A DNA stretch of 64,000 nt from Bacteroidota bacterium. Lineage in GTDB: Bacteria > Bacteroidota > Bacteroidia > Bacteroidales > Lentimicrobiaceae. The position numbers and the translations under genes are program-made. Shown here in pieces: positions 1-64,000 of the stretch. The notes under the pieces are model-generated. The model was not told the DNA's origin. It was given only the letters and a program-made list of their open reading frames with translations, and did no database searches. The stretch covers positions 1-64,000 of the forward strand of contig WSXU01000001.1 in NCBI GenBank assembly GCA_009773455.1, read 5' to 3'. Each line of letters opens with the position of its first letter. The stretch's first letter is position 1.

Positions 1-1218
1 AAAACACAGACCAGCCTGGTGAAAGGTTACCCCACCACCGAAGCCGGATGGATGAAGTTTGATGTAAGTTCTATCCCCGACGGGGCAACCATCAACTCCG
101 TCGAATTTCACGGTTATGTAAATGCCACGAATTATCCCTACTGGAACATCAACCCCGTGACTGTGGACCCGGTTTCAGCAACACCATCGGCCCTTTATAC
201 AGACATCATGGCAGAATCCGCTTCAGGATACTATCTGTACCGAAGCGAAGGTAGCACCTTCAGCACCGGCTGGAAGGTTCATGCACTCACCGGCAATGCC
301 AATGCCAACCTGCAGGCAGCCCTTGCCCAGAACTGGTTTGCCATCGGTATCATGGACAGGGATGCAAGTACCTCTTACTATATAGGGTTCGACGGCTGGA
401 ATGAGGCCAACAAGCCATACCTCGTGATTGATTATACCTATGTTCCACCATACAACTGGCTCACCCTCGACGGCACAGGCAGTGCTTCAGGCACTGTGTT
501 ACCTGCCGGTAACAATCAGATTTCTGTGGGATTCAATGCAGGAAGCCTGGCTGCCGGAACCTACACTGCCGGCATCCGGATTACCAGCAACGACCCGGAC
601 CAGCCGCAGGTGCTCATCCCCTGTACCCTGAACATCTCAAATGATAAAAACCTGAACCTTACCGTGCTGCTTGAAGGCCTCCTGAATGGCCCGGGAACCA
701 TGCGCAAAGCACAGGGAACATCGGGCGATCAGTATCCCGGAACCGTTGCCGACCAGGTAACCGTTGAACTTCGCGAAGCAGCCAATTACAGCAATGTGGT
801 TTATTCTGCCGCCAATGTCAACCTGAATACAGACGGTACAGCCAGTCTTCTGATTCCTGCTGCCAACAGCGGCCCTTACTATGTTACCATAAAACACCGC
901 AACAGCATCGAAACCACCACTGCCCTGCCCCTGTCCTTTGCAGGCGCTGACATTATCTATAACTTCACAACCGCCGCTTCTCAGGCCTATGGCTCAAACC
1001 TGCACCAGGCGGGAAGCAACTTTGTGATTTTTGGTGGCGATGTGAACCAGGACGGTTCGGTTGATACCGGCGATATGACCCCGGTTGACAATGATGCCGG
1101 AAGTTTTGCAGGGGGCTACCTGCCTACCGACATCAATGGCGATGGAACCGTTGATACAGGCGATATCACGGTAATCGACAACAATGCAGCCAGCTTCACC
1201 GGAAAGATCACCCCGTAA
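1..1218 (+). CDS. 3' part of a large secreted protein with dockerin-type tail (truncated by window edge)
   Basis: The reading frame is open to base 1, so the true start lies outside the window; the GTG at 19 is internal. The visible part begins inside a beta-sandwich region (about residues 1-145) that resembles DNRLRE/CBM96-type domains, with its 'KFDVSSIP' and 'YLVIDYTY' motifs. An Ig-like segment of the type common in T9SS cargo follows ('ITSNDPDQP', about 150-208). The last 190 residues are the module shared with three downstream proteins, ending in two calcium loops of the form DxNxDGxxDTGD. No type A T9SS tail is present. The next gene, another protein with the same tail, starts 89 bp downstream. 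It is probably a surface or extracellular protein; its activity lies in the missing part. Confidence 0.8.
   Translation, partial: KTQTSLVKGYPTTEAGWMKFDVSSIPDGATINSVEFHGYVNATNYPYWNINPVTVDPVSATPSALYTDIMAESASGYYLYRSEGSTFSTGWKVHALTGNANANLQAALAQNWFAIGIMDRDASTSYYIGFDGWNEANKPYLVIDYTYVPPYNWLTLDGTGSASGTVLPAGNNQISVGFNAGSLAAGTYTAGIRITSNDPDQPQVLIPCTLNISNDKNLNLTVLLEGLLNGPGTMRKAQGTSGDQYPGTVADQVTVELREAANYSNVVYSAANVNLNTDGTASLLIPAANSGPYYVTIKHRNSIETTTALPLSFAGADIIYNFTTAASQAYGSNLHQAGSNFVIFGGDVNQDGSVDTGDMTPVDNDAGSFAGGYLPTDINGDGTVDTGDITVIDNNAASFTGKITP
646..1218 (+). repeat. Shared C-terminal dockerin-tail module, copy A
   Basis: First of four homologous coding modules of 573-579 bp. Anchor motifs are LNL..LLEGL near the start, YYVTIKHRNSIETT in the middle, GGDVNQDG at calcium loop 1 and DINGDG at loop 2. 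The protein ends GKITP just after the second loop. Confidence 0.9.
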
Positions 1219-1307
1219 ATGACTAAGCCTTAAGAAGGCTATGAACAGGAATCCAAGGAAAGAAATTAATTCATCCGAATAAATAACATTTACCAAATCA
1301 ACGTATC

Positions 1308-4300
1308 ATGAAATTACTTCTTCGAACGGGTTTAATGGCCGTACTATTCCTTACGGTAACCCTTTGCCCGGCTCTTATCCATGCCGGCAACATTCACCTG
1401 AAGACGGGTGACACCAAGGTAAGTCTGACAGAAAACACCTATCAGCGGGTTGCATTCACTTCCTCGTTATCTGACATTGATTTTATAGAAATCAATACTG
1501 TTCAGGGCATGTTTGTAACACTGAATGCCGCCGGATTCGGAAACAGGAACATTGAAGGGGAGCCTGCTTTGCCGGTTTTCCATCGTTTGATTGAGGTTCC
1601 GCTGAGTGCTCAGTATTCAATACGCATCATCAGCCAGCATTTCCAGGAAATCGATCTGGCCGGCAACGGGGTGAATTATCCGGTGATGCCAGCCCAGCCT
1701 CCAATGTCAAAAAGTGATGATCCGGATAAGGTGCCCTTTGTCTATAACAAGGCAGTGTATGACAGAAACAGTTTCATTGAGGATGAACTGATTTCGATCA
1801 GTAATGCAGGATTGATGCGGGCACTCAACCTGGCTAGGGTTGACATTTCGCCGGTTCAGTACAATCCTGTTACCGGCAAACTAAGGGTATATGATGAAAT
1901 TGAATTTGAGATTGTTTTTGAGAACGCCGATATTTACGGAACCATCGCCCTGAAACAATCCAAGTCATCGCCCTATTTCAGGAGTATGTATCAGATGGTT
2001 GAAAACTACAAGCCACTGGGGCCCTCCGATGAATTAATCCCGGCACCGGCAACCTATGTGATCATTTCTGATCCTATGTTTCAGACTGCCCTTCAACCAT
2101 TTATCCAGTGGAAAACAAAAAAAGGATTCAAAGTCATTCAGGGTTACACAAACAATGGAGCAGTCGGTACGACCACTACCTCAATCAAAGCTTACCTGCA
2201 GGGGCTGTACAATTCACCTCCGGCAGGTTACACAGCCCCGAGCTTCGTACTTTTTGTGGGCGACGTAGCCCAGATACCGGCCTGGAGCGGTTCAGCCGGA
2301 TCTCATTACACCGACCTGAGGTATTGTGAGTATACCGGTGACAATCTTCCGGAAGTATATTACGGCAGGTTTTCAGCAACTACAGTTGCCCAGCTGCAGC
2401 CCCAGATTGACAAAACGCTTGAATATGAACAATACCTGATGCCGGATCCGTCATTCCTGAACGAAGTGGTGATGGCTGCAGGAGCGGATGCCAGCTACCA
2501 GACCCACAGTAACGGGCAGATCAATTACGGAACCGAAACCTATTTCAATGCAGCCCATAACATTGTTTCACACACCTACCTGCAACCTGAACCATCCGGC
2601 GGGAATTATTCGACAAACATTCATACCAATGTGTCAAACGGAGTATCCTACGCCAACTATACTGCACATTGCAGTCCGGACGGCTGGGCTGATCCGAGTT
2701 TTACCATCTCAGATATCTCCGGTCTTTCAAATGCAGGAAAATATTCTCTGATGGTTGGAAATTGCTGTCTTTCTGCAAAATTCGATGTAACCAGTTTTGC
2801 TGAAGAGCTTTTAAGAGCCGATGATAAAGGAGCTGTCGGATACATCGGTTGTTCAAACAACAGCTATTGGGACGAAGATTACTGGTGGGGTGTCGGATTT
2901 AAAACAGTTGCACTTCATCCTGCTTACGATGCTGCCCATATCGGTGGCTACGACGGTGCCTTCCACGACCACGGCGAACCCACCAGCGACTGGTTTGTTA
3001 CCCAGGGCCAGATGGTTGTTTGTGGCAACTACGCCGTTGAAGAATCCGGCTCCAGCCGCAAAACCTATTACTGGGAAATCTATCACCTGATGGGAGACCC
3101 TTCCCTGATGATTTACTATTCGGTACCCCAGGCCCTGACGGCAACCTATCAGAGTACCCTCATGATTGGTATGACTACGCTTACGGTCAATACGGAGGCC
3201 TATGCCACCATAGCCCTTTCAAATGGCGGTGTCCTGCTTGATGCGAAAGTTGCCAATGCCAGTGGTGTTGCCAATCTGAGCTTTACAGCCCTGAGTGCAC
3301 CCGGAAACCTGGATATCGTTATCACCAAACAGAACCGGCAACCTCTCATCGGCACCATCCAGGTGATTCCGGCTGCAGGACCTTACGTGGTTTATTCCGG
3401 CAACACAATCAGCGATCCGCTGCCAAACGGTAACAATAATGCAGCGATGGATTATGCTGAAACCAATCTGCTTTCGGTCGCCCTCAATAATGTCGGGGTT
3501 GAAACTGCCTCCAATGTAACGGCAACACTTTCATCTGCTGATTCATATATCACCATCACCGACAATAATGCGGCTTATGGAAACATCGCTCCTGCAGGAA
3601 CGGTAACCATAACAAATGGATTTTCATACACGGTTGCCAACAACATCCCCGACCAGCGTGTGGTGGCATTTACTGTATCAGCAACGAATGGTACCACTAC
3701 ATGGAATTCGAATTTCAACATTACAGCCAATGCTCCTGTTTTGGGCATCGGAGCTATGACGGTTCAGGATAACGGGGCGGGTTGTGACAATGATGGTATC
3801 CTGGATCCCGGCGAAACGGCCAACCTCCTGATTGCCTGTTCCAATTCAGGTCACAGTTCTATATCCAATGTTGCCGGAACACTGGCTATATCGGGCGGAA
3901 CAAGTCCATATCTCACACTCAATTCAACCGGATACAGCCTGGGATCTATGAATGCGGGAGGGTCTGGCACTGCCATCTTCAGTGTGACAGCAAGTGCAGC
4001 AACTCCGCTGGGAACTGCTGTGGATCTTTTATTCACCCTTACCGGTGGAAGTGCAGGACAGTATTCGCTGCAGAACACCAAACAGGTTGTGATCGGACTG
4101 ATACCCGTGTACAACATAACCAACGGTTCGGTGACCACATGTACCGGGCTCTTCTATGATTCAGGAGGAGCTTCAGGAGCCTATCAGAACAATGAGAACT
4201 TTACCGAAACATTTTACCCTGCCTCAGCCGGCGCTATGGTAAGAATGGTATTCAACTCTTTCAATACTGAATCCGGATACGATTACCTGAGAATCTATGA

Positions 4301-6353
4301 CGGAACAAGCACTTCGGCAACACTTATAGGCACTTACAATGGCACCACGGGACCCGGTACTGTAACTGCAAACAATGCAAGCGGAGCGCTCACCATCAAC
4401 TTTACTTCGGATGTGAGTATAACTCCTGCCGGATGGGAAGCCGCCATCAGTTGTTATTCAACGATCGTCCCTACACTTTCGGTAACTCCGGCTAATCAGA
4501 ATGTTACAGCGCCTGCAGGTACTGCTTCGTTCAGCGTTACATCGAATACCGCCTGGAGTGCCACAAGCAATCAGACCTGGTGCACAGTAACACCTTCTGG
4601 TTCGGGTAATGGAACCATTACAGCATCTGTTGCAGCAAATACTTCAGTAACAAGTCGTGTTGCCAATGTTACTGTCACAGTGAGTGGACTCAGCCCGGTT
4701 GTGGTGACTGTTACTCAGGCGGGAGCGACTCCTTCACTGGCAGTTACACCATCAACACAAAATGTCACTGCAACGGCAGGTAGTACGGCATTCACGGTTA
4801 CATCAAACACAGCATGGAGTGTCATCAGCGATCAGACCTGGTGCACTGTGACCCCTACAGGAACAGGCAACGGCTCAATAACGGCTACTTATACCCAGAA
4901 TTTAAATACCTCTTCCAGAACAGCCAACATAACTGTTTCTGCATCCGGTGCTTCTCCGGTTATTGTTACCGTTGTTCAGGCAGGTGTTCCTGCTTCAGAA
5001 TTCCTGCTTTCCATCAGAAACATTCAGCAAACTGCGCCAAACATTTATGAGTTTGATGTTTTCCTGCTTGATGTTGATGGTGCGGCCCCATTCGAACTGG
5101 CAACCATCCAGGAAGGGATCAATTTCAATTTAGGCATCCTGAACGGTGCAGCGACTACGGCCGGAATGACAACCATTGTTCCGGGCTCATCAGAATTGCC
5201 TGCAAATATGGCTCCGATCAGTGTAAGCACTGTCTCAGCCGGCCTCATCAGGGTTGCAGGTCGTGCAGCCCCCGGCGCCGGTAACGGTTACATTATTTCA
5301 ACAGTTTCTCCCGGTACACGCATTGCAAGGCTCAGGATGACAAATTCAGTAAGTTTTGCTCCAAATTCAACTCCGAATATGGTATTCACCTCCAGTGCAG
5401 CAATCACCCCTTCCTATGCGACCAGGATTGCCAAGTATGAAGGTACGGTCAACACACAATTAACCGTTACACCCGGAAGCAATGCGATCGTTGAGGGAAA
5501 CCCGATTCTCTGCGGGCCTCCGGCACTGAGTGTTTCACCGATAAGTCAGTCGGTTTCGGCAGATGCGGGATCATTCGGCTATATTGTTACATCCAATGCT
5601 TCCTGGACAGCCGTCAGCGATCAGACTTGGTGTTCAGTTACGCCTTCTGGTTATGGTAATGGAATCATCACTGCTACCTTTACCCAGAATACAGGCACAC
5701 CACGCTCTGCTAATATTACTGTTTCTGTTGCAGGTCTTCCTGATTTCATTGTTTCCCTGAACCAGGAAGGTATCACCACAAAAACGCTGAATCTGTCTGC
5801 TCTGCTCGAAGGCTTATACAATGGCAACGGAACCATGCGTCAGGCGAGTGATGAAAACGGGGCTCATTTCGGTGCCGGCATTGCTGACCTGATTGACGTC
5901 GAACTTCATAACAGTGCCGACTACAGTATTATTGAACACAGTGCAGCAAATACAGAGCTAAGCACAGCCGGAAACGCAATCGTGAGCATTCCACCGGTAT
6001 TGGGCAACAGCTACTACATCACTGTTAAACACCGCAACTCCATCGAAACCACTTCGGCCAATCCGGTTTCATTCGCCGGACCGGTTATCACCTATGCCTT
6101 TGACCAGCCGGTCAAAGCTTTCGGAGGTAACCTGCTTCAGATGATTGACGGATATTATACCATCTATGGTGGAGATGTGAACCAGGATGGCACCATTGAC
6201 ACAGGTGACGGAACACCGATCGACAATGATCAGTTCATGTTTGTATCAGGATACATTGTGACAGATGTGAACGGCGACGGAACTGTGGATACTGCCGATG
6301 GAACCATTGTGGACAATAACCAGTTCTTCTTCGTAGGAACTTTATTACCATAA
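1308..6353 (+). CDS. Secreted gingipain-family (C25) cysteine peptidase with CUB, BACON, cohesin-like and dockerin-type domains
   Basis: This 1681-residue protein has a signal peptide (about 1-26) and an N-terminal propeptide-like region. The C25 peptidase domain spans about 245-620. The likely catalytic dyad is His454 in 'YTAHC' and Cys486/Cys487 in 'GNCCLSAKF'; aligning on the gingipain motif ACVNGDF favours Cys487. Behind the peptidase lie Ig/CARDB-like repeats (about 690-935), a CUB domain (about 940-1055), two BACON domains (about 1056-1228), a cohesin-fold-like domain (about 1229-1403), a third BACON domain (about 1406-1490) and the shared 190-residue tail. C25 peptidases are classical T9SS cargo, so export by that route is likely, yet no type A sorting domain is visible. 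Specificity for Arg or Lys cannot be read from the sequence. Confidence 0.88.
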   Translation: MKLLLRTGLMAVLFLTVTLCPALIHAGNIHLKTGDTKVSLTENTYQRVAFTSSLSDIDFIEINTVQGMFVTLNAAGFGNRNIEGEPALPVFHRLIEVPLSAQYSIRIISQHFQEIDLAGNGVNYPVMPAQPPMSKSDDPDKVPFVYNKAVYDRNSFIEDELISISNAGLMRALNLARVDISPVQYNPVTGKLRVYDEIEFEIVFENADIYGTIALKQSKSSPYFRSMYQMVENYKPLGPSDELIPAPATYVIISDPMFQTALQPFIQWKTKKGFKVIQGYTNNGAVGTTTTSIKAYLQGLYNSPPAGYTAPSFVLFVGDVAQIPAWSGSAGSHYTDLRYCEYTGDNLPEVYYGRFSATTVAQLQPQIDKTLEYEQYLMPDPSFLNEVVMAAGADASYQTHSNGQINYGTETYFNAAHNIVSHTYLQPEPSGGNYSTNIHTNVSNGVSYANYTAHCSPDGWADPSFTISDISGLSNAGKYSLMVGNCCLSAKFDVTSFAEELLRADDKGAVGYIGCSNNSYWDEDYWWGVGFKTVALHPAYDAAHIGGYDGAFHDHGEPTSDWFVTQGQMVVCGNYAVEESGSSRKTYYWEIYHLMGDPSLMIYYSVPQALTATYQSTLMIGMTTLTVNTEAYATIALSNGGVLLDAKVANASGVANLSFTALSAPGNLDIVITKQNRQPLIGTIQVIPAAGPYVVYSGNTISDPLPNGNNNAAMDYAETNLLSVALNNVGVETASNVTATLSSADSYITITDNNAAYGNIAPAGTVTITNGFSYTVANNIPDQRVVAFTVSATNGTTTWNSNFNITANAPVLGIGAMTVQDNGAGCDNDGILDPGETANLLIACSNSGHSSISNVAGTLAISGGTSPYLTLNSTGYSLGSMNAGGSGTAIFSVTASAATPLGTAVDLLFTLTGGSAGQYSLQNTKQVVIGLIPVYNITNGSVTTCTGLFYDSGGASGAYQNNENFTETFYPASAGAMVRMVFNSFNTESGYDYLRIYDGTSTSATLIGTYNGTTGPGTVTANNASGALTINFTSDVSITPAGWEAAISCYSTIVPTLSVTPANQNVTAPAGTASFSVTSNTAWSATSNQTWCTVTPSGSGNGTITASVAANTSVTSRVANVTVTVSGLSPVVVTVTQAGATPSLAVTPSTQNVTATAGSTAFTVTSNTAWSVISDQTWCTVTPTGTGNGSITATYTQNLNTSSRTANITVSASGASPVIVTVVQAGVPASEFLLSIRNIQQTAPNIYEFDVFLLDVDGAAPFELATIQEGINFNLGILNGAATTAGMTTIVPGSSELPANMAPISVSTVSAGLIRVAGRAAPGAGNGYIISTVSPGTRIARLRMTNSVSFAPNSTPNMVFTSSAAITPSYATRIAKYEGTVNTQLTVTPGSNAIVEGNPILCGPPALSVSPISQSVSADAGSFGYIVTSNASWTAVSDQTWCSVTPSGYGNGIITATFTQNTGTPRSANITVSVAGLPDFIVSLNQEGITTKTLNLSALLEGLYNGNGTMRQASDENGAHFGAGIADLIDVELHNSADYSIIEHSAANTELSTAGNAIVSIPPVLGNSYYITVKHRNSIETTSANPVSFAGPVITYAFDQPVKAFGGNLLQMIDGYYTIYGGDVNQDGTIDTGDGTPIDNDQFMFVSGYIVTDVNGDGTVDTADGTIVDNNQFFFVGTLLP
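5781..6353 (+). repeat. Shared C-terminal dockerin-tail module, copy B
   Basis: Second copy, at the end of the C25 peptidase. It keeps LNL..LLEGLYNG, YYITVKHRNSIETTSANPVSF, GGDVNQDG and DVNGDG. The second loop reads DTADG instead of DTGD, and the protein ends GTLLP. Confidence 0.92.
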
Positions 6354-6357
6354 ACCA

Positions 6358-6397
6358 TCAGGTCCAAAGCGGGTATTATTTCCTGCTTTGGACCTGA
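6358..6397 (+). other. Strong hairpin after the C25 peptidase gene
   Basis: A perfect 13-bp inverted repeat (TCAGGTCCAAAGC / GCTTTGGACCTGA) starts 4 bp after the stop codon. No T-run follows it, so it is not a canonical intrinsic terminator. It may stabilise the mRNA 3' end or act with the terminator at 6558. Confidence 0.6.
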
Positions 6398-6557
6398 TTA
6401 CCTATCATCTGACACCATTGTAGTAAATATAATCCTGGTCAGGATCATTGGATTGAGGCAAAACCGGGTGTAAACACTGCGGAAAGACATCAGACCCGGA
6501 CGAGCTCATGACAAAAGCTGTCAGCGGGATTCATTCTCCGGAAATTTTTTTCCTGTT

Positions 6558-6597
6558 AAAAACCTTCCACATCCCACCGATGCGGAAGGTTTTTTTT
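6558..6597 (+). terminator. Intrinsic terminator
   Basis: AAAAACCTTCC pairs with GGAAGGTTTTT, followed by an unbroken T-run. CATC/GATG inside the loop can extend the stem. It ends any transcript that reads through the C25 peptidase gene, or a short RNA from the 160 bp before it. Confidence 0.8.
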
Positions 6598-6962
6598 GCA
6601 CTGTAACCACCATTTTCAAAAAAGATTACTCTTCAAAGCAACCTGATTGCGGGCTTTTTCAATAAAACTGAGTGAATGAACAGTAGGGTTGAGCTAAGTA
6701 CTTGCATATTCATACATGTACTTATGAACTTTTGTATATATTATTTGTTTCCAATAATTACCGCCTTAGCTCTGCACAACAGAGTACCTCCCGGGAAGGC
6801 GAACTATCATCCTGCTTCATACATTTCGGATTACTCAGAAAAATAATACAAAGCCTCTGACACTGCCGGTTTATTCTTCCACATCTCTTTTGCCTTCTGG
6901 TTTTAATCATTGAAAATTGTTGAATATATCAACCCTGTTTGTATTTATTAACCTGGAACAAC
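6598..6962. other. Intergenic leader of the PKD/GEVED giant gene
   Basis: No gene is seen here. The stretch is AT-rich with several near-matches to the Bacteroidota -7 element (around 6735-6750), but none fits TAnnTTTG exactly. The promoter of the next gene is presumably in this interval; I cannot place it. Confidence 0.4.
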
Positions 6963-9900
6963 ATGAGAGCAAGATTACTACTTCTGGTTGGAATGTGTTT
7001 AGCATACGCCAGCGTCTCCGGAACCGGACTCCGGAATACCATTAGAAATCAGGAATACATCTCCACGGAGAAAACTTCTGACAGGTCAGTTGCAAAATCG
7101 GATCAAGCAGCTGTATTGAGTCTTCCATTGCAAAATAAATTCCTCTATTGGCAAAAAGAGGTGGAACAGGCCTATGCAATGGCCGGACGCCTGGATGCTG
7201 ACAAGCCATGGCAGGTGGACGCAGATCTTTATCTCTCGCAGAGTTGTTGTCCCGATTTTATTTTAAAGGATGCTGTTGAGATTTGTCCTCCCGATGGCGC
7301 ATGTATCGGAAGCACCCGCCCTGATCAGGGTGGGCTGGGACGTGCAGCGGCGGCATGTAAAAACACCCCGCACACGTATACGGTTTACCCGAACGATCCC
7401 TCCTATACTTTTACCTGGACCATTACCGGTGGTTCACCGGCCTCATATACCGGAAATCCAGTCAACATTGTCTGGGGTTCCGGTGCAACCGGAATCATCA
7501 AGGTGGTAATCAGCAACCTTGCCATGGGTGGATCCTGCATCGATTCCATCACCCGGGAGTTCTGCCTGATCGACGGGCCTAAAGCGGATTTTACGGTTTC
7601 CCCGGATACGGTTTGTCAGAATACCCCTGTTAATTTCACCAATACATCCCTTGGCGGAAGCGTATTTTTCTGGGATTTCGGCGATGGCACCACTTCAACA
7701 CTGGCCAGCCCTCCGCCCCACTCCTATGCTTTGCCGGGCAATTACACCGTACTTTTGAAAGCAACCGATATGGGTGCCGGTCATCCGGTTGGCACGGGTC
7801 AGGGAGGTGAGGCAGTAGTAGCATGCGGTTGCAGCGATACTGCCACCATGCAGGTTGTTGTTCTTGCTGGTACCGGTCCTGAAATTGTTTACGATTGCTG
7901 TTTCGGCACTGTCTGCGCCGGAGATACATCATCCTTCTGTACACCTATGGTCTGTGGCAGTTATAACTGGACTGTAACCGGGGGATCAATCATTTCGGGC
8001 AACAACACCAGTTGTATAAAAATCAAATGGAATCCAGCCTATACAGGCCCGACTACCGTTAGCCTGCAAAGTTGCCCTTCATCGTCGTGTCAGGGAATTA
8101 CCACACTGGACGTGCCTGTTTTATACCCGAATCTGCCGATCAGCGGCCCTTCAACTGTTTGTGTGGGTTCGTCCGGAAGCTTCTCTCTCCCCTGGATGCC
8201 GGGAACCTATTATACCTGGTCGGTAAACGGCCCGGGATTATATTCATTCAACAAAAAAGACAGAAACGTTACCACGGCAAGCATTACCTTCAATAACCCG
8301 GGCCTTTACTGGGTAAAATGTGTTTACAACAACCCGCTTGCCGGTTGTAATGGTGTCGACTCAATTCCTGTGAATGTGTTGCCCATCTTTAACATTACCG
8401 GAGATGAAACCGTTTGTGAAGGAAGTTCAATACAATACTATGCGCCGGTGCCGGCAAACTGGTCAGTTTCACCTCCGGGCCCTGTTATTTCCGGGAATGG
8501 CTCTCCTATAGCGACCATTCAGTGGACACCTGGCAACTATGTAATTACAGCCGTATCGCTCATTCCGAATGTCTATTGCAACGACACCGCCTATCTGAAA
8601 GTCAAGGTTATAGCCAAACCCATCCTTGGCAGCATTCAGGGTACAATGACAGCATGTCCGGGTAGCAAACACACTTTCAGTATATCTTCAAATACCAGTG
8701 GCAGTGATTTCATCTGGCCGGCTTCGCCGGGAGTAAATGTACTCTCGGAGATGGGGTCAGATAACGATTCAATTGTTGCTCAGTTGAATGGCCCCGGCCC
8801 CTGGCAGATCAGTGTATATCAGAACGTTGAGATCAGTCCTGGAAACTTCTGCCCGTCACTGACACAAATTCTGAATATAAGTCCTTATCCCACCCCTGTG
8901 ATCACTGGAACAACCACAGTCTGTGTTGATGCTGTGGTTCAGTATACCGCAAGCGGCCCAATGCCTCCGGGTGGATTCACATGGACAATATTACCTTCAA
9001 ACAGGGGAACCATACAATCGGGACAGGGAACCAATACAGTGAACATCCAGTGGCACGGACCACCAACAACAGCGGCCCTCTCAGTATCGCATTGTTCCGG
9101 AAGTTTTACACTTGGTATTACCATTAACACCCCACCTGTTGCTCTGGCAACCTACAATATGCTGCCTGTGTTCTGCCTTGGCGACAACCAGGTTCTGACC
9201 CTATCAACACCCTCCGGTGCAGGATATTCCTATCAATGGTATCTGAACAACACGCTTTTACCGGGACAAACCAACAATACACTAAACATCAACATTGCCA
9301 GCCTTGCGCTTGGTGTTCACCAGTATCATGTTGTGGTGACGCTGAACGGATGTTCTATAAAATCTAATATTGTTAATGTCAAAATTGAGAGTTGCAACCC
9401 AGGAGGACCCGGTGGATGTGATGTCATTGCCAATTTCTGGACCTACCCGGTTTGCGATACCGTATTCCTGGTTGATCAGTCAACGGTTACCCCACCGAAC
9501 ACCATAGTCCTCTATCAATGGTCTGTTTCCGGTCCGGGGTCAGGCAATTTCTTCCCAAATGCCAATGCACCCAATCCTTACCTGACTGTCAGCGCTTCAG
9601 GACAATATACCGTAACACTTACGGTTACTTCGTCATCAAGCTGCACCAGCACCTTCTCATCGATCGTAAACATCTTACTGCCCAATGCTTCTTTTACTTT
9701 TACATCGCCTGTATGCCAGAACTCTCCGGCCACTTTCAATGCCATACCAAATAATCCGGCGTTTAATTATGCCTGGACTTTTGGTGACGGAGCCACTTCG
9801 TTTCTGGCCGCGACCCAGCATGCCTATGATAATACAAGCCCGCCTTCTGATACCGTAATTCTTGTAATTACAGACCAGATGGGATGTATCGCCAGGGACA

Positions 9901-12900
9901 CCAACTACGTAAATGTCGACCCGTTGCCTGTTTGCACCATCACTGCCTCTGATACCATATTCTGCCCCGGTAGTTCCGTGACCCTGACGGCATGTAACCT
10001 GATGACAGGCTATCAATGGTATAAGAACGGCAATGCCATCCCGCTTGCCACTGCTCAAACCTATAGCGTAACGCAACACGGTGAGTATTATGCCTCAGTC
10101 ACCAACAGCTTCGGTTGTTCTGATAAAACCAACAGCCTTTATATTTACATGCATAAGATTCCAAAGGCAAAAATAAAAGGCAACGGTTATGTTTGTGCCT
10201 CACCAGGAGGAACTGCCTATTTTAATCTGACGACCGTTTTTGATTCAGCCTATATATACAGTTGGGGCAGTAATCCTCCGGGAGCCGTCTTCACTCCGGG
10301 AACCGGCAATTCGCCCTGGGTTACCCTCACTTTACCCTTAACCTTACCTGCTGTCTTTGATTTCTTTGTGAATGTAACCGACACAATCACCGGTTGTACT
10401 GCAACGGATACGCTTTGTATCTGGTTCTATGAAACACCTTCATTTACATTACCAACCCTCAATATCTGCGAAGGCACGAGTACCGTTATTTCACCCTCTC
10501 CGGTAAATCCTGCATTGTTCGATTATCTGTGGAATACCGGGCAAACAACTCCTTTTATTACAGCATCCTCACCGGGCTTCTACAGCCTCACGGTAACCAA
10601 CAAATCTACAGGATGTGATGCCACCATGAATGCAGGTTTTATTTTCGCAAAACCCGATCTGAGCCTGTTCCCCCTGGGTTGCGATTCCATCTGTGATACG
10701 GATACACTGAATCTTTACATTCCGCTTCCGCTGAATGCCGTTGCACCTTACAACACTTACCCGACAGCCTACCCATCCATCACCTGGTATGAAACCTCGA
10801 ACTGGGGAACCCCATTAGGTTATGGTGAGAATCTGCCATTCTCCTCGAATGTCACGGGTAATTACCAGATAGCAGTTGTTGTTTCCAACAACTTTAATTG
10901 CGTAGATACTGCAGGGGTTTTCTGCCTGAAAGTAAAAAACTGTCCGCCTTATTACGGAACCGATTTCGGGGATGTACCTGATGACGATGTGCTGCCGGGA
11001 GATTTTCCGACTTTGCTGGCAAGCAATGGTGCAAGGCATCTGATAGCCCCCGGTGTATTCATGGGTTCAATGGTGGATCCTGAAACCAATGGCCAGCCAA
11101 GTTTCATGGCCGTCTGCGATGACAACGATTGTATAGTTTCACTGGGTGACGATGAAGATGGCGTAACCATGCCTCCGAATGTCACCCAGGGCTCATCGGT
11201 TTCAATCACTGTTGTGGCTTCTGTCAACGGATTCCTCGATGCCTGGATGGACTTTAACCTGAACAGCGACTGGTCAGACCCGGGTGAGCATATTTTTATC
11301 AACCAGGCGCTTTCTGCCGGCTCCAATACACTGACAATGAACATCCCGGCTGCAGCCGGTCCCGGACTATGCTATTCCCGCTTCCGGTTCAGGACAACCA
11401 ACAATCCGATTAACTTCTTCGGCCTGGAATCTGATGGTGAAGTAGAGGATTATGCCATTCACATTGATCCTGTTTCAAACGGTGAGAAGGATTTTGGTGA
11501 TGTGCCCGATGATCCCGGAAACCCGAATGATTATCCAACCTATCTTTCAGGCAATGGCGCACGCCACAGCATCAACCCTTTGATTTTCCTGGGATCGAAA
11601 ATTGATGCTGAAGGTGACGGTCAACCGACGGTGATTGCCGATGGTGATGATTTGAACGCCTCTGACGATGAGGATGGTATAACGATGCCAGCTGTGGTGA
11701 TTCAGGCTTCAACTGTTAACCTGAACGCAACGGCTTCTGTAGCCGGATTCCTCGATGCCTGGATCGACTATAACGTGGATGGCGACTGGGCAGATGCCGG
11801 TGAGCAGGTTTTTGCCGGACAGCCACTGACTGCCGGATTAAACGCATTATCGTTCATAGTGCCGGTCACCGTTAGCATGGGACCTTCCTACGCCCGTTTC
11901 CGGTTCAGGACCAGCAGTGCTCCGATCAGTTATGACGGCCTGGTTGCCGATGGTGAAGTGGAAGACTATGCTGTATATGTTGAGCAGGTTGCCGGTGGTG
12001 AATTCGACTTTGGCGATGCCCCTGATAATCCTGAAACCTCACACTACTATCCGACCCTGCTGGCCAACAATGGCGCACGGCACAATATCTCCCCCAATAT
12101 TTATATGGGTAGTTTTGTTGATCCTGAAATCAACGGCCAGCCTTCCATCGGTGCCCGGTGCGATGATGTGGATTGCTTCTATCCTTCACTGGGTGATGAT
12201 GAAGACGGAGTGACCATGCCTCTGACCGTAAATCAGGGTGCAACAGTACCGTTTTCGGTGGTAGCATCAGTCAATGGTTTCCTGGATGTATGGGCTGATT
12301 TCAATATTGATGGCGACTGGGCCGATGCCGGTGAGCACATTTTTGTTAACCAGGCCCTTACTGCCGGTCTCAACAACCTGAACTTCAGCGTACCTGTCAA
12401 CGCCACCATCGGCGCGACCTACCTCAGGTTCAGATTCAGGACTTCACCAGCAGCAATCAGTTATGACGGACTGGTGCTTGACGGAGAGGTGGAAGACCAT
12501 ATGCTGACAATTGTTTCCGGCCAGCAGGAAAGTCTTGATTTTGGAGATGTGCCTGATAATCCGGGTAATCCCTCTGATTTCCCCACACTGCTTGCAAGCA
12601 ATGGAGCCAGACATAGCATTGTTCCGGGCATCTTGCTTGGAACCCTGATTGATGCTGAAGCCAACGGTCAGCCTGCTGCCCTGGCCGATGGAGACGATTT
12701 GTCCAATACCGACGACGAAGATGGTGTAACCATTCCATCTGTCGTTTATGTGGGCACCACAGTCTTTATCAATGTTACAGCTTCTGTCTCCGGGTACCTT
12801 GATGCCTGGATCGATCTCAACGGAAACGGTATCTGGGGTGCGGGAATCGAACATATTTTCACCAATCAGGCCGTAAGTGCCGGGTCCAATTCCCTTTCAT

Positions 12901-15737
12901 TTAATGTTCCGGGAGCTTCAACCGTAGGCCAGTCTTACGCAAGATTCCGATTCAGAACTTCTCCTGCTCCCATAGGTTTCAACGGGCTTGTAGCCGATGG
13001 TGAAGTAGAGGATTATGCTGTTTACATTGACCATGAAAACCCGGAAAGCTTCGATTTCGGCGATGTGCCTGACAATATTCAGCTCAGTACGGACTATCCG
13101 ACCTATCTGCTGAGCAATGGAGCCCGCCATCTGATTTCTCCTGCAGTATATCTGGGTTCACTGATTGATGCCGAAGGCGATGGACAACCAAATTTTGCTG
13201 CAACCGGTGACGACCTCGCCAATCTGGATGATGAAGATGGTGTAGTTATTCCGGCAGTGATCCCGCTTGGGTCAACTGCTGCGATCTCAATCACAGCCTC
13301 AACCACGGGCTTCCTGGATGCCTGGATCGATCTTAATACCGACGGAGACTGGGCAGATGCCGGTGAGCATATCTTTACAGGTCAACCACTCAACGCCGGG
13401 TTGAACAGTCTCTCATTCACCATGCCCATTACGGCAACCACAGGACAATCATACAGCCGTTTCAGGTTCCGCACCGCCAATACGGTAATCTCTTATGACG
13501 GTTTTGTTGCCGATGGAGAAGTTGAAGACTATGGTATCTATATAGAGCCGTTACCTCAGGGCAGCCTTGATTTCGGTGACGCCCCGGACAACTTTGATAT
13601 TGCCAATGATTATCCGACCCTGTTGATCAGCAATGGTGCCAGGCATGGAATCACGCCCAATGTTTTCCTGGGTTTGCTGGTTGATGCTGAATCCGATGGA
13701 CAGCAAGCCGTCGGGGCACTCTGCGATGACAACGACTGTGTGTTCCCGTCATCGGGCGACGATGAAGATGGAATTACCATGCCTCCGTTTGTACTTCAGG
13801 GTTCTTCGGTAAATCTGACTGCAGTTGCTTCAGTCAGCGGTTTCCTCGACGCCTGGATGGATTTCAACATCGATGGTGACTGGGCAGATGCCGGTGAACA
13901 AATCTTTACCACACAACCTCTTGCAGCAGGATCCAATACCCTCACATTCAATGTACCTGTCAATGCCCTGATGGGTCAGTCCTATACGCGGTTCAGGTTC
14001 CGTACCACAAATACTCCGATTAGTTACTACGGCTTTGTGGGTGACGGTGAAGTGGAGGATTATGCTGTATATATCGAAGGCTCACCCCAGGAAATGCTTG
14101 ACTTTGGTGACGCCCCCGATAAACCTCAAAACCCGAACGATTATCCGACCCTGATACTCAGCAATGGTGCCAGCCACATCATAGCAAACAACACCTACCT
14201 GGGCCTGAATGTTGACAGTGAAAGCGATGGACAGCCAACACCGGCCGCCAACGGGGATAACCTCAACAACATCAATGATCAGGATGGCGTAACTTTCCTG
14301 TGGCCGATGTCGCCGGGCAATCCATGCAAGATCAAGGTAGTGGCCTCTGTTGGCAATGCACTTTTCAATATGTGGATCGACTACAATGGAAACGGATCAT
14401 GGGCTGATGCAGGTGACCACGTATTTACCGACATCAACCCCGCAGCCGGTAACAATTTCTTCACCTTCCTGGTTCCGGGCACAGCCATTCCGGGACCCAC
14501 CTTTGCCAGGTTCCGCTTCAGTCATCAGCCCGCACTGTCATTCTCAGGACCAGCTTACGACGGAGAGGTGGAAGATTACAGGGTAACCATCAGCAAAACG
14601 AGTCATAAATGGCATCAGTTGCCCGATGATCATCTGCCCGGATTGCATTCAGATAATTCCGGAGGGGTGTCAGACGACTGGATTTGCAATGGCGGTCTTG
14701 TAACACAATTCGACTGGTGGGGCAACTATGAAATGACCGGAACCGGTGAGAACCGGGGCGACGGCATCGGTCACTTCGAAGTGAATGTCTACGGTGATGC
14801 CGATTGTCAGCCGGACGCAACCATACTTAGTTACAACATTCCTTTTGCTGAAATAGCTGAAGTAAATACCGGGCAGGTCAATACTGAGCTATCCGCCATT
14901 TATAAATACAGTTATATCCTGCCGGTGCCATTTGCACAGATTAAGGATCACAAATACTGGCTGAGTATCCGTGCCATTTCGGTCAATGCTGCGGCACCGG
15001 CACAATGGAGGTGGCAGGAGGCCAACCGCTGGATCAATCCGGTAAGTTGTCCTTCAGAAATCAACATTCCCGGAACCGGATGGCAGGAAATTTTCTTTGC
15101 AGACCCGGCTCCCGGACAGTACAGTGATCTGGCTTTCTCTGTCATCAATTCTCAGAGTAAGACCCTGAATCTGAAGTTGTACCTCGAAGGTTTGTATCAG
15201 GGGAACGGCGTGATGCGCAAAACACAGTCGGAAACCGGAGATCAGTTCCCCGGTCATACGGCCGATCAGGTGACCATTGAGTTGCATAACAGCCTTGATT
15301 ATGGTGTAATCGAGCATACATTCAGCAATGTTGAGATTGCAACCAGTGGCGACATCTCATTAAGCCCTGTGCCTGAAAGCCTGACCGGCGATTACTATGT
15401 GACCGTAAAACACCGCAACAGCGTCGAAACCACAAGCGCAAGCCCTGTTTCATTCAATGAAAGCGATATTACTGTTGACTTCAGTGCAGCGGCCTCGAGT
15501 GCTTATGGCAGTAACCTGCTGATGATGAGCGATGGTCAGGTGGTGATATACAGTGGTGATATTAACCAGGATGGTGCTGTTGATACAGGGGATGTAACTC
15601 CGCTCGATAATGACCAGTTCAATTTTGTATCGGGCTATGTGGTAACCGACCTGAATGGTGATGGAATGGTAGATACGGGTGATATAACCATTCTTGACAA
15701 TAATTCGTTCGGATTTGTCGGGAGTATCACGCCTTAA
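6963..15737 (+). CDS. Giant secreted PKD/Ig-like and GEVED-repeat adhesin-like protein with dockerin-type tail
   Basis: The frame opens with TTG at 6939, but ATG at 6963 begins a clean signal peptide (MRARLLLLVGMCLAYASVSG), giving 2924 residues. A PKD domain ('FWDFGDGTT') lies near residue 230 and another ('AWTFGDGATSF') near 940. They sit in a long series of Cys-containing PKD/Ig-like segments up to about 1330. Seven tandem GEVED domains of about 172-177 residues follow (1334-2545), each ending in a DGEVED motif. An unassigned Trp-rich domain fills about 2550-2730, and the shared tail closes the protein from 2733. No enzyme motif was found. Repetitive Ig-like and GEVED arrays are typical of cell-surface adhesins of Bacteroidota, so adhesion or matrix formation is inferred. 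It may be exported by T9SS. Confidence 0.85.
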   Translation: MRARLLLLVGMCLAYASVSGTGLRNTIRNQEYISTEKTSDRSVAKSDQAAVLSLPLQNKFLYWQKEVEQAYAMAGRLDADKPWQVDADLYLSQSCCPDFILKDAVEICPPDGACIGSTRPDQGGLGRAAAACKNTPHTYTVYPNDPSYTFTWTITGGSPASYTGNPVNIVWGSGATGIIKVVISNLAMGGSCIDSITREFCLIDGPKADFTVSPDTVCQNTPVNFTNTSLGGSVFFWDFGDGTTSTLASPPPHSYALPGNYTVLLKATDMGAGHPVGTGQGGEAVVACGCSDTATMQVVVLAGTGPEIVYDCCFGTVCAGDTSSFCTPMVCGSYNWTVTGGSIISGNNTSCIKIKWNPAYTGPTTVSLQSCPSSSCQGITTLDVPVLYPNLPISGPSTVCVGSSGSFSLPWMPGTYYTWSVNGPGLYSFNKKDRNVTTASITFNNPGLYWVKCVYNNPLAGCNGVDSIPVNVLPIFNITGDETVCEGSSIQYYAPVPANWSVSPPGPVISGNGSPIATIQWTPGNYVITAVSLIPNVYCNDTAYLKVKVIAKPILGSIQGTMTACPGSKHTFSISSNTSGSDFIWPASPGVNVLSEMGSDNDSIVAQLNGPGPWQISVYQNVEISPGNFCPSLTQILNISPYPTPVITGTTTVCVDAVVQYTASGPMPPGGFTWTILPSNRGTIQSGQGTNTVNIQWHGPPTTAALSVSHCSGSFTLGITINTPPVALATYNMLPVFCLGDNQVLTLSTPSGAGYSYQWYLNNTLLPGQTNNTLNINIASLALGVHQYHVVVTLNGCSIKSNIVNVKIESCNPGGPGGCDVIANFWTYPVCDTVFLVDQSTVTPPNTIVLYQWSVSGPGSGNFFPNANAPNPYLTVSASGQYTVTLTVTSSSSCTSTFSSIVNILLPNASFTFTSPVCQNSPATFNAIPNNPAFNYAWTFGDGATSFLAATQHAYDNTSPPSDTVILVITDQMGCIARDTNYVNVDPLPVCTITASDTIFCPGSSVTLTACNLMTGYQWYKNGNAIPLATAQTYSVTQHGEYYASVTNSFGCSDKTNSLYIYMHKIPKAKIKGNGYVCASPGGTAYFNLTTVFDSAYIYSWGSNPPGAVFTPGTGNSPWVTLTLPLTLPAVFDFFVNVTDTITGCTATDTLCIWFYETPSFTLPTLNICEGTSTVISPSPVNPALFDYLWNTGQTTPFITASSPGFYSLTVTNKSTGCDATMNAGFIFAKPDLSLFPLGCDSICDTDTLNLYIPLPLNAVAPYNTYPTAYPSITWYETSNWGTPLGYGENLPFSSNVTGNYQIAVVVSNNFNCVDTAGVFCLKVKNCPPYYGTDFGDVPDDDVLPGDFPTLLASNGARHLIAPGVFMGSMVDPETNGQPSFMAVCDDNDCIVSLGDDEDGVTMPPNVTQGSSVSITVVASVNGFLDAWMDFNLNSDWSDPGEHIFINQALSAGSNTLTMNIPAAAGPGLCYSRFRFRTTNNPINFFGLESDGEVEDYAIHIDPVSNGEKDFGDVPDDPGNPNDYPTYLSGNGARHSINPLIFLGSKIDAEGDGQPTVIADGDDLNASDDEDGITMPAVVIQASTVNLNATASVAGFLDAWIDYNVDGDWADAGEQVFAGQPLTAGLNALSFIVPVTVSMGPSYARFRFRTSSAPISYDGLVADGEVEDYAVYVEQVAGGEFDFGDAPDNPETSHYYPTLLANNGARHNISPNIYMGSFVDPEINGQPSIGARCDDVDCFYPSLGDDEDGVTMPLTVNQGATVPFSVVASVNGFLDVWADFNIDGDWADAGEHIFVNQALTAGLNNLNFSVPVNATIGATYLRFRFRTSPAAISYDGLVLDGEVEDHMLTIVSGQQESLDFGDVPDNPGNPSDFPTLLASNGARHSIVPGILLGTLIDAEANGQPAALADGDDLSNTDDEDGVTIPSVVYVGTTVFINVTASVSGYLDAWIDLNGNGIWGAGIEHIFTNQAVSAGSNSLSFNVPGASTVGQSYARFRFRTSPAPIGFNGLVADGEVEDYAVYIDHENPESFDFGDVPDNIQLSTDYPTYLLSNGARHLISPAVYLGSLIDAEGDGQPNFAATGDDLANLDDEDGVVIPAVIPLGSTAAISITASTTGFLDAWIDLNTDGDWADAGEHIFTGQPLNAGLNSLSFTMPITATTGQSYSRFRFRTANTVISYDGFVADGEVEDYGIYIEPLPQGSLDFGDAPDNFDIANDYPTLLISNGARHGITPNVFLGLLVDAESDGQQAVGALCDDNDCVFPSSGDDEDGITMPPFVLQGSSVNLTAVASVSGFLDAWMDFNIDGDWADAGEQIFTTQPLAAGSNTLTFNVPVNALMGQSYTRFRFRTTNTPISYYGFVGDGEVEDYAVYIEGSPQEMLDFGDAPDKPQNPNDYPTLILSNGASHIIANNTYLGLNVDSESDGQPTPAANGDNLNNINDQDGVTFLWPMSPGNPCKIKVVASVGNALFNMWIDYNGNGSWADAGDHVFTDINPAAGNNFFTFLVPGTAIPGPTFARFRFSHQPALSFSGPAYDGEVEDYRVTISKTSHKWHQLPDDHLPGLHSDNSGGVSDDWICNGGLVTQFDWWGNYEMTGTGENRGDGIGHFEVNVYGDADCQPDATILSYNIPFAEIAEVNTGQVNTELSAIYKYSYILPVPFAQIKDHKYWLSIRAISVNAAAPAQWRWQEANRWINPVSCPSEINIPGTGWQEIFFADPAPGQYSDLAFSVINSQSKTLNLKLYLEGLYQGNGVMRKTQSETGDQFPGHTADQVTIELHNSLDYGVIEHTFSNVEIATSGDISLSPVPESLTGDYYVTVKHRNSVETTSASPVSFNESDITVDFSAAASSAYGSNLLMMSDGQVVIYSGDINQDGAVDTGDVTPLDNDQFNFVSGYVVTDLNGDGMVDTGDITILDNNSFGFVGSITP
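10962..14596 (+). repeat. Seven tandem GEVED-domain repeats within the giant protein
   Basis: Copies start near 10962, 11490, 12006, 12537, 13053, 13569 and 14100, a period of 516-531 bp. Each begins DFGD(V/A)P and ends with a DGEVED motif. They share an 'LGDDEDG'-like acidic loop, an internal W.D.N.DGDW.D.GE. segment and a 'RFRFRT' strand. The seventh is the most divergent. Confidence 0.92.
15159..15737 (+). repeat. Shared C-terminal dockerin-tail module, copy C
   Basis: Third copy, closing the PKD/GEVED protein. It keeps LNLKLYLEGLYQG, YYVTVKHRNSVETTSASPVSF, SGDINQDG, DLNGDG and the end GSITP. At 579 bp it is slightly longer than the others. Confidence 0.92.
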
Positions 15738-15793
15738 CCTGCCTAACGGACACAGAAATCCTCTCTTAAGCCGATAACGGCCATTCTCTTCCG

Positions 15794-15840
15794 AAACCCT
15801 TTCTGCTGGTCAATGACCTTCAGAAAGGGTTTTCATTTTT
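15794..15840 (+). terminator. Intrinsic terminator of the PKD/GEVED gene
   Basis: A perfect 12-bp stem, AAACCCTTTCTG / CAGAAAGGGTTT, is followed by a T-rich tail. The loop contains a further short GGTC/GACC pairing. Confidence 0.85.
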
Positions 15841-16011
15841 TCGTGTACAAATTTTGCGGGGTTCATTGCTGCATCTGAAAATGTTATTAAATTGCAGGTA
15901 AATAAAGCACAGGATGTTACAAAACAGGTGTTTGGGTCATTTATAGTTATCATCAACACAAAGCTGCCAGCCTTTCCGGGACCGGTAAGTTAAGCCATTA
16001 AACAGAAGTTT

Positions 16012-17955
16012 ATGTATAACAGCATCAGATATTTAGCCATTTCTCTTACCCTGTTGCTTTCAGGCGGACCTCTAACAGCTCAGGATGCAAAAGATTTCGC
16101 CAGGCGTCATTTAAAAGGCCTGTCTGACCAACAACAGGCAGATTCACTCCTCAGGATGAGTGAAAATTATGCCGAAGAGAACCCTGACACTGCCTTGTTT
16201 CTTGCAAATATTGCTTTAAATATCTGCGAAAAATCGGAGAACAGGGAGCTATTACCTGAAGCATCTTTCAGAATAGCGGAAGCCCATTTCTATATGGATG
16301 AATATCAGAAGGCTATTGAATATTATAATAAAGCAGCTTCCGATGAATACAAGATCAAAAAAGATTCAACCGGATTTCTTGCCGACATGTTGAGCTATTC
16401 TGCATTGTGTTACCAGGAACTGGGTCTGAGTGAAAAAGCGCTCCAACTGAATATGACTGCACTCAAAATAGTGCAGAAATTAAACATCGCCAAACAGATC
16501 GGAGATGTGTTAAACAACATCGGAACCAACTATTTCAGCTTATCAATGTTTGATAAAGCCATTGAGTATTACAGCAAAACACTGGAACTTGACAGGAAAT
16601 CAGGTGATTCATCTGCGCTGTCCATTTCATTGAATAACCTGGGCTTGGTTTACAGTCGCTGGGGAAAGCATCAGGAAGCCATCAGATTTTATGATGAAGC
16701 CCTGGGATATACAACAGATGAAGTAAAGAAATCAATCCGGTTCAGTAAGATCGGGATGACATGGTATCATCTGAAAGACTATGATAAAGCACTTGAGTAC
16801 CTTCATCTGGCATTGAAGATAGCTTTGAAATATAACCAGGAAATCAAGATTGGTATCCGGAAAAATGAGATCAGTACGGTATTGGTAGCCAAAGGTAATT
16901 ATACTGAGGCACTCCGGCTGAACGAAGAAGCGCTCGGCATATTCAGAAAGGCAGGTATCATTGAATCACAGATAATTACCCTGTCTGATATGGGAAATAT
17001 TTTCAGAAAACTGGGGCAAACGGAGAAAGCCGAACAATGTTTCCTTGAAAGTGCAGCCCTTGCCGAAAAAAGTCAATCACTTTATCATCAGGCAAGAAAT
17101 TTCAAAAACCTTTGTGATTTGGCCGAAGCAGAGGGGGACTATAAGAAAGCGCTTGGCTATTTCAGGAAGTACACTGCAGCTCAAGATTCTGTTTTCAACA
17201 TTGAAAAGCACAGACAACTTGCGAATTTTGAGATCCTTTACGAAACAGATAAGAAAGAAAAGGAAAATCAACTGCTTCAGCTCGATCTTAAATTAAAACA
17301 AAGGAACCAACGGCTGGGCATTTCCATTATCATTGGTCTTATCCTGGTTCTTTTACTGATTTACAGCCTGCTCAGGGTAAAATCGAAGAATCTTAAACAG
17401 AATCAGCTACTGTTCAGTCAGGAACAGGCTTTGGCAAGGTTGGAAATAGAAAACAAGGAAGCCGAAAACAGGATGCTCAGCGACAGGGTTTTTGCAGAGC
17501 AGCAGATCAACCGTCTTGAAAGGGAGAAATACCAGGCAGAAATTGACCATAAGAATGCTGAGTTGGCCAGTTCAACGATTTGCCTGGTGAATAAAAATGA
17601 GATTCTCGGTGAAATCCGCGAAAAACTGAAAAACAATCATCACGCTGATAACATCCACGAAGTGGTTCAGTTTATCAATTCCAATACCGACATTGATCAG
17701 GATTGGCTGAAGTTCAGGACTACCTTCGAAAATGTCCACCCCGGATTCTTCGACCGTCTGAAACAGGACTTCCCTCAGCTGACCGATCACGACATCAGGC
17801 TCTCCTCCTATCTGAGAATTAATCTGAGTTCACGAGAGATCGCCGGGCTGATGAACGTATCGCTTGAGGCAACGAATAAAAGCAGGCAGAGACTTCGCAA
17901 GAAACTAAACCTTGAAGCAGAAGCCGACCTTACTTCCTTCCTCGTTTCTATGTAA
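16012..17955 (+). CDS. Membrane TPR protein with C-terminal LuxR-like helix-turn-helix (putative signal-transducing regulator)
   Basis: At 647 residues this protein has an N-terminal signal peptide ending 'PLTAQ', about six to seven tetratricopeptide repeats (about 40-400), one membrane helix near 433-455 ('GISIIIGLILVLLLIYSLL') and a long coiled coil (about 460-540). The C-terminal segment (about 590-647) reads like a LuxR/GerE-type helix-turn-helix: 'LTDHDIRLSSYLRINLSSREIAGLMNV' in two parts, followed by a basic recognition helix. This layout, with periplasmic TPRs and a cytosolic DNA-binding end, is a known Bacteroidota one-component sensor type. It sits between giant surface-protein genes. 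Control of these or of the small gene downstream is inferred from position only. Confidence 0.8.
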   Translation: MYNSIRYLAISLTLLLSGGPLTAQDAKDFARRHLKGLSDQQQADSLLRMSENYAEENPDTALFLANIALNICEKSENRELLPEASFRIAEAHFYMDEYQKAIEYYNKAASDEYKIKKDSTGFLADMLSYSALCYQELGLSEKALQLNMTALKIVQKLNIAKQIGDVLNNIGTNYFSLSMFDKAIEYYSKTLELDRKSGDSSALSISLNNLGLVYSRWGKHQEAIRFYDEALGYTTDEVKKSIRFSKIGMTWYHLKDYDKALEYLHLALKIALKYNQEIKIGIRKNEISTVLVAKGNYTEALRLNEEALGIFRKAGIIESQIITLSDMGNIFRKLGQTEKAEQCFLESAALAEKSQSLYHQARNFKNLCDLAEAEGDYKKALGYFRKYTAAQDSVFNIEKHRQLANFEILYETDKKEKENQLLQLDLKLKQRNQRLGISIIIGLILVLLLIYSLLRVKSKNLKQNQLLFSQEQALARLEIENKEAENRMLSDRVFAEQQINRLEREKYQAEIDHKNAELASSTICLVNKNEILGEIREKLKNNHHADNIHEVVQFINSNTDIDQDWLKFRTTFENVHPGFFDRLKQDFPQLTDHDIRLSSYLRINLSSREIAGLMNVSLEATNKSRQRLRKKLNLEAEADLTSFLVSM

Positions 17956-17991
17956 CATATTGATTTTATTATCTTTAGGATATATTTTCGT

Positions 17992-18037
17992 TTTGTCCTA
18001 CCATTTGTCCTACCCCGGGATTTGTTATACCCCGGAC
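17992..18037 (+). promoter_or_regulatory. Three direct repeats, possible operator
   Basis: TTTGTCCTACCA (17992), TTTGTCCTACCCCGG (18004) and TTTGTTATACCCCGG (18021) run in the same direction between the TPR/LuxR regulator and the acylphosphatase-like gene. The third matches the second at 13 of 15 positions. The ATG they precede is at 18078. A regulator-binding role is inferred. Confidence 0.4.
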
Positions 18038-18077
18038 ATAGATCATACATTTGCTCTGACGCAAATACCTTGCATTA

Positions 18078-18359
18078 ATGATAACATATTCTGAAATTAG
18101 TTTTATAAGAAAGAGCTATGAGGATGGTTTTGGATTCGCATGCATGAAAGCTGCATACGGATTTGGCATCAGGGGCAGGATGGACTATGGTCCGGAAACC
18201 GGGGTGAAAATTCTGGCAGAAGGTGAACATGACCAGATATCCGATTTTGTAAACTGGATCAGGACAAACATCAAAGATGTCAACCATTTGCTTTTTCTAA
18301 CAACGATCAACTACAGTGGTAAATATCAGGAATTTGATATTTATCGTCACACCTCATAG
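18078..18359 (+). CDS. Small acylphosphatase-like protein lacking the catalytic residues
   Basis: At 93 residues this is the usual length of acylphosphatases. The second half (GFGIRGRMDYG, then GVKILAEGEHDQISDFVNWIR) follows the family pattern: a glycine turn, a 'V.i.aeG' strand and an amphipathic helix. In active enzymes the phosphate loop reads G-x-G-F-R; here it is GFGFA, so the catalytic Arg is Ala21. The catalytic Asn position is Asp36 or Tyr37. I therefore expect no acylphosphatase activity, perhaps a binding or regulatory role. There is no signal peptide, so it should be cytosolic. It lies 122 bp after the TPR/LuxR regulator and 56 bp before the BNR/beta-helix giant gene. The fold assignment is by eye only. 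Confidence 0.5.
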   Translation: MITYSEISFIRKSYEDGFGFACMKAAYGFGIRGRMDYGPETGVKILAEGEHDQISDFVNWIRTNIKDVNHLLFLTTINYSGKYQEFDIYRHTS

Positions 18360-18415
18360 TTAACCCTGACAAACCGAATATTCAGATATCCAATAAACAG
18401 AACAAAACCGTAGTT

Positions 18416-21400
18416 ATGAAAACAAGAGTAAAATTATTTCACATCCTTGCGCTGCTGTTAAGTACCGTTGTCTGTAATGGGCAGGAATCCAGCGATACAC
18501 CATTCATTCCGGTCGATACAAATATGGAATACTGGATTTCCAGATCAAGGGAAGTGAATCCCGATTTCAGGAAAATTGCAGATGACTTTAAATCTTACTG
18601 GGCCGGGAAAAAGCCGGTTAAAGGGACAGGATACAAGCAATTCAGGAGATGGCTTGAATCTCAGAAAGCATATCTGAATCCTGACGGAAGCGTTAGATTG
18701 CCGCAAGAGGATCTGGAAAACGCCATAAACTACAACTTGCAGTATTCATCAGGCCAGATTCAGGGAAACTGGACTTATGCCGGCCCTTTTCAGCCGATAA
18801 TGAGAGATGATGGCACACCGGTAGCTGCCGGTGGAAGGGTGACTTCCATTGGATTCAGCCCGCACGATTCCCAGAAGATTTTCGCGGGAGCTCCTCTTGG
18901 TGGATTATGGGTATCAAACAACAATGGAACTTCGTGGCAAAATCTGAACACCGACAGTATCGCTACGCTGGGTGTTTCGGCCATAGCTGTTCACCCAACA
19001 AATCCGGATATCATCTATTTCGGGACCGGAGACAGGGATGCTTACAATACCGCAGGCAAAGGGGTCTATAAATCAATTGATGGTGGCCAGACCTGGGTAG
19101 CCAAACCATTTTCAGTTCATTACAATAAAGTGGTTTGCAAAATCCTGTTTCACCCTGTAAATTATGAACGATTGGTGGCTGCATGCAACACAGGTATTTA
19201 TGTAACAACCAACGGAGGAAACAGCTGGACCCGGAAGCTGAATGTTGCCATCAAAGATATGGATCAAAAACCGGGTGATTCAACTTTATATGCCGTCAGT
19301 GACAATAGCTTCTATAAATCTACCGATTTCGGCCAAACCTGGGTGTTGACCAAAACCACGCTTGCACACCGGATTGCCATTGGTACTACACCCGACAATC
19401 CGGAGAAAGTCATTCTTTTTACGTCAAGGGATTCCAAATTTTACAGAATATTTGAGTCAACCAATTCGGGTGACAACTTTTTCATCAAAACCACAACAGG
19501 GATTTCTGATAATGATGGCCAGGGTTGGTACAATCTGGATTTAGTCGTTGATCCTGAAGACGAGAACATCATGTATTCCGGGATGGTCAGTTTCTATAAA
19601 TCAACGGATGGAGGGTCATCATGGGTTAGGCAGGAAGATGTTTATGCTTCTGATCAGCATATATTTGAATTCAGTCCGCAAACACACCGGCTTTTTATCG
19701 GAAACGATGCAGGAATGTGGTTCAGCGACAATGGGACAGATTACACCTTTTCGAGCAATGGTCTCAATATAACAGAAATCTACTATATGGATGTGGCTGC
19801 ACAAAATGCCAACCATATCATCATCGGCAACCAGGATGCAGGAACATTTGTTACCACCGGAGGCCCTTCATACCGTTGTATAGGAGGCGATGGCATGACC
19901 TGTAAGATTGATTATTCCGACAACAATTATATTTATGGCACATGGCAGGAGGGAAATTTTCTCCGTTCGGTCAATGGAACCGTACCCGGGCCTGACTTCG
20001 CATTGATTGCTGCAGAAAATCAGAATGGAATCAATCAGAGCGGTAACTGGCAATCGGCATTTCTTCTCGATTATTCAAACACCAACAGAATGTTTGTGGG
20101 TATGCGCGATATCTGGAGAAGCAACAATATAAAAGAACCGGATGGAAATGATATTTTTTGGTACAACATCTCCAACGGAGCTCTGGGAGAGGGAGCTTCG
20201 ATTGAGTTTATCGAACAATCAAGGGTAGATGGACAGATCTTATATGTTTTTACAGATCAGCAAAGAATTTTCCGGACAACCAATGCATATGCCATTACAC
20301 CTGAATGGACAGAATTGGTCAATCCGACAGCGAGTTATGATGTGAAATTTGAGTCACATCCCACGGAAGCCAGCACAGTTTACATGGTATGTGGCCAGAA
20401 AGTATACAAATCAATTGATATGGGCACTACCTGGAATGATATTTCAGTGGATCTGCCTCCGATCGGGATGCTCTCTCTGGCCTACATGAATGGCAGTAAT
20501 GAAGGTCTGTTTCTGGGTACAACTGCAGGGGTATATTACAAGGAGGCTGATATGGAGGATTGGGTTCCTTTCAAAACCGGAATTCCCCTGACTAAAGTCA
20601 GGGATATGGTGATCAATTATTCTACTACACCTGCACAGCTTTTTGCTTCAACCTATGGCCGGGGTATCTGGAAAACCAATGTACTGACAAGCTTCCTGCC
20701 TGATCTGCTGGCAAACAGTGGCAGCACCACCCTGAATGCCACAACCATGAGTGCAGTGGCGGGGATCCAGAATCTGAATACCATGACAGGTATTCCAGAA
20801 CTCACATCGGGGTTTTACTTGTCATCGAACAACATTATTGCAGGAGGCGACTATCTGATCAGACAGAACACGCATACAAATGTCGGCCCGGGCCTTATAT
20901 TCCAGAGCCAGATGCCGGCCACCGACCTGGCCCTTGTGCAACCTGAAATACCCTCAGGCACCTATTACTTCGGTTTTCTTGCCGATAATATATACAATGT
21001 TAATGAATATAACGAAAACAACAATATGTGGGTATCACCTACCCAGATTGTTATACCTGTAAATCCTGCAACAGCTGAAAATGTGCAGGCAACCGATGGC
21101 TCTTTTTCAGACAGGACAACCATAACCTGGCAGGACAATTCAGGTGAAATATTGTATTATGCAGTGTTCAGGGCCACCATTGGAATACCTGCTCTTGCCC
21201 AGCAGATAAGCCCTGCAACCTGGCTTTCCCAACTCTGGTTCAACGACGTTACTGCTGCGAATGGGGTTACATACTACTATTTTGTTAAAACATCACGTTA
21301 CCCGGACGGAAGCAGGGCATCAGAATTCAGCGGATACGATGCAGGCTTCAGAAGGTTATCTCCACCAGGAAATGTTATGGCAACCGATGGATTGTACAGC

Positions 21401-24400
21401 GATAAGATAGCCATTTCGTGGGATGCCAGTCCGGGGGCCTCACATTACCAGGTTTACAGAAGTACTGCAGGCAACCCACTCATTGTAATAAGCGGGCCGA
21501 CGTGGATAAGCAACACCATGTTCGAAGATACAGATGTTCTGCAGGGCACAACCTATACATATTACATCAAGGCAGCCAAAAGTCAGTTTGGAAGCAATGA
21601 ATCAGAAATGAGCGCCGGCGATGCAGGTTGGGAAGCCTTTGCAACCGCCCCCACGGCTACCGCCAGTGATGGCCTTTACACCAACCGCATTGCGGTTACG
21701 TGGAATACAGTTCCATCGGCCACCCATTACATGCTTTACCGTTCCACTTCAAATATTCCCAACAATGCCTCGCCCATCACTGCATGGCAAACTGCCAGCA
21801 ACTATACCGATTATGGAGCAAATACCGGAATCACTTATTATTACTGGGTTAAGGCATCTATGGATGCAACAGGTACGGTAACCACCGGTCTGGGCCAGAT
21901 GGATCAGGGTTACAGGAATTTCAATGCTCCCTCCGGTGTTTCAGCAACCGATGGAACCTCAACGACCGGAACCGTTGTAACATGGAACATCGTGTCGGGG
22001 GCGACCTGGTACAGGGTAAACCGGGGTACATCTTCCAATTTCACAACATCCAGACCAATCGGGAACTGGGTTAATACCCTGTCGCTCACCGATGTATCAG
22101 GAAATCCGGGCACGTTGTATTATTATTGGGTTGCCTGTTCAAACGACACCGCGTATATGGCCAGTGCGTTCTCAAGCTCCAATACAGGCTATAAACAGAT
22201 CATCGCACCGGTTACCCAGGCAACCGATGGCTATTACGCCGACCGGGTTGAAGTTACATGGCAGGCAGTAGCAGGAGCAGCCTACTACCAGATTCAGCGA
22301 AGTCCTGTTTCAGACCCCGGCAACCTGACAACCCTGGCTCCGTGGAGCAATACCCTGGGGTTCACCTATGCCGATAATACAGCTGCTTATCAACAGGAAT
22401 ACCTGTATTTCGTGACCGGCTCAGGCAATGCCAGCGGCTTAAGGCCTGGTAATCCCGGCTCTGATCAGGGAAGCGCTGCATCCTGTATTAACCTCGTTGA
22501 TATGCCTGCATTCAGGAGTATATACTTTCACGGCACTACCCTCGATATTACGCAGCAAGTGATGAATGAAGGGCCTTATCCTATGATGAGTTCGTCGACC
22601 ATAGCCTATGCCATTGAAAGTGATCCCGCAGGCGGCAGTCCTGAAGCAATCATTGGAACCACAACCATTCCCCCTCTGGCTCCAGGGGAAGTATATACAG
22701 TTTATTATCAGGTTAACCTGGATACAGTGAACGGTTTCAATCTGACCTACGGTACCTGGTACCTTGGGTGTTACACTGCATGGGACAGCGGGAACTGCGA
22801 CCACAATCCGTCAGACGACTATATCCTCTGGCAGGACCCCAATTTCACCTATACCGACGCTCTTCACGGTATTTATACCGTTGGCCCGGGTGCCTGTGAT
22901 TATCCAGACCCTGATGCTGCTTTGAGTGCACTTAAAGCCAGAGGTATATCCGACAACACCATTTTCTATCTCGAACCCGTGGTTTTCTATCAGCAACTTG
23001 CATTCACCAGCATTCAGGGAACGGAATTCCAGCGGAAAATTATCTTTAAAACCAACCCGGCTTATACCGACACAGCAGAAATCAGGGGTATTCCAACACC
23101 TGAGGCGAACTATACCCTGTTTTTCCAGAACTGCAACAACCTGTCATTCACCAATCTGAAAATATCAACCTCCGGGGCTTCTGACTTTGAATCAACTTAT
23201 GGACGGGTAATTTCTATCGGACCCGGGTGTTCAGATCTCAGGTTCAGGTACAATCACATTGAAGGATATACCGATGTATCCCACGGAGGTACCGACAATA
23301 TACCCATATATAGTCAGAGCCCGCAGAATAACCTGCTGATTGACAACAATGTGATCACAAATGGCTGGCTTGGCATTTACTTATCAGGCAGACAAGCCAA
23401 CCCCATTTCCGGCTTTACCATCAGCAACAACCGGATAGAGAACTTCTACACAAGAGGCATCAGCTTACATGAAACGGCAGATTTCGTGATCACTGGTAAT
23501 ACGGTCAGCACCTCAAACAATACTTCAGTCGGCCTTACGGGGATAGACCTTGGAAATAGCAGGGGTGGTTTCGATTGCAGCAGAAACCACATCATGCTCA
23601 GTTCCTCTACGGGTTCCATATACGGCCTGATCTCATCCGATGTGGACCTGGTTGATGGTCATACTCGGCGAATCACCAACAATTTCATCTCCTGCTCCAC
23701 AGAATCGGTTACCAATGCCGGAATTAACCTCGGTACAAATATGAACACCACGGTTGCCCACAATTCAGTTCATGTATATGGTAACTCCGGTATATTGAGC
23801 TACTGTATCCAGATCCATTCATTTGCTTCAGCGCCTGACTTTAACAACAAGCTATTCAACAATATTCTGGTGAACACAGCAGGTGGCAGTGGATTAAACT
23901 ACTACCATAATAATTTAAATTTCAATCTTTTAAATCAGAGTGACTACAATAATATTTATACCAGTTCTGGCACTCTGATCAGCTACGGACAGGACAACTT
24001 CACCAGCCTGTCATCATGGAATGCAGCTACCGGTTTTGACCAGCATTCATTGTCGGTTTCACCAGAATTCCTTACTGAAACCAATCTTCACTGCAACAGT
24101 CCACTACTTGACGGAGCCGGAATCTATCTGCCTGAAGTGGCCTGGGATATGGATAATGAACCGCGTTCAACCGTCAACCCGGATATAGGAGCCGATGAAT
24201 TCTCCTTTGTTTCTTTACCGAAAACCCTGAATCTTGGTGTTCTGCTGGAAGGCTTGTATAACGGGCCCAACACACTGCGGCAGGCCAACGATGAAAACGG
24301 GCCCCGTTTCGGCGCAGGCATAGCCGATCAGATTGCCGTTGAGCTTCGAAGTGCTACAGATTATAACAATGTGGTCCATTTGGCCGATCATGTCAATCTG

Positions 24401-24793
24401 AGTACCAGTGGCCTTGCATCACTCACATTCCCATCATCCCTCAACGGATCCTACTATGTTACCGTCAGGCACCGCAACAGTATCACAACAGTTTCGGCCA
24501 ATCCTGTCCACTTCATTACAGGAACCATATCCCACTCATTCAATTCACCTGCCACTGCCTATGGCGGCAATATGCTTCTGATGATCACAGGACAATATGT
24601 TATCTATGGCGGCGATGTGAATCAGGATGGCTCGGTGGATACCGGAGATATGACCCCGGTTGACAATGATGCAGCAGCCTTTGCTTCAGGCTATCTTACC
24701 ACGGATGTAAATGGCGACGGAACCATTGATACGGGAGATATTACCATTATTGACAACAATGCGGCTTCATTTGTGGGAGCGGTGACACCATAA
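18416..24793 (+). CDS. Giant secreted BNR/VPS10-like propeller, FN3 and beta-helix protein with dockerin-type tail
   Basis: This 2125-residue protein has a signal peptide (about 1-23). The first ~760 residues contain at least six Asp-box/BNR motifs (such as 'NNGTSW', 'DGGQTW', 'NGGNSW', 'DFGQTW', 'DGGSSW', 'DMGTTW'), the signature of sortilin/VPS10 or sialidase-type beta-propellers. A CARDB-like segment is followed by five FN3-like repeats (about 885-1350) and a second CARDB-like segment. A right-handed parallel beta-helix of NosD/pectate-lyase type covers about 1480-1925, with many 'I.NN.I' rungs. The shared tail starts at 1936. No catalytic residues of a glycoside hydrolase or lyase could be assigned with confidence. 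It is probably a polysaccharide-binding or -processing surface protein; this is inferred from domain types. Confidence 0.85.
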   Translation: MKTRVKLFHILALLLSTVVCNGQESSDTPFIPVDTNMEYWISRSREVNPDFRKIADDFKSYWAGKKPVKGTGYKQFRRWLESQKAYLNPDGSVRLPQEDLENAINYNLQYSSGQIQGNWTYAGPFQPIMRDDGTPVAAGGRVTSIGFSPHDSQKIFAGAPLGGLWVSNNNGTSWQNLNTDSIATLGVSAIAVHPTNPDIIYFGTGDRDAYNTAGKGVYKSIDGGQTWVAKPFSVHYNKVVCKILFHPVNYERLVAACNTGIYVTTNGGNSWTRKLNVAIKDMDQKPGDSTLYAVSDNSFYKSTDFGQTWVLTKTTLAHRIAIGTTPDNPEKVILFTSRDSKFYRIFESTNSGDNFFIKTTTGISDNDGQGWYNLDLVVDPEDENIMYSGMVSFYKSTDGGSSWVRQEDVYASDQHIFEFSPQTHRLFIGNDAGMWFSDNGTDYTFSSNGLNITEIYYMDVAAQNANHIIIGNQDAGTFVTTGGPSYRCIGGDGMTCKIDYSDNNYIYGTWQEGNFLRSVNGTVPGPDFALIAAENQNGINQSGNWQSAFLLDYSNTNRMFVGMRDIWRSNNIKEPDGNDIFWYNISNGALGEGASIEFIEQSRVDGQILYVFTDQQRIFRTTNAYAITPEWTELVNPTASYDVKFESHPTEASTVYMVCGQKVYKSIDMGTTWNDISVDLPPIGMLSLAYMNGSNEGLFLGTTAGVYYKEADMEDWVPFKTGIPLTKVRDMVINYSTTPAQLFASTYGRGIWKTNVLTSFLPDLLANSGSTTLNATTMSAVAGIQNLNTMTGIPELTSGFYLSSNNIIAGGDYLIRQNTHTNVGPGLIFQSQMPATDLALVQPEIPSGTYYFGFLADNIYNVNEYNENNNMWVSPTQIVIPVNPATAENVQATDGSFSDRTTITWQDNSGEILYYAVFRATIGIPALAQQISPATWLSQLWFNDVTAANGVTYYYFVKTSRYPDGSRASEFSGYDAGFRRLSPPGNVMATDGLYSDKIAISWDASPGASHYQVYRSTAGNPLIVISGPTWISNTMFEDTDVLQGTTYTYYIKAAKSQFGSNESEMSAGDAGWEAFATAPTATASDGLYTNRIAVTWNTVPSATHYMLYRSTSNIPNNASPITAWQTASNYTDYGANTGITYYYWVKASMDATGTVTTGLGQMDQGYRNFNAPSGVSATDGTSTTGTVVTWNIVSGATWYRVNRGTSSNFTTSRPIGNWVNTLSLTDVSGNPGTLYYYWVACSNDTAYMASAFSSSNTGYKQIIAPVTQATDGYYADRVEVTWQAVAGAAYYQIQRSPVSDPGNLTTLAPWSNTLGFTYADNTAAYQQEYLYFVTGSGNASGLRPGNPGSDQGSAASCINLVDMPAFRSIYFHGTTLDITQQVMNEGPYPMMSSSTIAYAIESDPAGGSPEAIIGTTTIPPLAPGEVYTVYYQVNLDTVNGFNLTYGTWYLGCYTAWDSGNCDHNPSDDYILWQDPNFTYTDALHGIYTVGPGACDYPDPDAALSALKARGISDNTIFYLEPVVFYQQLAFTSIQGTEFQRKIIFKTNPAYTDTAEIRGIPTPEANYTLFFQNCNNLSFTNLKISTSGASDFESTYGRVISIGPGCSDLRFRYNHIEGYTDVSHGGTDNIPIYSQSPQNNLLIDNNVITNGWLGIYLSGRQANPISGFTISNNRIENFYTRGISLHETADFVITGNTVSTSNNTSVGLTGIDLGNSRGGFDCSRNHIMLSSSTGSIYGLISSDVDLVDGHTRRITNNFISCSTESVTNAGINLGTNMNTTVAHNSVHVYGNSGILSYCIQIHSFASAPDFNNKLFNNILVNTAGGSGLNYYHNNLNFNLLNQSDYNNIYTSSGTLISYGQDNFTSLSSWNAATGFDQHSLSVSPEFLTETNLHCNSPLLDGAGIYLPEVAWDMDNEPRSTVNPDIGADEFSFVSLPKTLNLGVLLEGLYNGPNTLRQANDENGPRFGAGIADQIAVELRSATDYNNVVHLADHVNLSTSGLASLTFPSSLNGSYYVTVRHRNSITTVSANPVHFITGTISHSFNSPATAYGGNMLLMITGQYVIYGGDVNQDGSVDTGDMTPVDNDAAAFASGYLTTDVNGDGTIDTGDITIIDNNAASFVGAVTP
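21063..22460 (+). repeat. Five fibronectin-III-like repeats in the BNR/beta-helix protein
   Basis: Repeats are marked by 'ATDG' or 'ASDG' near 21089, 21380, 21660, 21943 and 22218, a period of 275-291 bp. Each carries a 'VTW......A.YY.(V/I)(Y/N/Q)R' strand pair and most carry a 'G..YYYWV' strand. Confidence 0.85.
24221..24793 (+). repeat. Shared C-terminal dockerin-tail module, copy D
   Basis: Fourth copy, at the end of the BNR/beta-helix protein. It keeps LNLGVLLEGLYNG, YYVTVRHRNSITTVSANPVHF, GGDVNQDG, DVNGDG and the end GAVTP. Confidence 0.92.
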
Positions 24794-24810
24794 TCAGACA
24801 CAAAATGATA

Positions 24811-24852
24811 GCAAAAGGGGTGGACCATTTCCACCCCTTTTGCTTGTATATC
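24811..24852 (+). terminator. Terminator hairpin of the BNR/beta-helix gene
   Basis: A perfect 14-bp stem, GCAAAAGGGGTGGA / TCCACCCCTTTTGC, has a CCATT loop and a short T-rich tail. It begins 17 bp after the stop codon. Confidence 0.75.
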
Positions 24853-25014
24853 TTCACAGACCTGATCACATATTCTCTGTCAGTTTCTTCTCCAGGCGCT
24901 CTAAATAAGATTTCACACAGAATCACCCAGATGCCCCTGTAGATAAAATGAAAAGGATTACACAGAATGATCCGATGCCAATCCCACAGAAACATAATTA
25001 TCTACATCAATGCA

Positions 25015-25136
25015 AATCCCTTTAGGGATTGAATATGGGTAGCAGCAAATTGACGCAGAATCCATTCCGTCCCGGATGGGACGGGATAAATCTCCTGCAT
25101 TCCTTTTTCTACCCACATCCTGTGCCAAACGGCACA
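25015..25136. repeat. REP-like cluster of three palindromes beside the transposase remnant
   Basis: Three hairpins lie in 122 bp: AATCCC-TTTA-GGGATT (25015-25030), ATTCCGTCCC-GGAT-GGGACGGGAT with one G.T pair (25064-25087), and TGTGCC-AAAC-GGCACA (25121-25136). An outer inverted pair (ATGGGTA / CTACCCA) flanks the middle one. The cluster abuts the 3' end of an IS200-like (REP-associated tyrosine transposase) pseudogene, the arrangement expected of its substrate repeats. Confidence 0.6.
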
Positions 25137-25138
25137 TT

Positions 25139-25614
25139 TCAGTCCGCTGACGAAAAATCAACAGGCTTGAAGATAAAATGCTCGTTATATGAAACCTCAG
25201 ATTTTTCAAGGAATTCAATGTATTCTTCAATAAATGACTTTCTCCTGTGATGAATTTCCTGTTGCTTTATATAATCAATTATATTGTCAATCTGCGATTT
25301 ACCATAGGAAAATCCACCAAACCCTTCCTGCCATGAAAACCTTCCCGGTACGAAGCCCCTTTTATTGATCCACTTTGAGGAATCACCTTTTACATCCTGC
25401 ATCAGATCGGATAACGATTGGGTTGGCCTCATTCAAAACAGAATATGAATATGATCAGGCATTCCATTTATTGCCAAAACTTTGTGGTCATGATTTTGGA
25501 TAATACCGGTTATATATTGGTACAATTCATTTTTCCAAAACCTTTTGATGATACAATCCCGGTCCCTGACCGAAAAACGACCTGAATATGGATTTGAGTG
25601 TATGTGTTTGCCAT
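25139..25614 (-). pseudogene. Decayed IS200-like / REP-associated tyrosine transposase (RAYT)
   Basis: Read on the minus strand from ATG at 25614, the protein starts MANTYTQIHIQVVF. It then needs a frameshift to continue as SVRDRDC...NELYQYITGIIQ and on to 'NGMPDHIHILF', where a TGA stop replaces the expected Gly codon. After the stop the frame continues intact (MRPTQSLSDLMQDVKG) to 25139. The HUH motif (DHIHI) and the catalytic Tyr region (GGFSYGKSQID) are both still visible. Total length is about 158 codons, normal for the family. With one frameshift and one nonsense codon it should be inactive. Confidence 0.85.
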
Positions 25615-25760
25615 AAAATACTAACCTGAATCCAAATTTAAATACAATTAGTATGTATGATTAAATATCTATTTCCCTGAAAAACCCTATTGAAAATATC
25701 TGATTGAAAAAAAACCAACACCATTACCTGCCATTGGATTTCAAAACTTTTGGATCCTTT

Positions 25761-26855
25761 TCACATATTTTCCGTCAGTTTCTTAACCAGCCGCATCTCG
25801 CTGAAGAATTCCCTGAGTATTACCCTGAGAACAGTGTAGGCCGGAACAGCAAGGATCATACCTACAATACCGAATAAAGTTCCTGCTATGATGATGACCA
25901 GGAAAATCTCGATCGGATGAGCCTTTACACTGTTTGAATAAATTATGGGTTGGAGCAAGAGGTTGTCAATCATATTGGCTCCGGTGAAAACAGCAAGAAT
26001 GGTCAGGCTTAATGGCAGAATGGCTGTGTAGGCTCCCAGCGAAAGACTTCCGATGATGCCGATGATGATACCGATGATACTTCCGATCAATGGACCAAGA
26101 TACGGAATGATGTTCATCAGTCCGCCAATAAAGCCCAGCAGAAGGGCATTCTGCACCCCGAAGATGGTCAGACCAAGGGTGATCAGGGTCACCATGGCAG
26201 CAACTTCCATACATAAACCAAGGAAATAACGGGTAAGCAGGCGCTTTGTCTGGGCTATGATCCGTATGGCTGCGGGGTTGTGTTTTTCAGGTATCAGTAA
26301 TAAAAATGAGTCATAAAGCAGGCGCTCATCTTTCAGGAAGAAGAAGGCGATGAATAAAGTGGAACCTACGGCCATAAAGAAAGAGCCTGTAAATGCAACC
26401 AGTGAATTAAAGACATTACCGAAAGTGGCCACACTGACCATAGAATGAAGCCGGCTGATCACCGCATCCTGGATACCCATGCCCGGTTGGAGTATCGAAA
26501 GCTCATGGAGCATGTAATCCAGGCTAGCTATTGGCCCGCTGAAAGCCTTTGCCAGTGCCTGGGTGTCGATCGACGTTATCACTTTGGCCTGCTGGGCGAT
26601 AAGTGGAACAAACAATCCGAAAACGGAAGCAAAAATAAGTACCATCAGAAAAAGGGTAATCAGCGCACTGAAAACATGGGGAATTCTGAATTTTCCCGGT
26701 TTCAACTCATCCAGAAAATCAACGAGGGGACGACCGATCACCGAAATTACTCCGGCTGTAAGAATGTAAAATACAATATTTGAGAAATACCAGACAAAGA
26801 GCAAGGCAAGGGCTACCAGCGCAATGCTGAGGATTGTCCTGACGGTTCGGTTCAT
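25761..26855 (-). CDS. AI-2E / PerM family transport protein
   Basis: This 364-residue integral membrane protein has about seven to eight hydrophobic helices: two near the N-terminus, one near 60-85, and the rest from about 150 onward. A soluble stretch of about 60 residues lies after the third helix. The glycine-rich region 'GLMNIIPYLGPLIGSIIG' (about 240-257) is characteristic of the AI-2E transporter (YdiK/PerM) superfamily. Members export small solutes or autoinducer-2, or act as Na+/H+ antiporters; the substrate here cannot be told. An exact -7 element stands 17 bp upstream. The DUF5686 gene downstream in the window is on the same strand but upstream in transcription. Confidence 0.85.
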   Translation of the reverse strand: MNRTVRTILSIALVALALLFVWYFSNIVFYILTAGVISVIGRPLVDFLDELKPGKFRIPHVFSALITLFLMVLIFASVFGLFVPLIAQQAKVITSIDTQALAKAFSGPIASLDYMLHELSILQPGMGIQDAVISRLHSMVSVATFGNVFNSLVAFTGSFFMAVGSTLFIAFFFLKDERLLYDSFLLLIPEKHNPAAIRIIAQTKRLLTRYFLGLCMEVAAMVTLITLGLTIFGVQNALLLGFIGGLMNIIPYLGPLIGSIIGIIIGIIGSLSLGAYTAILPLSLTILAVFTGANMIDNLLLQPIIYSNSVKAHPIEIFLVIIIAGTLFGIVGMILAVPAYTVLRVILREFFSEMRLVKKLTENM

Positions 26856-26871
26856 AAACTGAGAATTTGGG

Positions 26872-26879
26872 CAAAATTA
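26872..26879 (-). promoter_or_regulatory. Bacteroidota -7 promoter element for the PerM-family gene
   Basis: The minus strand reads TAATTTTG, an exact TAnnTTTG match, 17 bp before the ATG. No clear -33 TTTG was found at the right spacing. Confidence 0.4.
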
Positions 26880-26939
26880 CCAATCATTTGTAAACTTAAG
26901 ATATTCATCGCATTAATTATAAAAAGTAAGCAGTGGCAG

Positions 26940-29369
26940 CTACAAATTGAAACTTAATGACAGCTTGAAAGTCAGATTCTTTTGAAACAGATCGAAACTG
27001 TAGGGTCCCATCCTGCAGAAAAGACCGAAGCCCAGCCCTGAAATGGAAGTTTTCAGCAAATTGTTAACCAGGAAACCTCCTTCATAGTATCCCTTCTTCA
27101 TCGAAACGGCAGGATCAGAGGCAAATCGGTGTCGCCAGGGCTCTTTGAGACTGCCGACCCCGGCATTGAGCACCAGCGCAAATTCAGGCTCAAAATTTTC
27201 GGATCTGAATAGCAGGTTGCCGAAATTATGTGTAAGGAAAACAGCGCCAAACCTGTCGTTCAGAAATTCGTCGGTGCGCATGGTAGCGAACGACCCCGGC
27301 GAAAAGACCGAAATCGTTGAAGCCCTGCTTCCATGCCCGTTGAACAGTTCCGAACAGGGGGCAGGATGGTTGATCAACCCTCCGGCCAGCTGAACACTTG
27401 TTTTTCCAATTAACCTTGTCATAAAGGAATAGGTCAGCTTTACGTCAAACCGGTCGTAATCAAACTGTCCGTCGAGCAGGCCTTTTCTGCTCCCCGTATA
27501 CTGAATCCACATGACGGGAAACCTGGTCCCCAGTGAAGCCTGTTTTTCTGAACTTCTGATGAATTTCTCTCCCCAGGCGAACCTGATCCCGGCTACCAGT
27601 TTACCAATGGTATGATCAGATGTCAGCACATAGGGATCGTCCTTGCTGTGCTGAAAGGCATATTCATAAGCAGCCTTCTTGTAGGACCGGGCAATGCCAA
27701 GACCTGCCTTTACATAACGTAACATCCTGAACCCCAGCATAGCTTCGGCACTTTCGCTGATATCCATGCGTGTGACGTAAAATCTCCTGTAATTTTCAGG
27801 CGTGAATACAGAAATATTATCATCAAAATATCCCGTTCCGCCTGATTCCATCAGATCGTAGGCATAGCTGACCCTGAAGGTCAGATTGCCATATTTTTCA
27901 AGCTTTACAAGCAAATCGGAACCGTATTTCACATCCTTATCAGCAAACCCATAACCCATATATCCGCCAATCGAAGCCCTTTTCGATAACCTTTCGGAGG
28001 TATGCAGCCCGAGACCGAGATAGAAGCCCTCATAAGCGTTGTATCTCAGAATACGGTTCAGGTCAAGGTCGATATAACCCAGCGGAAGTTTGCCCGACAA
28101 CAATGCCGTCAGGCCTTTCAGCTTTGAATCAAAGCTGTTTGCCCTCCCCAGGCTGTCGATGATGTGGTAAGTATTGATATCGCGGAGTGTCAGGGAATCA
28201 ACCCGGTAACGGTCCCATACCGACTCATCCTGCCTCGCGGCTTCAGGGGTGATCTCAACCGCAATATTCGACAACTCCCTTCCGATGACTTCTGCATCGA
28301 GATTGATATCGCGGCGGTAACTCTTCCCTATTCCGACCGGCTTCGATTTGTTCAGGTTGATGGTATTGAAGGTGACTTCGGTATTCAGTTGAACGGGAAA
28401 CCACTGCCGCCCCCCGATAAATTCGTACATCTGCTGGATGCGCATTCCGAACGACTCATTCGGCCGTGCCGGTTCAGCGATGACATTCCTGATGGCCCAC
28501 CGGTTATTGCTGATGTAGAGCAATCCTTTCATCCCGTCGAAATTCTTCCCCGGTCTGGGCCTGTATCCGATTACAAAAGTCGTATCACCGGGCTGGTCTC
28601 CGTAAATCGTATCCTTCAGGTTAAAAAAATACAGTTTTTCTGAATTCGGACTAACCGGGTTCAGGTAATTGGTTCCGGCCAGGCTGATAAGGTCGTCGTA
28701 AAACGAGGCTGACTGCATCTGGGAGATCAGGAAGACAAATAAGGGGTCCTTCAGGCCGGAAACCCTGGTGGCAATGATTTTGTCGTGACTGCGGCCTGGA
28801 TAAAGATATTTGTGTTCAGCAACCGATTCCATGATAAAAAGGTGTTGCTTTTCAATCACTTCCAGTAATCGGATATCTGATGAATCGGGTGGAGCGCTGC
28901 CATCCCCCTTTAGGGAATCGGCATCAATGGTAAATATCATTTTATCATACGAGGTAAAAGCGTATGAAGGGATGTTAGCCGGGTTATTGAGTTTACGGTT
29001 TTCAACAGCATTACGGATGATCCGGTGGGCCGGGTTTTCGCCGGCTACAATCAACACCTCACTAAGTTCGGTTTCATACCGGGAAAGCTTTACCAGCAAA
29101 CCGGAAGAGCCATTACCGACCGGCAATACCAGTTTGTTGTATCCGACATAACTGAAACCGAGCGTCCGGATGCTCTCGTCCGATCTGAGACTGAAACGCC
29201 CGTCAATATCCGAAACACCTCCCTGACGTCCGCTGTTGATAACGATATTGACAAAAGCAAGCGGTTCGAGGGTAGCAGAATCGAAAACCCGGCCACTGAC
29301 GGTATTTTCCTGTGAAATCAGCAGAAGCGGAAAGCTAAGCAGGCAGAGGAAGCAAAACAATCTTGACAT
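26940..29369 (-). CDS. DUF5686 outer-membrane protein with N-terminal carboxypeptidase-regulatory-like domain
   Basis: The frame opens with TTG at 29381, but ATG at 29369 gives a better signal peptide (MSRLFCFLCLLSFPLLLISQ). The mature part begins with a CarboxypepD_reg-like beta-sandwich ('VSGRVFDSATLEPLAFVNI'), common in Bacteroidota outer-membrane proteins. The rest follows the DUF5686 pattern. Its second half has alternating amphipathic strands and ends in a phenylalanine/leucine strand (LSLSFNL), as expected of a beta-barrel. Length is 809 residues, normal for the family. The function of DUF5686 proteins is not established. It is monocistronic in appearance. Confidence 0.8.
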   Translation of the reverse strand: MSRLFCFLCLLSFPLLLISQENTVSGRVFDSATLEPLAFVNIVINSGRQGGVSDIDGRFSLRSDESIRTLGFSYVGYNKLVLPVGNGSSGLLVKLSRYETELSEVLIVAGENPAHRIIRNAVENRKLNNPANIPSYAFTSYDKMIFTIDADSLKGDGSAPPDSSDIRLLEVIEKQHLFIMESVAEHKYLYPGRSHDKIIATRVSGLKDPLFVFLISQMQSASFYDDLISLAGTNYLNPVSPNSEKLYFFNLKDTIYGDQPGDTTFVIGYRPRPGKNFDGMKGLLYISNNRWAIRNVIAEPARPNESFGMRIQQMYEFIGGRQWFPVQLNTEVTFNTINLNKSKPVGIGKSYRRDINLDAEVIGRELSNIAVEITPEAARQDESVWDRYRVDSLTLRDINTYHIIDSLGRANSFDSKLKGLTALLSGKLPLGYIDLDLNRILRYNAYEGFYLGLGLHTSERLSKRASIGGYMGYGFADKDVKYGSDLLVKLEKYGNLTFRVSYAYDLMESGGTGYFDDNISVFTPENYRRFYVTRMDISESAEAMLGFRMLRYVKAGLGIARSYKKAAYEYAFQHSKDDPYVLTSDHTIGKLVAGIRFAWGEKFIRSSEKQASLGTRFPVMWIQYTGSRKGLLDGQFDYDRFDVKLTYSFMTRLIGKTSVQLAGGLINHPAPCSELFNGHGSRASTISVFSPGSFATMRTDEFLNDRFGAVFLTHNFGNLLFRSENFEPEFALVLNAGVGSLKEPWRHRFASDPAVSMKKGYYEGGFLVNNLLKTSISGLGFGLFCRMGPYSFDLFQKNLTFKLSLSFNL

Positions 29370-29522
29370 ATCGGAAAGCAACAGTATTGATGACCTTTTT
29401 GGGTATCGAAAGTAACAAAAAGATAGGTAATACTGTCAAAAAGAAACCTGATAACTTTTGTCCGCTTCATTCGGATTCTATGCCTTTGCTTTATAAATTC
29501 GCATTATAATCCACCCCTTCCC

Positions 29523-30350
29523 ATGCAGGAAAGATTGCTCCGGTATTATTCAAAACATTGCAGCCATTTTGTCTCCAATTTCAGGCAGGCCCTCACCGGA
29601 TTTGATGAAGAAGCCATTCATGATATGAGGGTAGCAATAAAACGACTGAGGGCTGTCAACCTGCTGATCGAACGTCTGCATCCCAGAAAATTTGATTCCG
29701 TTTCAGGCGAAGGCCGGATCAGGGATTTGTTCCGCCTTTCTGGCAGGATACGTGACACCCAGGTTCAACAGCAACTGCTTTCAGCTTGCCTGGAGCATTC
29801 TGGTACCACTCATAGTGAATACCTGCATTACCTGAAGAAATCAGAGCAAAAATCAATACGAAAATTCAATAAAAGCCTGGCTGAAACGGATGCTGAAGCA
29901 GAACTGGAAGATTTGCAGAAGCTTGCTTCAGAGCTGATTTCGGACTCCACTGATGATGCCATCACCCGGCAGATCATACTTTTTGCAGAAGAACTGATGG
30001 CAGTTTCGCGGGCAATGCGACACGATCAGGCTCACGACGAAAACCTTCATGAAATCAGAAGAAAACTCAAAAGCTGTCATTATCTCTTAACCCTTTTCGA
30101 CAAGGATGATCCGGACCATCGGCAGTTGAGCTCAATCATCAAAAGACTGGATAAGGTAAACGAACTGCTGGGCCAATGGCACGACCAGGTAGTTGCCATG
30201 GAAATGCTCGGTAAATTCATCAGCCAAAGGGATGAAACAAAAATTCAGGGCGATGACTGTTACCTGCAACTGATGGAAAACCTTTCCGGAAAGAGGCAAC
30301 ATTTGCATGAGAAAATCATGAATTATTTCACAGAGAAACTTGATTTATAA
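29523..30350 (+). CDS. CHAD domain protein (polyphosphate-binding family)
   Basis: At 275 residues the protein is almost entirely a CHAD domain: helical, with conserved His and basic residues. 'IHDMRVAIKRLRA' (about 32-45) and the later 'LHEIRRKLKSCHYLL' (about 178-193) form the two halves of the domain repeat. CHAD domains bind inorganic polyphosphate and are often near polyphosphate enzymes. A Ppx/GppA-family gene lies 25 kb away in this window, but there is no direct linkage here. No signal peptide is present, so it is cytosolic. It converges with the MazG-like gene. Confidence 0.85.
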   Translation: MQERLLRYYSKHCSHFVSNFRQALTGFDEEAIHDMRVAIKRLRAVNLLIERLHPRKFDSVSGEGRIRDLFRLSGRIRDTQVQQQLLSACLEHSGTTHSEYLHYLKKSEQKSIRKFNKSLAETDAEAELEDLQKLASELISDSTDDAITRQIILFAEELMAVSRAMRHDQAHDENLHEIRRKLKSCHYLLTLFDKDDPDHRQLSSIIKRLDKVNELLGQWHDQVVAMEMLGKFISQRDETKIQGDDCYLQLMENLSGKRQHLHEKIMNYFTEKLDL

Positions 30351-30377
30351 CAGCCTTCCTGTTGAAAGAAAGTCAGA

Positions 30378-30704
30378 TTATTTCAGCCTGGGGTTGTTGA
30401 GGTGCCTCGTTCCATCGCGCACTGTCTTCTTCTCAAGATTCCTTGTTATGGCTTCCGTCAGATCGATGCCGGTCTGGTTGGCCAGACAGATCAAAACAAA
30501 CAAAACATCCGCCATTTCATCGGCCAGGTCAGCCTGTTTGTCGGATGGCTTCTCCGACTGCTCACCGTATCGCCTGGCCATGATGCGGGCTACCTCTCCC
30601 ACCTCTTCCATCAGGAGGGCTGTGTTGGTCAGCTCGTTAAAATAACGAACGCCCTTTTCTTTTATCCACCGGTCAACCAGTGCCTGTGCTTCTGCTATTG
30701 TCAC
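30378..30704 (-). CDS. MazG-like nucleotide pyrophosphohydrolase
   Basis: This 108-residue protein starts at GTG (MTIAEAQ). It has the all-alpha NTP pyrophosphohydrolase pattern: 'LLMEEVGEVARI' supplies the EExxE metal site and 'DLADEMADVLFVL' the second acidic helix (ExxD). Such proteins hydrolyse (d)NTPs to monophosphate and pyrophosphate and are thought to clean up aberrant nucleotides. It is a single-domain short form, unlike the two-domain E. coli MazG. An exact -7 element lies 22 bp upstream. Confidence 0.85.
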   Translation of the reverse strand: MTIAEAQALVDRWIKEKGVRYFNELTNTALLMEEVGEVARIMARRYGEQSEKPSDKQADLADEMADVLFVLICLANQTGIDLTEAITRNLEKKTVRDGTRHLNNPRLK

Positions 30705-30726
30705 GGGAAAATAATTATGAAAAGTA

Positions 30727-30734
30727 CAAAGTTA
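30727..30734 (-). promoter_or_regulatory. -7 promoter element for the MazG-like gene
   Basis: The minus strand reads TAACTTTG, an exact TAnnTTTG match, 22 bp before the GTG start. The -33 element is unclear. Confidence 0.45.
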
Positions 30735-30832
30735 AGAAATCCTTCCGGGTATTGCAGCGATCCCGGGACCAGCCTGGACCACCCTGATTGAACGAAATGA
30801 ATGTTTAAGTTTTGTTTCCGGGTAAAATATTC

Positions 30833-31528
30833 CTATTCCTTCACCTCCAGCTTAAAACCGGAGCCATGCACATTCTGGATGATCACTGAGGGATCGTGGC
30901 TCAGGTATTTGCGAAGACGGGCGATAAATACATCCATGCTTCGGCCGATAAAGTAATCGGAATCTCCCCAGATTTCCTTCAGGGCGAAGTCACGAGGAAG
31001 CAGATTGTTTTTGTAAGCGCAGAGTAACTTCAGCAGTGCCGCTTCCTTAGGGGTAAGCTTCTGCTCTTCGTTGTTGAATACCAACAACAAGTTAACAGCA
31101 TCGAAACGATACCGACCGATGTCAAAAATACTGTTCTGGGGACGCATGGTACGGTTCATGCACCGCTTTAAAATCGCCTCTATCCTTAGGGCCAGTTCTT
31201 CACTGCTGAAAGGCTTGGTGATGTAATCATCGCACCCTACCCTGAATCCTGCAATGCGGTCGTCGTTCTGCCCGCGGGCAGTCAGGAAAACAACAGGAAC
31301 CTGCTCATTGAGTTCACGGATGTCTTTAGCAAGGCTGAAACCGTCCCTTTTGGGCAGCATCACATCGAGGATGCAGAGATCAAAATTATCCTGCCTGAAC
31401 TTAACCAATCCTTCTTCACCATCGGAAGCCTGAGTCGTACTGTATTCAAGCATTTCGAGGTAGTCACTCAATACAGCGCTCAGGTTAGGATCATCTTCAA
31501 CCAGCAATATCTTGGTTTTCGGGGTCAT
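30833..31528 (-). CDS. OmpR/PhoB-family response regulator, RprY-like
   Basis: At 231 residues it has an N-terminal receiver domain (ILLVEDD start, phospho-acceptor Asp in 'LCILDVMLPKRDG' near residue 54, Lys in 'ITKPF'). The C-terminal winged helix has 'LTPKEAALLKLLC' and 'SMDVFIARLRKYL'. The start overlaps the 3' end of the histidine kinase gene by 32 bp, so the two are co-transcribed and translationally coupled. Order and similarity suggest Bacteroides RprXY, but the symbol is by analogy. Confidence 0.9.
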   Translation of the reverse strand: MTPKTKILLVEDDPNLSAVLSDYLEMLEYSTTQASDGEEGLVKFRQDNFDLCILDVMLPKRDGFSLAKDIRELNEQVPVVFLTARGQNDDRIAGFRVGCDDYITKPFSSEELALRIEAILKRCMNRTMRPQNSIFDIGRYRFDAVNLLLVFNNEEQKLTPKEAALLKLLCAYKNNLLPRDFALKEIWGDSDYFIGRSMDVFIARLRKYLSHDPSVIIQNVHGSGFKLEVKE

Positions 31529-32825
31529 CGAATTTGTTCGTTAGTTCGGTTTGTGCCTCCATTGGCAAATGAATCTCAAAAATACTTCCCCTCCTGGGTT
31601 CACTGCTTACTTTAACAAATCCTTTGTGCGCTTCGGCCATTGTCATCACATAATAAAGTCCAAGGCCGAATCCCTTAACATCATGTACGTTTCCTGTGGG
31701 CACCCGGTATAGCTTCCTGAAAATATGCTTCTGGTTCTCAGGACTGATACCAACCCCCTTGTCATGAACTTCAACAACGAACATACCATTATTGTTTCGG
31801 GTGACAACCTGAATTTCAGGGTAGGAACGCGAATACTTGGCGGCATTGTCGAGCAGGTTGTTGACCATGTTCTTGAAATGATTTTCATCGGCATACAAAT
31901 GATGCAGAATAGCCTCAGGTTTAAAATTGAGAAAACCACCCTGATCACGCACGGTCAATTCAAAGCTCTTGAGGCAACTCAGGATGGATTCATGGGCGTC
32001 GAATCGCTTTTTCCTGAGGCGGAATTCCCCCTTATCAAGTACGGCAATCTGAAGCACCTGCTCCACCTGATGTTTCAGTCGCAGGTTCTCATCAAAAATG
32101 ATGTGTGCATACCTGCGCGTTCTTTCGGCCGACTCATGAACCTTTGGATTCAGCAACATCTCACTGGCCAACGAGATGGTAGATATCGGCGTCTTGAATT
32201 CATGGGTCATGTTGTTCACAAAGTCTGTTTTCATTTCCGACAGCTTTTTTTGCTTCAGGAATGAAAAGATCATATAGGTGAATGCTGAAATCATCACTGC
32301 CAGCAGGAAAAACGACAGGATCAGCCAGGGGAAGATCCTGCGCCATAAAACACCCTTCTCTCCCGGGAAATAAACACCGAGCATCAATTGCTCTGACCTG
32401 TACAGACATGAAAGCGAAACACAGTGGTTGGTTGTCAGCAAACTTGATTTGTATCTGCCCTTATCGCCTGCATATACCATTCGTGAGACAGGATTATACA
32501 CACCCCAGGCATATTCACGCGATATCTCCATCCCTCCGAACTCCTCGTGCATCAGTGAATCAAGGCGCGAAGGATTGATGGCCGAAAGTATCTGAAGCGT
32601 CCGGCGATCACAATGTTCACCGCAGGCTGACGGATCAGCAGGCAGGGTGTCGCGCTCATCAAACATCCTGTTTACCACGCTCTTCAACGTGACCTTCACC
32701 TTATTGTCAAATTGCTCCTCCTGAAGTTCCAGCCCGTTCCTTACCCAGTACAGCTGAATCAGGATCACACCGGTGAGTGACAGGGAAGTCAGTATAATAA
32801 GCAGGACTATGGTCTTCTTTTTCAT
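31497..32825 (-). CDS. Sensor histidine kinase, RprX-like
   Basis: This 442-residue protein has a first membrane helix at about 5-25, a periplasmic domain of about 130 residues and a second helix at about 165-190. The HisKA domain follows, with the phospho-acceptor in 'MTHEFKTPIS' (about 211), and then the HATPase domain ('NLLDNAAKYS', 'DKGVGISPE', 'GFGLGLYYV'). No HAMP domain was recognised. The periplasmic part carries four cysteines in two pairs (CGEHC and CVSLSC), which could sense redox state or bind metal. It is the first gene of the two-component operon and has a well-placed promoter. Confidence 0.9.
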   Translation of the reverse strand: MKKKTIVLLIILTSLSLTGVILIQLYWVRNGLELQEEQFDNKVKVTLKSVVNRMFDERDTLPADPSACGEHCDRRTLQILSAINPSRLDSLMHEEFGGMEISREYAWGVYNPVSRMVYAGDKGRYKSSLLTTNHCVSLSCLYRSEQLMLGVYFPGEKGVLWRRIFPWLILSFFLLAVMISAFTYMIFSFLKQKKLSEMKTDFVNNMTHEFKTPISTISLASEMLLNPKVHESAERTRRYAHIIFDENLRLKHQVEQVLQIAVLDKGEFRLRKKRFDAHESILSCLKSFELTVRDQGGFLNFKPEAILHHLYADENHFKNMVNNLLDNAAKYSRSYPEIQVVTRNNNGMFVVEVHDKGVGISPENQKHIFRKLYRVPTGNVHDVKGFGLGLYYVMTMAEAHKGFVKVSSEPRRGSIFEIHLPMEAQTELTNKFDDPENQDIAG

Positions 32826-32844
32826 TCCGGAGAAAATGTAATTG

Positions 32845-32873
32845 CAAAGTTAACCTATTCATCGTCTGATCAA
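32845..32873 (-). promoter_or_regulatory. Promoter of the two-component operon
   Basis: On the minus strand TTG (32873-32871) is followed after 18 bp by TAACTTTG (32852-32845), matching the Bacteroidota sigma-ABfr-type consensus. The ATG of the kinase is 20 bp downstream. Confidence 0.6.
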
Positions 32874-33089
32874 TCAGGCTAAGATGAAAAGTCAGGAGAA
32901 AGCACTGATTTCATGGTTTCACCCGATTCAAACTTCATTCTTATATCAGATGCTCTTTGTCGTTCATTACCTGCACTGCTTTGACGGATGCGACTATTTT
33001 CTTCTCACATTTAACAGACTTTATCTGGCAGGAAACCTTTTCTTTAATTTTTAACAAAGCCTTAACAGTAATTAACGGCTTCTTAACAA
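32874..33089. other. Divergent spacer between kinase operon and small secreted gene
   Basis: No open frame resembles a protein family here. The stretch is AT-rich and ends at the promoter of the small gene at 33142. Confidence 0.4.
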
Positions 33090-33117
33090 TTGCCCCGGTT
33101 TGTCAGCCTTACCTTTG
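33090..33117 (+). promoter_or_regulatory. Promoter of the small Cys/Lys-rich gene
   Basis: TTG, 17 bp, then TACCTTTG, an exact -7 element. The ATG lies 24 bp downstream. This is the best-formed promoter in the window. Confidence 0.65.
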
Positions 33118-33141
33118 TACGGAACCAAAATATAAAAACCC

Positions 33142-33420
33142 ATGAAAAAAGTAATCATAGCATTTTTCGCCTTCGCCTTTGTTCTTTCACTGAGCGGAAC
33201 CAGCCTACAGGCAATGACCGGTGATTCCGGATTATATAAGACAGTTTATACCAATGACAAGGATCCAAAGACGGATGGAACAAAGAAGGATAAGAAATCT
33301 GACAAGAAATCGGCATCCTGTTCTTCTTCATGTAGCGACAAATCTGCCAAAGCTTCCGGTGATTGCGGAAGCAAAAAAGCAACTTCCGCCGAAGCCACTA
33401 CTGCTCCGGAAACCAAATAA
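33142..33420 (+). CDS. Small secreted Lys/Ser/Cys-rich protein, function unknown
   Basis: This 92-residue protein has a clear signal peptide (MKKVIIAFFAFAFVLSLSG...LQA). The mature part of about 66 residues is low-complexity: a run of Lys and Asp (DPKTDGTKKDKKSDKK), then three cysteines in 'SCSSSCSD' and 'GDCG', and an Ala/Thr tail. It has its own strong promoter and terminator, so it is a real, independently transcribed gene. I recognise no family. A periplasmic or secreted metal- or polyanion-binding role is possible but unproven. Confidence 0.75.
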   Translation: MKKVIIAFFAFAFVLSLSGTSLQAMTGDSGLYKTVYTNDKDPKTDGTKKDKKSDKKSASCSSSCSDKSAKASGDCGSKKATSAEATTAPETK

Positions 33421-33439
33421 ACTGATCACACTGATAAAG

Positions 33440-33466
33440 ACCCTGCTTCGGCGGGGTTTTTTGTTT
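33440..33466 (+). terminator. Intrinsic terminator of the small Cys/Lys-rich gene
   Basis: ACCCTGC-TTCG-GCGGGGT, a stable tetraloop hairpin, followed by TTTTTTG. Confidence 0.8.
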
Positions 33467-33471
33467 TATAT

Positions 33472-33479
33472 TACCTTTG
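33472..33479 (+). promoter_or_regulatory. -7 promoter element for the OsmC-family gene
   Basis: TACCTTTG, exact, 17 bp before the ATG at 33497. It implies transcription starts just before that ATG and rules out the longer upstream frame beginning at 33221. Confidence 0.5.
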
Positions 33480-33496
33480 TACCAAATACAAATCCA

Positions 33497-33904
33497 ATGA
33501 CAAATACATCTGAACTTGAGTATATCGGTGATCTGCAGATACGTGCAACGCATGTAAAGTCAGGCCAGACTTTTGTTACCGATGCCCCGGTCGACAACAA
33601 CGGCAAGGGATCTGCCTTTTCGCCCACCGATCTGCTGGCCACCTCATTGGGTCTGTGTATGATGACCATCATGGGGATTGCAGCCAACACCAACGGATTC
33701 AGCATCGACGGAACCAAAGCCCGGGTGACCAAGATCATGGCTTCAGACCCGCGCAGGGTCAGCGAAATCATCGTCGAACTTGATTTCCCGCCAAACAACT
33801 ACACCAAACGTGAAAAACAGATTATCCGCCAGTGTGCCAAAATCTGTCCGGTTGCACAAAGCCTCAAAGCCGAACTGATGCAAAGGGTGGTGTTTAATTT
33901 TTGA
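33497..33904 (+). CDS. OsmC/Ohr-family protein
   Basis: The open frame extends back to 33221, but the promoter at 33472 and the family's usual N-terminus place the start at ATG 33497, giving 135 residues. The motif 'SPTDLLATSLGLCMMTIMG' contains the peroxidatic-type Cys of the OsmC fold. A second Cys lies in 'CAKICPVAQSL', matching the two-Cys reductase arrangement. OsmC/Ohr enzymes reduce organic hydroperoxides using dithiols. This shorter OsmC subgroup is widespread and often less well characterised. Cytosolic. Confidence 0.85.
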   Translation: MTNTSELEYIGDLQIRATHVKSGQTFVTDAPVDNNGKGSAFSPTDLLATSLGLCMMTIMGIAANTNGFSIDGTKARVTKIMASDPRRVSEIIVELDFPPNNYTKREKQIIRQCAKICPVAQSLKAELMQRVVFNF

Positions 33905-34112
33905 TTGGGGATTGCGGATTGCGCCTGCCCCGCCAAAGGCGGTGGGATTGCAGATTTCGGATTTCGGATTTCGGATTTAAAGATAGAGACAAGGTGAGGT
34001 GAAGAAATGGAGACAAGGAGCCCGCCAAAGGCGGTGGGATTGCAGATTTCGGATTTCGGATTTCGGATTTAAAGATAGAGACAAGGTGAGGTGAAGAAAT
34101 GGAGACAAGGAG
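33903..34112. repeat. Exact 92-bp tandem duplication containing heptamer arrays and GC palindromes
   Basis: Bases 33929-34020 are repeated exactly as 34021-34112. Each copy carries a CCGCC-AAA-GGCGG palindrome followed by GATTGCA and three GATTTCG heptamers. Before the first copy, GATTGGG-GATTGCG-GATTGCG (33903-33923) runs in the same heptamer style, so the palindrome sits inside an array. Confidence 0.85.
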
Positions 34113-34132
34113 AAATTTCGGAATGCCAACAG

Positions 34133-34160
34133 CTTACTGCCAACTACCTACTGCTTACTA
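34133..34160. repeat. Degenerate heptamer array
   Basis: CTTACTG, CCAACTA, CCTACTG and CTTACTA follow one another in a strict 7-bp period just upstream of the thioesterase gene. Confidence 0.6.
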
Positions 34161-34182
34161 AACAATTGACTAACAACAAACA

Positions 34183-34575
34183 ATGGAACACAACCTACAA
34201 CCCGGCCTCAAAGGAACAAAGATGATTACAGTTGGCCCGTCCGATACAGCCTCCCATTACGGGTCGGGGCTCATCGATGTGTTTGCCACACCGGCCATGG
34301 TTGCCCTGATGGAGAAAACAGCCCAGCTCAGTGTTCAGGCGCAACTCCCTGAGGGCCACATCACCCTGGGCACCGAGATCAGTGTGTCACATGTGAAAGC
34401 TACCCCGGTTGGGATGAAGGTTGTCTGTGAATCGCACCTCGTGTCTGTTGATGGGAAAAAGTTGCTTTTCAAAGTCACCGCCCATGACGAAAAAGGCCTG
34501 ATCGGCGAGGGCACCCACCGGCGGTATATTGTGGAAGCAGCCAGGTTTATGGAGAAATTGACAGAGTCGATATAA
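34183..34575 (+). CDS. FlK-like hot-dog thioesterase
   Basis: At 130 residues it has the hot-dog fold pattern of the fluoroacetyl-CoA thioesterase (FlK)-like family. 'ATPAMVALMEKTA' holds the conserved Glu on the central helix and 'TEISVSHVKATPVG' the conserved His strand. Most family members in ordinary bacteria hydrolyse unknown acyl-CoAs; fluoroacetyl-CoA specificity is not implied. Its spacer upstream consists of repeats with no clear promoter. Confidence 0.75.
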   Translation: MEHNLQPGLKGTKMITVGPSDTASHYGSGLIDVFATPAMVALMEKTAQLSVQAQLPEGHITLGTEISVSHVKATPVGMKVVCESHLVSVDGKKLLFKVTAHDEKGLIGEGTHRRYIVEAARFMEKLTESI

Positions 34576-34709
34576 ACTGCTTTAAATAAAAGTTAAAGAC
34601 CCTCTTACTTCCCGGATATGGGAATTACTGAAATCAGATAATACATTTATAATATTGCTTTGTGCCTTAGTGCTTTGGTGTCAAAAAAAACTTGAAAACC
34701 TGAAATCCA

Positions 34710-35912
34710 ATGTCAATCCGCGATGGTTACCCGATGATGAAAATGCTGGCCAAATCCCCGGCCGGACTCGAAGAAATACTGGCAGGCGAACTGCAGGAAC
34801 TGGGGGCCGTCAACATTGAACTGCTCAACAGGGCGGTGGCGTTTGAAGGAACCAAAAAAGAACTCTACGCCGCCAATTACCGGTGCCGCACAGCCCTCCG
34901 CATCCTGGTGCCCATCGCTCATTTCACCATACTCAGCGAAAACGACCTCTATAAATCGGTCAAGGCGATCCGGTGGGAAGATTATCTCGACAACAGCCAC
35001 ACCATTGCCATCGACTCCACGGTAACCACCTCCCTGTTTACCCATTCCCACTTTGTCTCACTCAGGGTAAAGGATGCCATTGTTGACAGCTTCCGCGACA
35101 GGACCGGGGAGAGACCTTCAGTTGACACTGAGAACCCCGATTTCAGGATCAACATCCACATCTATAAGGATGAAGTGGATGTTTCGTTCGACAGCTCGGG
35201 TGCATCGCTGCACAAGCGCGGGTACCATGTATCGAATGCCGAAGCCCCCCTGAGCGAGGTGCTGGCAGCAGGTATGATCCTGCTCACCGGATGGGACGGG
35301 CAGTCGAACTTCGTTGACCCGATGTGTGGGTCAGGAACCCTGCTGATAGAAGCGGCCATGATCGCAATGAACATCCCCGCCGGACAATTCCGCGAAGAAT
35401 ATGGCTTTATGCGCTGGAAAAACTATGAAAGCGACCTTTGGGAAGAGGTTCAGAACGAAGCCCTCGAAGCGCAACGCGAATTTAATTACCAGATTGTGGG
35501 TTCCGACATTTCGGAGCACAACCTGCGTTCGGCGGGAGCCAACCTGAAACAGGCGCGGCTGCACAAAGACATTTCTATTAAGGTTAGTCCCTTTCAGGAA
35601 ATCACCCCCCCGGCCGGGGGAGGCCTTATGGTGACCAACCCGCCCTATGGAGAGCGCATCCGTGTTGAAGACATCATTGAACTCTACCAGGAACTGGGTG
35701 ATGCCCTGAAGCAAAACTTCAAGGGTTACAAAGCCTGGGTGATCAGTTCCGATTTCAGGGCACTGAAGATGATCGGCCTGAAGCCCATGAAGAAATACAC
35801 CCTCTTCAACGGGCAACTGGAATGCCGCTATGCCGGTTTCGATCTTTACGAAGGAAGCAAACGGGCGAGGTATCAGACAGGCGAAAGTGAAACCACCGGT
35901 AATGGGAACTAA
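34710..35912 (+). CDS. THUMP-domain 23S rRNA guanine-N2 methyltransferase (RlmL N-domain-like)
   Basis: At 400 residues it has an N-terminal THUMP RNA-binding domain (about 40-165) and a C-terminal Rossmann methyltransferase. The SAM-binding motif 'VDPMCGSGTLLIEAA' is near 202-216, an acidic 'GSDIS' loop follows, and the catalytic 'NPPYGER' near 310 marks N2-guanine methylation. This is the single-methyltransferase form, corresponding to the N-terminal half of E. coli RlmL, which makes m2G2445. The start could also be Met9 (MMKMLAKSP), as no clear ribosome-binding site decides it. Confidence 0.88.
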   Translation: MSIRDGYPMMKMLAKSPAGLEEILAGELQELGAVNIELLNRAVAFEGTKKELYAANYRCRTALRILVPIAHFTILSENDLYKSVKAIRWEDYLDNSHTIAIDSTVTTSLFTHSHFVSLRVKDAIVDSFRDRTGERPSVDTENPDFRINIHIYKDEVDVSFDSSGASLHKRGYHVSNAEAPLSEVLAAGMILLTGWDGQSNFVDPMCGSGTLLIEAAMIAMNIPAGQFREEYGFMRWKNYESDLWEEVQNEALEAQREFNYQIVGSDISEHNLRSAGANLKQARLHKDISIKVSPFQEITPPAGGGLMVTNPPYGERIRVEDIIELYQELGDALKQNFKGYKAWVISSDFRALKMIGLKPMKKYTLFNGQLECRYAGFDLYEGSKRARYQTGESETTGNGN

Positions 35913-36012
35913 CCTGTTCGGAAAGGTAAATAAAAACCCTGGCATCAGGTATTCTCAGCGCCCTCTCCATCATTCACATATTCCAGAATATCACCGGGCT
36001 GACAGTCCAGGG

Positions 36013-36136
36013 CTCCTTACTCCTTACTCCTTACTCCTTACTCCTTACTTCCAACTCCCTACCCGCCTGCGGCGGGCAAGCTCCCTACTTCCTACTCATT
36101 ACTCACAACTCACAACTCATAACTCACTTCTCACTT
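36013..36136. repeat. Long heptamer array interrupted by a CCCGCC-TGC-GGCGGG palindrome
   Basis: Five CTCCTTA units (36013-36047) are followed by CTTCCAA and CTCCCTA. A 19-bp segment containing CCCGCCTGCGGCGGG (36062-36076) follows, then eight further heptamers from 36081 (CTCCCTA, CTTCCTA, CTCATTA, CTCACAA twice, CTCATAA, CTCACTT twice). It lies between the convergent methyltransferase and rsgA genes. Confidence 0.85.
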
Positions 36137-37202
36137 ACCTTTTCTGTTTTATGTCCCTTTTATAATAATCTTTAAGAATCTTACCAAAAATCCTCTCCTT
36201 CTTTCTCTTTTCCGCTGCTGTGGTTTCAAAGTACTCCCTTTCCCTTTCCATGCTCAGGTAGTTCTGATAGGAAGCTTCGTCGATGTCACCATTTTCAACA
36301 GCCTTCATTACTGCACAACCCGTTTCATTGACATGCGTGCAGTCCTTAAACTTACAATTCTGTGAAAGCGCTAAAATACTGTCGAAGGTGATTTCCAGAC
36401 CACCGGCAGCATCGGCAATGCCCACCTCACGCATGCCAGGATTGTCGATCAGGATGCCTCCCTCATCCAGCACAACCAGTTCGCGGTGGCTTGTAACATG
36501 ACGGCCCTTGTTCGTACTCACACTGATCGCATTGGTTTCCATGATGGCTTTCCCCGACAGGTTGTTCAGCAAAGTGGATTTCCCGACACCCGAAGAGCCG
36601 AGCATGCAATAGGTTTTGCCTTTCGTAATGACAGCCCTGATGGCATCGTACCCTTCGCGGGTGTTGTTGCTGATGGCTATAACCCGAACATCCTTAATCC
36701 GGAGGCTTATCTTTTCCAGAATTTCCGAAAGCTGGTCCGGGCTTATCAGATCTGTTTTGTTGAGCACAATGACGGGCTCTACCCCCGATGTATGGCAGAT
36801 GGTCAGATACCTTTCCAGACGGTTGATGTTGAAATCCCTGTCCACTGCCTGAACCAGGAAAGCGCAATCGATATTGGCTGCGATGATCTGAATTTCGCCT
36901 GATTTTCCGACTGCCTGCCGTGCGATAACCGAAGATCTTGGAAATATGTTGTGAATAATGGCCGTTCCATGATCATAAGCCGTGAGGGCTACCCAGTCGC
37001 CAACCGCCGGAAAATCTTCCCGGCTTCTGGCCGTAAAACGCATATTTCCTGTAATCTCCGCCTCATACTCGCCCTGTGCAGTCCTGACAATATATCTTTC
37101 CTTGTGTTCAGAAATAACCCTTCCAAACTCAAGGTCACTAAGGTTATGGCCCTTCCTGAATTCCTCAAGCCTGCTGTTGTAACCCAAATCTTCTGCTGTC
37201 AT
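36135..37202 (-). CDS. rsgA: Ribosome small-subunit-dependent GTPase A
   Basis: The frame opens with GTG at 37229, but ATG at 37202 gives the family's usual N-terminus (MTAEDLGYNSRLEEF), 355 residues. An OB-fold (about 20-90) precedes a circularly permuted GTPase domain: NKTD (G4) comes before the P-loop 'GSSGVGKST' (about 201-209) and 'DNPGMRE' (G3). A zinc site (CKFKDC.H....C) lies near 283-296. RsgA helps mature the 30S subunit. Nothing is odd apart from the short basic C-terminus. Confidence 0.93.
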   Translation of the reverse strand: MTAEDLGYNSRLEEFRKGHNLSDLEFGRVISEHKERYIVRTAQGEYEAEITGNMRFTARSREDFPAVGDWVALTAYDHGTAIIHNIFPRSSVIARQAVGKSGEIQIIAANIDCAFLVQAVDRDFNINRLERYLTICHTSGVEPVIVLNKTDLISPDQLSEILEKISLRIKDVRVIAISNNTREGYDAIRAVITKGKTYCMLGSSGVGKSTLLNNLSGKAIMETNAISVSTNKGRHVTSHRELVVLDEGGILIDNPGMREVGIADAAGGLEITFDSILALSQNCKFKDCTHVNETGCAVMKAVENGDIDEASYQNYLSMEREREYFETTAAEKRKKERIFGKILKDYYKRDIKQKR

Positions 37203-37534
37203 CGCCGTATCAATTACATTTTGTACCACTTTATCCTGGTTTTAAAAAATTCCCGGATGAAACCATGAAACAGAACTGTTTTTCACATTTCAACATTTTT
37301 TAAGGTAAAAACAGGACCATACGTTTCCGGACCCAATGGCAAATAGACGTACTGCAACCTGTATGGTTACAAATGTCTGAAATATTAATCAATCACAACA
37401 GCTGTGATCAATTTCATATGCTGTGAAGTCGCCCGAATTTTATTCATCAAATGCAGGAAAAATGAATGAACCTGAAATAAGAGGCGTATATTTAACATCA
37501 TAAAATAATCCAGTCCGTGAAATGCTCTATCGCT
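37203..37534. other. Divergent spacer between rsgA and the fibrinogen-like gene
   Basis: No gene or clear repeat was seen. TATATTTA near 37487, about 45 bp before the ATG, is one base from a -7 element, but I cannot call it with confidence. Confidence 0.35.
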
Positions 37535-38551
37535 ATGAAAAATCACAGTACAACAGCCCTTGTTATCGCATGCTTTACATTGTTCTGGTGGCCGGCCGGA
37601 GAAGTGAAAGCCCAGGTCCGCAGAAACTGCAGCGAAATTCTATATTATAACCCCTCGGCAACAAGCGGTGTGTATACCATCGACCCCGATGGGGAGGGTT
37701 CCCTGCCAGCCATGGATTGCCGGTGCGACATGACCACCGACGGTGGTGGCTGGACACTGGTGCTGAACTACAACCACCTTGACAACACAAATCCTGCTCT
37801 CAGCGTATTAACCGGGAGCCTACCCCTGCAGGGGGAAACGGCACTCGGCTTCGACGAAAGCGGAACAGCTTACTGGGGTCATGCCGGCAACGGTCTGATG
37901 ACGGCCCTGCCCTTCGATGAAGTCCGCTTTTACGGTTACACTTCCGATCATGCCAGGGTAATTCATTTCAAGACTTCTCACGGGGGAACCGTCTCCTATT
38001 TTAAATCAGGCACAGGATCTACGGATGGAATCAGTACTGACTTTACGCCTCTGACAGGCCACACTTCAATGCTTCCTGCCGCCATCAATATGACTGTTTC
38101 CAATATGGGAGATTATGCCATGACCGCCTATCCTCTGTGGACCGGTTCAACCTACCACTGGTACCTCGGGGGTGAGGATCCTGTTTGCCTTCGCAGATGG
38201 GAAGTAGACAATTATCCCTGCACCACCCCGTCTACCTTTCATCAGATATGGGTAAGGCAGAATGTTTCGCTTGGCGTGAATGATTTTATTCACGGAACCA
38301 TTGAACTGAAGTTATCGCCCAACCCACTCTCCGTCAATGCAGAATTAACGGTGGTGAATGCCAGTCAGCGTCAGCTGGAAAAGGCCCGGATTGCTTTTTA
38401 CAATATGACAGGCATTCAGGTATTTCCTGTAATCACTGGCAGGAATGGCAAGTACACCATTGATAAAGGAGGACTTGCACCTGGCATCTATCTTTGCCGG
38501 CTGGTTAATGAAAATGGAATTCTGGCTGAAACAAGAATGATCGTGCATTAA
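37535..38551 (+). CDS. Secreted fibrinogen-like-domain protein with type A T9SS sorting domain
   Basis: GTG at 37517 is in frame, but ATG at 37535 opens the signal peptide (MKNHSTTALVIACFTLFWWPAG, cleavage after VKAQ), giving 338 residues. A fibrinogen C-terminal-like domain follows ('NCSEI', 'DCRCDMTTDGGGWTLVLNY', a Trp-rich end). The last ~80 residues form a classical T9SS type A domain: 'LKLSPNPLSVNAELTV', 'IAFYNMTGIQVF', 'GLAPGIYLCRL'. It is thus exported by T9SS and probably held on the surface. It contrasts with the four dockerin-tail proteins. Ligand unknown; fibrinogen-like domains often bind acetylated sugars. Confidence 0.82.
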   Translation: MKNHSTTALVIACFTLFWWPAGEVKAQVRRNCSEILYYNPSATSGVYTIDPDGEGSLPAMDCRCDMTTDGGGWTLVLNYNHLDNTNPALSVLTGSLPLQGETALGFDESGTAYWGHAGNGLMTALPFDEVRFYGYTSDHARVIHFKTSHGGTVSYFKSGTGSTDGISTDFTPLTGHTSMLPAAINMTVSNMGDYAMTAYPLWTGSTYHWYLGGEDPVCLRRWEVDNYPCTTPSTFHQIWVRQNVSLGVNDFIHGTIELKLSPNPLSVNAELTVVNASQRQLEKARIAFYNMTGIQVFPVITGRNGKYTIDKGGLAPGIYLCRLVNENGILAETRMIVH

Positions 38552-38691
38552 ACCATTTCCCGGTTTCATTGTTTAAACCACATGAACATGAGAATTACTT
38601 TTTACAACATTTTTGATTATTTCTTTTATTACTGGCTCAGTAATGGAAGGACCAAGGCGTTGTATAAATAGTTAAACTGTATTGTACATCG

Positions 38692-38722
38692 AAAAAGTCC
38701 CGGAACAAGGGACTTTTTTTTT
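38692..38722 (+). terminator. Intrinsic terminator of the fibrinogen-like gene
   Basis: AAAAAGTCCC / GGGACTTTTT, a 10-bp stem with a 7-base loop, runs directly into TTTT. It separates this gene from the aromatic gene run. Confidence 0.85.
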
Positions 38723-38754
38723 GCCGGTCAACAGATCAACCAAACAACCGATGA

Positions 38755-39936
38755 ATGGAAAAGAATGATGCAATAGTGATTCAACCCGCGGAGAGAACCC
38801 TTCAGGTTCAGGAATATTACTTCTCGCGAAAGCTGCAGCAGATCGATGAAATGCGGCGTAACGGAGCTGATGTCATCAATCTGGGCATCGGCAGTCCTGA
38901 CCTGCCGCCTTCGGATGAAGTCACCGAAACATTGTATCAGGAGGCGCTGAATCCAAAAAACCACGGGTATCAGAGTTACATAGGTATTCCGGAACTGAGG
39001 GCTGCCTTTGCCCGATGGTACACGCAATACTTCAGGGTTACCCTTGATCCGGCCGGTGAAATACTTCCCCTGATCGGATCGAAGGAGGGCATAATGCACA
39101 TCACCATGGCATTTGTGAATGAAGGCGAGGAAGTGCTCATCCCCAACCCCGGCTATCCGGCCTATGAGTCGGTGGCCAGGCTGGTCGGGGCCAAAGTGAG
39201 GCATTACGACCTCACTGGTTCGCAGGGCTGGCTTCCCGATCTTGAAAAGCTGGAAGCGGAAGGCGTTGAAAAGGTAAAACTTATGTGGGTAAATTATCCG
39301 CATATGCCCACCGGAACACCGGCTTCAGCTGAACTTTTCAGCAGGCTGGTAACCTTTGCCAGGAAAAACCGGATTCTGCTTTGCAATGACAATCCCTACA
39401 GTTTTATCCTCAATACCGACACCCGCAGCATTCTTGAAACTGAGGGGTCACGGGATGTGGCGCTGGAGCTGAATTCGCTCAGCAAATCACAGAATATGGC
39501 CGGATGGCGCATCGGCATGCTGGCCGGCAGGGCCGATTACATCAAAACCGTGCTCAGGGTAAAAAGCAATATGGATTCGGGTATGTTCAGGCCATTGCAG
39601 TCCGCTGCAGTTAAGGCATTGGAGGCAGGGCCGGAATGGTATGCCTCAGTAAACGAAGTCTACATGAAACGCAGGCGATTTGCCGAAAAGATCATGGATA
39701 TGCTCGGATGTGAATTCGATTCCCGGCAAACAGGACTATTTCTGTGGGGCAGGATTCCCGAATCATATACCAATGTAGAAGAACTGACTGAAAAAGTACT
39801 TCAGAATGCCCATGTGTTCATTACACCGGGGTTTATTTTCGGCAGCAACGGCGACCGTTACATACGTATTTCGCTGTGCAGCAGCGAAGCGTTGCTCAGG
39901 AATGCAATGGAAAGAATAAAAAAAATGTTAGCATAA
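38755..39936 (+). CDS. PLP-dependent class I/II aminotransferase, probably aromatic/prephenate-pathway
   Basis: This 393-residue fold-type I aminotransferase has 'LGIGSPDLPPS' at the N-terminus, a PLP-binding lysine in 'SLSKSQNMAGWRIG' (about 244), a phosphate-binding Arg nearby, and a C-terminal 'RYIRISL' substrate Arg. It is related to LL-diaminopimelate and aspartate aminotransferases. The downstream tyrA and DAHP synthase genes suggest a role in the last transamination to phenylalanine/tyrosine, or of prephenate. The exact substrate cannot be settled by sequence alone. It is the first gene of the run. Confidence 0.82.
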   Translation: MEKNDAIVIQPAERTLQVQEYYFSRKLQQIDEMRRNGADVINLGIGSPDLPPSDEVTETLYQEALNPKNHGYQSYIGIPELRAAFARWYTQYFRVTLDPAGEILPLIGSKEGIMHITMAFVNEGEEVLIPNPGYPAYESVARLVGAKVRHYDLTGSQGWLPDLEKLEAEGVEKVKLMWVNYPHMPTGTPASAELFSRLVTFARKNRILLCNDNPYSFILNTDTRSILETEGSRDVALELNSLSKSQNMAGWRIGMLAGRADYIKTVLRVKSNMDSGMFRPLQSAAVKALEAGPEWYASVNEVYMKRRRFAEKIMDMLGCEFDSRQTGLFLWGRIPESYTNVEELTEKVLQNAHVFITPGFIFGSNGDRYIRISLCSSEALLRNAMERIKKMLA

Positions 39937-40051
39937 AAAAAATGAACCTGGTTTTCCACCTGTTAATACAAAACCTCCGGCTGATCAGAAGCTGGATTTT
40001 GGAAATGGGATATTGAAATACAGCAACCCTTCGGATTAAGACATTTCAACT

Positions 40052-40906
40052 ATGATGAACATTTGCATTGTCGGTATGGGCCTGATCGGCGGATCACTGT
40101 CGAAAGCCCTTCGCGGCAGCGGTTTTGCCGGAACAATCATTGGTGTGGATAAAAACCCGCAGCACCGCACCATCGCCATGTACTGTGGGTTGGCCAACGA
40201 GTTTATGACACTTGACGAGGCGGTTGAAGTTTCTGACCTGATACTCCTCTGCTCTCCGGTGGATGCCAACCTGAAGCTACTGCCTGAAATTCTTGATAAA
40301 ATAAAGGGAACACAGAAAGTGGTGGCCGATATGGGCTCCACCAAGGCCGAACTGGCTGCCGTGGTTGCCAATCACCCGGGGCGGGGGCGCTATGTGGCAG
40401 TTCACCCGATGGCGGGAACTGAATATTCAGGTCCGGCCGCTGCAGTTGAAAAACTGTTCCTCGACAAGGTGGCCATCATCTGCGACCGGGAACAGAGTGA
40501 TGAAGATGCTTACTTACTGGTACTGGCTATGCTTCAGGCCCTGAATATGAAACTTCTGTTTATGAACTCATCCGATCACGATGTTCATGTGGCTTATGTT
40601 TCACACATCTCACACATTACCTCCTTTGCGCTGGCACTGTGTGTACTCGACAAGGAGAAGGATGAAAAGAACATCCTGTCGCTGGCCGCCGGCGGATTCG
40701 AAAGCACTGTGAGGCTGGCAAAAAGTAACGGCGATACCTGGGCTCCGATCTTTCTGGGAAATGCCGGCTCCATTGTTGAAGTGATCGATACCTACATCGA
40801 GAAAATGAACTTCTTTAAACAATTGATTGTTGAACGTGATGCCGAATCGCTGAAAGCGTTAATGACACATGCCAACTCGATCCGTAAAATATTGAATAAC
40901 AAGTAA
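40052..40906 (+). CDS. tyrA: Prephenate dehydrogenase
   Basis: This 284-residue protein opens with the NAD-binding motif 'IVGMGLIGGSLSKAL'. It has the conserved 'HPMAGTEYSGP' segment (about 127-137) containing the catalytic His, and a helical dimerisation domain. It converts prephenate to 4-hydroxyphenylpyruvate for tyrosine synthesis. There is no C-terminal ACT domain, so feedback control by tyrosine through such a domain is not expected. It precedes the DAHP synthase-chorismate mutase gene by 24 bp. Confidence 0.92.
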   Translation: MMNICIVGMGLIGGSLSKALRGSGFAGTIIGVDKNPQHRTIAMYCGLANEFMTLDEAVEVSDLILLCSPVDANLKLLPEILDKIKGTQKVVADMGSTKAELAAVVANHPGRGRYVAVHPMAGTEYSGPAAAVEKLFLDKVAIICDREQSDEDAYLLVLAMLQALNMKLLFMNSSDHDVHVAYVSHISHITSFALALCVLDKEKDEKNILSLAAGGFESTVRLAKSNGDTWAPIFLGNAGSIVEVIDTYIEKMNFFKQLIVERDAESLKALMTHANSIRKILNNK

Positions 40907-40930
40907 ATATTTGTACCTGAAAATGGCTTT

Positions 40931-42031
40931 ATGGAGACAAAAACAACGATAGAACCCCTGAAAAACTGGGATATTTTCAAGCAGCGGCCTTTGCTGATGA
41001 CCGGACCCTGCAGTGCCGAAACCGAAGAACAGGTGATGGAAACTGCCCGGCAGTTGGTAGCGGCCAACAAAGTGGATGTTTTCAGGGCCGGGATCTGGAA
41101 ACCGCGTACACGCCCCAATTCGTTCGAAGGGGTTGGTGCTCCGGGACTAAAATGGCTGAAACAGGTAAAACAGGAGTTCAGTATTCCTGTCGCAACTGAG
41201 GTAGCAACTGAAAAGCATGTGTATGAAGCCCTGAAATTCGGCGTGGATGTGCTGTGGATCGGGGCGCGCACCACGGTCAACCCTTTTGCCGTGCAGGAAA
41301 TAGCCAATGCCCTGCAGGGTGTTGATGTGATGGTTTTTGTAAAAAACCCCATCAATCCTGAACTGGAGTTGTGGGTGGGTGCCATAGAAAGAATCATGAA
41401 GGCCGGGGTAAAACGCATCGGTGCCATTCACCGCGGATTCTCATCGTACGAGAAAACAGCATTCCGTAACCAGCCCCAGTGGCAGATTCCGATCGACCTA
41501 AGGCAACGTCTTAAAGACCTGCCATTGATCTGTGATCCAAGCCACATCGGCGGAAACAGGGCTTACCTGTCCGACATCTCCCAGGAAGCCATGGACCTGA
41601 ATTACGACGGTCTGATGATTGAATCACACATAGATCCTGATACCGCCTGGAGCGACAAAAAACAGCAGCTCACCCCCGCTGCACTGGCTGAAATGCTCGA
41701 TCAGCTGATCCTCCGCAGCGTTGATTCGAGTGATACACAGTTTGTGAGTACCATCGATGAGCTCCGTAGTCAGATCGATATCTTCGACGACCAGTTGCTC
41801 GACATCCTTGAACGCAGAATGCAGATTGCTGAAACCATTGGTCAGTACAAGAAAAAACACAACATTACCATCCTGCAGAGCAACCGCTGGCAGGAAATCG
41901 TTAACAAGGCCATCCGCAAAGCCAACAATAAGGGACTGAGCCCGGAATTTATTTCAACCATTCTTAAGGCCATTCACCAGGAATCCATCACCCACCAGAT
42001 GAAGGTGATGAATGAGCATGAGAAAATCTGA
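40931..42031 (+). CDS. Bifunctional DAHP synthase (type I-beta) / chorismate mutase (AroQ)
   Basis: The 366-residue protein has a KDPG-aldolase-like DAHP synthase domain (about 15-255) with 'GPCSAE', 'KPRTRPNSFEG' and 'CDPSHIGGNR'. A C-terminal AroQ chorismate mutase helix bundle (about 270-355) follows, with 'ELRSQIDIFDDQLLDILERRM'. The first domain starts the shikimate pathway; the second makes prephenate. Such C-terminal fusions are common in Bacteroidota, and the mutase domain can serve as an allosteric sensor of prephenate. The gene is 4 bp from aroB and clearly co-transcribed. Confidence 0.93.
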   Translation: METKTTIEPLKNWDIFKQRPLLMTGPCSAETEEQVMETARQLVAANKVDVFRAGIWKPRTRPNSFEGVGAPGLKWLKQVKQEFSIPVATEVATEKHVYEALKFGVDVLWIGARTTVNPFAVQEIANALQGVDVMVFVKNPINPELELWVGAIERIMKAGVKRIGAIHRGFSSYEKTAFRNQPQWQIPIDLRQRLKDLPLICDPSHIGGNRAYLSDISQEAMDLNYDGLMIESHIDPDTAWSDKKQQLTPAALAEMLDQLILRSVDSSDTQFVSTIDELRSQIDIFDDQLLDILERRMQIAETIGQYKKKHNITILQSNRWQEIVNKAIRKANNKGLSPEFISTILKAIHQESITHQMKVMNEHEKI

Positions 42032-42035
42032 TTGA

Positions 42036-43106
42036 ATGAAGGAACTGACAATAAATGGCAGGCATTCTGTTTCGAAACTGCTGATTGGAGAGGCGCTTCA
42101 TAACCTGACAAACTACCTGCCCGAGAGCAGGGTTATGGTTATTGCCGACAGCCGGGTAGATAAATTTTACAGGCATTTTTACAGCCAATACCCGGTAATT
42201 GCTGCCGGTGAAGGCGAAGGGATCAAGAACCTGACCACCGTTGAGCGGATTTATGAGGAAATGCTTGATCTGGAAGCCGACCGTTCCTGGTTTGTTGTGG
42301 GTATTGGCGGTGGCGTTGTGTGCGATCTTGCCGGGTACATTGCTTCAACCTATATGCGGGGATTGCGTTTCGGATTTGTTTCAACCAGCCTGCTTTCGCA
42401 GGTAGATGCTTCCCTTGGAGGGAAGAACGGGATCAACTTTAAAGGGTACAAGAACCACATCGGCACCTTCAACCAGCCGGAGTTTGTCATCTGTGATACC
42501 GCCCTGCTGAAAACGCTTCCGATGAAAGAGGTGCTGAGCGGCTTCGGTGAAATTGTCAAACACGCACTGATTGCCGATGAAAGTATGTTCCGTTTCCTCG
42601 AAGAACATTACCATGAGGCTGTTAATCTTCAACCCGATGTAATTGAATATCTTGTCTATACCTCGGCAGTCATCAAGTCGGGGGTGGTCAATCGTGACGA
42701 AACCGAGAAAGGGGAAAGGCGGGTCCTCAACTTCGGCCACACCCTGGCTCATGCCATTGAAAAGTGCTCATCACAATATACCCATGGCGAAGCAGTAGGT
42801 ATCGGAATGGCAGCAGCAACTGTCGTTTCGTTGCAGCAAGGGAGAATTTCAGGAGAAACCGCAGGGAGAATTTTGTCATTACTGAAAAATCTCGGACTTC
42901 CGGTAAAAACCGATATAAATAAGGCATTGCTGATTGATGCCATGCGACACGACAAAAAGCGGGATGATTCAGAAATAGACCTGGTACTGCTTGATGGTAT
43001 AGGAAAGTGCGCCATTGCGAGATCACCCCTGGAAACAACGGCCGACCTGGCCAATGCCATGGATATGATTGACAGTCAGGGACAAATATTGAGTTTCAAC
43101 GACTGA
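42036..43106 (+). CDS. aroB: 3-Dehydroquinate synthase
   Basis: At 356 residues it shows the NAD-binding 'GIGGGVVCDLAGYIASTYMRG', the Lys/Asn region 'GGKNGINFKGYKNHIG', and the zinc ligands 'HTLAHAIEK' and 'YTHGEAVGIG'. It converts DAHP to 3-dehydroquinate, directly after the enzyme encoded just upstream. Length and motifs are typical. Confidence 0.94.
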   Translation: MKELTINGRHSVSKLLIGEALHNLTNYLPESRVMVIADSRVDKFYRHFYSQYPVIAAGEGEGIKNLTTVERIYEEMLDLEADRSWFVVGIGGGVVCDLAGYIASTYMRGLRFGFVSTSLLSQVDASLGGKNGINFKGYKNHIGTFNQPEFVICDTALLKTLPMKEVLSGFGEIVKHALIADESMFRFLEEHYHEAVNLQPDVIEYLVYTSAVIKSGVVNRDETEKGERRVLNFGHTLAHAIEKCSSQYTHGEAVGIGMAAATVVSLQQGRISGETAGRILSLLKNLGLPVKTDINKALLIDAMRHDKKRDDSEIDLVLLDGIGKCAIARSPLETTADLANAMDMIDSQGQILSFND

Positions 43107-43203
43107 AGCGGATTCCGGACCAAATAAAATCATCCGGGCAAAGGTCAAATTTCGTAACTTACGGCTTGAAAAGCGGTCAGAAAAAATAAAGATAAACTGT
43201 GTG

Positions 43204-44460
43204 ATGCAGAAAACCATACATCCTTCGGTTGCTACCGGAATCCTGACTGCCCCGCCCAGCAAAAGCATGACGCAACGAGCCATTGCCGCGGCATTGCTTG
43301 CCAAAGGGACATCAAACCTTATCCGCACTTCCGATTGCAACGATTCGCTGGCTGCCCTTGAAATGGCGAAAAAACTGGGAGCTGAGGTGGTTCCGGGAGG
43401 TGATGAAATCACCATTATGGGAGGATTTCTGATCCGGAGTCAGCGCCTGAACTGCGGTGAATCGGGACTGGCCATGCGTATGTTTGCCCCCATTGCCGCC
43501 CTGCACCGGAAGGAGATCACCTTTACAGGTGAAGGATCCCTGGGCAAACGTCCGGTGAATATGATCGGCGAAGCGCTCATCCAGCTTGGTTCCGGATTTG
43601 AATCTGCAAACGGACTGCTCCCTTTTACAGTAAAAGGGCCTTTGCAGGGTGGGAATGCCGATATCGACGGCTCAGTGAGTTCACAACTGCTCACCGGACT
43701 GCTGATGGCCCTTCCGTTGGCTGCCTCAGCATCCGAAATCAGGGTAAACAACCTTAAAAGCAAACCTTACATCGACATGACAATTCAGCTGCTTTCCGAC
43801 TTTGGAATCAGCATTGTTCATGAGAATTATGAAATGTTCAGTATCCCGGGAAATCAGGAATACCACGCCAGAGAATACACCATTGAAGGCGACTGGAGCG
43901 GGGCGGCCTTCCTGCTGGCTGCCGGAGCCATTAATGGATATCTTACTGTAAGGGGAATCCGGCACGACAGCAAACAATCTGACAAGGCTATTCTTAATGT
44001 TCTGAAGATGGCGGGTGCCGAAATGATGGTGAATTACGATTCGGTTGAAATCCGGAAATCTGCCCTCAATGCCTTTACCTTCGACGCCACCGAATGCCCC
44101 GACCTCTTCCCTCCGCTGGCAGCACTGGCGGCTTATGGCAAAGGGATTTCGAGGATACATGGCGTTGAACGCCTCACCCACAAGGAAAGCAACCGGGCAG
44201 AGGCCATACGTGACGAACTTACCAAAACAGGAATTAAAGTTTTGGTTGAGGGCAACACAATGCTCATCGAAGGTGGAAAAATTTCGGGTGCTTTCGTAAA
44301 TTCGCACAACGATCACCGCATTGCCATGATGGCTGCCGTGACAGCGTTGGGAGCGGAAGGACCCATAACAGTGGCGGATGCGCAATGCGTCGCCAAATCT
44401 TATCCGGGATTCTTCAACGACCTTGCTGAAACAGGTGTTCGGGTTGATGAATCTGCATAG
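43204..44460 (+). CDS. aroA: 3-Phosphoshikimate 1-carboxyvinyltransferase (EPSP synthase)
   Basis: GTG at 43201 is immediately followed by ATG at 43204, taken as the start (MQKTIHPSVATG), 418 residues. 'APPSKSMTQRAIAAALLA' carries the shikimate-phosphate/PEP lysine, 'LNCGESGLAMRMFAPI' the conserved loop, and 'HKESNRAEAIRDEL' and 'NDHRIAMMAAV' the C-terminal motifs. In the N-terminal loop the usual glycine-rich stretch reads CGESGLAMR. Makes EPSP in the late shikimate pathway. Confidence 0.94.
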   Translation: MQKTIHPSVATGILTAPPSKSMTQRAIAAALLAKGTSNLIRTSDCNDSLAALEMAKKLGAEVVPGGDEITIMGGFLIRSQRLNCGESGLAMRMFAPIAALHRKEITFTGEGSLGKRPVNMIGEALIQLGSGFESANGLLPFTVKGPLQGGNADIDGSVSSQLLTGLLMALPLAASASEIRVNNLKSKPYIDMTIQLLSDFGISIVHENYEMFSIPGNQEYHAREYTIEGDWSGAAFLLAAGAINGYLTVRGIRHDSKQSDKAILNVLKMAGAEMMVNYDSVEIRKSALNAFTFDATECPDLFPPLAALAAYGKGISRIHGVERLTHKESNRAEAIRDELTKTGIKVLVEGNTMLIEGGKISGAFVNSHNDHRIAMMAAVTALGAEGPITVADAQCVAKSYPGFFNDLAETGVRVDESA

Positions 44461-44520
44461 CAGTCCGATCAAAATCCGGTATACTTACAATGAAATTCAG
44501 GATAATCAAATAAACAGACA

Positions 44521-45510
44521 ATGAACACTTTCGGAAGGGTTTTCAGGATCAGTATTTTCGGCGAAAGCCATGGCAACGGCATCGGTGTGGTGATCGATGG
44601 TATACCGGCCGGCATCAGGCTGTCTGAGGAAGATTTTCTCCCTGACCTGTCGCGCCGAAGAAGCGGAGCTGCAGGAACCACCCCCCGAAAAGAACCCGAC
44701 CTGCCAAAGCTGATGAGCGGTACATGGAATGGATTCACTACCGGAGCTCCTTTGGCTGTGTTTTTCGAAAATACCAACACCAGATCGTCCGATTACGATA
44801 AACTGCGCGATATACCACGCCCTGGACATTCCGATTTTACGGCCGGTGTTAAATTCAGGGGTTTTGCCGATCCGCGGGGCGGTGGTCATTTCTCTGGCCG
44901 CATTACCCTCGGGCTGGTTGCGGCAGGTGTAATCGCCAAAAAAATCATTCATCCGGTGGCTATATCATCTCAGATACTCGAACTCGGGGGTGATACAGAT
45001 CCTGACAGGGCAATTGCAAACATAGAAGGTACGGGCGATTCCATCGGAGGGATCATTCAGTGTACTGCAACCCATATGCCCAGGGGATTGGGCGAACCAT
45101 TTTTCGGAAGTGTTGAATCCACCCTGAGCCAGCTGGTTTTCTCTATTCCGGCCATCAAGGGAATAGAATTCGGTTCCGGATTCGGAGCCGCAAAAATGCG
45201 CGGGAGCCAGCACAACGATCCCTATATTTCAACAGACGGCAAAACCCTGTCGAACAACGCCGCAGGGATCAACGGCGGTATAACCAATGGCAACGATCTG
45301 ATTTTCCGGGTGGCTGTTAAGCCCACCTCAAGCATCTCGATTCCGCAGCAGACCATTAACCTGAAAACCGGGCAAATGGAAACCCTGCTGGTTGAAGGCA
45401 GGCACGATGCCTGTATCGCACTGCGCGTTCCTGTAGTGGTAGAAGCAGCCGCAGCCATCGGTCTGGCAGATTTGTTGCTGTTGAATGAAAAACCAGCAAT
45501 TACCCGGTAA
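44521..45510 (+). CDS. aroC: Chorismate synthase, short variant
   Basis: At 329 residues it is shorter than the usual 350-390. It has the N-terminal signature 'FGESHGNGIGVVIDGIPAG', then 'RPGHSDFTAGVKFRGF' and 'RGGGHFSGR'. In the common form the last reads RGGGRSSAR, so this is a recognisable variant at the FMN/EPSP site. Loop sequences elsewhere are shortened. It catalyses EPSP to chorismate and needs reduced FMN. It overlaps the long upstream frame of priA, whose real start is after the aroC stop. Confidence 0.9.
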   Translation: MNTFGRVFRISIFGESHGNGIGVVIDGIPAGIRLSEEDFLPDLSRRRSGAAGTTPRKEPDLPKLMSGTWNGFTTGAPLAVFFENTNTRSSDYDKLRDIPRPGHSDFTAGVKFRGFADPRGGGHFSGRITLGLVAAGVIAKKIIHPVAISSQILELGGDTDPDRAIANIEGTGDSIGGIIQCTATHMPRGLGEPFFGSVESTLSQLVFSIPAIKGIEFGSGFGAAKMRGSQHNDPYISTDGKTLSNNAAGINGGITNGNDLIFRVAVKPTSSISIPQQTINLKTGQMETLLVEGRHDACIALRVPVVVEAAAAIGLADLLLLNEKPAITR

Positions 45511-45518
45511 GAATTGCG

Positions 45519-45526
45519 TAATTTTG
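45519..45526 (+). promoter_or_regulatory. -7 promoter element for priA
   Basis: TAATTTTG, an exact TAnnTTTG match, lies just after the aroC stop and 30 bp before ATG 45557. It supports a separate transcript for priA and the later start. Confidence 0.5.
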
Positions 45527-45556
45527 GGTTTTAATCATTCCTCCCCCAACCTTCCG

Positions 45557-48058
45557 ATGCCCGAAGAATACATCACCCTGTTTGCCGAAGTATTGTTGCC
45601 GCTGCCGGTCAGGGGTTACTTCACCTATCGGATCCCGCAGGAACTGGACCACGAAGTTGCACCGGGTATGCGGGTTGTTGTCCAGTTCGGAACCAAAAAA
45701 TTCTATACCGGCCTTGTCAGGCGTGTTCACAACAAGCCACCCCAGGTGTTATCCATAAAATACGTACTTTCTGTCATCGATCCGCTGCCGGTGGTAAACG
45801 AAAGGCAGTTTGCCCTGTGGGAATGGATGGCCAATTATTATATGTGTACTGCCGGTGAGGTAATGAATGCGGCCATGCCATCGGCTTACAAACTGGCCAG
45901 CGAAACCCGCGTGATCCTTGACCCTGAATATGTCAAAGATACCGGTGTACTTAATGACCGGGAGTTTCAGGTTGTGGAAGCCCTCGACATGCGGAAGATC
46001 CTGACGCTGACCGACATCAGCCGAATCATAGGCATCGCCAAAGTGGTTCCTATGGTGAAAACCATGATCGAGAAAGGCATCCTGAGGGTAGAGGAAGAGA
46101 TCACCGAAAGATACAAACCACGTACTGAAACCTGTATCCGGTTGTCGGAGGCTTACAGGGATGAAACTGAAATGAATGCCGTGATGGACAAGCTGAACCG
46201 CAGGGCTTTCAAGCAGCTTCAGGTATTGATGTCATTTATTAATCTTTCGCGTTGCTATTCAGACAATGAGAAAGAAGTGCTGAAACAGGAATTGCTCAAA
46301 ATGCCGGGAGCATCGGTTGCCCAGCTGGATGGCCTGATAAAAAAAGGCATTCTTGAAGCCTATCCCCGCAATGTCAGCCGCCTGTTGCATACCGATGCCA
46401 TTGCTTTAGCAGAGGATGTGTTACTGGCACCAAACCAGCAACTGGCGTTCGATGAGCTTAAATCTTATCTCAACGGAAACCAGGTGGTGCTCCTTAAAGG
46501 GGTAACTTCCAGCGGGAAGACTGAAATCTATATCAGGCTGATCAATGAAGTGATTGCACAGGGCAAGCAGGTTCTTTACCTGCTGCCTGAAATCGCCCTT
46601 ACTACCCAGATCATCAGGCGGCTTCAGAAATATTTCGGGGCGGCTGTCGGGGTTTACCATTCCCGTTACAACGAATCGGAAAGGGTTGAGATCTGGAACA
46701 AAGCCAACCTGCCCCTGGCCGGGCAGTCGGGACAGCAACCCTACAAGGTTTTGCTGGGCGCCCGATCAGCGCTGTTCCTTCCGTTTACCGACCTCGGACT
46801 GATCATCGTGGATGAGGAACACGACACCTCCTACAAGCAGAACGATCCGGCCCCACGATACAATGCCCGCGATGCGGCGGCTGTTCTTGGACAAATACAC
46901 AATGCCCCGGTGCTGTTGGGATCGGCAACACCTTCCATCGAGAGTTTTTTCAATACCCAGCAGAAAAAATACAGGGTTGTGGAACTGAACGAGCGCTACG
47001 GCGGGCTTCAGATGCCTGAAATCAGGATTATTGACATCCGCGAGGAAACTAAAAACAAGCGGATGAAATCGCATTTCTCTCAGCAATTGCTTGATGGTGT
47101 CGGAACCGCCCTCAAAGCAGGTGAGCAGGTCATTCTTTTCCAGAACCGGCGCGGGTTCTCACTACGTCTCGAATGCGACACCTGTCATTACACCCCTCAA
47201 TGTGTAAACTGCGATGTTACACTGATTTATCATAAGCAGATCAACCTGCTGAAATGTCATTACTGTGGCTATTCCGTTCAGGTTCCGTCCAGATGCCCCG
47301 AATGCAGCAGTCCGGCAATAAAGATGAAGGGGTTCGGCACCGAAAAGGTTGAAGAGGAACTGGGGGTATTGTTCCCTGAAGCCGTCATCGGCCGTATGGA
47401 TCTCGATACAACCCGCACCAAATATGCCTACCAAAAGATTATAGGTGAATTCGAGAGCGGGAAGATTGACATCCTTGTCGGGACCCAGATGGTCACCAAA
47501 GGCCTCGATTTCGATAATGTCAGCCTGGTCGGGGTACTGTATGCCGATGGTATGCTCAGTTATCCCGATTTCAGAGCTTTTGAACGAAGTTATCAGCTGA
47601 TGGCACAGGTGAGTGGCAGAGCCGGCCGTAAAAACAAACAGGGACTGGTGATGATCCAGACGTACAATCCGAAACATCCTTTGTTGCAGTGGGTGGTCGA
47701 TGATAATTACATGGCCATGTTCACACAGCAGATCCGGGACCGTTATACATTCAAATATCCGCCGTTTTACCGTATGCTTGAGGTTTCACTCCGGCACAAG
47801 GATTATGAAGTGCTCAACAGGGCCGCCAATATGCTGGCCGGGATGCTGAAACCATTTTACGGAAAACTGCTTCTGGGACCCGAATACCCCAATGTAGCCA
47901 GAATCCGGAACCTGTATATTAAAAATATCATTTTGAAAATGGGGAAAGGTAAGGAAGCGGCCCAGCTCAAATTTGAGACTTCACGCCAGATAGAGAAATT
48001 CCTTGAATTACCCGACTTTAAAAGCGTGAGGATCCAGGTAAATGTAGATCCGATGTAA
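45557..48058 (+). CDS. priA: Primosomal replication-restart helicase PriA
   Basis: The open frame reaches back to 45485, inside aroC, but the promoter at 45519 and the family N-terminus (MPEEYITLFAEVLLPLPVRGYFTYRIP) favour ATG 45557: 833 residues. An N-terminal 3'-DNA-binding domain and winged helix come first. The SF2 helicase core has 'GVTSSGKTEIY' (Walker A), 'DEEHD' (Walker B), 'LLGSATPS' and 'QVSGRAGR'. Eight zinc cysteines sit between the helicase lobes (CDTC...CVNC...CHYC...CPEC). It reloads the replisome at collapsed forks. Confidence 0.94.
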   Translation: MPEEYITLFAEVLLPLPVRGYFTYRIPQELDHEVAPGMRVVVQFGTKKFYTGLVRRVHNKPPQVLSIKYVLSVIDPLPVVNERQFALWEWMANYYMCTAGEVMNAAMPSAYKLASETRVILDPEYVKDTGVLNDREFQVVEALDMRKILTLTDISRIIGIAKVVPMVKTMIEKGILRVEEEITERYKPRTETCIRLSEAYRDETEMNAVMDKLNRRAFKQLQVLMSFINLSRCYSDNEKEVLKQELLKMPGASVAQLDGLIKKGILEAYPRNVSRLLHTDAIALAEDVLLAPNQQLAFDELKSYLNGNQVVLLKGVTSSGKTEIYIRLINEVIAQGKQVLYLLPEIALTTQIIRRLQKYFGAAVGVYHSRYNESERVEIWNKANLPLAGQSGQQPYKVLLGARSALFLPFTDLGLIIVDEEHDTSYKQNDPAPRYNARDAAAVLGQIHNAPVLLGSATPSIESFFNTQQKKYRVVELNERYGGLQMPEIRIIDIREETKNKRMKSHFSQQLLDGVGTALKAGEQVILFQNRRGFSLRLECDTCHYTPQCVNCDVTLIYHKQINLLKCHYCGYSVQVPSRCPECSSPAIKMKGFGTEKVEEELGVLFPEAVIGRMDLDTTRTKYAYQKIIGEFESGKIDILVGTQMVTKGLDFDNVSLVGVLYADGMLSYPDFRAFERSYQLMAQVSGRAGRKNKQGLVMIQTYNPKHPLLQWVVDDNYMAMFTQQIRDRYTFKYPPFYRMLEVSLRHKDYEVLNRAANMLAGMLKPFYGKLLLGPEYPNVARIRNLYIKNIILKMGKGKEAAQLKFETSRQIEKFLELPDFKSVRIQVNVDPM

Positions 48059-48101
48059 TCGGCGATTCATACCATCAGGAAAGAACCAGAAACCGGAAAT
48101 C

Positions 48102-48137
48102 AGATATTAGAAATTAGATATTAGAAATTAGATATTA
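48102..48137. repeat. Heptamer array AGATATT/AGAAATT
   Basis: The heptamers AGATATT and AGAAATT alternate exactly for five units plus one base. The array lies between the convergent priA and DivIC-like genes and touches the stop codon of the latter. Confidence 0.8.
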
Positions 48138-48443
48138 CCTCTCCTCCGCTTCCTTCTCTTCTACAATCAGGTATATATCCTCATTGTCCTTTTTCATGAG
48201 GTATTTCTCGCGGGCAAATTTCTGAAGTGTGACAGAATCGGTGAGGATGTCATGGATGGCGGTGCTGTCGCTCTTAATTTCTTTGATATAGAACTCTTTC
48301 TGCTGACGTTGTTCATTAAGGATACTGCCAAGCTCAATCTGTGCAATGAAATTATTGCGGTCGAAAAATATCAGCCATACCAGCAGGGTAAATCCTGCAA
48401 TAACATATTTATTACGAAAAAATGGAGGAATCCGCTGCCACAT
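48135..48443 (-). CDS. DivIC/FtsB-like septum formation initiator
   Basis: This 102-residue bitopic protein has one membrane helix near 13-29 ('YVIAGFTLLVWLIFF') followed by an extracytoplasmic coiled coil (about 35-75) and an acidic tail. 'LQKFAREKYLMKKDNEDIYLI' is the typical end motif of DivIC/FtsB proteins, which link early and late divisome parts. An exact -7 element lies about 20 bp upstream. Confidence 0.88.
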   Translation of the reverse strand: MWQRIPPFFRNKYVIAGFTLLVWLIFFDRNNFIAQIELGSILNEQRQQKEFYIKEIKSDSTAIHDILTDSVTLQKFAREKYLMKKDNEDIYLIVEEKEAEER

Positions 48444-48462
48444 GATGATGAAAGTTCCTACA

Positions 48463-48470
48463 CAAAAATA
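48463..48470 (-). promoter_or_regulatory. -7 promoter element for the DivIC-like gene
   Basis: The minus strand reads TATTTTTG, an exact TAnnTTTG match, 20 bp before the ATG. Confidence 0.45.
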
Positions 48471-48565
48471 GTCAGAATTTTACTTATTCCGAGACCGAAA
48501 ATAAATAAACTGATAAAAATAAAAACTCTTCCGGAACCCGATGCGATCTTCAAAAAGGCAAATTT

Positions 48566-48607
48566 CAATTGTCAACTGCCAACTTTCCAGCGTCTACCCT
48601 CCAACGT
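48566..48607. repeat. Degenerate heptamer array
   Basis: CAATTGT, CAACTGC, CAACTTT, CCAGCGT, CTACCCT and CCAACGT follow in strict 7-bp phase. It lies in the 320-bp spacer between the DivIC-like and HD-domain genes, which otherwise has no gene. Confidence 0.6.
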
Positions 48608-48685
48608 CAAACAAAACACTAAAAAACTGTTCTGACGGACTTACTGATTAAGCATATCGTCCTGAAACATGTCTAAGTTTCCTGT

Positions 48686-48757
48686 CTCCATATCTCTATG
48701 TCTCATTGTTTCCGTGTCCCCTAACCTCACTGTCTCCGTGTCCCCTTGTCCCATTTT
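48686..48757. repeat. Degenerate octamer array
   Basis: Nine 8-bp units in phase: CTCCATAT, CTCTATGT, CTCATTGT, TTCCGTGT, CCCCTAAC, CTCACTGT, CTCCGTGT, CCCCTTGT, CCCATTTT. It is the only array here with period 8, and ends just before the HD-domain gene stop. Confidence 0.65.
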
Positions 48758-48763
48758 CCCAAT

Positions 48764-49324
48764 TCAGAGTCCGATCTCCTCAGCAATCCCTGCCATTGCA
48801 GCAACAGCCAGGGCAGCAAATTCATCGAGCGGAATGCCGATTTTTTCACATTCAAGGATATTCTCTCTTTTTACAGAGGCGGCAAATGCCTTTTCCTTCA
48901 TACGTTTCACAACCGACTTCGGCTTCACGGAAGCCACCTTCCTGTCGGGATAAACCATGGCAGTCGCAGTAATCAGTCCGGTAATGGTTTCACCACAGGC
49001 CAGCGCATACTGAAATTCCTTTGAGCGTTCAATGCCGGTGGCCATTTCATTGTGCATTCTGATGGCATCAATTACTTCTGCATCCACACCCATACCGGAA
49101 AGTATCCGGGCTGTCTCCAGGGCATGGACCGCAGGTTCAGCGTGGGTAATTTCCACATCCAGATCATGGAGCAATCCGGCCTGCCCCCATTTCTCTGTAT
49201 CCCGGCCAAGTCTTTCAGCCAATGCCTTCATAACTGCCTCAGAAGCCAGCGAATGGGCTATCATACGGTCATTTTTAACATATTGGTGAAGCAACCTGAG
49301 GGCTTCTTCTCTGGCTAACAACAT
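48764..49324 (-). CDS. HDIG/HD-domain phosphohydrolase-like protein
   Basis: At 186 residues it carries a metal-dependent HD domain: 'HSLASEAVM', the 'LLHDLDVE' HD doublet (about 52-59), and later 'AIRMHNE' with another His. The C-terminal 60 residues are helical. Small HDIG proteins of this kind are widespread and usually annotated only by domain; nucleotide phosphohydrolase activity is likely, but the substrate is unknown. Cytosolic. The start at the ATG at 49324 is uncontested. Confidence 0.8.
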   Translation of the reverse strand: MLLAREEALRLLHQYVKNDRMIAHSLASEAVMKALAERLGRDTEKWGQAGLLHDLDVEITHAEPAVHALETARILSGMGVDAEVIDAIRMHNEMATGIERSKEFQYALACGETITGLITATAMVYPDRKVASVKPKSVVKRMKEKAFAASVKRENILECEKIGIPLDEFAALAVAAMAGIAEEIGL

Positions 49325-49331
49325 AAATGGA

Positions 49332-49352
49332 ATTTCTAATTACTAATTTCTA
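49332..49352. repeat. Short heptamer array ATTTCTA/ATTACTA
   Basis: Three units, ATTTCTA, ATTACTA, ATTTCTA, lie directly upstream of the HD-domain gene start. Confidence 0.6.
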
Positions 49353-49391
49353 AAAATCTGATGTCAGATGTCTGACCTACCAGCCGGCTCA

Positions 49392-49493
49392 CCCGCCAAA
49401 GTCGGGTAAACTTTTTACTTTGATCCCGCCAAAGGCGCGTATACTTTGAGCTTTGAACTTTGAGCCTTGAACTTTGAACTTTATACTTTGAGC
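49392..49493. repeat. Heptamer array interrupted by a CCCGCC-AAA-GGCGCG element
   Basis: A palindrome-like CCCGCC-AAA-GTCGGG (49392-49406) is followed by AACTTTT and TACTTTG. A second element, CCCGCC-AAA-GGCGCG (49425-49439), comes next. Heptamers then resume (TACTTTG, AGCTTTG, AACTTTG, AGCCTTG, AACTTTG, AACTTTA, TACTTTG) up to the stop of the MOSC-Mog gene. Confidence 0.8.
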
Positions 49494-49496
49494 TTC

Positions 49497-50420
49497 TTAA
49501 TGCAGGTCCAGTCCGTTAAGCATATAAATGCTGTGCCGGATGGTTTTGGTAATCTCGGCCATGTATTCTTCCACAGCCCTTACACTTCCCGGAAGGGTAT
49601 AGACCAGGGTATGTCCGGATACACCGGCAACACTGCGACTGACCAATGCATTGGGCTTTTCAGCACCGTATTTAAGCCTGATCAGGTCCATGATACCGGG
49701 GATCTCTTTATCAAGCATTGGCTTCACAACATCCACGGTAATATCGCGTGGTCCGATGCCTGTTCCACCCGTGGTGATCAGGATATCCGTTCCGCCGAGT
49801 TCAGTGAGCTGCTGTGTGAGCTGCTTGGCATCATCAGGAATAACCACACCTTCAATTTCCGACCTCCAGCCCAGACCATTGAAGAAATCTTCCATCAGCT
49901 GTTTTACCCTGGGTCCGCTCCTGTCTTCATATTCACCGGCACTTGCACGATCGCTCAGGGTAATCACCTTAACCCTGAAAATCCTTGGTTGATAGAGAAT
50001 GGCATCACCTGCCTGCACTGGTCCGGCTTTCAGCACCCGGCAAAAGATTCCTTCTTTTGGCATAACACAGTTCCCCACTTCCCTGTAGATGGCACAACTG
50101 TCACCATGACATTTTTTTCCGATCTGGGTCACTTCCAGCAAGGCCTCACCTATTTTGAACCAGTCGAGTGGATGGGTTTCGTAAAGTATGATTCCTTCCG
50201 TAGTTATATTTTCGGCAAACTCTCCATATTTCAGCGGCCTTTTCGCCTGCAATTCAAATTTCCTGAAGCTTTCGGTTCCCAGCAGGCTCACCTGGCGATG
50301 CCAGTTGCCTGAATGGGCATCACCCTGAACCCCGGTGGCATTCAGCTCAATCCGGGCAACTGGCTCCTTTACCGTTCCCTTCCTTTCAGACTTATTGACT
50401 GATATTACTTTGATTTCCAT
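49497..50420 (-). CDS. MOSC-MogA/MoaB fusion protein (molybdenum cofactor)
   Basis: The 307-residue protein joins two cofactor domains. The N-terminal MOSC domain (about 1-145) has the conserved cysteine in 'GKKCHGD' (Cys104), used for sulfur or cofactor handling. The C-terminal MoaB/Mog domain (about 148-307) has 'TLSDRAS', 'TTGGTGIGPRD' (216-226) and 'LPGS', the molybdopterin-adenylylating family. It is the last gene of the operon moeA-moaA-moaC-membrane protein-this gene. It probably activates molybdopterin with AMP before MoeA inserts Mo. Confidence 0.9.
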   Translation of the reverse strand: MEIKVISVNKSERKGTVKEPVARIELNATGVQGDAHSGNWHRQVSLLGTESFRKFELQAKRPLKYGEFAENITTEGIILYETHPLDWFKIGEALLEVTQIGKKCHGDSCAIYREVGNCVMPKEGIFCRVLKAGPVQAGDAILYQPRIFRVKVITLSDRASAGEYEDRSGPRVKQLMEDFFNGLGWRSEIEGVVIPDDAKQLTQQLTELGGTDILITTGGTGIGPRDITVDVVKPMLDKEIPGIMDLIRLKYGAEKPNALVSRSVAGVSGHTLVYTLPGSVRAVEEYMAEITKTIRHSIYMLNGLDLH

Positions 50421-50446
50421 TCGTCATTTTATTTCAGGTAAACAAA

Positions 50447-50920
50447 CTAAGCTTCTTTCCCGCAATCGCCGGGAATATTCCCATCATAAATAATTCCCGC
50501 ATTTAAAAACATCAGGGCCGACAACAGCAGTGAACCTCCGAGGGCAATGTAGAAAATGCCCTGTAAGAACAAAGGCAACAGGTGAAACCGAGCAAACAGG
50601 ATACCCATGGATGACATCATGGCAATCAACAGGTAGCTTTTCCATCCGAAGAAAGCAAAAATACAGGGATTTTGCTGCCTCAGACAGGCGATACGCCGTA
50701 TATATTTCCGGCTTACCCTTAAAAAAATAAAGTTGAAAAACACGGCCAGCCCGGCCATACCGAGAATAATCACCTCCCACAGCGGAAACGGAGATTCCGG
50801 CGCAAACCTGATGGCCAGCAACAAAACCCTGTAAGCCGCAAAACCCCAGACCAACGCGGCGACGAAAAACAACCACCGCTTGGGGACTGATGGTTTCAGT
50901 AGCAGGAATTTATTTGCCAT
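50447..50920 (-). CDS. Four-helix membrane protein of the molybdenum-cofactor operon, function unknown
   Basis: This 157-residue protein has four hydrophobic helices (about 17-37, 48-68, 92-108, 112-138) with short basic loops such as 'RVSRKYIRRIACLRQ' on the cytosolic side. I recognise no family. It starts 14 bp downstream of moaC and ends 26 bp before the MOSC-Mog gene, so it is co-transcribed with them. A membrane role in molybdate metabolism is only suggested by this position. Confidence 0.7.
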   Translation of the reverse strand: MANKFLLLKPSVPKRWLFFVAALVWGFAAYRVLLLAIRFAPESPFPLWEVIILGMAGLAVFFNFIFLRVSRKYIRRIACLRQQNPCIFAFFGWKSYLLIAMMSSMGILFARFHLLPLFLQGIFYIALGGSLLLSALMFLNAGIIYDGNIPGDCGKEA

Positions 50921-50934
50921 CCTGTTTATTATTA

Positions 50935-51393
50935 TCAGAAATCAGTTTTGGTTTTCTCCGTCAGACGGATATCACCGAGAACCATAGCCTTGTCAACAGC
51001 CTTGCACATATCGTAAATGGTCAGCAAAGCTAAACTCACAGCTGTAAGGGCTTCCATCTCAACACCGGTCTGACCAGCACATTTTACCAGTGACGTTACT
51101 TCAACCCCGGTTTCATTCAGTATAGCCTTCACCTGAACTTTTGTCAGCTGAAGCGGATGGCAAAGCGGGATCAGCCGGCTGGTTTCCTTGGCCGCCTGAA
51201 TTCCGGCTATTTCCGCGAAGGTCAGCACATCCCCCTTATTCATCTCATTCTCCCTGATGAGCCGGATGGTTTCTGCTGCCAGTGATATACTACCCGAAGC
51301 AGTGGCCATTCTTTGCTGTATGGGTTTGCTGCCAACATCCACCATATTGGCTTTGCCCTTATCGTCGGTATGTGAGAATTTCTTTGTGTTCAT
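50935..51393 (-). CDS. moaC: Cyclic pyranopterin monophosphate synthase
   Basis: TTG at 51417 opens the frame, but ATG at 51393 gives the usual N-terminus (MNTKKFSHTDDKGKANMVDV), 152 residues. 'IPLCHPLQLT' with Cys and His, 'AGQTGVEMEALTAVS' and 'DKAMVLGDIRL' are the conserved active-site segments. MoaC completes conversion of the MoaA product to cyclic pyranopterin monophosphate. Immediately after comes the membrane protein gene. Confidence 0.93.
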   Translation of the reverse strand: MNTKKFSHTDDKGKANMVDVGSKPIQQRMATASGSISLAAETIRLIRENEMNKGDVLTFAEIAGIQAAKETSRLIPLCHPLQLTKVQVKAILNETGVEVTSLVKCAGQTGVEMEALTAVSLALLTIYDMCKAVDKAMVLGDIRLTEKTKTDF

Positions 51394-51589
51394 ATCCAGG
51401 TTATGTTCCAGATTCAATTAATTATTATTCAAAACAAGGCTGCTTTATTTAACGGATCGAATAAGTGGGGAGTGCTTAATTCGCTCTATCGCTTACTTTC
51501 TCTCCATCGCTGTCTTTCGCCCCAACGCCCCATCACCCATTCTCACCAACCAACCTCTGATACCTTCTCAATCTGCAGGATAAGCCCGG

Positions 51590-52390
51590 TTACCCCCCGA
51601 TATTATAAAACTCTCCTTTTATATTCACACTCCCGCATGCCGGTTTGTTCTCCAGCGCCATCTTAATGGCCCTTTCCGGACCTAACTCCCGTACGTCATA
51701 TTCCTGGTTACCAAAAAGGCAGGGTAGTATTTTACCATTTGCGGTCAGGCGTAAACGGTTGCAGGAACTGCAATCGCCGCCCGAACCACCTTCAACCACC
51801 GAGAAATGCCCTTCGGTCAGGCTCATCTGGTGGATAAAACGGGCTTCAAGGCCATTCTGCCTGCAATATTCTGATATAATTTTTGCATCCGGCTCATCCG
51901 AAGAATGCTGAACAACACAGTTGATCTTCACAGGATAGAGACCAGCTTCTTTTGCAGCTTCAATGCCCGTCAGCACTTCGATGATGGAACCACCACGGGT
52001 TAACATGCGGTATTTTGTTCCATCCATGGTATCCAGACTGATGTTGACCCTGTTAAGTCCTGCCTTTTTCAGCTCACCGGCATAACGCCCCAGCAGGGTG
52101 CCATTGGTGGTCATCGACAGATCCACTATGCCGGGAATGGCTGCGAGCATCCCCACCAGGTCAGCAATCCCCTTTCGTACCAGGGGTTCGCCTCCGGTGA
52201 TGCGCACCTTGTTGATTCCCATCTTTACAGCTATCCTGGCAACCCTGGCAATCTCTTCAAAAGAGAGTATTTCGCTATGCTGCAGCATGTTAATACCTTC
52301 CTCAGGCATGCAGTAAATGCAGCGAAGATTACACCGGTCCGTAACCGAAATCCGAAGGTAGTTGATCCTTCTGTCAAAGCTGTCGTACAT
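51590..52390 (-). CDS. moaA: GTP 3',8-cyclase, short form
   Basis: At 266 residues it is about 60 shorter than the usual 325-330. The radical-SAM site is intact (C20xxxC24xxC27 in 'DRCNLRCIYC'). So are the GTP-side second cluster cysteines (C207, C210, C224 in 'CSSCNRLRLTANGKILPC') and the C-terminal Gly-Gly needed by MoaA. The missing part is the segment between the 'FIHQM' strand and the second cluster. It overlaps the moeA 3' end by 17 bp, so the two are translationally coupled. It makes the first committed intermediate of molybdopterin with MoaC. Confidence 0.88.
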   Translation of the reverse strand: MYDSFDRRINYLRISVTDRCNLRCIYCMPEEGINMLQHSEILSFEEIARVARIAVKMGINKVRITGGEPLVRKGIADLVGMLAAIPGIVDLSMTTNGTLLGRYAGELKKAGLNRVNISLDTMDGTKYRMLTRGGSIIEVLTGIEAAKEAGLYPVKINCVVQHSSDEPDAKIISEYCRQNGLEARFIHQMSLTEGHFSVVEGGSGGDCSSCNRLRLTANGKILPCLFGNQEYDVRELGPERAIKMALENKPACGSVNIKGEFYNIGG

Positions 52391-53549
52391 CCCTCAGTTC
52401 TCCTGCCGATATGTGTGTTTCGCCGAGTTCTATACTCATGATGCCATCAGCACCTTCATAGGCATGGATATGTGCTGAGCCATGATATTCAAGCGGCTCT
52501 ATTTTTCCTTCACTGTTGATTCTCACCGGCATAAACGATTTCCGGTCTGCCTTTCTGCGGTTGTAATCTGCTGCCATGGGAAGTTTTACAATCCGTGGAC
52601 TCCAGCAGTGACCCATCATCCGGAAAGCAAGCTGTTTAACCAGAAGTTCAAACTGAACATAGGATGAAACAGGGTTACCGGGTAAACCAAACATAAACTG
52701 ATCTCCGCGGATGCCGAAGATGGTAGGCCTTCCGGGCTGCACCGCTATGCTTTTAAATTTGATATCAATCCCCAGTTCTTTCATAATCCCCGGCACAAAG
52801 TCGAAATCCCCCATCGAAACGCCGCCAGTCAGCAGCAGAATATCGCTTTTTAAAAATCCGTTAAGTATCATATCACGAGTACCCTCAACCGTATCAGGCG
52901 CGATGCCGAAATATTCGACCGGAAGACCGATCTCACTGGCCTGTGCCATCAACTGATGGGAATTGCTGTTGCGAATCTGACCAGGAGCGGGTTTCTCCCA
53001 TGGCTCCACCAGTTCATCACCGGTTGAGATCACACCGATAACGGGAAGCTTATAAACCAATGGCTCTCCACAACCAACGGCAGCCAGGATGGCAATGTGA
53101 TGCGGCCTGAGCAGGGTTCCCTTTTGCAGCACCATTTGCCCGGCCTTCACATCCTCTGCCTGCCAGGCAATGTTCGAAGAGGTCATCTCAGAAAGGAACC
53201 TGATCCGTCCGTCGGGCAGGATTTCAGTATACTCAACCATAATCACGGTATCGGCTCCCTCAGGAACCATGGCTCCGGTCATTATCTTTGAACATTGACC
53301 CTTTCCGACAGGGTTGGAAGGTAACACTCCGGCCGGAATGATTTCCAGTACTGAAAAAGGCCCCGGAAGTTCTGACCTTCGGCAGGCATATCCGTCAACT
53401 GCCGACTTGTTGAAGGGCGGCATCTCAACATCGGAAAAGACATCTTCCGCAAGCACCCGTCCCACAGCCATATCAAGGGCCGACTGCATGGCAAGCGGCT
53501 TTACATCAATGTTGTCAACAATAGCTAGAGCTTGTTCAAAAGTGATCAT
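52374..53549 (-). CDS. moeA: Molybdopterin molybdenumtransferase
   Basis: At 391 residues it has the standard MoeA domains: 'MPPFNKSAVDGYA' near the N-terminus, 'IMTGAMVPEGADTV', 'ISTGDEL' and 'LLTGGVSMGDFDF' (MPT-binding), and 'GLPGNPVSS'. It inserts molybdate into adenylylated molybdopterin. It is the first gene of the cofactor operon, with a -7 element 27 bp before its ATG. Confidence 0.93.
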   Translation of the reverse strand: MITFEQALAIVDNIDVKPLAMQSALDMAVGRVLAEDVFSDVEMPPFNKSAVDGYACRRSELPGPFSVLEIIPAGVLPSNPVGKGQCSKIMTGAMVPEGADTVIMVEYTEILPDGRIRFLSEMTSSNIAWQAEDVKAGQMVLQKGTLLRPHHIAILAAVGCGEPLVYKLPVIGVISTGDELVEPWEKPAPGQIRNSNSHQLMAQASEIGLPVEYFGIAPDTVEGTRDMILNGFLKSDILLLTGGVSMGDFDFVPGIMKELGIDIKFKSIAVQPGRPTIFGIRGDQFMFGLPGNPVSSYVQFELLVKQLAFRMMGHCWSPRIVKLPMAADYNRRKADRKSFMPVRINSEGKIEPLEYHGSAHIHAYEGADGIMSIELGETHISAGELRDVRQL

Positions 53550-53575
53550 TCACCGAATTATATAAATGGATTGTG

Positions 53576-53583
53576 CAAAGGTA
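53576..53583 (-). promoter_or_regulatory. Promoter of the molybdenum-cofactor operon
   Basis: The minus strand reads TACCTTTG, an exact -7 element, 27 bp before moeA; a weak TTA occurs about 19 bp further upstream. A molybdate riboswitch was not seen. Confidence 0.5.
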
Positions 53584-53662
53584 ATCATTGACCCGACTCA
53601 GGTAACATCAATTACACCCGAAATCAGCATGAAATGTGGTTCTGATCCTGGGTCTTTTTTCT

Positions 53663-53670
53663 TATATTTG
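53663..53670 (+). promoter_or_regulatory. -7 promoter element for the DUF421 gene
   Basis: TATATTTG, an exact TAnnTTTG match, 40 bp before the ATG at 53711. Upstream is T-rich without a clear -33 TTTG. Confidence 0.45.
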
Positions 53671-53710
53671 AATATGTTTACTCATCAGGCTTCACCTCAG
53701 ATCTATACCT

Positions 53711-54262
53711 ATGGTTGAAATATTAGGCAATAATTATGTGAGGATCATCGGCAGCACCCTGGCCGTTTACCTGTTTATCATCGTTGCCATCCGGCTGTTT
53801 GGCAAAAAGGAACTGGCCCAGCTCTCAGTGGTTGATCTTGTTTTCATCCTGCTGATCAGCAATGCTGTGCAAAATGCCATGGTTGGGCCCGATGCTACTT
53901 TAATGGGCGGACTGGTGGCTGCATCCACGCTCTTTGTGGTAAACTACCTGTTGAAATATCTTCAGTTCCGATTTCCGAAGTTCCGAAAAGCCGTTGAAGG
54001 TGAAACCATTATGCTGATTTATAAGGGGAAAATCCTGAAACCTCACCTTGTGAAAGCCAGCATCACCGAAGATGAGTTGATGGAAGCCGCCAGGGAACAT
54101 GGCGTTGCCTCCATCAGCGAAATAGACCTGGCCATCCTCGAAGTGGACGGCAATATCAGCATACTCTCCGACAAGTATAGGAAGAACTCTGTTAAAAAAC
54201 TCAGGGGCAATAAAAGGATAAGCAAAAGGGTGGCTGAACAGGCAGGTTCAGCGCTGATATAA
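53711..54262 (+). CDS. DUF421 / YetF-family membrane protein
   Basis: This 183-residue protein has three N-terminal membrane helices (about 10-85), including 'IRLFGKKELAQLSVVDLVFILLISNAVQ', the family signature. A C-terminal cytosolic alpha/beta domain (about 100-165) with 'EVDGNISIL' follows. YetF-family proteins occur in many bacteria without firm function, though some are linked to the envelope or to spore germination. It stands alone between the moe operon and the helicase gene. Confidence 0.85.
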   Translation: MVEILGNNYVRIIGSTLAVYLFIIVAIRLFGKKELAQLSVVDLVFILLISNAVQNAMVGPDATLMGGLVAASTLFVVNYLLKYLQFRFPKFRKAVEGETIMLIYKGKILKPHLVKASITEDELMEAAREHGVASISEIDLAILEVDGNISILSDKYRKNSVKKLRGNKRISKRVAEQAGSALI

Positions 54263-54337
54263 GACCCCAAATACCGGAATCCGTTACAACCCTGCATTCA
54301 TCCTTAATCTGATTCAGGAGCCGGGAGTTATTATATG

Positions 54338-54345
54338 TACTTTTG
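54338..54345 (+). promoter_or_regulatory. -7 promoter element for the DEAD-box helicase gene
   Basis: TACTTTTG, an exact TAnnTTTG match, 40 bp before the ATG at 54386. Confidence 0.45.
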
Positions 54346-54385
54346 CTGTTGACAATACTGCCTCAGACGAATTTATCTTTCCTGT

Positions 54386-55528
54386 ATGACATTTGAATCC
54401 CTTGGTTTATCCCCTGCTTTGCTGGAAGTCCTTTCCACAATAAAATATTCCGAGCCTTATCCGGTTCAGTCGGAGGTGATCCCGGCTGTGATGAACCGGA
54501 AGGATATACTGGGCATTGCGCCTACCGGCTCGGGTAAGACCGCCGGATATGTTCTGCCCTTGCTCATGAATCTTCAGGAAAAGAAGCTGTCACGCAACCG
54601 TCATGTGCAGGTACTCGTTCTTGTACCTACCCGTGAACTGGCCATCCAGGTGAATGATGTGTTTAAACTGTTTGGAGCTGCAGTCCCCGGCAAAATCAAA
54701 ATTCTGGCCGTATACGGTGGCGTTGCCGTCAATCCGCAGATGATGGCCCTGCAGGGGGTGAATATCCTGATTGCCACCCCCGGCCGTCTGCTTGAACTTG
54801 AAGCCTCAAATGCGGTAAAATTGTCAGGAATCGAAACCCTGGTGCTTGATGAAGCCGATAAAATGCTCAACCTTGGTTTTCAGGAAGAGATGAACCGGAT
54901 TTTTGAACTTCTCCCCAAAAAGCGCCAGAACCTGCTGTTCTCAGCTACCCTGAGCGATGACGTGAATAACATCAACCGGGTTTTATTACATGATCCGGTG
55001 GTTGTTAAGATCGAAAATGAGAAGGATAACATCGATCTGATAGAACAAACGGCATACCTGGTTCCGGATGAGCGAAAGGGCCCGCTGTTACGTTATCTGA
55101 TCAAACAGCACAGTATGAAACAGGTGCTGGTTTTCGCCTCCTCGGTTTACAGTTCTGAAAAAGTAGCAGAAAAGTTGAGGAACAGCGGGGTTGATGCTAC
55201 CGCCATGCACAGCAAATTAAGCCAGAAAGCCAGAACCGACGCCATGGAACGGTTCAGATCGGGCAAACTCAGGGTTATGGTGGCCACCGACCTGATCAGC
55301 CGTGGCATAGATATAAAATTTCTTCCTTATGTCATCAACTACGAATTGCCCCGTTCACCCAAAGACTATATCCACCGGATCGGCCGCACCGGACGTGCCG
55401 AATCTCCCGGCGAAGCCATCTCCTTTGTGTCTCCCGTCGATGAACATCACTTCAGGGTAATTCAGAAAAAAATGGGGAAATGGGTAACCCTGATCGATAG
55501 CAAAAATATTGAATTCAGAGGGTTTTAG
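54386..55528 (+). CDS. DEAD-box RNA helicase
   Basis: This compact 380-residue helicase has all core motifs: a Q-motif region ('YPVQSEVIP'), 'APTGSGKTAGYVL' (I), 'PTRELA' (Ia), 'TPGR', 'VLDEADKML' (II), 'LFSATLS' (III) and 'HRIGRTGRA' (VI). There is no basic or glycine-rich C-terminal extension as in RhlE/CsdA, so it is a minimal form. A role in ribosome assembly or mRNA turnover is likely but not specified. Confidence 0.9.
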   Translation: MTFESLGLSPALLEVLSTIKYSEPYPVQSEVIPAVMNRKDILGIAPTGSGKTAGYVLPLLMNLQEKKLSRNRHVQVLVLVPTRELAIQVNDVFKLFGAAVPGKIKILAVYGGVAVNPQMMALQGVNILIATPGRLLELEASNAVKLSGIETLVLDEADKMLNLGFQEEMNRIFELLPKKRQNLLFSATLSDDVNNINRVLLHDPVVVKIENEKDNIDLIEQTAYLVPDERKGPLLRYLIKQHSMKQVLVFASSVYSSEKVAEKLRNSGVDATAMHSKLSQKARTDAMERFRSGKLRVMVATDLISRGIDIKFLPYVINYELPRSPKDYIHRIGRTGRAESPGEAISFVSPVDEHHFRVIQKKMGKWVTLIDSKNIEFRGF

Positions 55529-55559
55529 GAGAGGATGGACAATGTCTGTTGGTTAATTC

Positions 55560-55580
55560 CTAATATCTAATTTCTAATAT
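55560..55580. repeat. Short heptamer array CTAATAT/CTAATTT
   Basis: CTAATAT, CTAATTT and CTAATAT, in phase, lie 31 bp after the DEAD-box helicase stop. Confidence 0.6.
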
Positions 55581-55707
55581 CTACCCAAGCTACATAATTT
55601 CCATTCAAATCTTCTCTATAAATTACGGTAGATAGACGGCAATTATTTTCGTTTTTTTTACCCCGGGCCTGATTGGTCCGCTTTTCTTCGAACCTTGACG
55701 CAGGTAG

Positions 55708-55768
55708 TTATTCGTTATTCGTCATTCGTAATTCGTGATTTGAAATCGTAAATCGTAAATCGTAAATC
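55708..55768. repeat. Heptamer array TTATTCG... passing into AAATCGT
   Basis: TTATTCG twice, then TCATTCG, TAATTCG and TGATTTG, followed without loss of phase by three AAATCGT units. It lies between the convergent helicase and ppx genes and reaches the ppx stop codon. Confidence 0.8.
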
Positions 55769-56657
55769 AAACCAGCCCCTTCTCCTTCATTTCCTTATAC
55801 TGCAACAGCACCAGCCCGTCGGCCAGACCTATTTTAGGGGCTACAATAACATTAATGCCGGTCCATTTCAGGATGCGGATAAAAATGCGGGCAGCCGGAA
55901 CAATTACGTCGGCACGGTCGGGGCGCATACCCATCCTTTCGATGCGGACATCCATCGGCATGCTGTTCAGTTGCTTATAGGCATACTGCATCTGATCAAA
56001 ATTGATCATATTGTTGATGGGATAGCCGTACATCTTGGTAATCTTGTTGATGTTGCCTCCTGAACCAACACAGTTCATCCGTCCGAAATCAGCTTTGAAC
56101 TGGTTCAGCCATTTGCGCATCAGTTCCCATTCAGTATCTTCCACCTTATCGGCCAGCAACCGGATGGTACCTATACGGAACGAATTGGAAGTAATAAAAC
56201 GGTCACCGTCAAGCACAGAGATTTCCGTTGATCCACCGCCGACATCCACGTAAATGGTTTTGGAGAAATTCTTGTTCACAAATACATTGCTGAGCGAACT
56301 GATGATGTTGGCCTCCTCAATGCCGTCAATCATCCCTATTTCAAGCCCGGATTCCCGTTTCACCCTCTCCATGACCTCCACATTATTGCTGGCTTCGCGC
56401 ATGGCAGCGGTAGCAGCAACCCTATAACCCAACGGCTGATACACGTCGATCAGCAGCTTAAATGCCCTCATGGTCTTCACCAGGTCATCAGCCTTCTGAT
56501 CTGAAATCATTCCGGTACTGAATACATCCATTCCAAGCCGGAGCGGAATTCGGATCAGTGAAGCCTTTTCGGTAACCGGTCCGCCCTTGCTTTCAAAAAC
56601 ATTGGCAAATAAAAGCCTGACGGCATTGGAACCTATATCGATACTGGAAAAAAGCAT
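55767..56657 (-). CDS. Ppx/GppA-family exopolyphosphatase
   Basis: The 296-residue protein matches the two actin-like lobes of Ppx/GppA. 'SIDIGSNAVRLLF' (P1) opens it and 'IYVDVGGGSTEISV' is the second phosphate loop (about 137-150). The HD-like C-terminal extension of E. coli Ppx is absent, as in short bacterial forms. It hydrolyses polyphosphate or (p)ppGpp terminal phosphates; which cannot be told. It follows lpxH by 45 bp on the same strand, and may be co-transcribed. Confidence 0.86.
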   Translation of the reverse strand: MLFSSIDIGSNAVRLLFANVFESKGGPVTEKASLIRIPLRLGMDVFSTGMISDQKADDLVKTMRAFKLLIDVYQPLGYRVAATAAMREASNNVEVMERVKRESGLEIGMIDGIEEANIISSLSNVFVNKNFSKTIYVDVGGGSTEISVLDGDRFITSNSFRIGTIRLLADKVEDTEWELMRKWLNQFKADFGRMNCVGSGGNINKITKMYGYPINNMINFDQMQYAYKQLNSMPMDVRIERMGMRPDRADVIVPAARIFIRILKWTGINVIVAPKIGLADGLVLLQYKEMKEKGLV

Positions 56658-56702
56658 AAAACCGGACTTTAATGAGAAACCGTTTCAATCATCCTGTAAC
56701 CC

Positions 56703-57485
56703 TTAAACCAGGGGTTCAGGTTTACTATTTTTATAGGTCATCAGTTGCAACTCCTCCCCGTCGAAAACCGCATAGCTGAAATTGGTAATCCAGTCACCCA
56801 GGTTGATAAATCTGCTTCCGGCATTGAGGGGCAGGTTGGCGGGTACATGGCGGTGACCGAAAATAAAATAATTGATCGAGGGGTCGCTTTTCAGGTAGTC
56901 TGAAGCAAACCTGAACAACCGTTCTTTGCTGATATCGATCCGGCCGACCGATGATATCTGCTTTTCGTCACGGATCACATTGGCATAACGGCTCTTCCGG
57001 GAAAAAAACAAAGCCAGCTGGGTACCAATGTCGGGATGCAGCCAACGGAAAAGCCACTGGTTGGGCCTGAATTCAAATACCCTTTTCAGGAACTTATAAC
57101 CATTGTCGCCAGGTCCCAGTCCGTCTCCATGCGCAAGAAAGAATCGTTTTCCGTTCCATTCACGGATAACGGCCTCCCGGTGAAGCTCAATACCGATTTC
57201 CTGCTCAAAATAATTAAAAGCCCATATATCATGATTTCCCCGGAAAAGATATACAGGTACCCCCCGGTCTGTGATTTCCGCAAGTTTTCCGAAAAGCCTT
57301 GTAAACCCTTTCGGGACAACGGTTTTGTATTCAAACCAGAAATCGAAAATATCGCCCATCAGATATATTTCCGCCGCATCTGAACAAACCTGGTCAAGCC
57401 ATTGAACCAGCAGCTTTTCCCGTTTCAGGCTTGATGCATGGTCAGGAATACCCAGGTGAAAATCAGAAGCAAAATATATCTTCAA
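56703..57485 (-). CDS. lpxH: UDP-2,3-diacylglucosamine diphosphatase (LpxH-like)
   Basis: At 260 residues it is a calcineurin-like metallophosphoesterase: 'SDFHLG' (D..H), 'MGDIFDFWFEY', 'FRGNHDIW', 'LAHGDGL' and 'FGHRHVP', all metal ligands. The DFWFEY motif and the neighbouring lpxK gene point to lipid A synthesis, where LpxH cleaves UDP-diacylglucosamine to lipid X. The Bacteroidota form is sometimes only labelled as metallophosphoesterase. Confidence 0.88.
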   Translation of the reverse strand: MKIYFASDFHLGIPDHASSLKREKLLVQWLDQVCSDAAEIYLMGDIFDFWFEYKTVVPKGFTRLFGKLAEITDRGVPVYLFRGNHDIWAFNYFEQEIGIELHREAVIREWNGKRFFLAHGDGLGPGDNGYKFLKRVFEFRPNQWLFRWLHPDIGTQLALFFSRKSRYANVIRDEKQISSVGRIDISKERLFRFASDYLKSDPSINYFIFGHRHVPANLPLNAGSRFINLGDWITNFSYAVFDGEELQLMTYKNSKPEPLV

Positions 57486-57514
57486 GACGGAGTGTTTAAG
57501 GGATTCTGTTTATG

Positions 57515-57522
57515 CAAAAATA
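57515..57522 (-). promoter_or_regulatory. -7 promoter element for lpxH
   Basis: The minus strand reads TATTTTTG, an exact TAnnTTTG match, 30 bp before the ATG. It suggests lpxH and ppx can be transcribed apart from the TlpA-like gene. Confidence 0.45.
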
Positions 57523-57556
57523 GTGATTTCACTTCAGGATCACCATTTTTAGTATA

Positions 57557-58720
57557 TCAGTGGCCAAAAGCTTTTATGAGACCCTTTTCCAGTGAACTGA
57601 CCGAAATATAACGGTCGACGATCATCCCATGGCTGTCGGTCAGAATAAATACAGGAAGTTTCTGTACAAACCAGGCTTTCGCAACTGCTGAATTCATTGC
57701 TTTCGTGTCGTTAACATTGACCCACCAGAGTTTGTCAAGATTCACTGCAGCTTTCCAGCGATCAGGATACTGGTCGAGGGAAACAGCAAATACCTCGAAA
57801 CCTTTTTCCCTGTATTTGTCGTACAATGCCTTGAGTTCATGGTTGGCCTTCCGGCTGGGTGCATCGGTTGCCGTCCAGAAATAAACCAGGGTCAGCTTAT
57901 TTTTGGCCGTGTTCAGTGAGATGTTTTTCGCGTCAGGCCCGGGCAATGTGATACCAGGGGCTGTCCTGCCGGGTTTCATGGCATCACGGGCATGCCTTTC
58001 GTCTGAAAAGGATTTCCGTATTGCACCAACCCTGCTGTGATAAACCTTAACATGCGGATTACCGCTGTGGTTTGCGGTAAGCATTGAATCAGCAAGAAAC
58101 AGCCAGGCACTGTCGGCTGTCTGGTCAAAGACAAACGTCTGCTGAATTTTGCTGTTGATGACCAGGACAAGGGAGAGAAAATCTTTGTGTTGCCTTAGGT
58201 AGTCAATGCCCCTGTCCCTTGTTCTCTGCAACAGAATTGCCCATGCCGAATCGGTGCTGTGCCGGATTGTTTGATAATCGTCCAGGTCGCGTGCAAGCGA
58301 CAGCACCGCTCCCAGCGAATCGGCTACCACTTCACCAGCCAGGAGAAGTTTTCTGTAATGGTCGAAAAATCCGGCTTCTTTACCTCCGGAGATTGAAACA
58401 GAATCAGACCGCAAACAGGCTGAAATGGAATCGCCTGGGTGTAACACAACCGGGACAAGGGTTTTGTTTCCGTCCTGAAGCAGGTAAAAACCGGCCATCC
58501 CGGGTTTCAGTTTCAGGCAGAAATTTCCGTTTTTGCCCGGTTTAACAGAATCAACCGGAATATAGGCAGTTGTATCAATCCTGACAAGCCGGAGCATGGA
58601 ACCGGAATTCAGTTCAACTGTACCACATATGGTTGCTGTCGCAGGATCCTTCTGTTGACTGCAGGATATCAGCGTTGCAGACAATCCGGCAATGCAAATG
58701 AATTTCAGCCAACGACTCAT
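57557..58720 (-). CDS. TlpA-like lipoprotein with a thioredoxin fold lacking the active-site cysteines
   Basis: The frame starts at 58810, but ATG at 58720 opens a lipoprotein signal (MSRWLKFICIAGLSATLISC, lipobox LISC), 387 residues. The N-terminal ~130 residues form a DUF4369-like beta domain; a helical region follows. The C-terminal TlpA/thioredoxin-like domain (about 270-387) keeps the family's framework ('LVYFWTATDAPSRKAN', then 'FEVFAVSLDQ', 'LPVFILTDSHG'). The usual WCxPC is WTATDAPS: Asp286 and Ser289 replace the two cysteines. It should not carry out disulfide exchange. It is anchored in the periplasm, probably at a membrane, downstream of the nucleoside phosphorylase gene. Confidence 0.82.
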   Translation of the reverse strand: MSRWLKFICIAGLSATLISCSQQKDPATATICGTVELNSGSMLRLVRIDTTAYIPVDSVKPGKNGNFCLKLKPGMAGFYLLQDGNKTLVPVVLHPGDSISACLRSDSVSISGGKEAGFFDHYRKLLLAGEVVADSLGAVLSLARDLDDYQTIRHSTDSAWAILLQRTRDRGIDYLRQHKDFLSLVLVINSKIQQTFVFDQTADSAWLFLADSMLTANHSGNPHVKVYHSRVGAIRKSFSDERHARDAMKPGRTAPGITLPGPDAKNISLNTAKNKLTLVYFWTATDAPSRKANHELKALYDKYREKGFEVFAVSLDQYPDRWKAAVNLDKLWWVNVNDTKAMNSAVAKAWFVQKLPVFILTDSHGMIVDRYISVSSLEKGLIKAFGH

Positions 58721-58781
58721 CGCAATTGAACGATTTGGTATCTGATGGTAAATTTCAGAATGAAGGATAATGTAATCAGTT

Positions 58782-59600
58782 TCAGAGACTGATCTCTTTG
58801 AGGAGTTCACTGATGATGCGCGTCATGCGCGGCTCTGCCTTGCTGGCGGCATCAATAACGATCTTATGTGAAACTTCAACGATTTTTCCGGGAACACCGA
58901 GATCGGAAATCACCGAAACGGCAAAAACCGGCACATTCATATGCCTGGCTACAATCACTTCGGGAACTGTTGACATACCAACAGCATCAGCACCTATAAT
59001 GTGAATATACCTGTACTCAGCAGGTGTTTCAAATGTGGGGCCGGTTACAGCAGCATAAACACCGGTGCGGAAGGGAATACCTGCCCTGGAGGCTATGTCA
59101 CAGGCCTTATCAAGGATAACCCGATCGTAGGCCTCACTCATATCCGGGAAACGGGGGCCGATCTTATCGTCATTTTTCCCGATCAGTGGGTTGGTGCCCA
59201 TCAGGTTGATGTGATCGGTGATAAACATGATATCACCAACTTCGAAGCCCGGATTAAGTCCGCCACTGGCATTGGAAACAAAAAGGATTTTAATTCCCAG
59301 TGCTTTCATTACCCTGATCGGGAAAACGATTTCCTGCATGGTCCAGCCTTCATAAAAATGAAACCGGCCCTGCATGGCAACAATTCTTTTACCGCCAAGC
59401 TTACCGAAAATCAGCTGTCCTTTGTGCCCTTCAACGGTTGAAACCGGAAAATTTGGGATTTCACTGTAAGGGAGTTCTTTTTCAATTTTTATTTCACTTG
59501 TAAGACCGCCAAGTCCTGTACCTAATATTATTCCTGCTTCCGGATTTTCCGCAATATGCCTGCGGATATAGGCCACGCTCTCATTGATTCTTTCCAACAT
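58782..59600 (-). CDS. Purine-nucleoside phosphorylase (trimeric type)
   Basis: An upstream start at 59639 would overlap lpxK by 59 bp; ATG 59600 (MLERINESVAYIRRHI) matches the family N-terminus, giving 272 residues. 'GIILGTGLGGL', 'VEGHKGQLIFGKL', 'MQGRFHFYEGW', 'SNASGGLNPGFEVGDIM' and 'DAVGMSTVPEVI' are conserved. It cleaves inosine/guanosine with phosphate for purine salvage. It overlaps the 3' end of lpxK by 20 bp and is co-transcribed with it. Confidence 0.93.
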   Translation of the reverse strand: MLERINESVAYIRRHIAENPEAGIILGTGLGGLTSEIKIEKELPYSEIPNFPVSTVEGHKGQLIFGKLGGKRIVAMQGRFHFYEGWTMQEIVFPIRVMKALGIKILFVSNASGGLNPGFEVGDIMFITDHINLMGTNPLIGKNDDKIGPRFPDMSEAYDRVILDKACDIASRAGIPFRTGVYAAVTGPTFETPAEYRYIHIIGADAVGMSTVPEVIVARHMNVPVFAVSVISDLGVPGKIVEVSHKIVIDAASKAEPRMTRIISELLKEISL

Positions 59601-60639
59601 AATGATAGATTTGTTCTTTAAATGCATCGCCATCCCCACTGTGAAAATCCACCTCGATTGGCATATAATGAATGGGCATCTGAACTGCCTTCTCCATCAG
59701 ATCAGGATTTAAAATCCTCATTGCATCCTTTTCAGTAGTGACCAGTAGCTTATTGCGGCTGTAAAGTTCGTCAAAAATTCTTTTAATCTTATCAAGATCT
59801 GCATTTGAATATTGATAATGATCCGGATAAAGCAGGGTAGTCAGTTCGTTACAATACTTTTTTAATTGATCCTGAAGCGGATATGGATTGGCTATACCTA
59901 CAAACAATATGATATGACTGTATTTTTTTTCAGGGATAAACCGGCAGTCCTGATCCCACAGAGAGGTGATCTGGCCATACCTGATAAATGAGAAATAGAT
60001 TTGCTGATGTGGCCGGGGTTTCAGGTCTGAAATGATTTTGCGCCTGGTGATCGGGGATAAAACATTCGGGGTCTTGGTAACAACGATAATATCGGCCCGT
60101 GAAGCACCCCTTACTGGTTCCCTCAGCGTCCCGGCAGGAATCAGATAATCATTGCAATAGAGCTTATGATAGTCGGTAAGCAGAATTGAAAGACCCGGTT
60201 TAACAAACCGGTGTTGATAAGCATCATCCAGCAGGATTACCCCTGTATCAGGGGCATGGCTCAGTATCGACTTTATTCCCCGCCGACGGTGACCGTCAAC
60301 AAAAACCCGGATGTCCTTGTATTTAACGAAGTATTGCATCGGTTCATCCCCGATGGTACGCGCAAAATCAGCCTCAGAAGCAGCAATAAAACCATGGGTA
60401 TCCCGACCATAGCCTCTGCTCAGGGTACTTACTTTCAGCACCGGCAACAGTAACCTGATCAGGTATTCAACATGGGGGGTTTTACCGGTTCCACCTGCCG
60501 ACAGATTCCCGACCGAAATCACCGGAAGGCTGAATCTTTCGGATGGCAGTACCTTCCAATCGAACAACAGGTTCCGTATTCCGACAACGAAACCATAGAT
60601 CAGAGCGAATGGAAGCAAAAGTATCCTGAGAAATTCCAC
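59581..60639 (-). CDS. lpxK: Tetraacyldisaccharide 4'-kinase
   Basis: At 352 residues it has the membrane-associated N-terminus and the P-loop 'GNLSAGGTGKTPHVEYLIRLL' (about 47-67; Walker A GGTGKT). 'LDDAYQH', 'DYLIPAGTLREP' and the late 'LLVTTEKDAMRI' are conserved. LpxK phosphorylates the lipid A disaccharide. First gene of the minus-strand cluster lpxK, purine nucleoside phosphorylase, TlpA-like, lpxH, ppx. Confidence 0.93.
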   Translation of the reverse strand: MEFLRILLLPFALIYGFVVGIRNLLFDWKVLPSERFSLPVISVGNLSAGGTGKTPHVEYLIRLLLPVLKVSTLSRGYGRDTHGFIAASEADFARTIGDEPMQYFVKYKDIRVFVDGHRRRGIKSILSHAPDTGVILLDDAYQHRFVKPGLSILLTDYHKLYCNDYLIPAGTLREPVRGASRADIIVVTKTPNVLSPITRRKIISDLKPRPHQQIYFSFIRYGQITSLWDQDCRFIPEKKYSHIILFVGIANPYPLQDQLKKYCNELTTLLYPDHYQYSNADLDKIKRIFDELYSRNKLLVTTEKDAMRILNPDLMEKAVQMPIHYMPIEVDFHSGDGDAFKEQIYHYVGKNQ

Positions 60640-60911
60640 GCCTTAAAAATATATAATTTACATCTCAGTGCAAGTTTTTTACATGACAATTCTTTAAACC
60701 TGTCTGAGTCTTAAAGATACTAAGAAAACCCGGAAAAATACAATCAGTAAAAAATTTTACTGAATCCTGATGCCTTTCCCCATACTTATTAAAGCACCAT
60801 GGATATGCGGTTTTACAGTGTATCTTTCTTTTAATCAGAATATTTCATATTGGTAATACAACCGGTGGCCTTACATCAAACTGGCAAGGCACTGAAAGTC
60901 ACTCAATAATC
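60640..60911. other. Spacer between lpxK and the Nif3-like gene
   Basis: Divergent spacer with no gene, repeat array or hairpin that I can support. The promoter of the plus-strand gene lies at its right end; that of lpxK was not identified. Confidence 0.4.
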
Positions 60912-60942
60912 TTGGGTTTCCGGAAAATTTACCTTAGATTTG
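60912..60942 (+). promoter_or_regulatory. Promoter of the Nif3-like gene
   Basis: TTG, 20 bp, then TAGATTTG, an exact -7 element. It overlaps the start of the longest frame, which argues for the internal ATG at 60963 rather than the TTG at 60912 or ATG at 60951. Confidence 0.5.
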
Positions 60943-60962
60943 AAGTCACAATGAACCAGCAT

Positions 60963-62057
60963 ATGCAACTGAAAGAGATCATTCAAAGCATTGAAACAAT
61001 GGCCCCGCTTCCTCTTCAGGAAGATTATGATAATTCCGGCCTCCTCACAGGTCATCCCGATGATATGATAACAGGGGCCCTCATCACACTCGACATTACT
61101 GAACCGGTGATCGTGGAAGCCATCAGGCTGGGTTACAATCTCATCATCGCCCATCACCCGCTGATTTTTAAGCCTTTGAAAAAGATCAATGGTCACAATG
61201 AAGTTGAGCGCTGTGTCATCAAAGCCATTCAGAATAAAATTGCGCTTTATGCTGCCCACACCAATCTCGATAACAGCAAAGAAGGTGTAAATGCAATGTT
61301 GTGCAGTAAACTGGGGCTGACCCGGACCACCATTCTCAGTCCGGTAGCCGGAAACCTGCGCAAACTTGTGATTTTCGTTCCTGAAAGTCATGCCGGGAAT
61401 GTCAGGCAGGCTTTGTTTGCTGCCGGGGCAGGCCACATCGGCCTATACGATTCATGTAGTTTCAATACAGCAGGATCGGGTACCTTCAGGGCTCTGGAAG
61501 GAGCCAGCCCGTTTGTCGGCAAACCAGGCGAAATTCATTCCGAACCCGAAATCAGGATTGAAACCATTATCCCGGCATGGATAGAATCAAAGGTTCTATC
61601 AGCTGTCAGAAAGGTCCACCCCTATGAGGAAATTGCCTGGGATTCCTATGCACTGACCAACAAGGCATTGAATACCGGTGCCGGCATGTACGGTGAATTT
61701 GAAAATCCTATGCAGGAAGAGGAATTGATAACCCGGATCAAAGAAGTCCTGAACGTCCCGTTTATAAAATGTTCACCTTTTACCGGCAAAAAAATAAGCA
61801 GGGTTGCTGTTTGTGGTGGATCAGGTAACTTTCTGATTCAGGACGCCATAAGGTCAGGCGCTCAGGCCTTTGTTACAGGAGAACTTAAATATCACGATTA
61901 TTTTCTGGCTGAAGGACGGATATTGCTGGTGGAAGCAGGTCATTATGAAACAGAACAATTTACGAAAGAATTATTGTATCAGGTTGTTAAAGAAAAATTT
62001 CCTACCTTTGCACTCCAAATTTCCACGATCCGTACTAATCCGGTTAACTATCTGTAA
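60963..62057 (+). CDS. Nif3-like dinuclear metal-centre protein
   Basis: ATG 60963 (MQLKEIIQSIETMAPLPLQEDYDNSGL) matches the family N-terminus and follows the promoter at a sensible distance; 364 residues. Metal ligands include 'IIAHHPLIF' and 'AAHTNLDN' at the front, and 'TGELKYHDYFLAEG' and 'VEAGHYETEQF' at the back. The middle ~100 residues are the PII-like/YqfO insert found in longer forms. The Nif3/YbgI family (GTP cyclohydrolase 1 type 2-like) is widely conserved, but its activity is debated. It is followed by the zinc-ribbon gene, a typical pairing. Confidence 0.88.
   Translation: MQLKEIIQSIETMAPLPLQEDYDNSGLLTGHPDDMITGALITLDITEPVIVEAIRLGYNLIIAHHPLIFKPLKKINGHNEVERCVIKAIQNKIALYAAHTNLDNSKEGVNAMLCSKLGLTRTTILSPVAGNLRKLVIFVPESHAGNVRQALFAAGAGHIGLYDSCSFNTAGSGTFRALEGASPFVGKPGEIHSEPEIRIETIIPAWIESKVLSAVRKVHPYEEIAWDSYALTNKALNTGAGMYGEFENPMQEEELITRIKEVLNVPFIKCSPFTGKKISRVAVCGGSGNFLIQDAIRSGAQAFVTGELKYHDYFLAEGRILLVEAGHYETEQFTKELLYQVVKEKFPTFALQISTIRTNPVNYL
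62003..62010 (+). promoter_or_regulatory. Internal -7 promoter element for the zinc-ribbon gene
   Basis: TACCTTTG, exact, within the 3' end of the Nif3-like gene, with TTG 16 bp further upstream. It is 72 bp before the ATG at 62083. Confidence 0.35.
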
Positions 62058-62082
62058 TTTAATTATTTAAATCAGGTCTAAT

Positions 62083-62943
62083 ATGGCAAAAACACCATCG
62101 AAAGCAAAAGGCGCCCCTGAGGTTGACAACACCCAGGTACAGAATATAGAAGAACAAAGTGTAATTTCTGCGCATGTTTCGCTCTCACACACTGATGGTG
62201 AAGAAACAGAAATTTCCATTGAAAAGAAGCTGATTGCCTTGTTCAGCCTGCAACAGATCGATTCACAGATAGATAAAATCAGGATTATCAGGGGAGAACT
62301 TCCCCTTGAAGTAGAAGATCTTGAGGACGACATTGTCGGACTTGAAACAAGAACCGATAATTACATCCAGGAAATTGAAAGTCTCAAGGGTCAGATAAAA
62401 GAGAAAGAATTACAGATCAAGGAAAGCCTGGCCCAGATTAAAAGGTACGAAGAACAGCAGATGAATGTGCGCAACAACCGCGAATATGATTCACTTTCGA
62501 AAGAAATAGAATTTCAGAACCTTGAAATTGCCCTCGCCGAAAAACGGATAAAGGAATATACCAACAGCCTCACACTGAAAAATGATGAAATAACGGCTGC
62601 TCAGAAGGTTCTTGAAGAGCGCAGGAATGATCTTGAAATAAAAAAGAGCGAACTTTCCGATATTGTTAACGAAACAGAAAAGGAAGAACTTGCTTTACAG
62701 GCCAAATCAGAAGATTATCAGCGTTTTATCGAAGAAAGGCTGCTTACTGCCTATAAACGCATCCGCAAGAATGCCCGTAACGGCCTCGCTGTTGTAAGTG
62801 TTGAGCGAGACGCGTGCGGTGGTTGCTTCAGTTCCATCCCTCCCCAGCGTCAGCTGGACATCAGGATGCATAAAAAAATCATTGTTTGTGAATACTGTGG
62901 CCGTATCCTGGTTGATCATGGCCTTGCCTCCAAGACCAACTAA
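62083..62943 (+). CDS. Coiled-coil C4 zinc-ribbon protein
   Basis: At 286 residues it has an acidic, disordered N-terminus (about 1-45), a long antiparallel coiled coil rich in Glu and Lys (about 46-230), and a C-terminal zinc ribbon (about 240-280). The cysteines are in 'CGGCFSSIPP' and 'CEYCGRIL'. This matches the CdsZ/zf-RING_7 family found next to Nif3-like genes in many bacteria. Nucleic-acid or ribosome-related binding is suspected; function is not settled. Confidence 0.86.
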   Translation: MAKTPSKAKGAPEVDNTQVQNIEEQSVISAHVSLSHTDGEETEISIEKKLIALFSLQQIDSQIDKIRIIRGELPLEVEDLEDDIVGLETRTDNYIQEIESLKGQIKEKELQIKESLAQIKRYEEQQMNVRNNREYDSLSKEIEFQNLEIALAEKRIKEYTNSLTLKNDEITAAQKVLEERRNDLEIKKSELSDIVNETEKEELALQAKSEDYQRFIEERLLTAYKRIRKNARNGLAVVSVERDACGGCFSSIPPQRQLDIRMHKKIIVCEYCGRILVDHGLASKTN

Positions 62944-62962
62944 TCAGCGTTAAAAAGGTTTT

Positions 62963-62993
62963 AAAGGGAAAGTGAAAGCTTTCCCTTTTTTTT
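62963..62993 (+). terminator. Intrinsic terminator after the zinc-ribbon gene
   Basis: AAAGGGAAAG / CTTTCCCTTT, a 10-bp stem with a 6-base loop, followed by a T-run. Confidence 0.85.
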
Positions 62994-63006
62994 ATAATTT
63001 ACCTCC

Positions 63007-64000
63007 ATGAAATCAGGCTACAGAATCGGATTCCTACTGTTGATGATCAAATTGCTTTCTCCCGTTCAGGAAGGATTTTGTTCGTATGATTACAGTATGA
63101 ACAAAGATTGCCTGAAAGCCTACGAACTTATCCTCCAGCTTAAGCTTGACGAAGCCGATGCAATGTTAAAGACATCCGGAAAAACGTCACCGGGTAATAA
63201 TATTATCCCTTTTCTGGAAAACTACAGCGATTTCCTGAAAATCATCATCTCGGAGGAAGAAGGTGTATACAGGACCTGCCTGTCATCAAGAAAGCCCAGG
63301 CTTGCACGTCTTGAGGAAGGCAATGTGCATTCTCCCTGGCACCTTTACTGTCAGGCACAACTTAATCTGCAATGGGCTTTTGCAAGGATCAAATTCGGAG
63401 AGTATACAACCGCTGCCCTGGAGCTTAACCGATCCTACAGACTATTGACCAGGAACAAGGAACTGTTCCCTGATTTCAGCCCAAACGATGCAGCCCTGGG
63501 TCTTCTTCATGTGCTGATCGGCTCAGTGCCTGAAAATTACAAATGGATCATTGAAACGCTGGCATTTGAAGGAACGGTGGATCAGGGAATCGGAGAATTC
63601 AGGCAGTTATTCAGCAATTCTGCCACACTGGTTCAATATCCTTTCCTGAAGTCCGAAAGCTTGTTCCTGCTTAGCTTCATCACCTTCAATTTTTCTCCTT
63701 CTACCGAAGATTCGGGGCTTTTACTCCATCTGATCGAAAACCCCGGCAACAGGGCTCTGATCACAGGCAGTCCTTTGCTGATTTATGCCGCATCAGCCTA
63801 TTATCTGCATAACGGAATGAGCAATAAAGCCCTCGGACTGCTTATGAACAGACCCACAGGAAAAGAATATTACCCCTTTCATTACCTTGAATACCTTACC
63901 GGAATTGCCAGGCTCAATAAACTCGATGTCGGTGCAAAATTGAACTTCCTCAGGTTTGTGGTGAATTTCAGGGGGAAAAACTTCATTAAATCAGCCTATC
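63007..64000 (+). CDS. Secreted helical-repeat (TPR-like) protein, truncated by window edge
   Basis: The frame from ATG at 63007 stays open to the end of the window (331 codons visible). The N-terminus looks like a signal peptide (MKSGYRIGFLLLMIKLLSPVQEG). The rest is alpha-helical with 'LKLDEADAML', 'LYCQAQLNLQWAFARIKFGEYTTAALEL' and 'YYLHNGMSNKALGLL', spaced like degenerate TPR hairpins. I recognise no specific family. Proteins of this kind are common single-copy Bacteroidota periplasmic or outer-membrane-associated proteins. The start is 14 bp after the upstream terminator, so its own promoter is not obvious. Confidence 0.7.
   Translation, partial: MKSGYRIGFLLLMIKLLSPVQEGFCSYDYSMNKDCLKAYELILQLKLDEADAMLKTSGKTSPGNNIIPFLENYSDFLKIIISEEEGVYRTCLSSRKPRLARLEEGNVHSPWHLYCQAQLNLQWAFARIKFGEYTTAALELNRSYRLLTRNKELFPDFSPNDAALGLLHVLIGSVPENYKWIIETLAFEGTVDQGIGEFRQLFSNSATLVQYPFLKSESLFLLSFITFNFSPSTEDSGLLLHLIENPGNRALITGSPLLIYAASAYYLHNGMSNKALGLLMNRPTGKEYYPFHYLEYLTGIARLNKLDVGAKLNFLRFVVNFRGKNFIKSAY

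Follow-up and report, generated by a model that had tools for sequence, protein, structure and literature searches.

Four giant proteins encoded in a 64-kb ‘window’ (the whole stretch of DNA analysed here, 64,000 nucleotides) end in one common C-terminal module of about 190 residues, which raises the question of what this tail is and how it might serve the export or assembly of the proteins that carry it. A first-pass annotation had located four copies and had suggested that they might represent a new class of surface-anchoring or assembly signal. All four were recovered at the positions then reported, in frame and with a stop codon directly after each, among the following features:

646-1218, + strand: X-dockerin module 1, the C-terminus of a DNRLRE-like protein (ORF 1-1218, N-terminally truncated); X ~646-1035, dockerin ~1036-1215, stop 1216-1218; own-genome profile E 6.9e-101
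1308-6353, + strand: C25 (gingipain-family) peptidase with propeptide, C-terminal Ig, CUB, BACON and C-terminal X-dockerin; cargo
5781-6353, + strand: X-dockerin module 2; X ~5781-6170, dockerin ~6171-6350; QF-type helices in both repeats
6939-15737, + strand: 2932-aa PKD/GEVED/DUF7901 protein with C-terminal X-dockerin; cargo; TTG start, in-frame ATG at 6963
15159-15737, + strand: X-dockerin module 3; X ~15159-15554, dockerin ~15555-15734; QF/SF-type helices
16012-17955, + strand: TPR protein with HTH-like C-terminal end, between two module genes; distant homologues lie beside some other module genes (a weak link)
18416-24793, + strand: 2125-aa Sortilin-type BNR protein with C-terminal X-dockerin; cargo; fn3, CARDB and beta-helix matches below Pfam cut-offs
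24221-24793, + strand: X-dockerin module 4; X ~24221-24610, dockerin ~24611-24790; AA-type helices; input for the AlphaFold model

The N-terminus of the first protein is missing because the window and the contig begin at the same base, and the DNRLRE-like fragment scores 20.9 bits, under the cut-off of 34. Modules 2-4 are 51, 53 and 58% identical to module 1 and 68 of 192 alignment columns are invariant, values that exclude a chance likeness. The count of four was correct for the window but far too small for the genome, in which a profile search returned 28 matches. Each module had been described as ending within a few residues of its second calcium loop; the stop actually lies 17 residues beyond, with a helix (171-182 in the model) in between. 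The reported lack of a type A T9SS tail was borne out: no type A, B or C model (NCBIfam) matches the four modules or the four full proteins.

The AlphaFold model of module 4 (190 residues), which covers the HRNS subtype of the module only, forms one single unit (pLDDT 97.8, pTM 0.92). When this model was compared with the PDB by Foldseek, all 10 matches at E<=0.001 were X-dockerin or Coh-X-Doc chains of cellulosomal complexes, aligned over the whole length (192-200 alignment columns for 190 residues) at 13-16% identity, with TM values of 0.50-0.56 by query and 0.35-0.66 by target and an rmsd of 4.8-6.0. A profile search of PDB sequences with the module returned dockerins, several X-dockerin chains among them. 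A helix follows each of the two calcium loops in the model (141-152 and 171-182), and a loose pattern for both loops is matched by 23 of 25 modules from the genome and by 67 of 85 aligned modules; for the X half, no convincing Pfam or NCBIfam match was found. In the model, then, an Ig-like X-module packs against a dockerin with two calcium loops. The Foldseek matches rule out a new fold and replace the proposed ‘new class’ with the known cellulosomal X-module-dockerin dyad; what is new, as far as found, is that the dyad serves as a shared tail in a genome that has the T9SS.

In its whole-length fold and its C-terminal position the module is like the type II X-dockerin dyad of cellulosomal scaffoldins (CipA/ScaA, CipB; 2b59, 3kcp, 4fl4, 5g5d, 5m0y, 4wi0). 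Apart from the low identity and the X half that lacks a convincing family model, it differs in that tens of cargo proteins bear it, and not chiefly a scaffoldin, and in its outer-membrane host, where the anchors bear T9SS tails; cellulosomal anchors are SLH domains. The helix classes of the two dockerin repeats are concordant in 23 of 25 modules of the genome; a binding face with two-fold symmetry would predict such agreement, although kinship of the copies contributes too. Two helix-coded specificity classes, of QF and AA type, may sort the tails among cohesin sockets.

The strictly C-terminal position previously claimed for the module also held beyond the window: all 26 copies in the genome that are uncut by contig ends run to the stop, and in 80 other loci 103 of 110 uncut copies lie within 10 residues of the stop and four are internal. 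Contigs of the assembly end inside module copies, so the module sequence is repeated and may recombine. This feature is accommodated by an explanation in which the module is a partnerless, dockerin-like calcium-binding tail, a structural cap spread by recombination between paralogues. Such a cap is nevertheless very improbable, given the agreement of helix classes between the two repeats, the cohesins fused directly to the module, and an order-wide association with cohesins that holds with nearly one genome per family.

A partner gene family had been sought for the module, and cohesins emerged as the candidate, in the same genome, in fusions with the module and in relatives. With Pfam Cohesin the genome yields 12 matches, eight of them above the cut-off, and A6, a cohesin profile built from this genome and its relatives, finds 16 cohesins in 13 proteins. 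A6 matches PDB cohesins of several kinds (best E 3.8e-10); those that score best are presumably type I, whereas the module resembles a type II dyad, and this discrepancy was counted against docking on cohesins. Type A tails are present on the cohesin proteins L079:2585-4651 (Pfam and NCBIfam both), L077:13124-15166 (Pfam 31.9, over 27; TIGR04183 22.4, under 23) and L079:8150-10132 (TIGR04183 27.8, over 23; Pfam 23.1, under 27). Type B tails are found on L081:3-2222 and L082:9066-14075, both with cohesin scores just under the Pfam cut-off, and the latter scores for type A as well as type B.

In four further proteins of the genome a cohesin directly precedes the module (L077:9246-10352, L079:12749-13438, which is cut by a contig end, L080:8350-10707 and L089:8364-11456), and in the 80 other loci six of the eight cohesin ORFs also hold the module. 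For a natural Coh-X-Doc protein, L140:5512-6576 from a Lentimicrobium MAG, the best Foldseek matches of the model are four scaffoldin chains of the same domain order (4fl4, 3kcp; E 5e-11 to 2.5e-10), a likeness in domain order only (TM ~0.3, rmsd 18-20). The Coh-X-Doc order of cellulosomal scaffoldins is found in L140 and in the four proteins just listed. In a genome of the same phylum and another class (G078), one protein carries two cohesins and the module, and two genes away lies a cohesin protein with a Por_Secre_tail, all above Pfam cut-offs. Unlike in the cellulosome, no cellulase family and no CBM3 was found in Pfam scans of 23 of the 28 module ORFs and of five cohesin proteins with other tails.

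On the strength of the predicted fold and its match, the C-terminal position, the cohesins of the genome, their fusions to T9SS tails or X-dockerins, and an exchange of tails described below, X-dockerin cargo probably docks on cohesin scaffolds that are displayed by the T9SS. Cargo (the C25 peptidase, adhesin-like and amylase-like proteins) would leave the cytoplasm by Sec, and its C-terminal X-dockerin would plug into cohesins, presumably in a calcium-dependent manner. A T9SS tail of type A or B would bring some cohesin proteins to display on the outer membrane, and cohesin proteins ending in an X-dockerin would act as adaptors, as in cellulosomal scaffoldins. Each dockerin class would pair with a class of cohesin, and the cargo would have to pass over the outer membrane; we know of no route by which cargo with a Sec signal alone does so, a point that counts against docking. 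Cellulosomal X-dockerins are described as docking on surface-anchored cohesin proteins (PMC5141474, available portion), and the present genome would follow the same principle.

How far this partnership extends was judged from the co-occurrence of module and cohesins. Within the order, sampled by 99 genomes at close to one per family, the association is clear: A6 cohesins occur in eight of nine module genomes (E<=1e-6) and in 20 of 90 others (Fisher p 1.3e-4), or in 8/11 and 20/88 if two weak module matches are included (p 0.0016). The phylum sample comprised 296 genomes, with ~10-13 candidates scored per genome, so that per-genome counts are lower bounds; 42 genomes were ‘robust’ for the module, and seven with weak hits (best E 2e-6 to 1e-3: G230, G045, G178, G289, G030, G116, G258) were dropped. 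Pfam cohesins were present in 27 of the 42 versus 71 of 254 others (p 1e-5), and versus 69 of 185 if only SprA-positive genomes are considered (p 0.0018). Against a family-matched control of 46 hand-picked SprA-positive genomes without the module, however, the association is gone (27/42 versus 24/46, p 0.28), and the phylum-wide figures were set aside as proof of partnership. Among the 15 module genomes that lack a Pfam cohesin, A6 finds a cohesin in one and none in 14; the profile is not fully sensitive (G294 has a Pfam cohesin and no A6 match), and it gave no match in 17 control genomes without module or Pfam cohesin. Together with the family-matched controls, these 14 genomes speak against a universal cohesin partner. 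Numbers within the order vary: G334 has at least 33 X-dockerin tails and at least 26 cohesins, G361 has 25 modules and one weak cohesin, and G340 has 10 modules and no cohesin. Cohesins are also found in genomes of the order without the module (at least 41 in G388 and eight in G300, of the same genus), and other dockerins must therefore exist.

Every one of the 42 robust module genomes has SprA, a component of the T9SS, and no robust module occurs in any of the 69 genomes of the phylum sample that lack SprA; with weak matches included, 48 of 49 module genomes have it, the exception being G230 (E 2.1e-5). The SprA-negative genomes are clumped phylogenetically (16 of the 20 listed, of 69, fall in one family, f18), and the association is accordingly not independent. 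Two adjacent paralogues differ in their tails: L094:8543-10156 ends in an X-dockerin and L094:10518-14183 in a type A tail (TIGR04183, 35.8 bits), and they are 72% identical over 347 positions, which is all but the tail of the former, so that a type A tail occupies the position that the module has in its neighbour. Like the T9SS CTDs (TIGR04183, TIGR04131, NF033708), the module is C-terminal and stands on exported proteins of the same genome; unlike them, it contains EF loops and is ~190 residues long, where the NCBIfam models measure 72, 85 and 55, and its sequence matches none of them. The possibility that a known T9SS sorting family already covers the module found no support, with one of 85 aligned modules matching type A at E 0.016 (NCBIfam), and a known family was ruled out.

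The same data bear on another explanation, in which the module is itself a T9SS sorting signal beyond types A, B and C, with the X-module read by the translocon or a shuttle protein, the dockerin retained for anchoring, and cohesin binding secondary or limited to certain lineages. The C-terminal position, the SprA counts and the tail exchange all agree with this, as do the module genomes without detectable cohesins and the module carriers scanned, Coh-X-Doc adaptors included, which show no other outer-membrane signal. So too do the descriptions, in the accessible parts of two papers, of T9SS signals as Ig-like seven-strand sandwiches (PMC12618676) and of type B signals as needing >200 residues (PMC10202324). 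The reading is still unlikely. The SprA-negative genomes are clumped and one, G230, has a weak module match; NCBIfam T9SS models give nothing beyond the single match at E 0.016; the module matches a docking domain over its whole length and keeps both calcium loops in most copies of the genome; and four of 110 uncut copies are internal. Furthermore, known X-dockerins come from Gram-positive bacteria, which have no T9SS.

A third explanation retains the cohesins but moves the docking to the periplasm: cargo would bind a T9SS-tailed cohesin protein there and the complex would pass the SprA pore together, the cohesin protein being both carrier and anchor. While such ‘piggyback’ export accounts for tail-less cargo and for the type A and B tails on cohesin proteins, it requires cargo of up to 2932 residues to pass along with its carrier and Coh-X-Doc adaptors to pass as a chain, and it fails in genomes without cohesins; we consider it quite improbable. 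To our knowledge, export of this kind through SprA has no precedent. The term ‘piggyback’ does not appear in the available text of a T9SS review (PMC10202324).

Docking on T9SS-displayed cohesins thus remains the preferred reading. A broader proposal, possible but doubtful, is that of a cellulosome counterpart joined to the T9SS, in which X-dockerin tails would constitute a further signal for outer-membrane export and anchoring, either read directly by the T9SS or carried by T9SS-tailed cohesin proteins; in such an assembly the QF and AA classes would direct peptidases, adhesins and amylases of the surface proteome to their cohesin sockets. The data suggest that a phylum with the T9SS employs modular assembly in the manner of the cellulosome for surface display in general, and an unnamed 190-residue domain gains a fold and a testable partner. 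How cargo that lacks a T9SS tail gets to the cell surface is the question this raises, and export may be signalled by the X-dockerin itself.

Cohesins and dockerins are absent from Bacteroidetes genomes according to one account (PMC5831590, accessible portion); the present genome has 28 X-dockerin tails and 16 cohesins. Among titles and the beginnings of abstracts, with partial coverage that leaves room for an earlier mention, no description of an X-dockerin tail in Bacteroidota was found. The available text on Ca. Stygibacter (Cloacimonadota) proposes a cellulosome-like complex with dockerin-tailed enzymes that, as here, include a C25 peptidase, and with a cohesin scaffoldin that carries a conserved CTD for surface attachment, much like the T9SS-tailed cohesins of the present genome (PMC8542988). 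That organism belongs to another phylum and has one 3,755-residue scaffoldin with CBM2/CBM3, whereas in the present genome the anchors and adaptors are several and small, and the tail is a dyad; an X-module goes unmentioned in that text (PMC8542988).

A conserved neighbour as the partner of the module was also considered, and rejected, on the basis of a clustering of the genes around the module loci (470 ORFs from 34 record prefixes and the present genome; of the 25 largest clusters, a single representative each was named by eye). No PorP-like family was recognized among these representatives, as judged by eye without a PorP profile. The weight that the first-pass annotation had given to a neighbouring regulator gene proved slight: in 4 of 35 genomes a homologous TPR-HTH gene is found close to a module gene, the TPR-HTH protein of the window is 28% identical to one homologue from another module neighbourhood, and such genes are widespread in Bacteroidota. 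In the largest cluster (20 ORFs, 13 genomes) the representative is a cohesin protein with a type A tail, and in the second (seven genomes) it is a protein whose end resembles type A. Sensor kinases (five genomes), cohesin scaffolds (five) and the TPR-HTH regulators (four) come next, and further clusters hold an ABC-type ATPase (four genomes) and a response-regulator-like family (four).

The four window modules were confirmed in the sequence at the coordinates first assigned to them, each runs to its stop codon, and the other three are 51-58% identical to the first. A profile of these four recovers 28 copies in the window genome (4.8 Mb in 159 contigs, with the window as the opening 64 kb of contig C49), two of which (loci L034 and L035) are cut by contig ends. 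The strictly C-terminal position proposed in the first-pass annotation holds for all 26 uncut copies, in which 0-3 residues lie between the end of the profile match and the stop codon; among them is L029, whose N-terminal part lies in a different frame. Where the start is intact, most carriers display a hydrophobic N-terminal stretch of the signal-peptide type in a hydropathy scan; locus L092 has no such stretch at the start used. Locus L088 (contig C148) has two paralogous module genes, one at 7135-8628 and one at 13477-14520 together with L029, that are 74% identical upstream of the tail; the second shifts frame near the module start, through either gene breakage or misassembly. Contig ends fall inside or beside module genes at window position 1, at the end of C38 (L084), at the start of C4 (L085) and at the ends of L034 and L035. 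The peptide EDYNINIL is common to the C38 end and the C4 start, so that at least seven module genes may form one cluster; C73 and C23 terminate in an identical module stretch.

The earlier suggestion of a new class survives in part: the tail module is genuine, occurs widely and has had no name so far, but its fold is a known one, found in an unexpected setting. Of 85 aligned modules, 65 match the Pfam family Dockerin_1, which covers no more than the final ~50 residues, and the remaining Pfam and NCBIfam matches on these 85 are weak and scattered (one to four members each). An AlphaFold2 model, for which the input alignment consisted of the same 85 modules (from the window and related-loci sequences only), forms a single unit with a mean pLDDT of 97.8 and a pTM of 0.92, in which a beta-sandwich is followed by two loop-helix units. 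All 10 hits at E<=0.001 in a structure search of the PDB are cellulosomal X-module-dockerin or cohesin-X-module-dockerin (Coh-X-Doc) chains, whose alignments extend across the full module with an identity of 13-16% (TM by query 0.50-0.56, rmsd 4.8-6.0). At the sequence level, a profile search of the PDB leads weakly to these families too (best E 1.2e-4). In the known dyads described in PMC5141474, the X-module is Ig-like and thought to stabilise the dockerin, which binds cohesins of surface-anchored scaffoldins. The structural model represents the HRNS subtype of the module; to judge from the alignment, the HRNH subtype would share its fold. Two HRNH-type modules of genome G014 (L197:6406-7434 and 7657-9009) carry a last loop (VNMNGQVKYSGSxNDRSVIL) that differs from the calcium loops in the window copies and perhaps binds another metal or none.

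Beyond the window genome, a search for related loci gave at least 80, from records named as Bacteroidales, Lentimicrobium, Lentimicrobiaceae, Marinilabiliales, Bacteroidetes, Ignavibacteria and Chitinophaga/Chitinophagaceae. The expectation that the module would always be C-terminal elsewhere is borne out for 103 of 112 matches in these loci (within 10 residues of the stop, with three more at 11-40 and two cut), but not for four internal copies (L118, L143, L148 and L149). In L118, L143 and L148 a stretch containing a G(F/V/I)CW motif follows the internal module; the L143 protein ends in SVRCIKD, and similar ends (SVRCVKD, SVRCLKD) occur on ORFs beside the L093 module gene. Across a phylum sample of 296 genomes with a completeness of 90% or more, profile A5, made broader so as to cover both subtypes, matched 49 at E<=0.001, of which 42 are robust and seven weak ones were set aside. 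The predicted co-occurrence with the type IX secretion system (T9SS) is seen, in that SprA is present in 42/42 robust module genomes versus 185/254 others, but it is weak as independent evidence, because 16 of the 20 SprA-negative genomes listed (among 69) belong to one family.

Cohesins, the partners of known dockerins, are present in the window genome. The Pfam Cohesin family gives 12 matches there (eight above cut-off), and A6, a profile made from cohesins of this genome and related ones, detects 16 cohesins in 13 proteins. In four of the 13 the cohesin directly precedes an X-dockerin, and three bear T9SS type A tails at a curated Pfam or NCBIfam cut-off (two of the three by one model alone). 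One further cohesin protein is cut by a contig end, and the tails of L077:10614-13064 and L079:10575-12587 are recognised by no NCBIfam or Pfam model. Type B matches are as follows.

Cohesin proteins of the window genome with type B tail matches
L081:3-2222, type B-tailed cohesin protein; tail over cut-off, cohesin just under the Pfam cut-off
L082:9066-14075, type B-tailed cohesin protein; tail over cut-off, with a type A score too, cohesin just under the Pfam cut-off
L194:2166-3464, cohesin protein whose type B score stays below threshold (20 bits versus 35)

The best reading is that X-dockerin cargo would dock on putative cohesin scaffolds, part of which would be anchored through T9SS tails. 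The genome has SprA and at least 150 type A tail matches, and T9SS signals of types A, B and C are described in PMC10202324. The cargo itself is without a T9SS tail, and its export has three options: the X-dockerin may itself be read by the T9SS, a cohesin protein may take the cargo across along with itself, or the cargo may use some other route. Two paralogue pairs with exchanged tails indicate that an X-dockerin can occupy the place of a T9SS tail on the same kind of protein. The neighbours L094:8543-10156 and L094:10518-14183 are 72% identical over 347 positions, beyond which the former has an X-dockerin and the latter continues with BACON-like repeats plus a type A tail; L079:12749 and L079:2585 have a common cohesin end (50% over 156 residues) and different tails.

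Besides the C25 peptidase, the cargo domains comprise C39-like peptidase fragments, PKD/GEVED, BACON, CUB, Sortilin/BNR and fn3. A Pfam scan covering 23 of the 28 module ORFs returned one alpha-amylase match and no cellulase or CBM3 family, so that on these ORFs the assembly lacks the enzymatic character of a cellulosome. The nearest precedent found, in PMC8542988, is a cohesin-dockerin complex proposed for Cloacimonadota, in which the scaffoldin bears a CTD. PMC5831590 reports that cohesins and dockerins were not found, in line with other Bacteroidetes genomes, and PMC3534657 describes Melioribacter cellulase genes without dockerin and scaffoldin domains; in the literature searched, with partial coverage, X-dockerin tails are not described for Bacteroidota.

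Module and cohesin are associated in the phylum sample, where Pfam cohesins occur in 27/42 module genomes versus 71/254 others (p 1e-5), and among SprA-positive genomes only (27/42 versus 69/185, p 0.0018). Against 46 hand-picked, family-matched, module-free SprA-positive controls, the comparison is 27/42 versus 24/46 (p 0.28). Where Pfam finds no cohesin, A6 adds one in 1/15 module genomes and in 0/17 module-negative controls, with a sensitivity such that it missed the Pfam cohesin of genome G294. Among 99 genomes of the window genome's order (nearly one per family), cohesins are found in 8/9 with a module at E<=1e-6 versus 20/90 others (p 1.3e-4), or, with weak module hits included, in 8/11 versus 20/88 (p 0.0016). 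Among these genomes, G334 has at least 33 modules and at least 26 cohesins; G340 has 10 modules and no cohesin, and G361 combines 25 modules with a single weak cohesin. Module-rich genomes without detectable cohesins favour either a cohesin-independent function there or cohesins so divergent that both profiles miss them. In the order, 20 genomes have cohesins but not the module, including G388, with at least 41 cohesin matches and no hit to the module profile A2. Many of its cohesins lie in two huge ORFs, of 6522 codons on its contig C23 and 8081 codons on its contig C2; these may be scaffoldins of very large size, which would need dockerins of another kind.

Fusions of the two domains recur elsewhere. 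Among the 80 other loci, eight ORFs contain a cohesin and six of these the module as well; in G078, which belongs to another class, two Pfam cohesins and a module share one protein, and two genes further on comes a type A-tailed cohesin protein. The model of a Coh-X-Doc protein from a Lentimicrobium MAG is less confident (a pLDDT of 81.3, with two segments under 50). The top four PDB hits of this model are scaffoldin chains, the Coh-X-Doc end of CipA (4fl4, 3kcp; TM about 0.3, rmsd 18-20), and they agree with it in domain order but not in relative domain placement. In the window genome, two cohesin clusters each include such an adaptor: on C26, a Coh-X-Doc protein has as neighbours two double-cohesin proteins (one type A-tailed), and on C23 three cohesin proteins are followed by another Coh-X-Doc gene.

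The dockerin helices after the calcium loops fall into two classes, DNDQFxF/DNNQFxF (QF) and DNDAAxF/DNNAAxF or similar small residues (AA), and by an aromatic criterion the two repeats agree in class in 23 of 25 own modules. The C26 adaptor is of the AA type; that of C23 is cut before its dockerin, and by eye its X-module resembles that of the QF-type copy L024. The prediction is that the C26 cohesins serve the AA class and the C23 cohesins the QF class.
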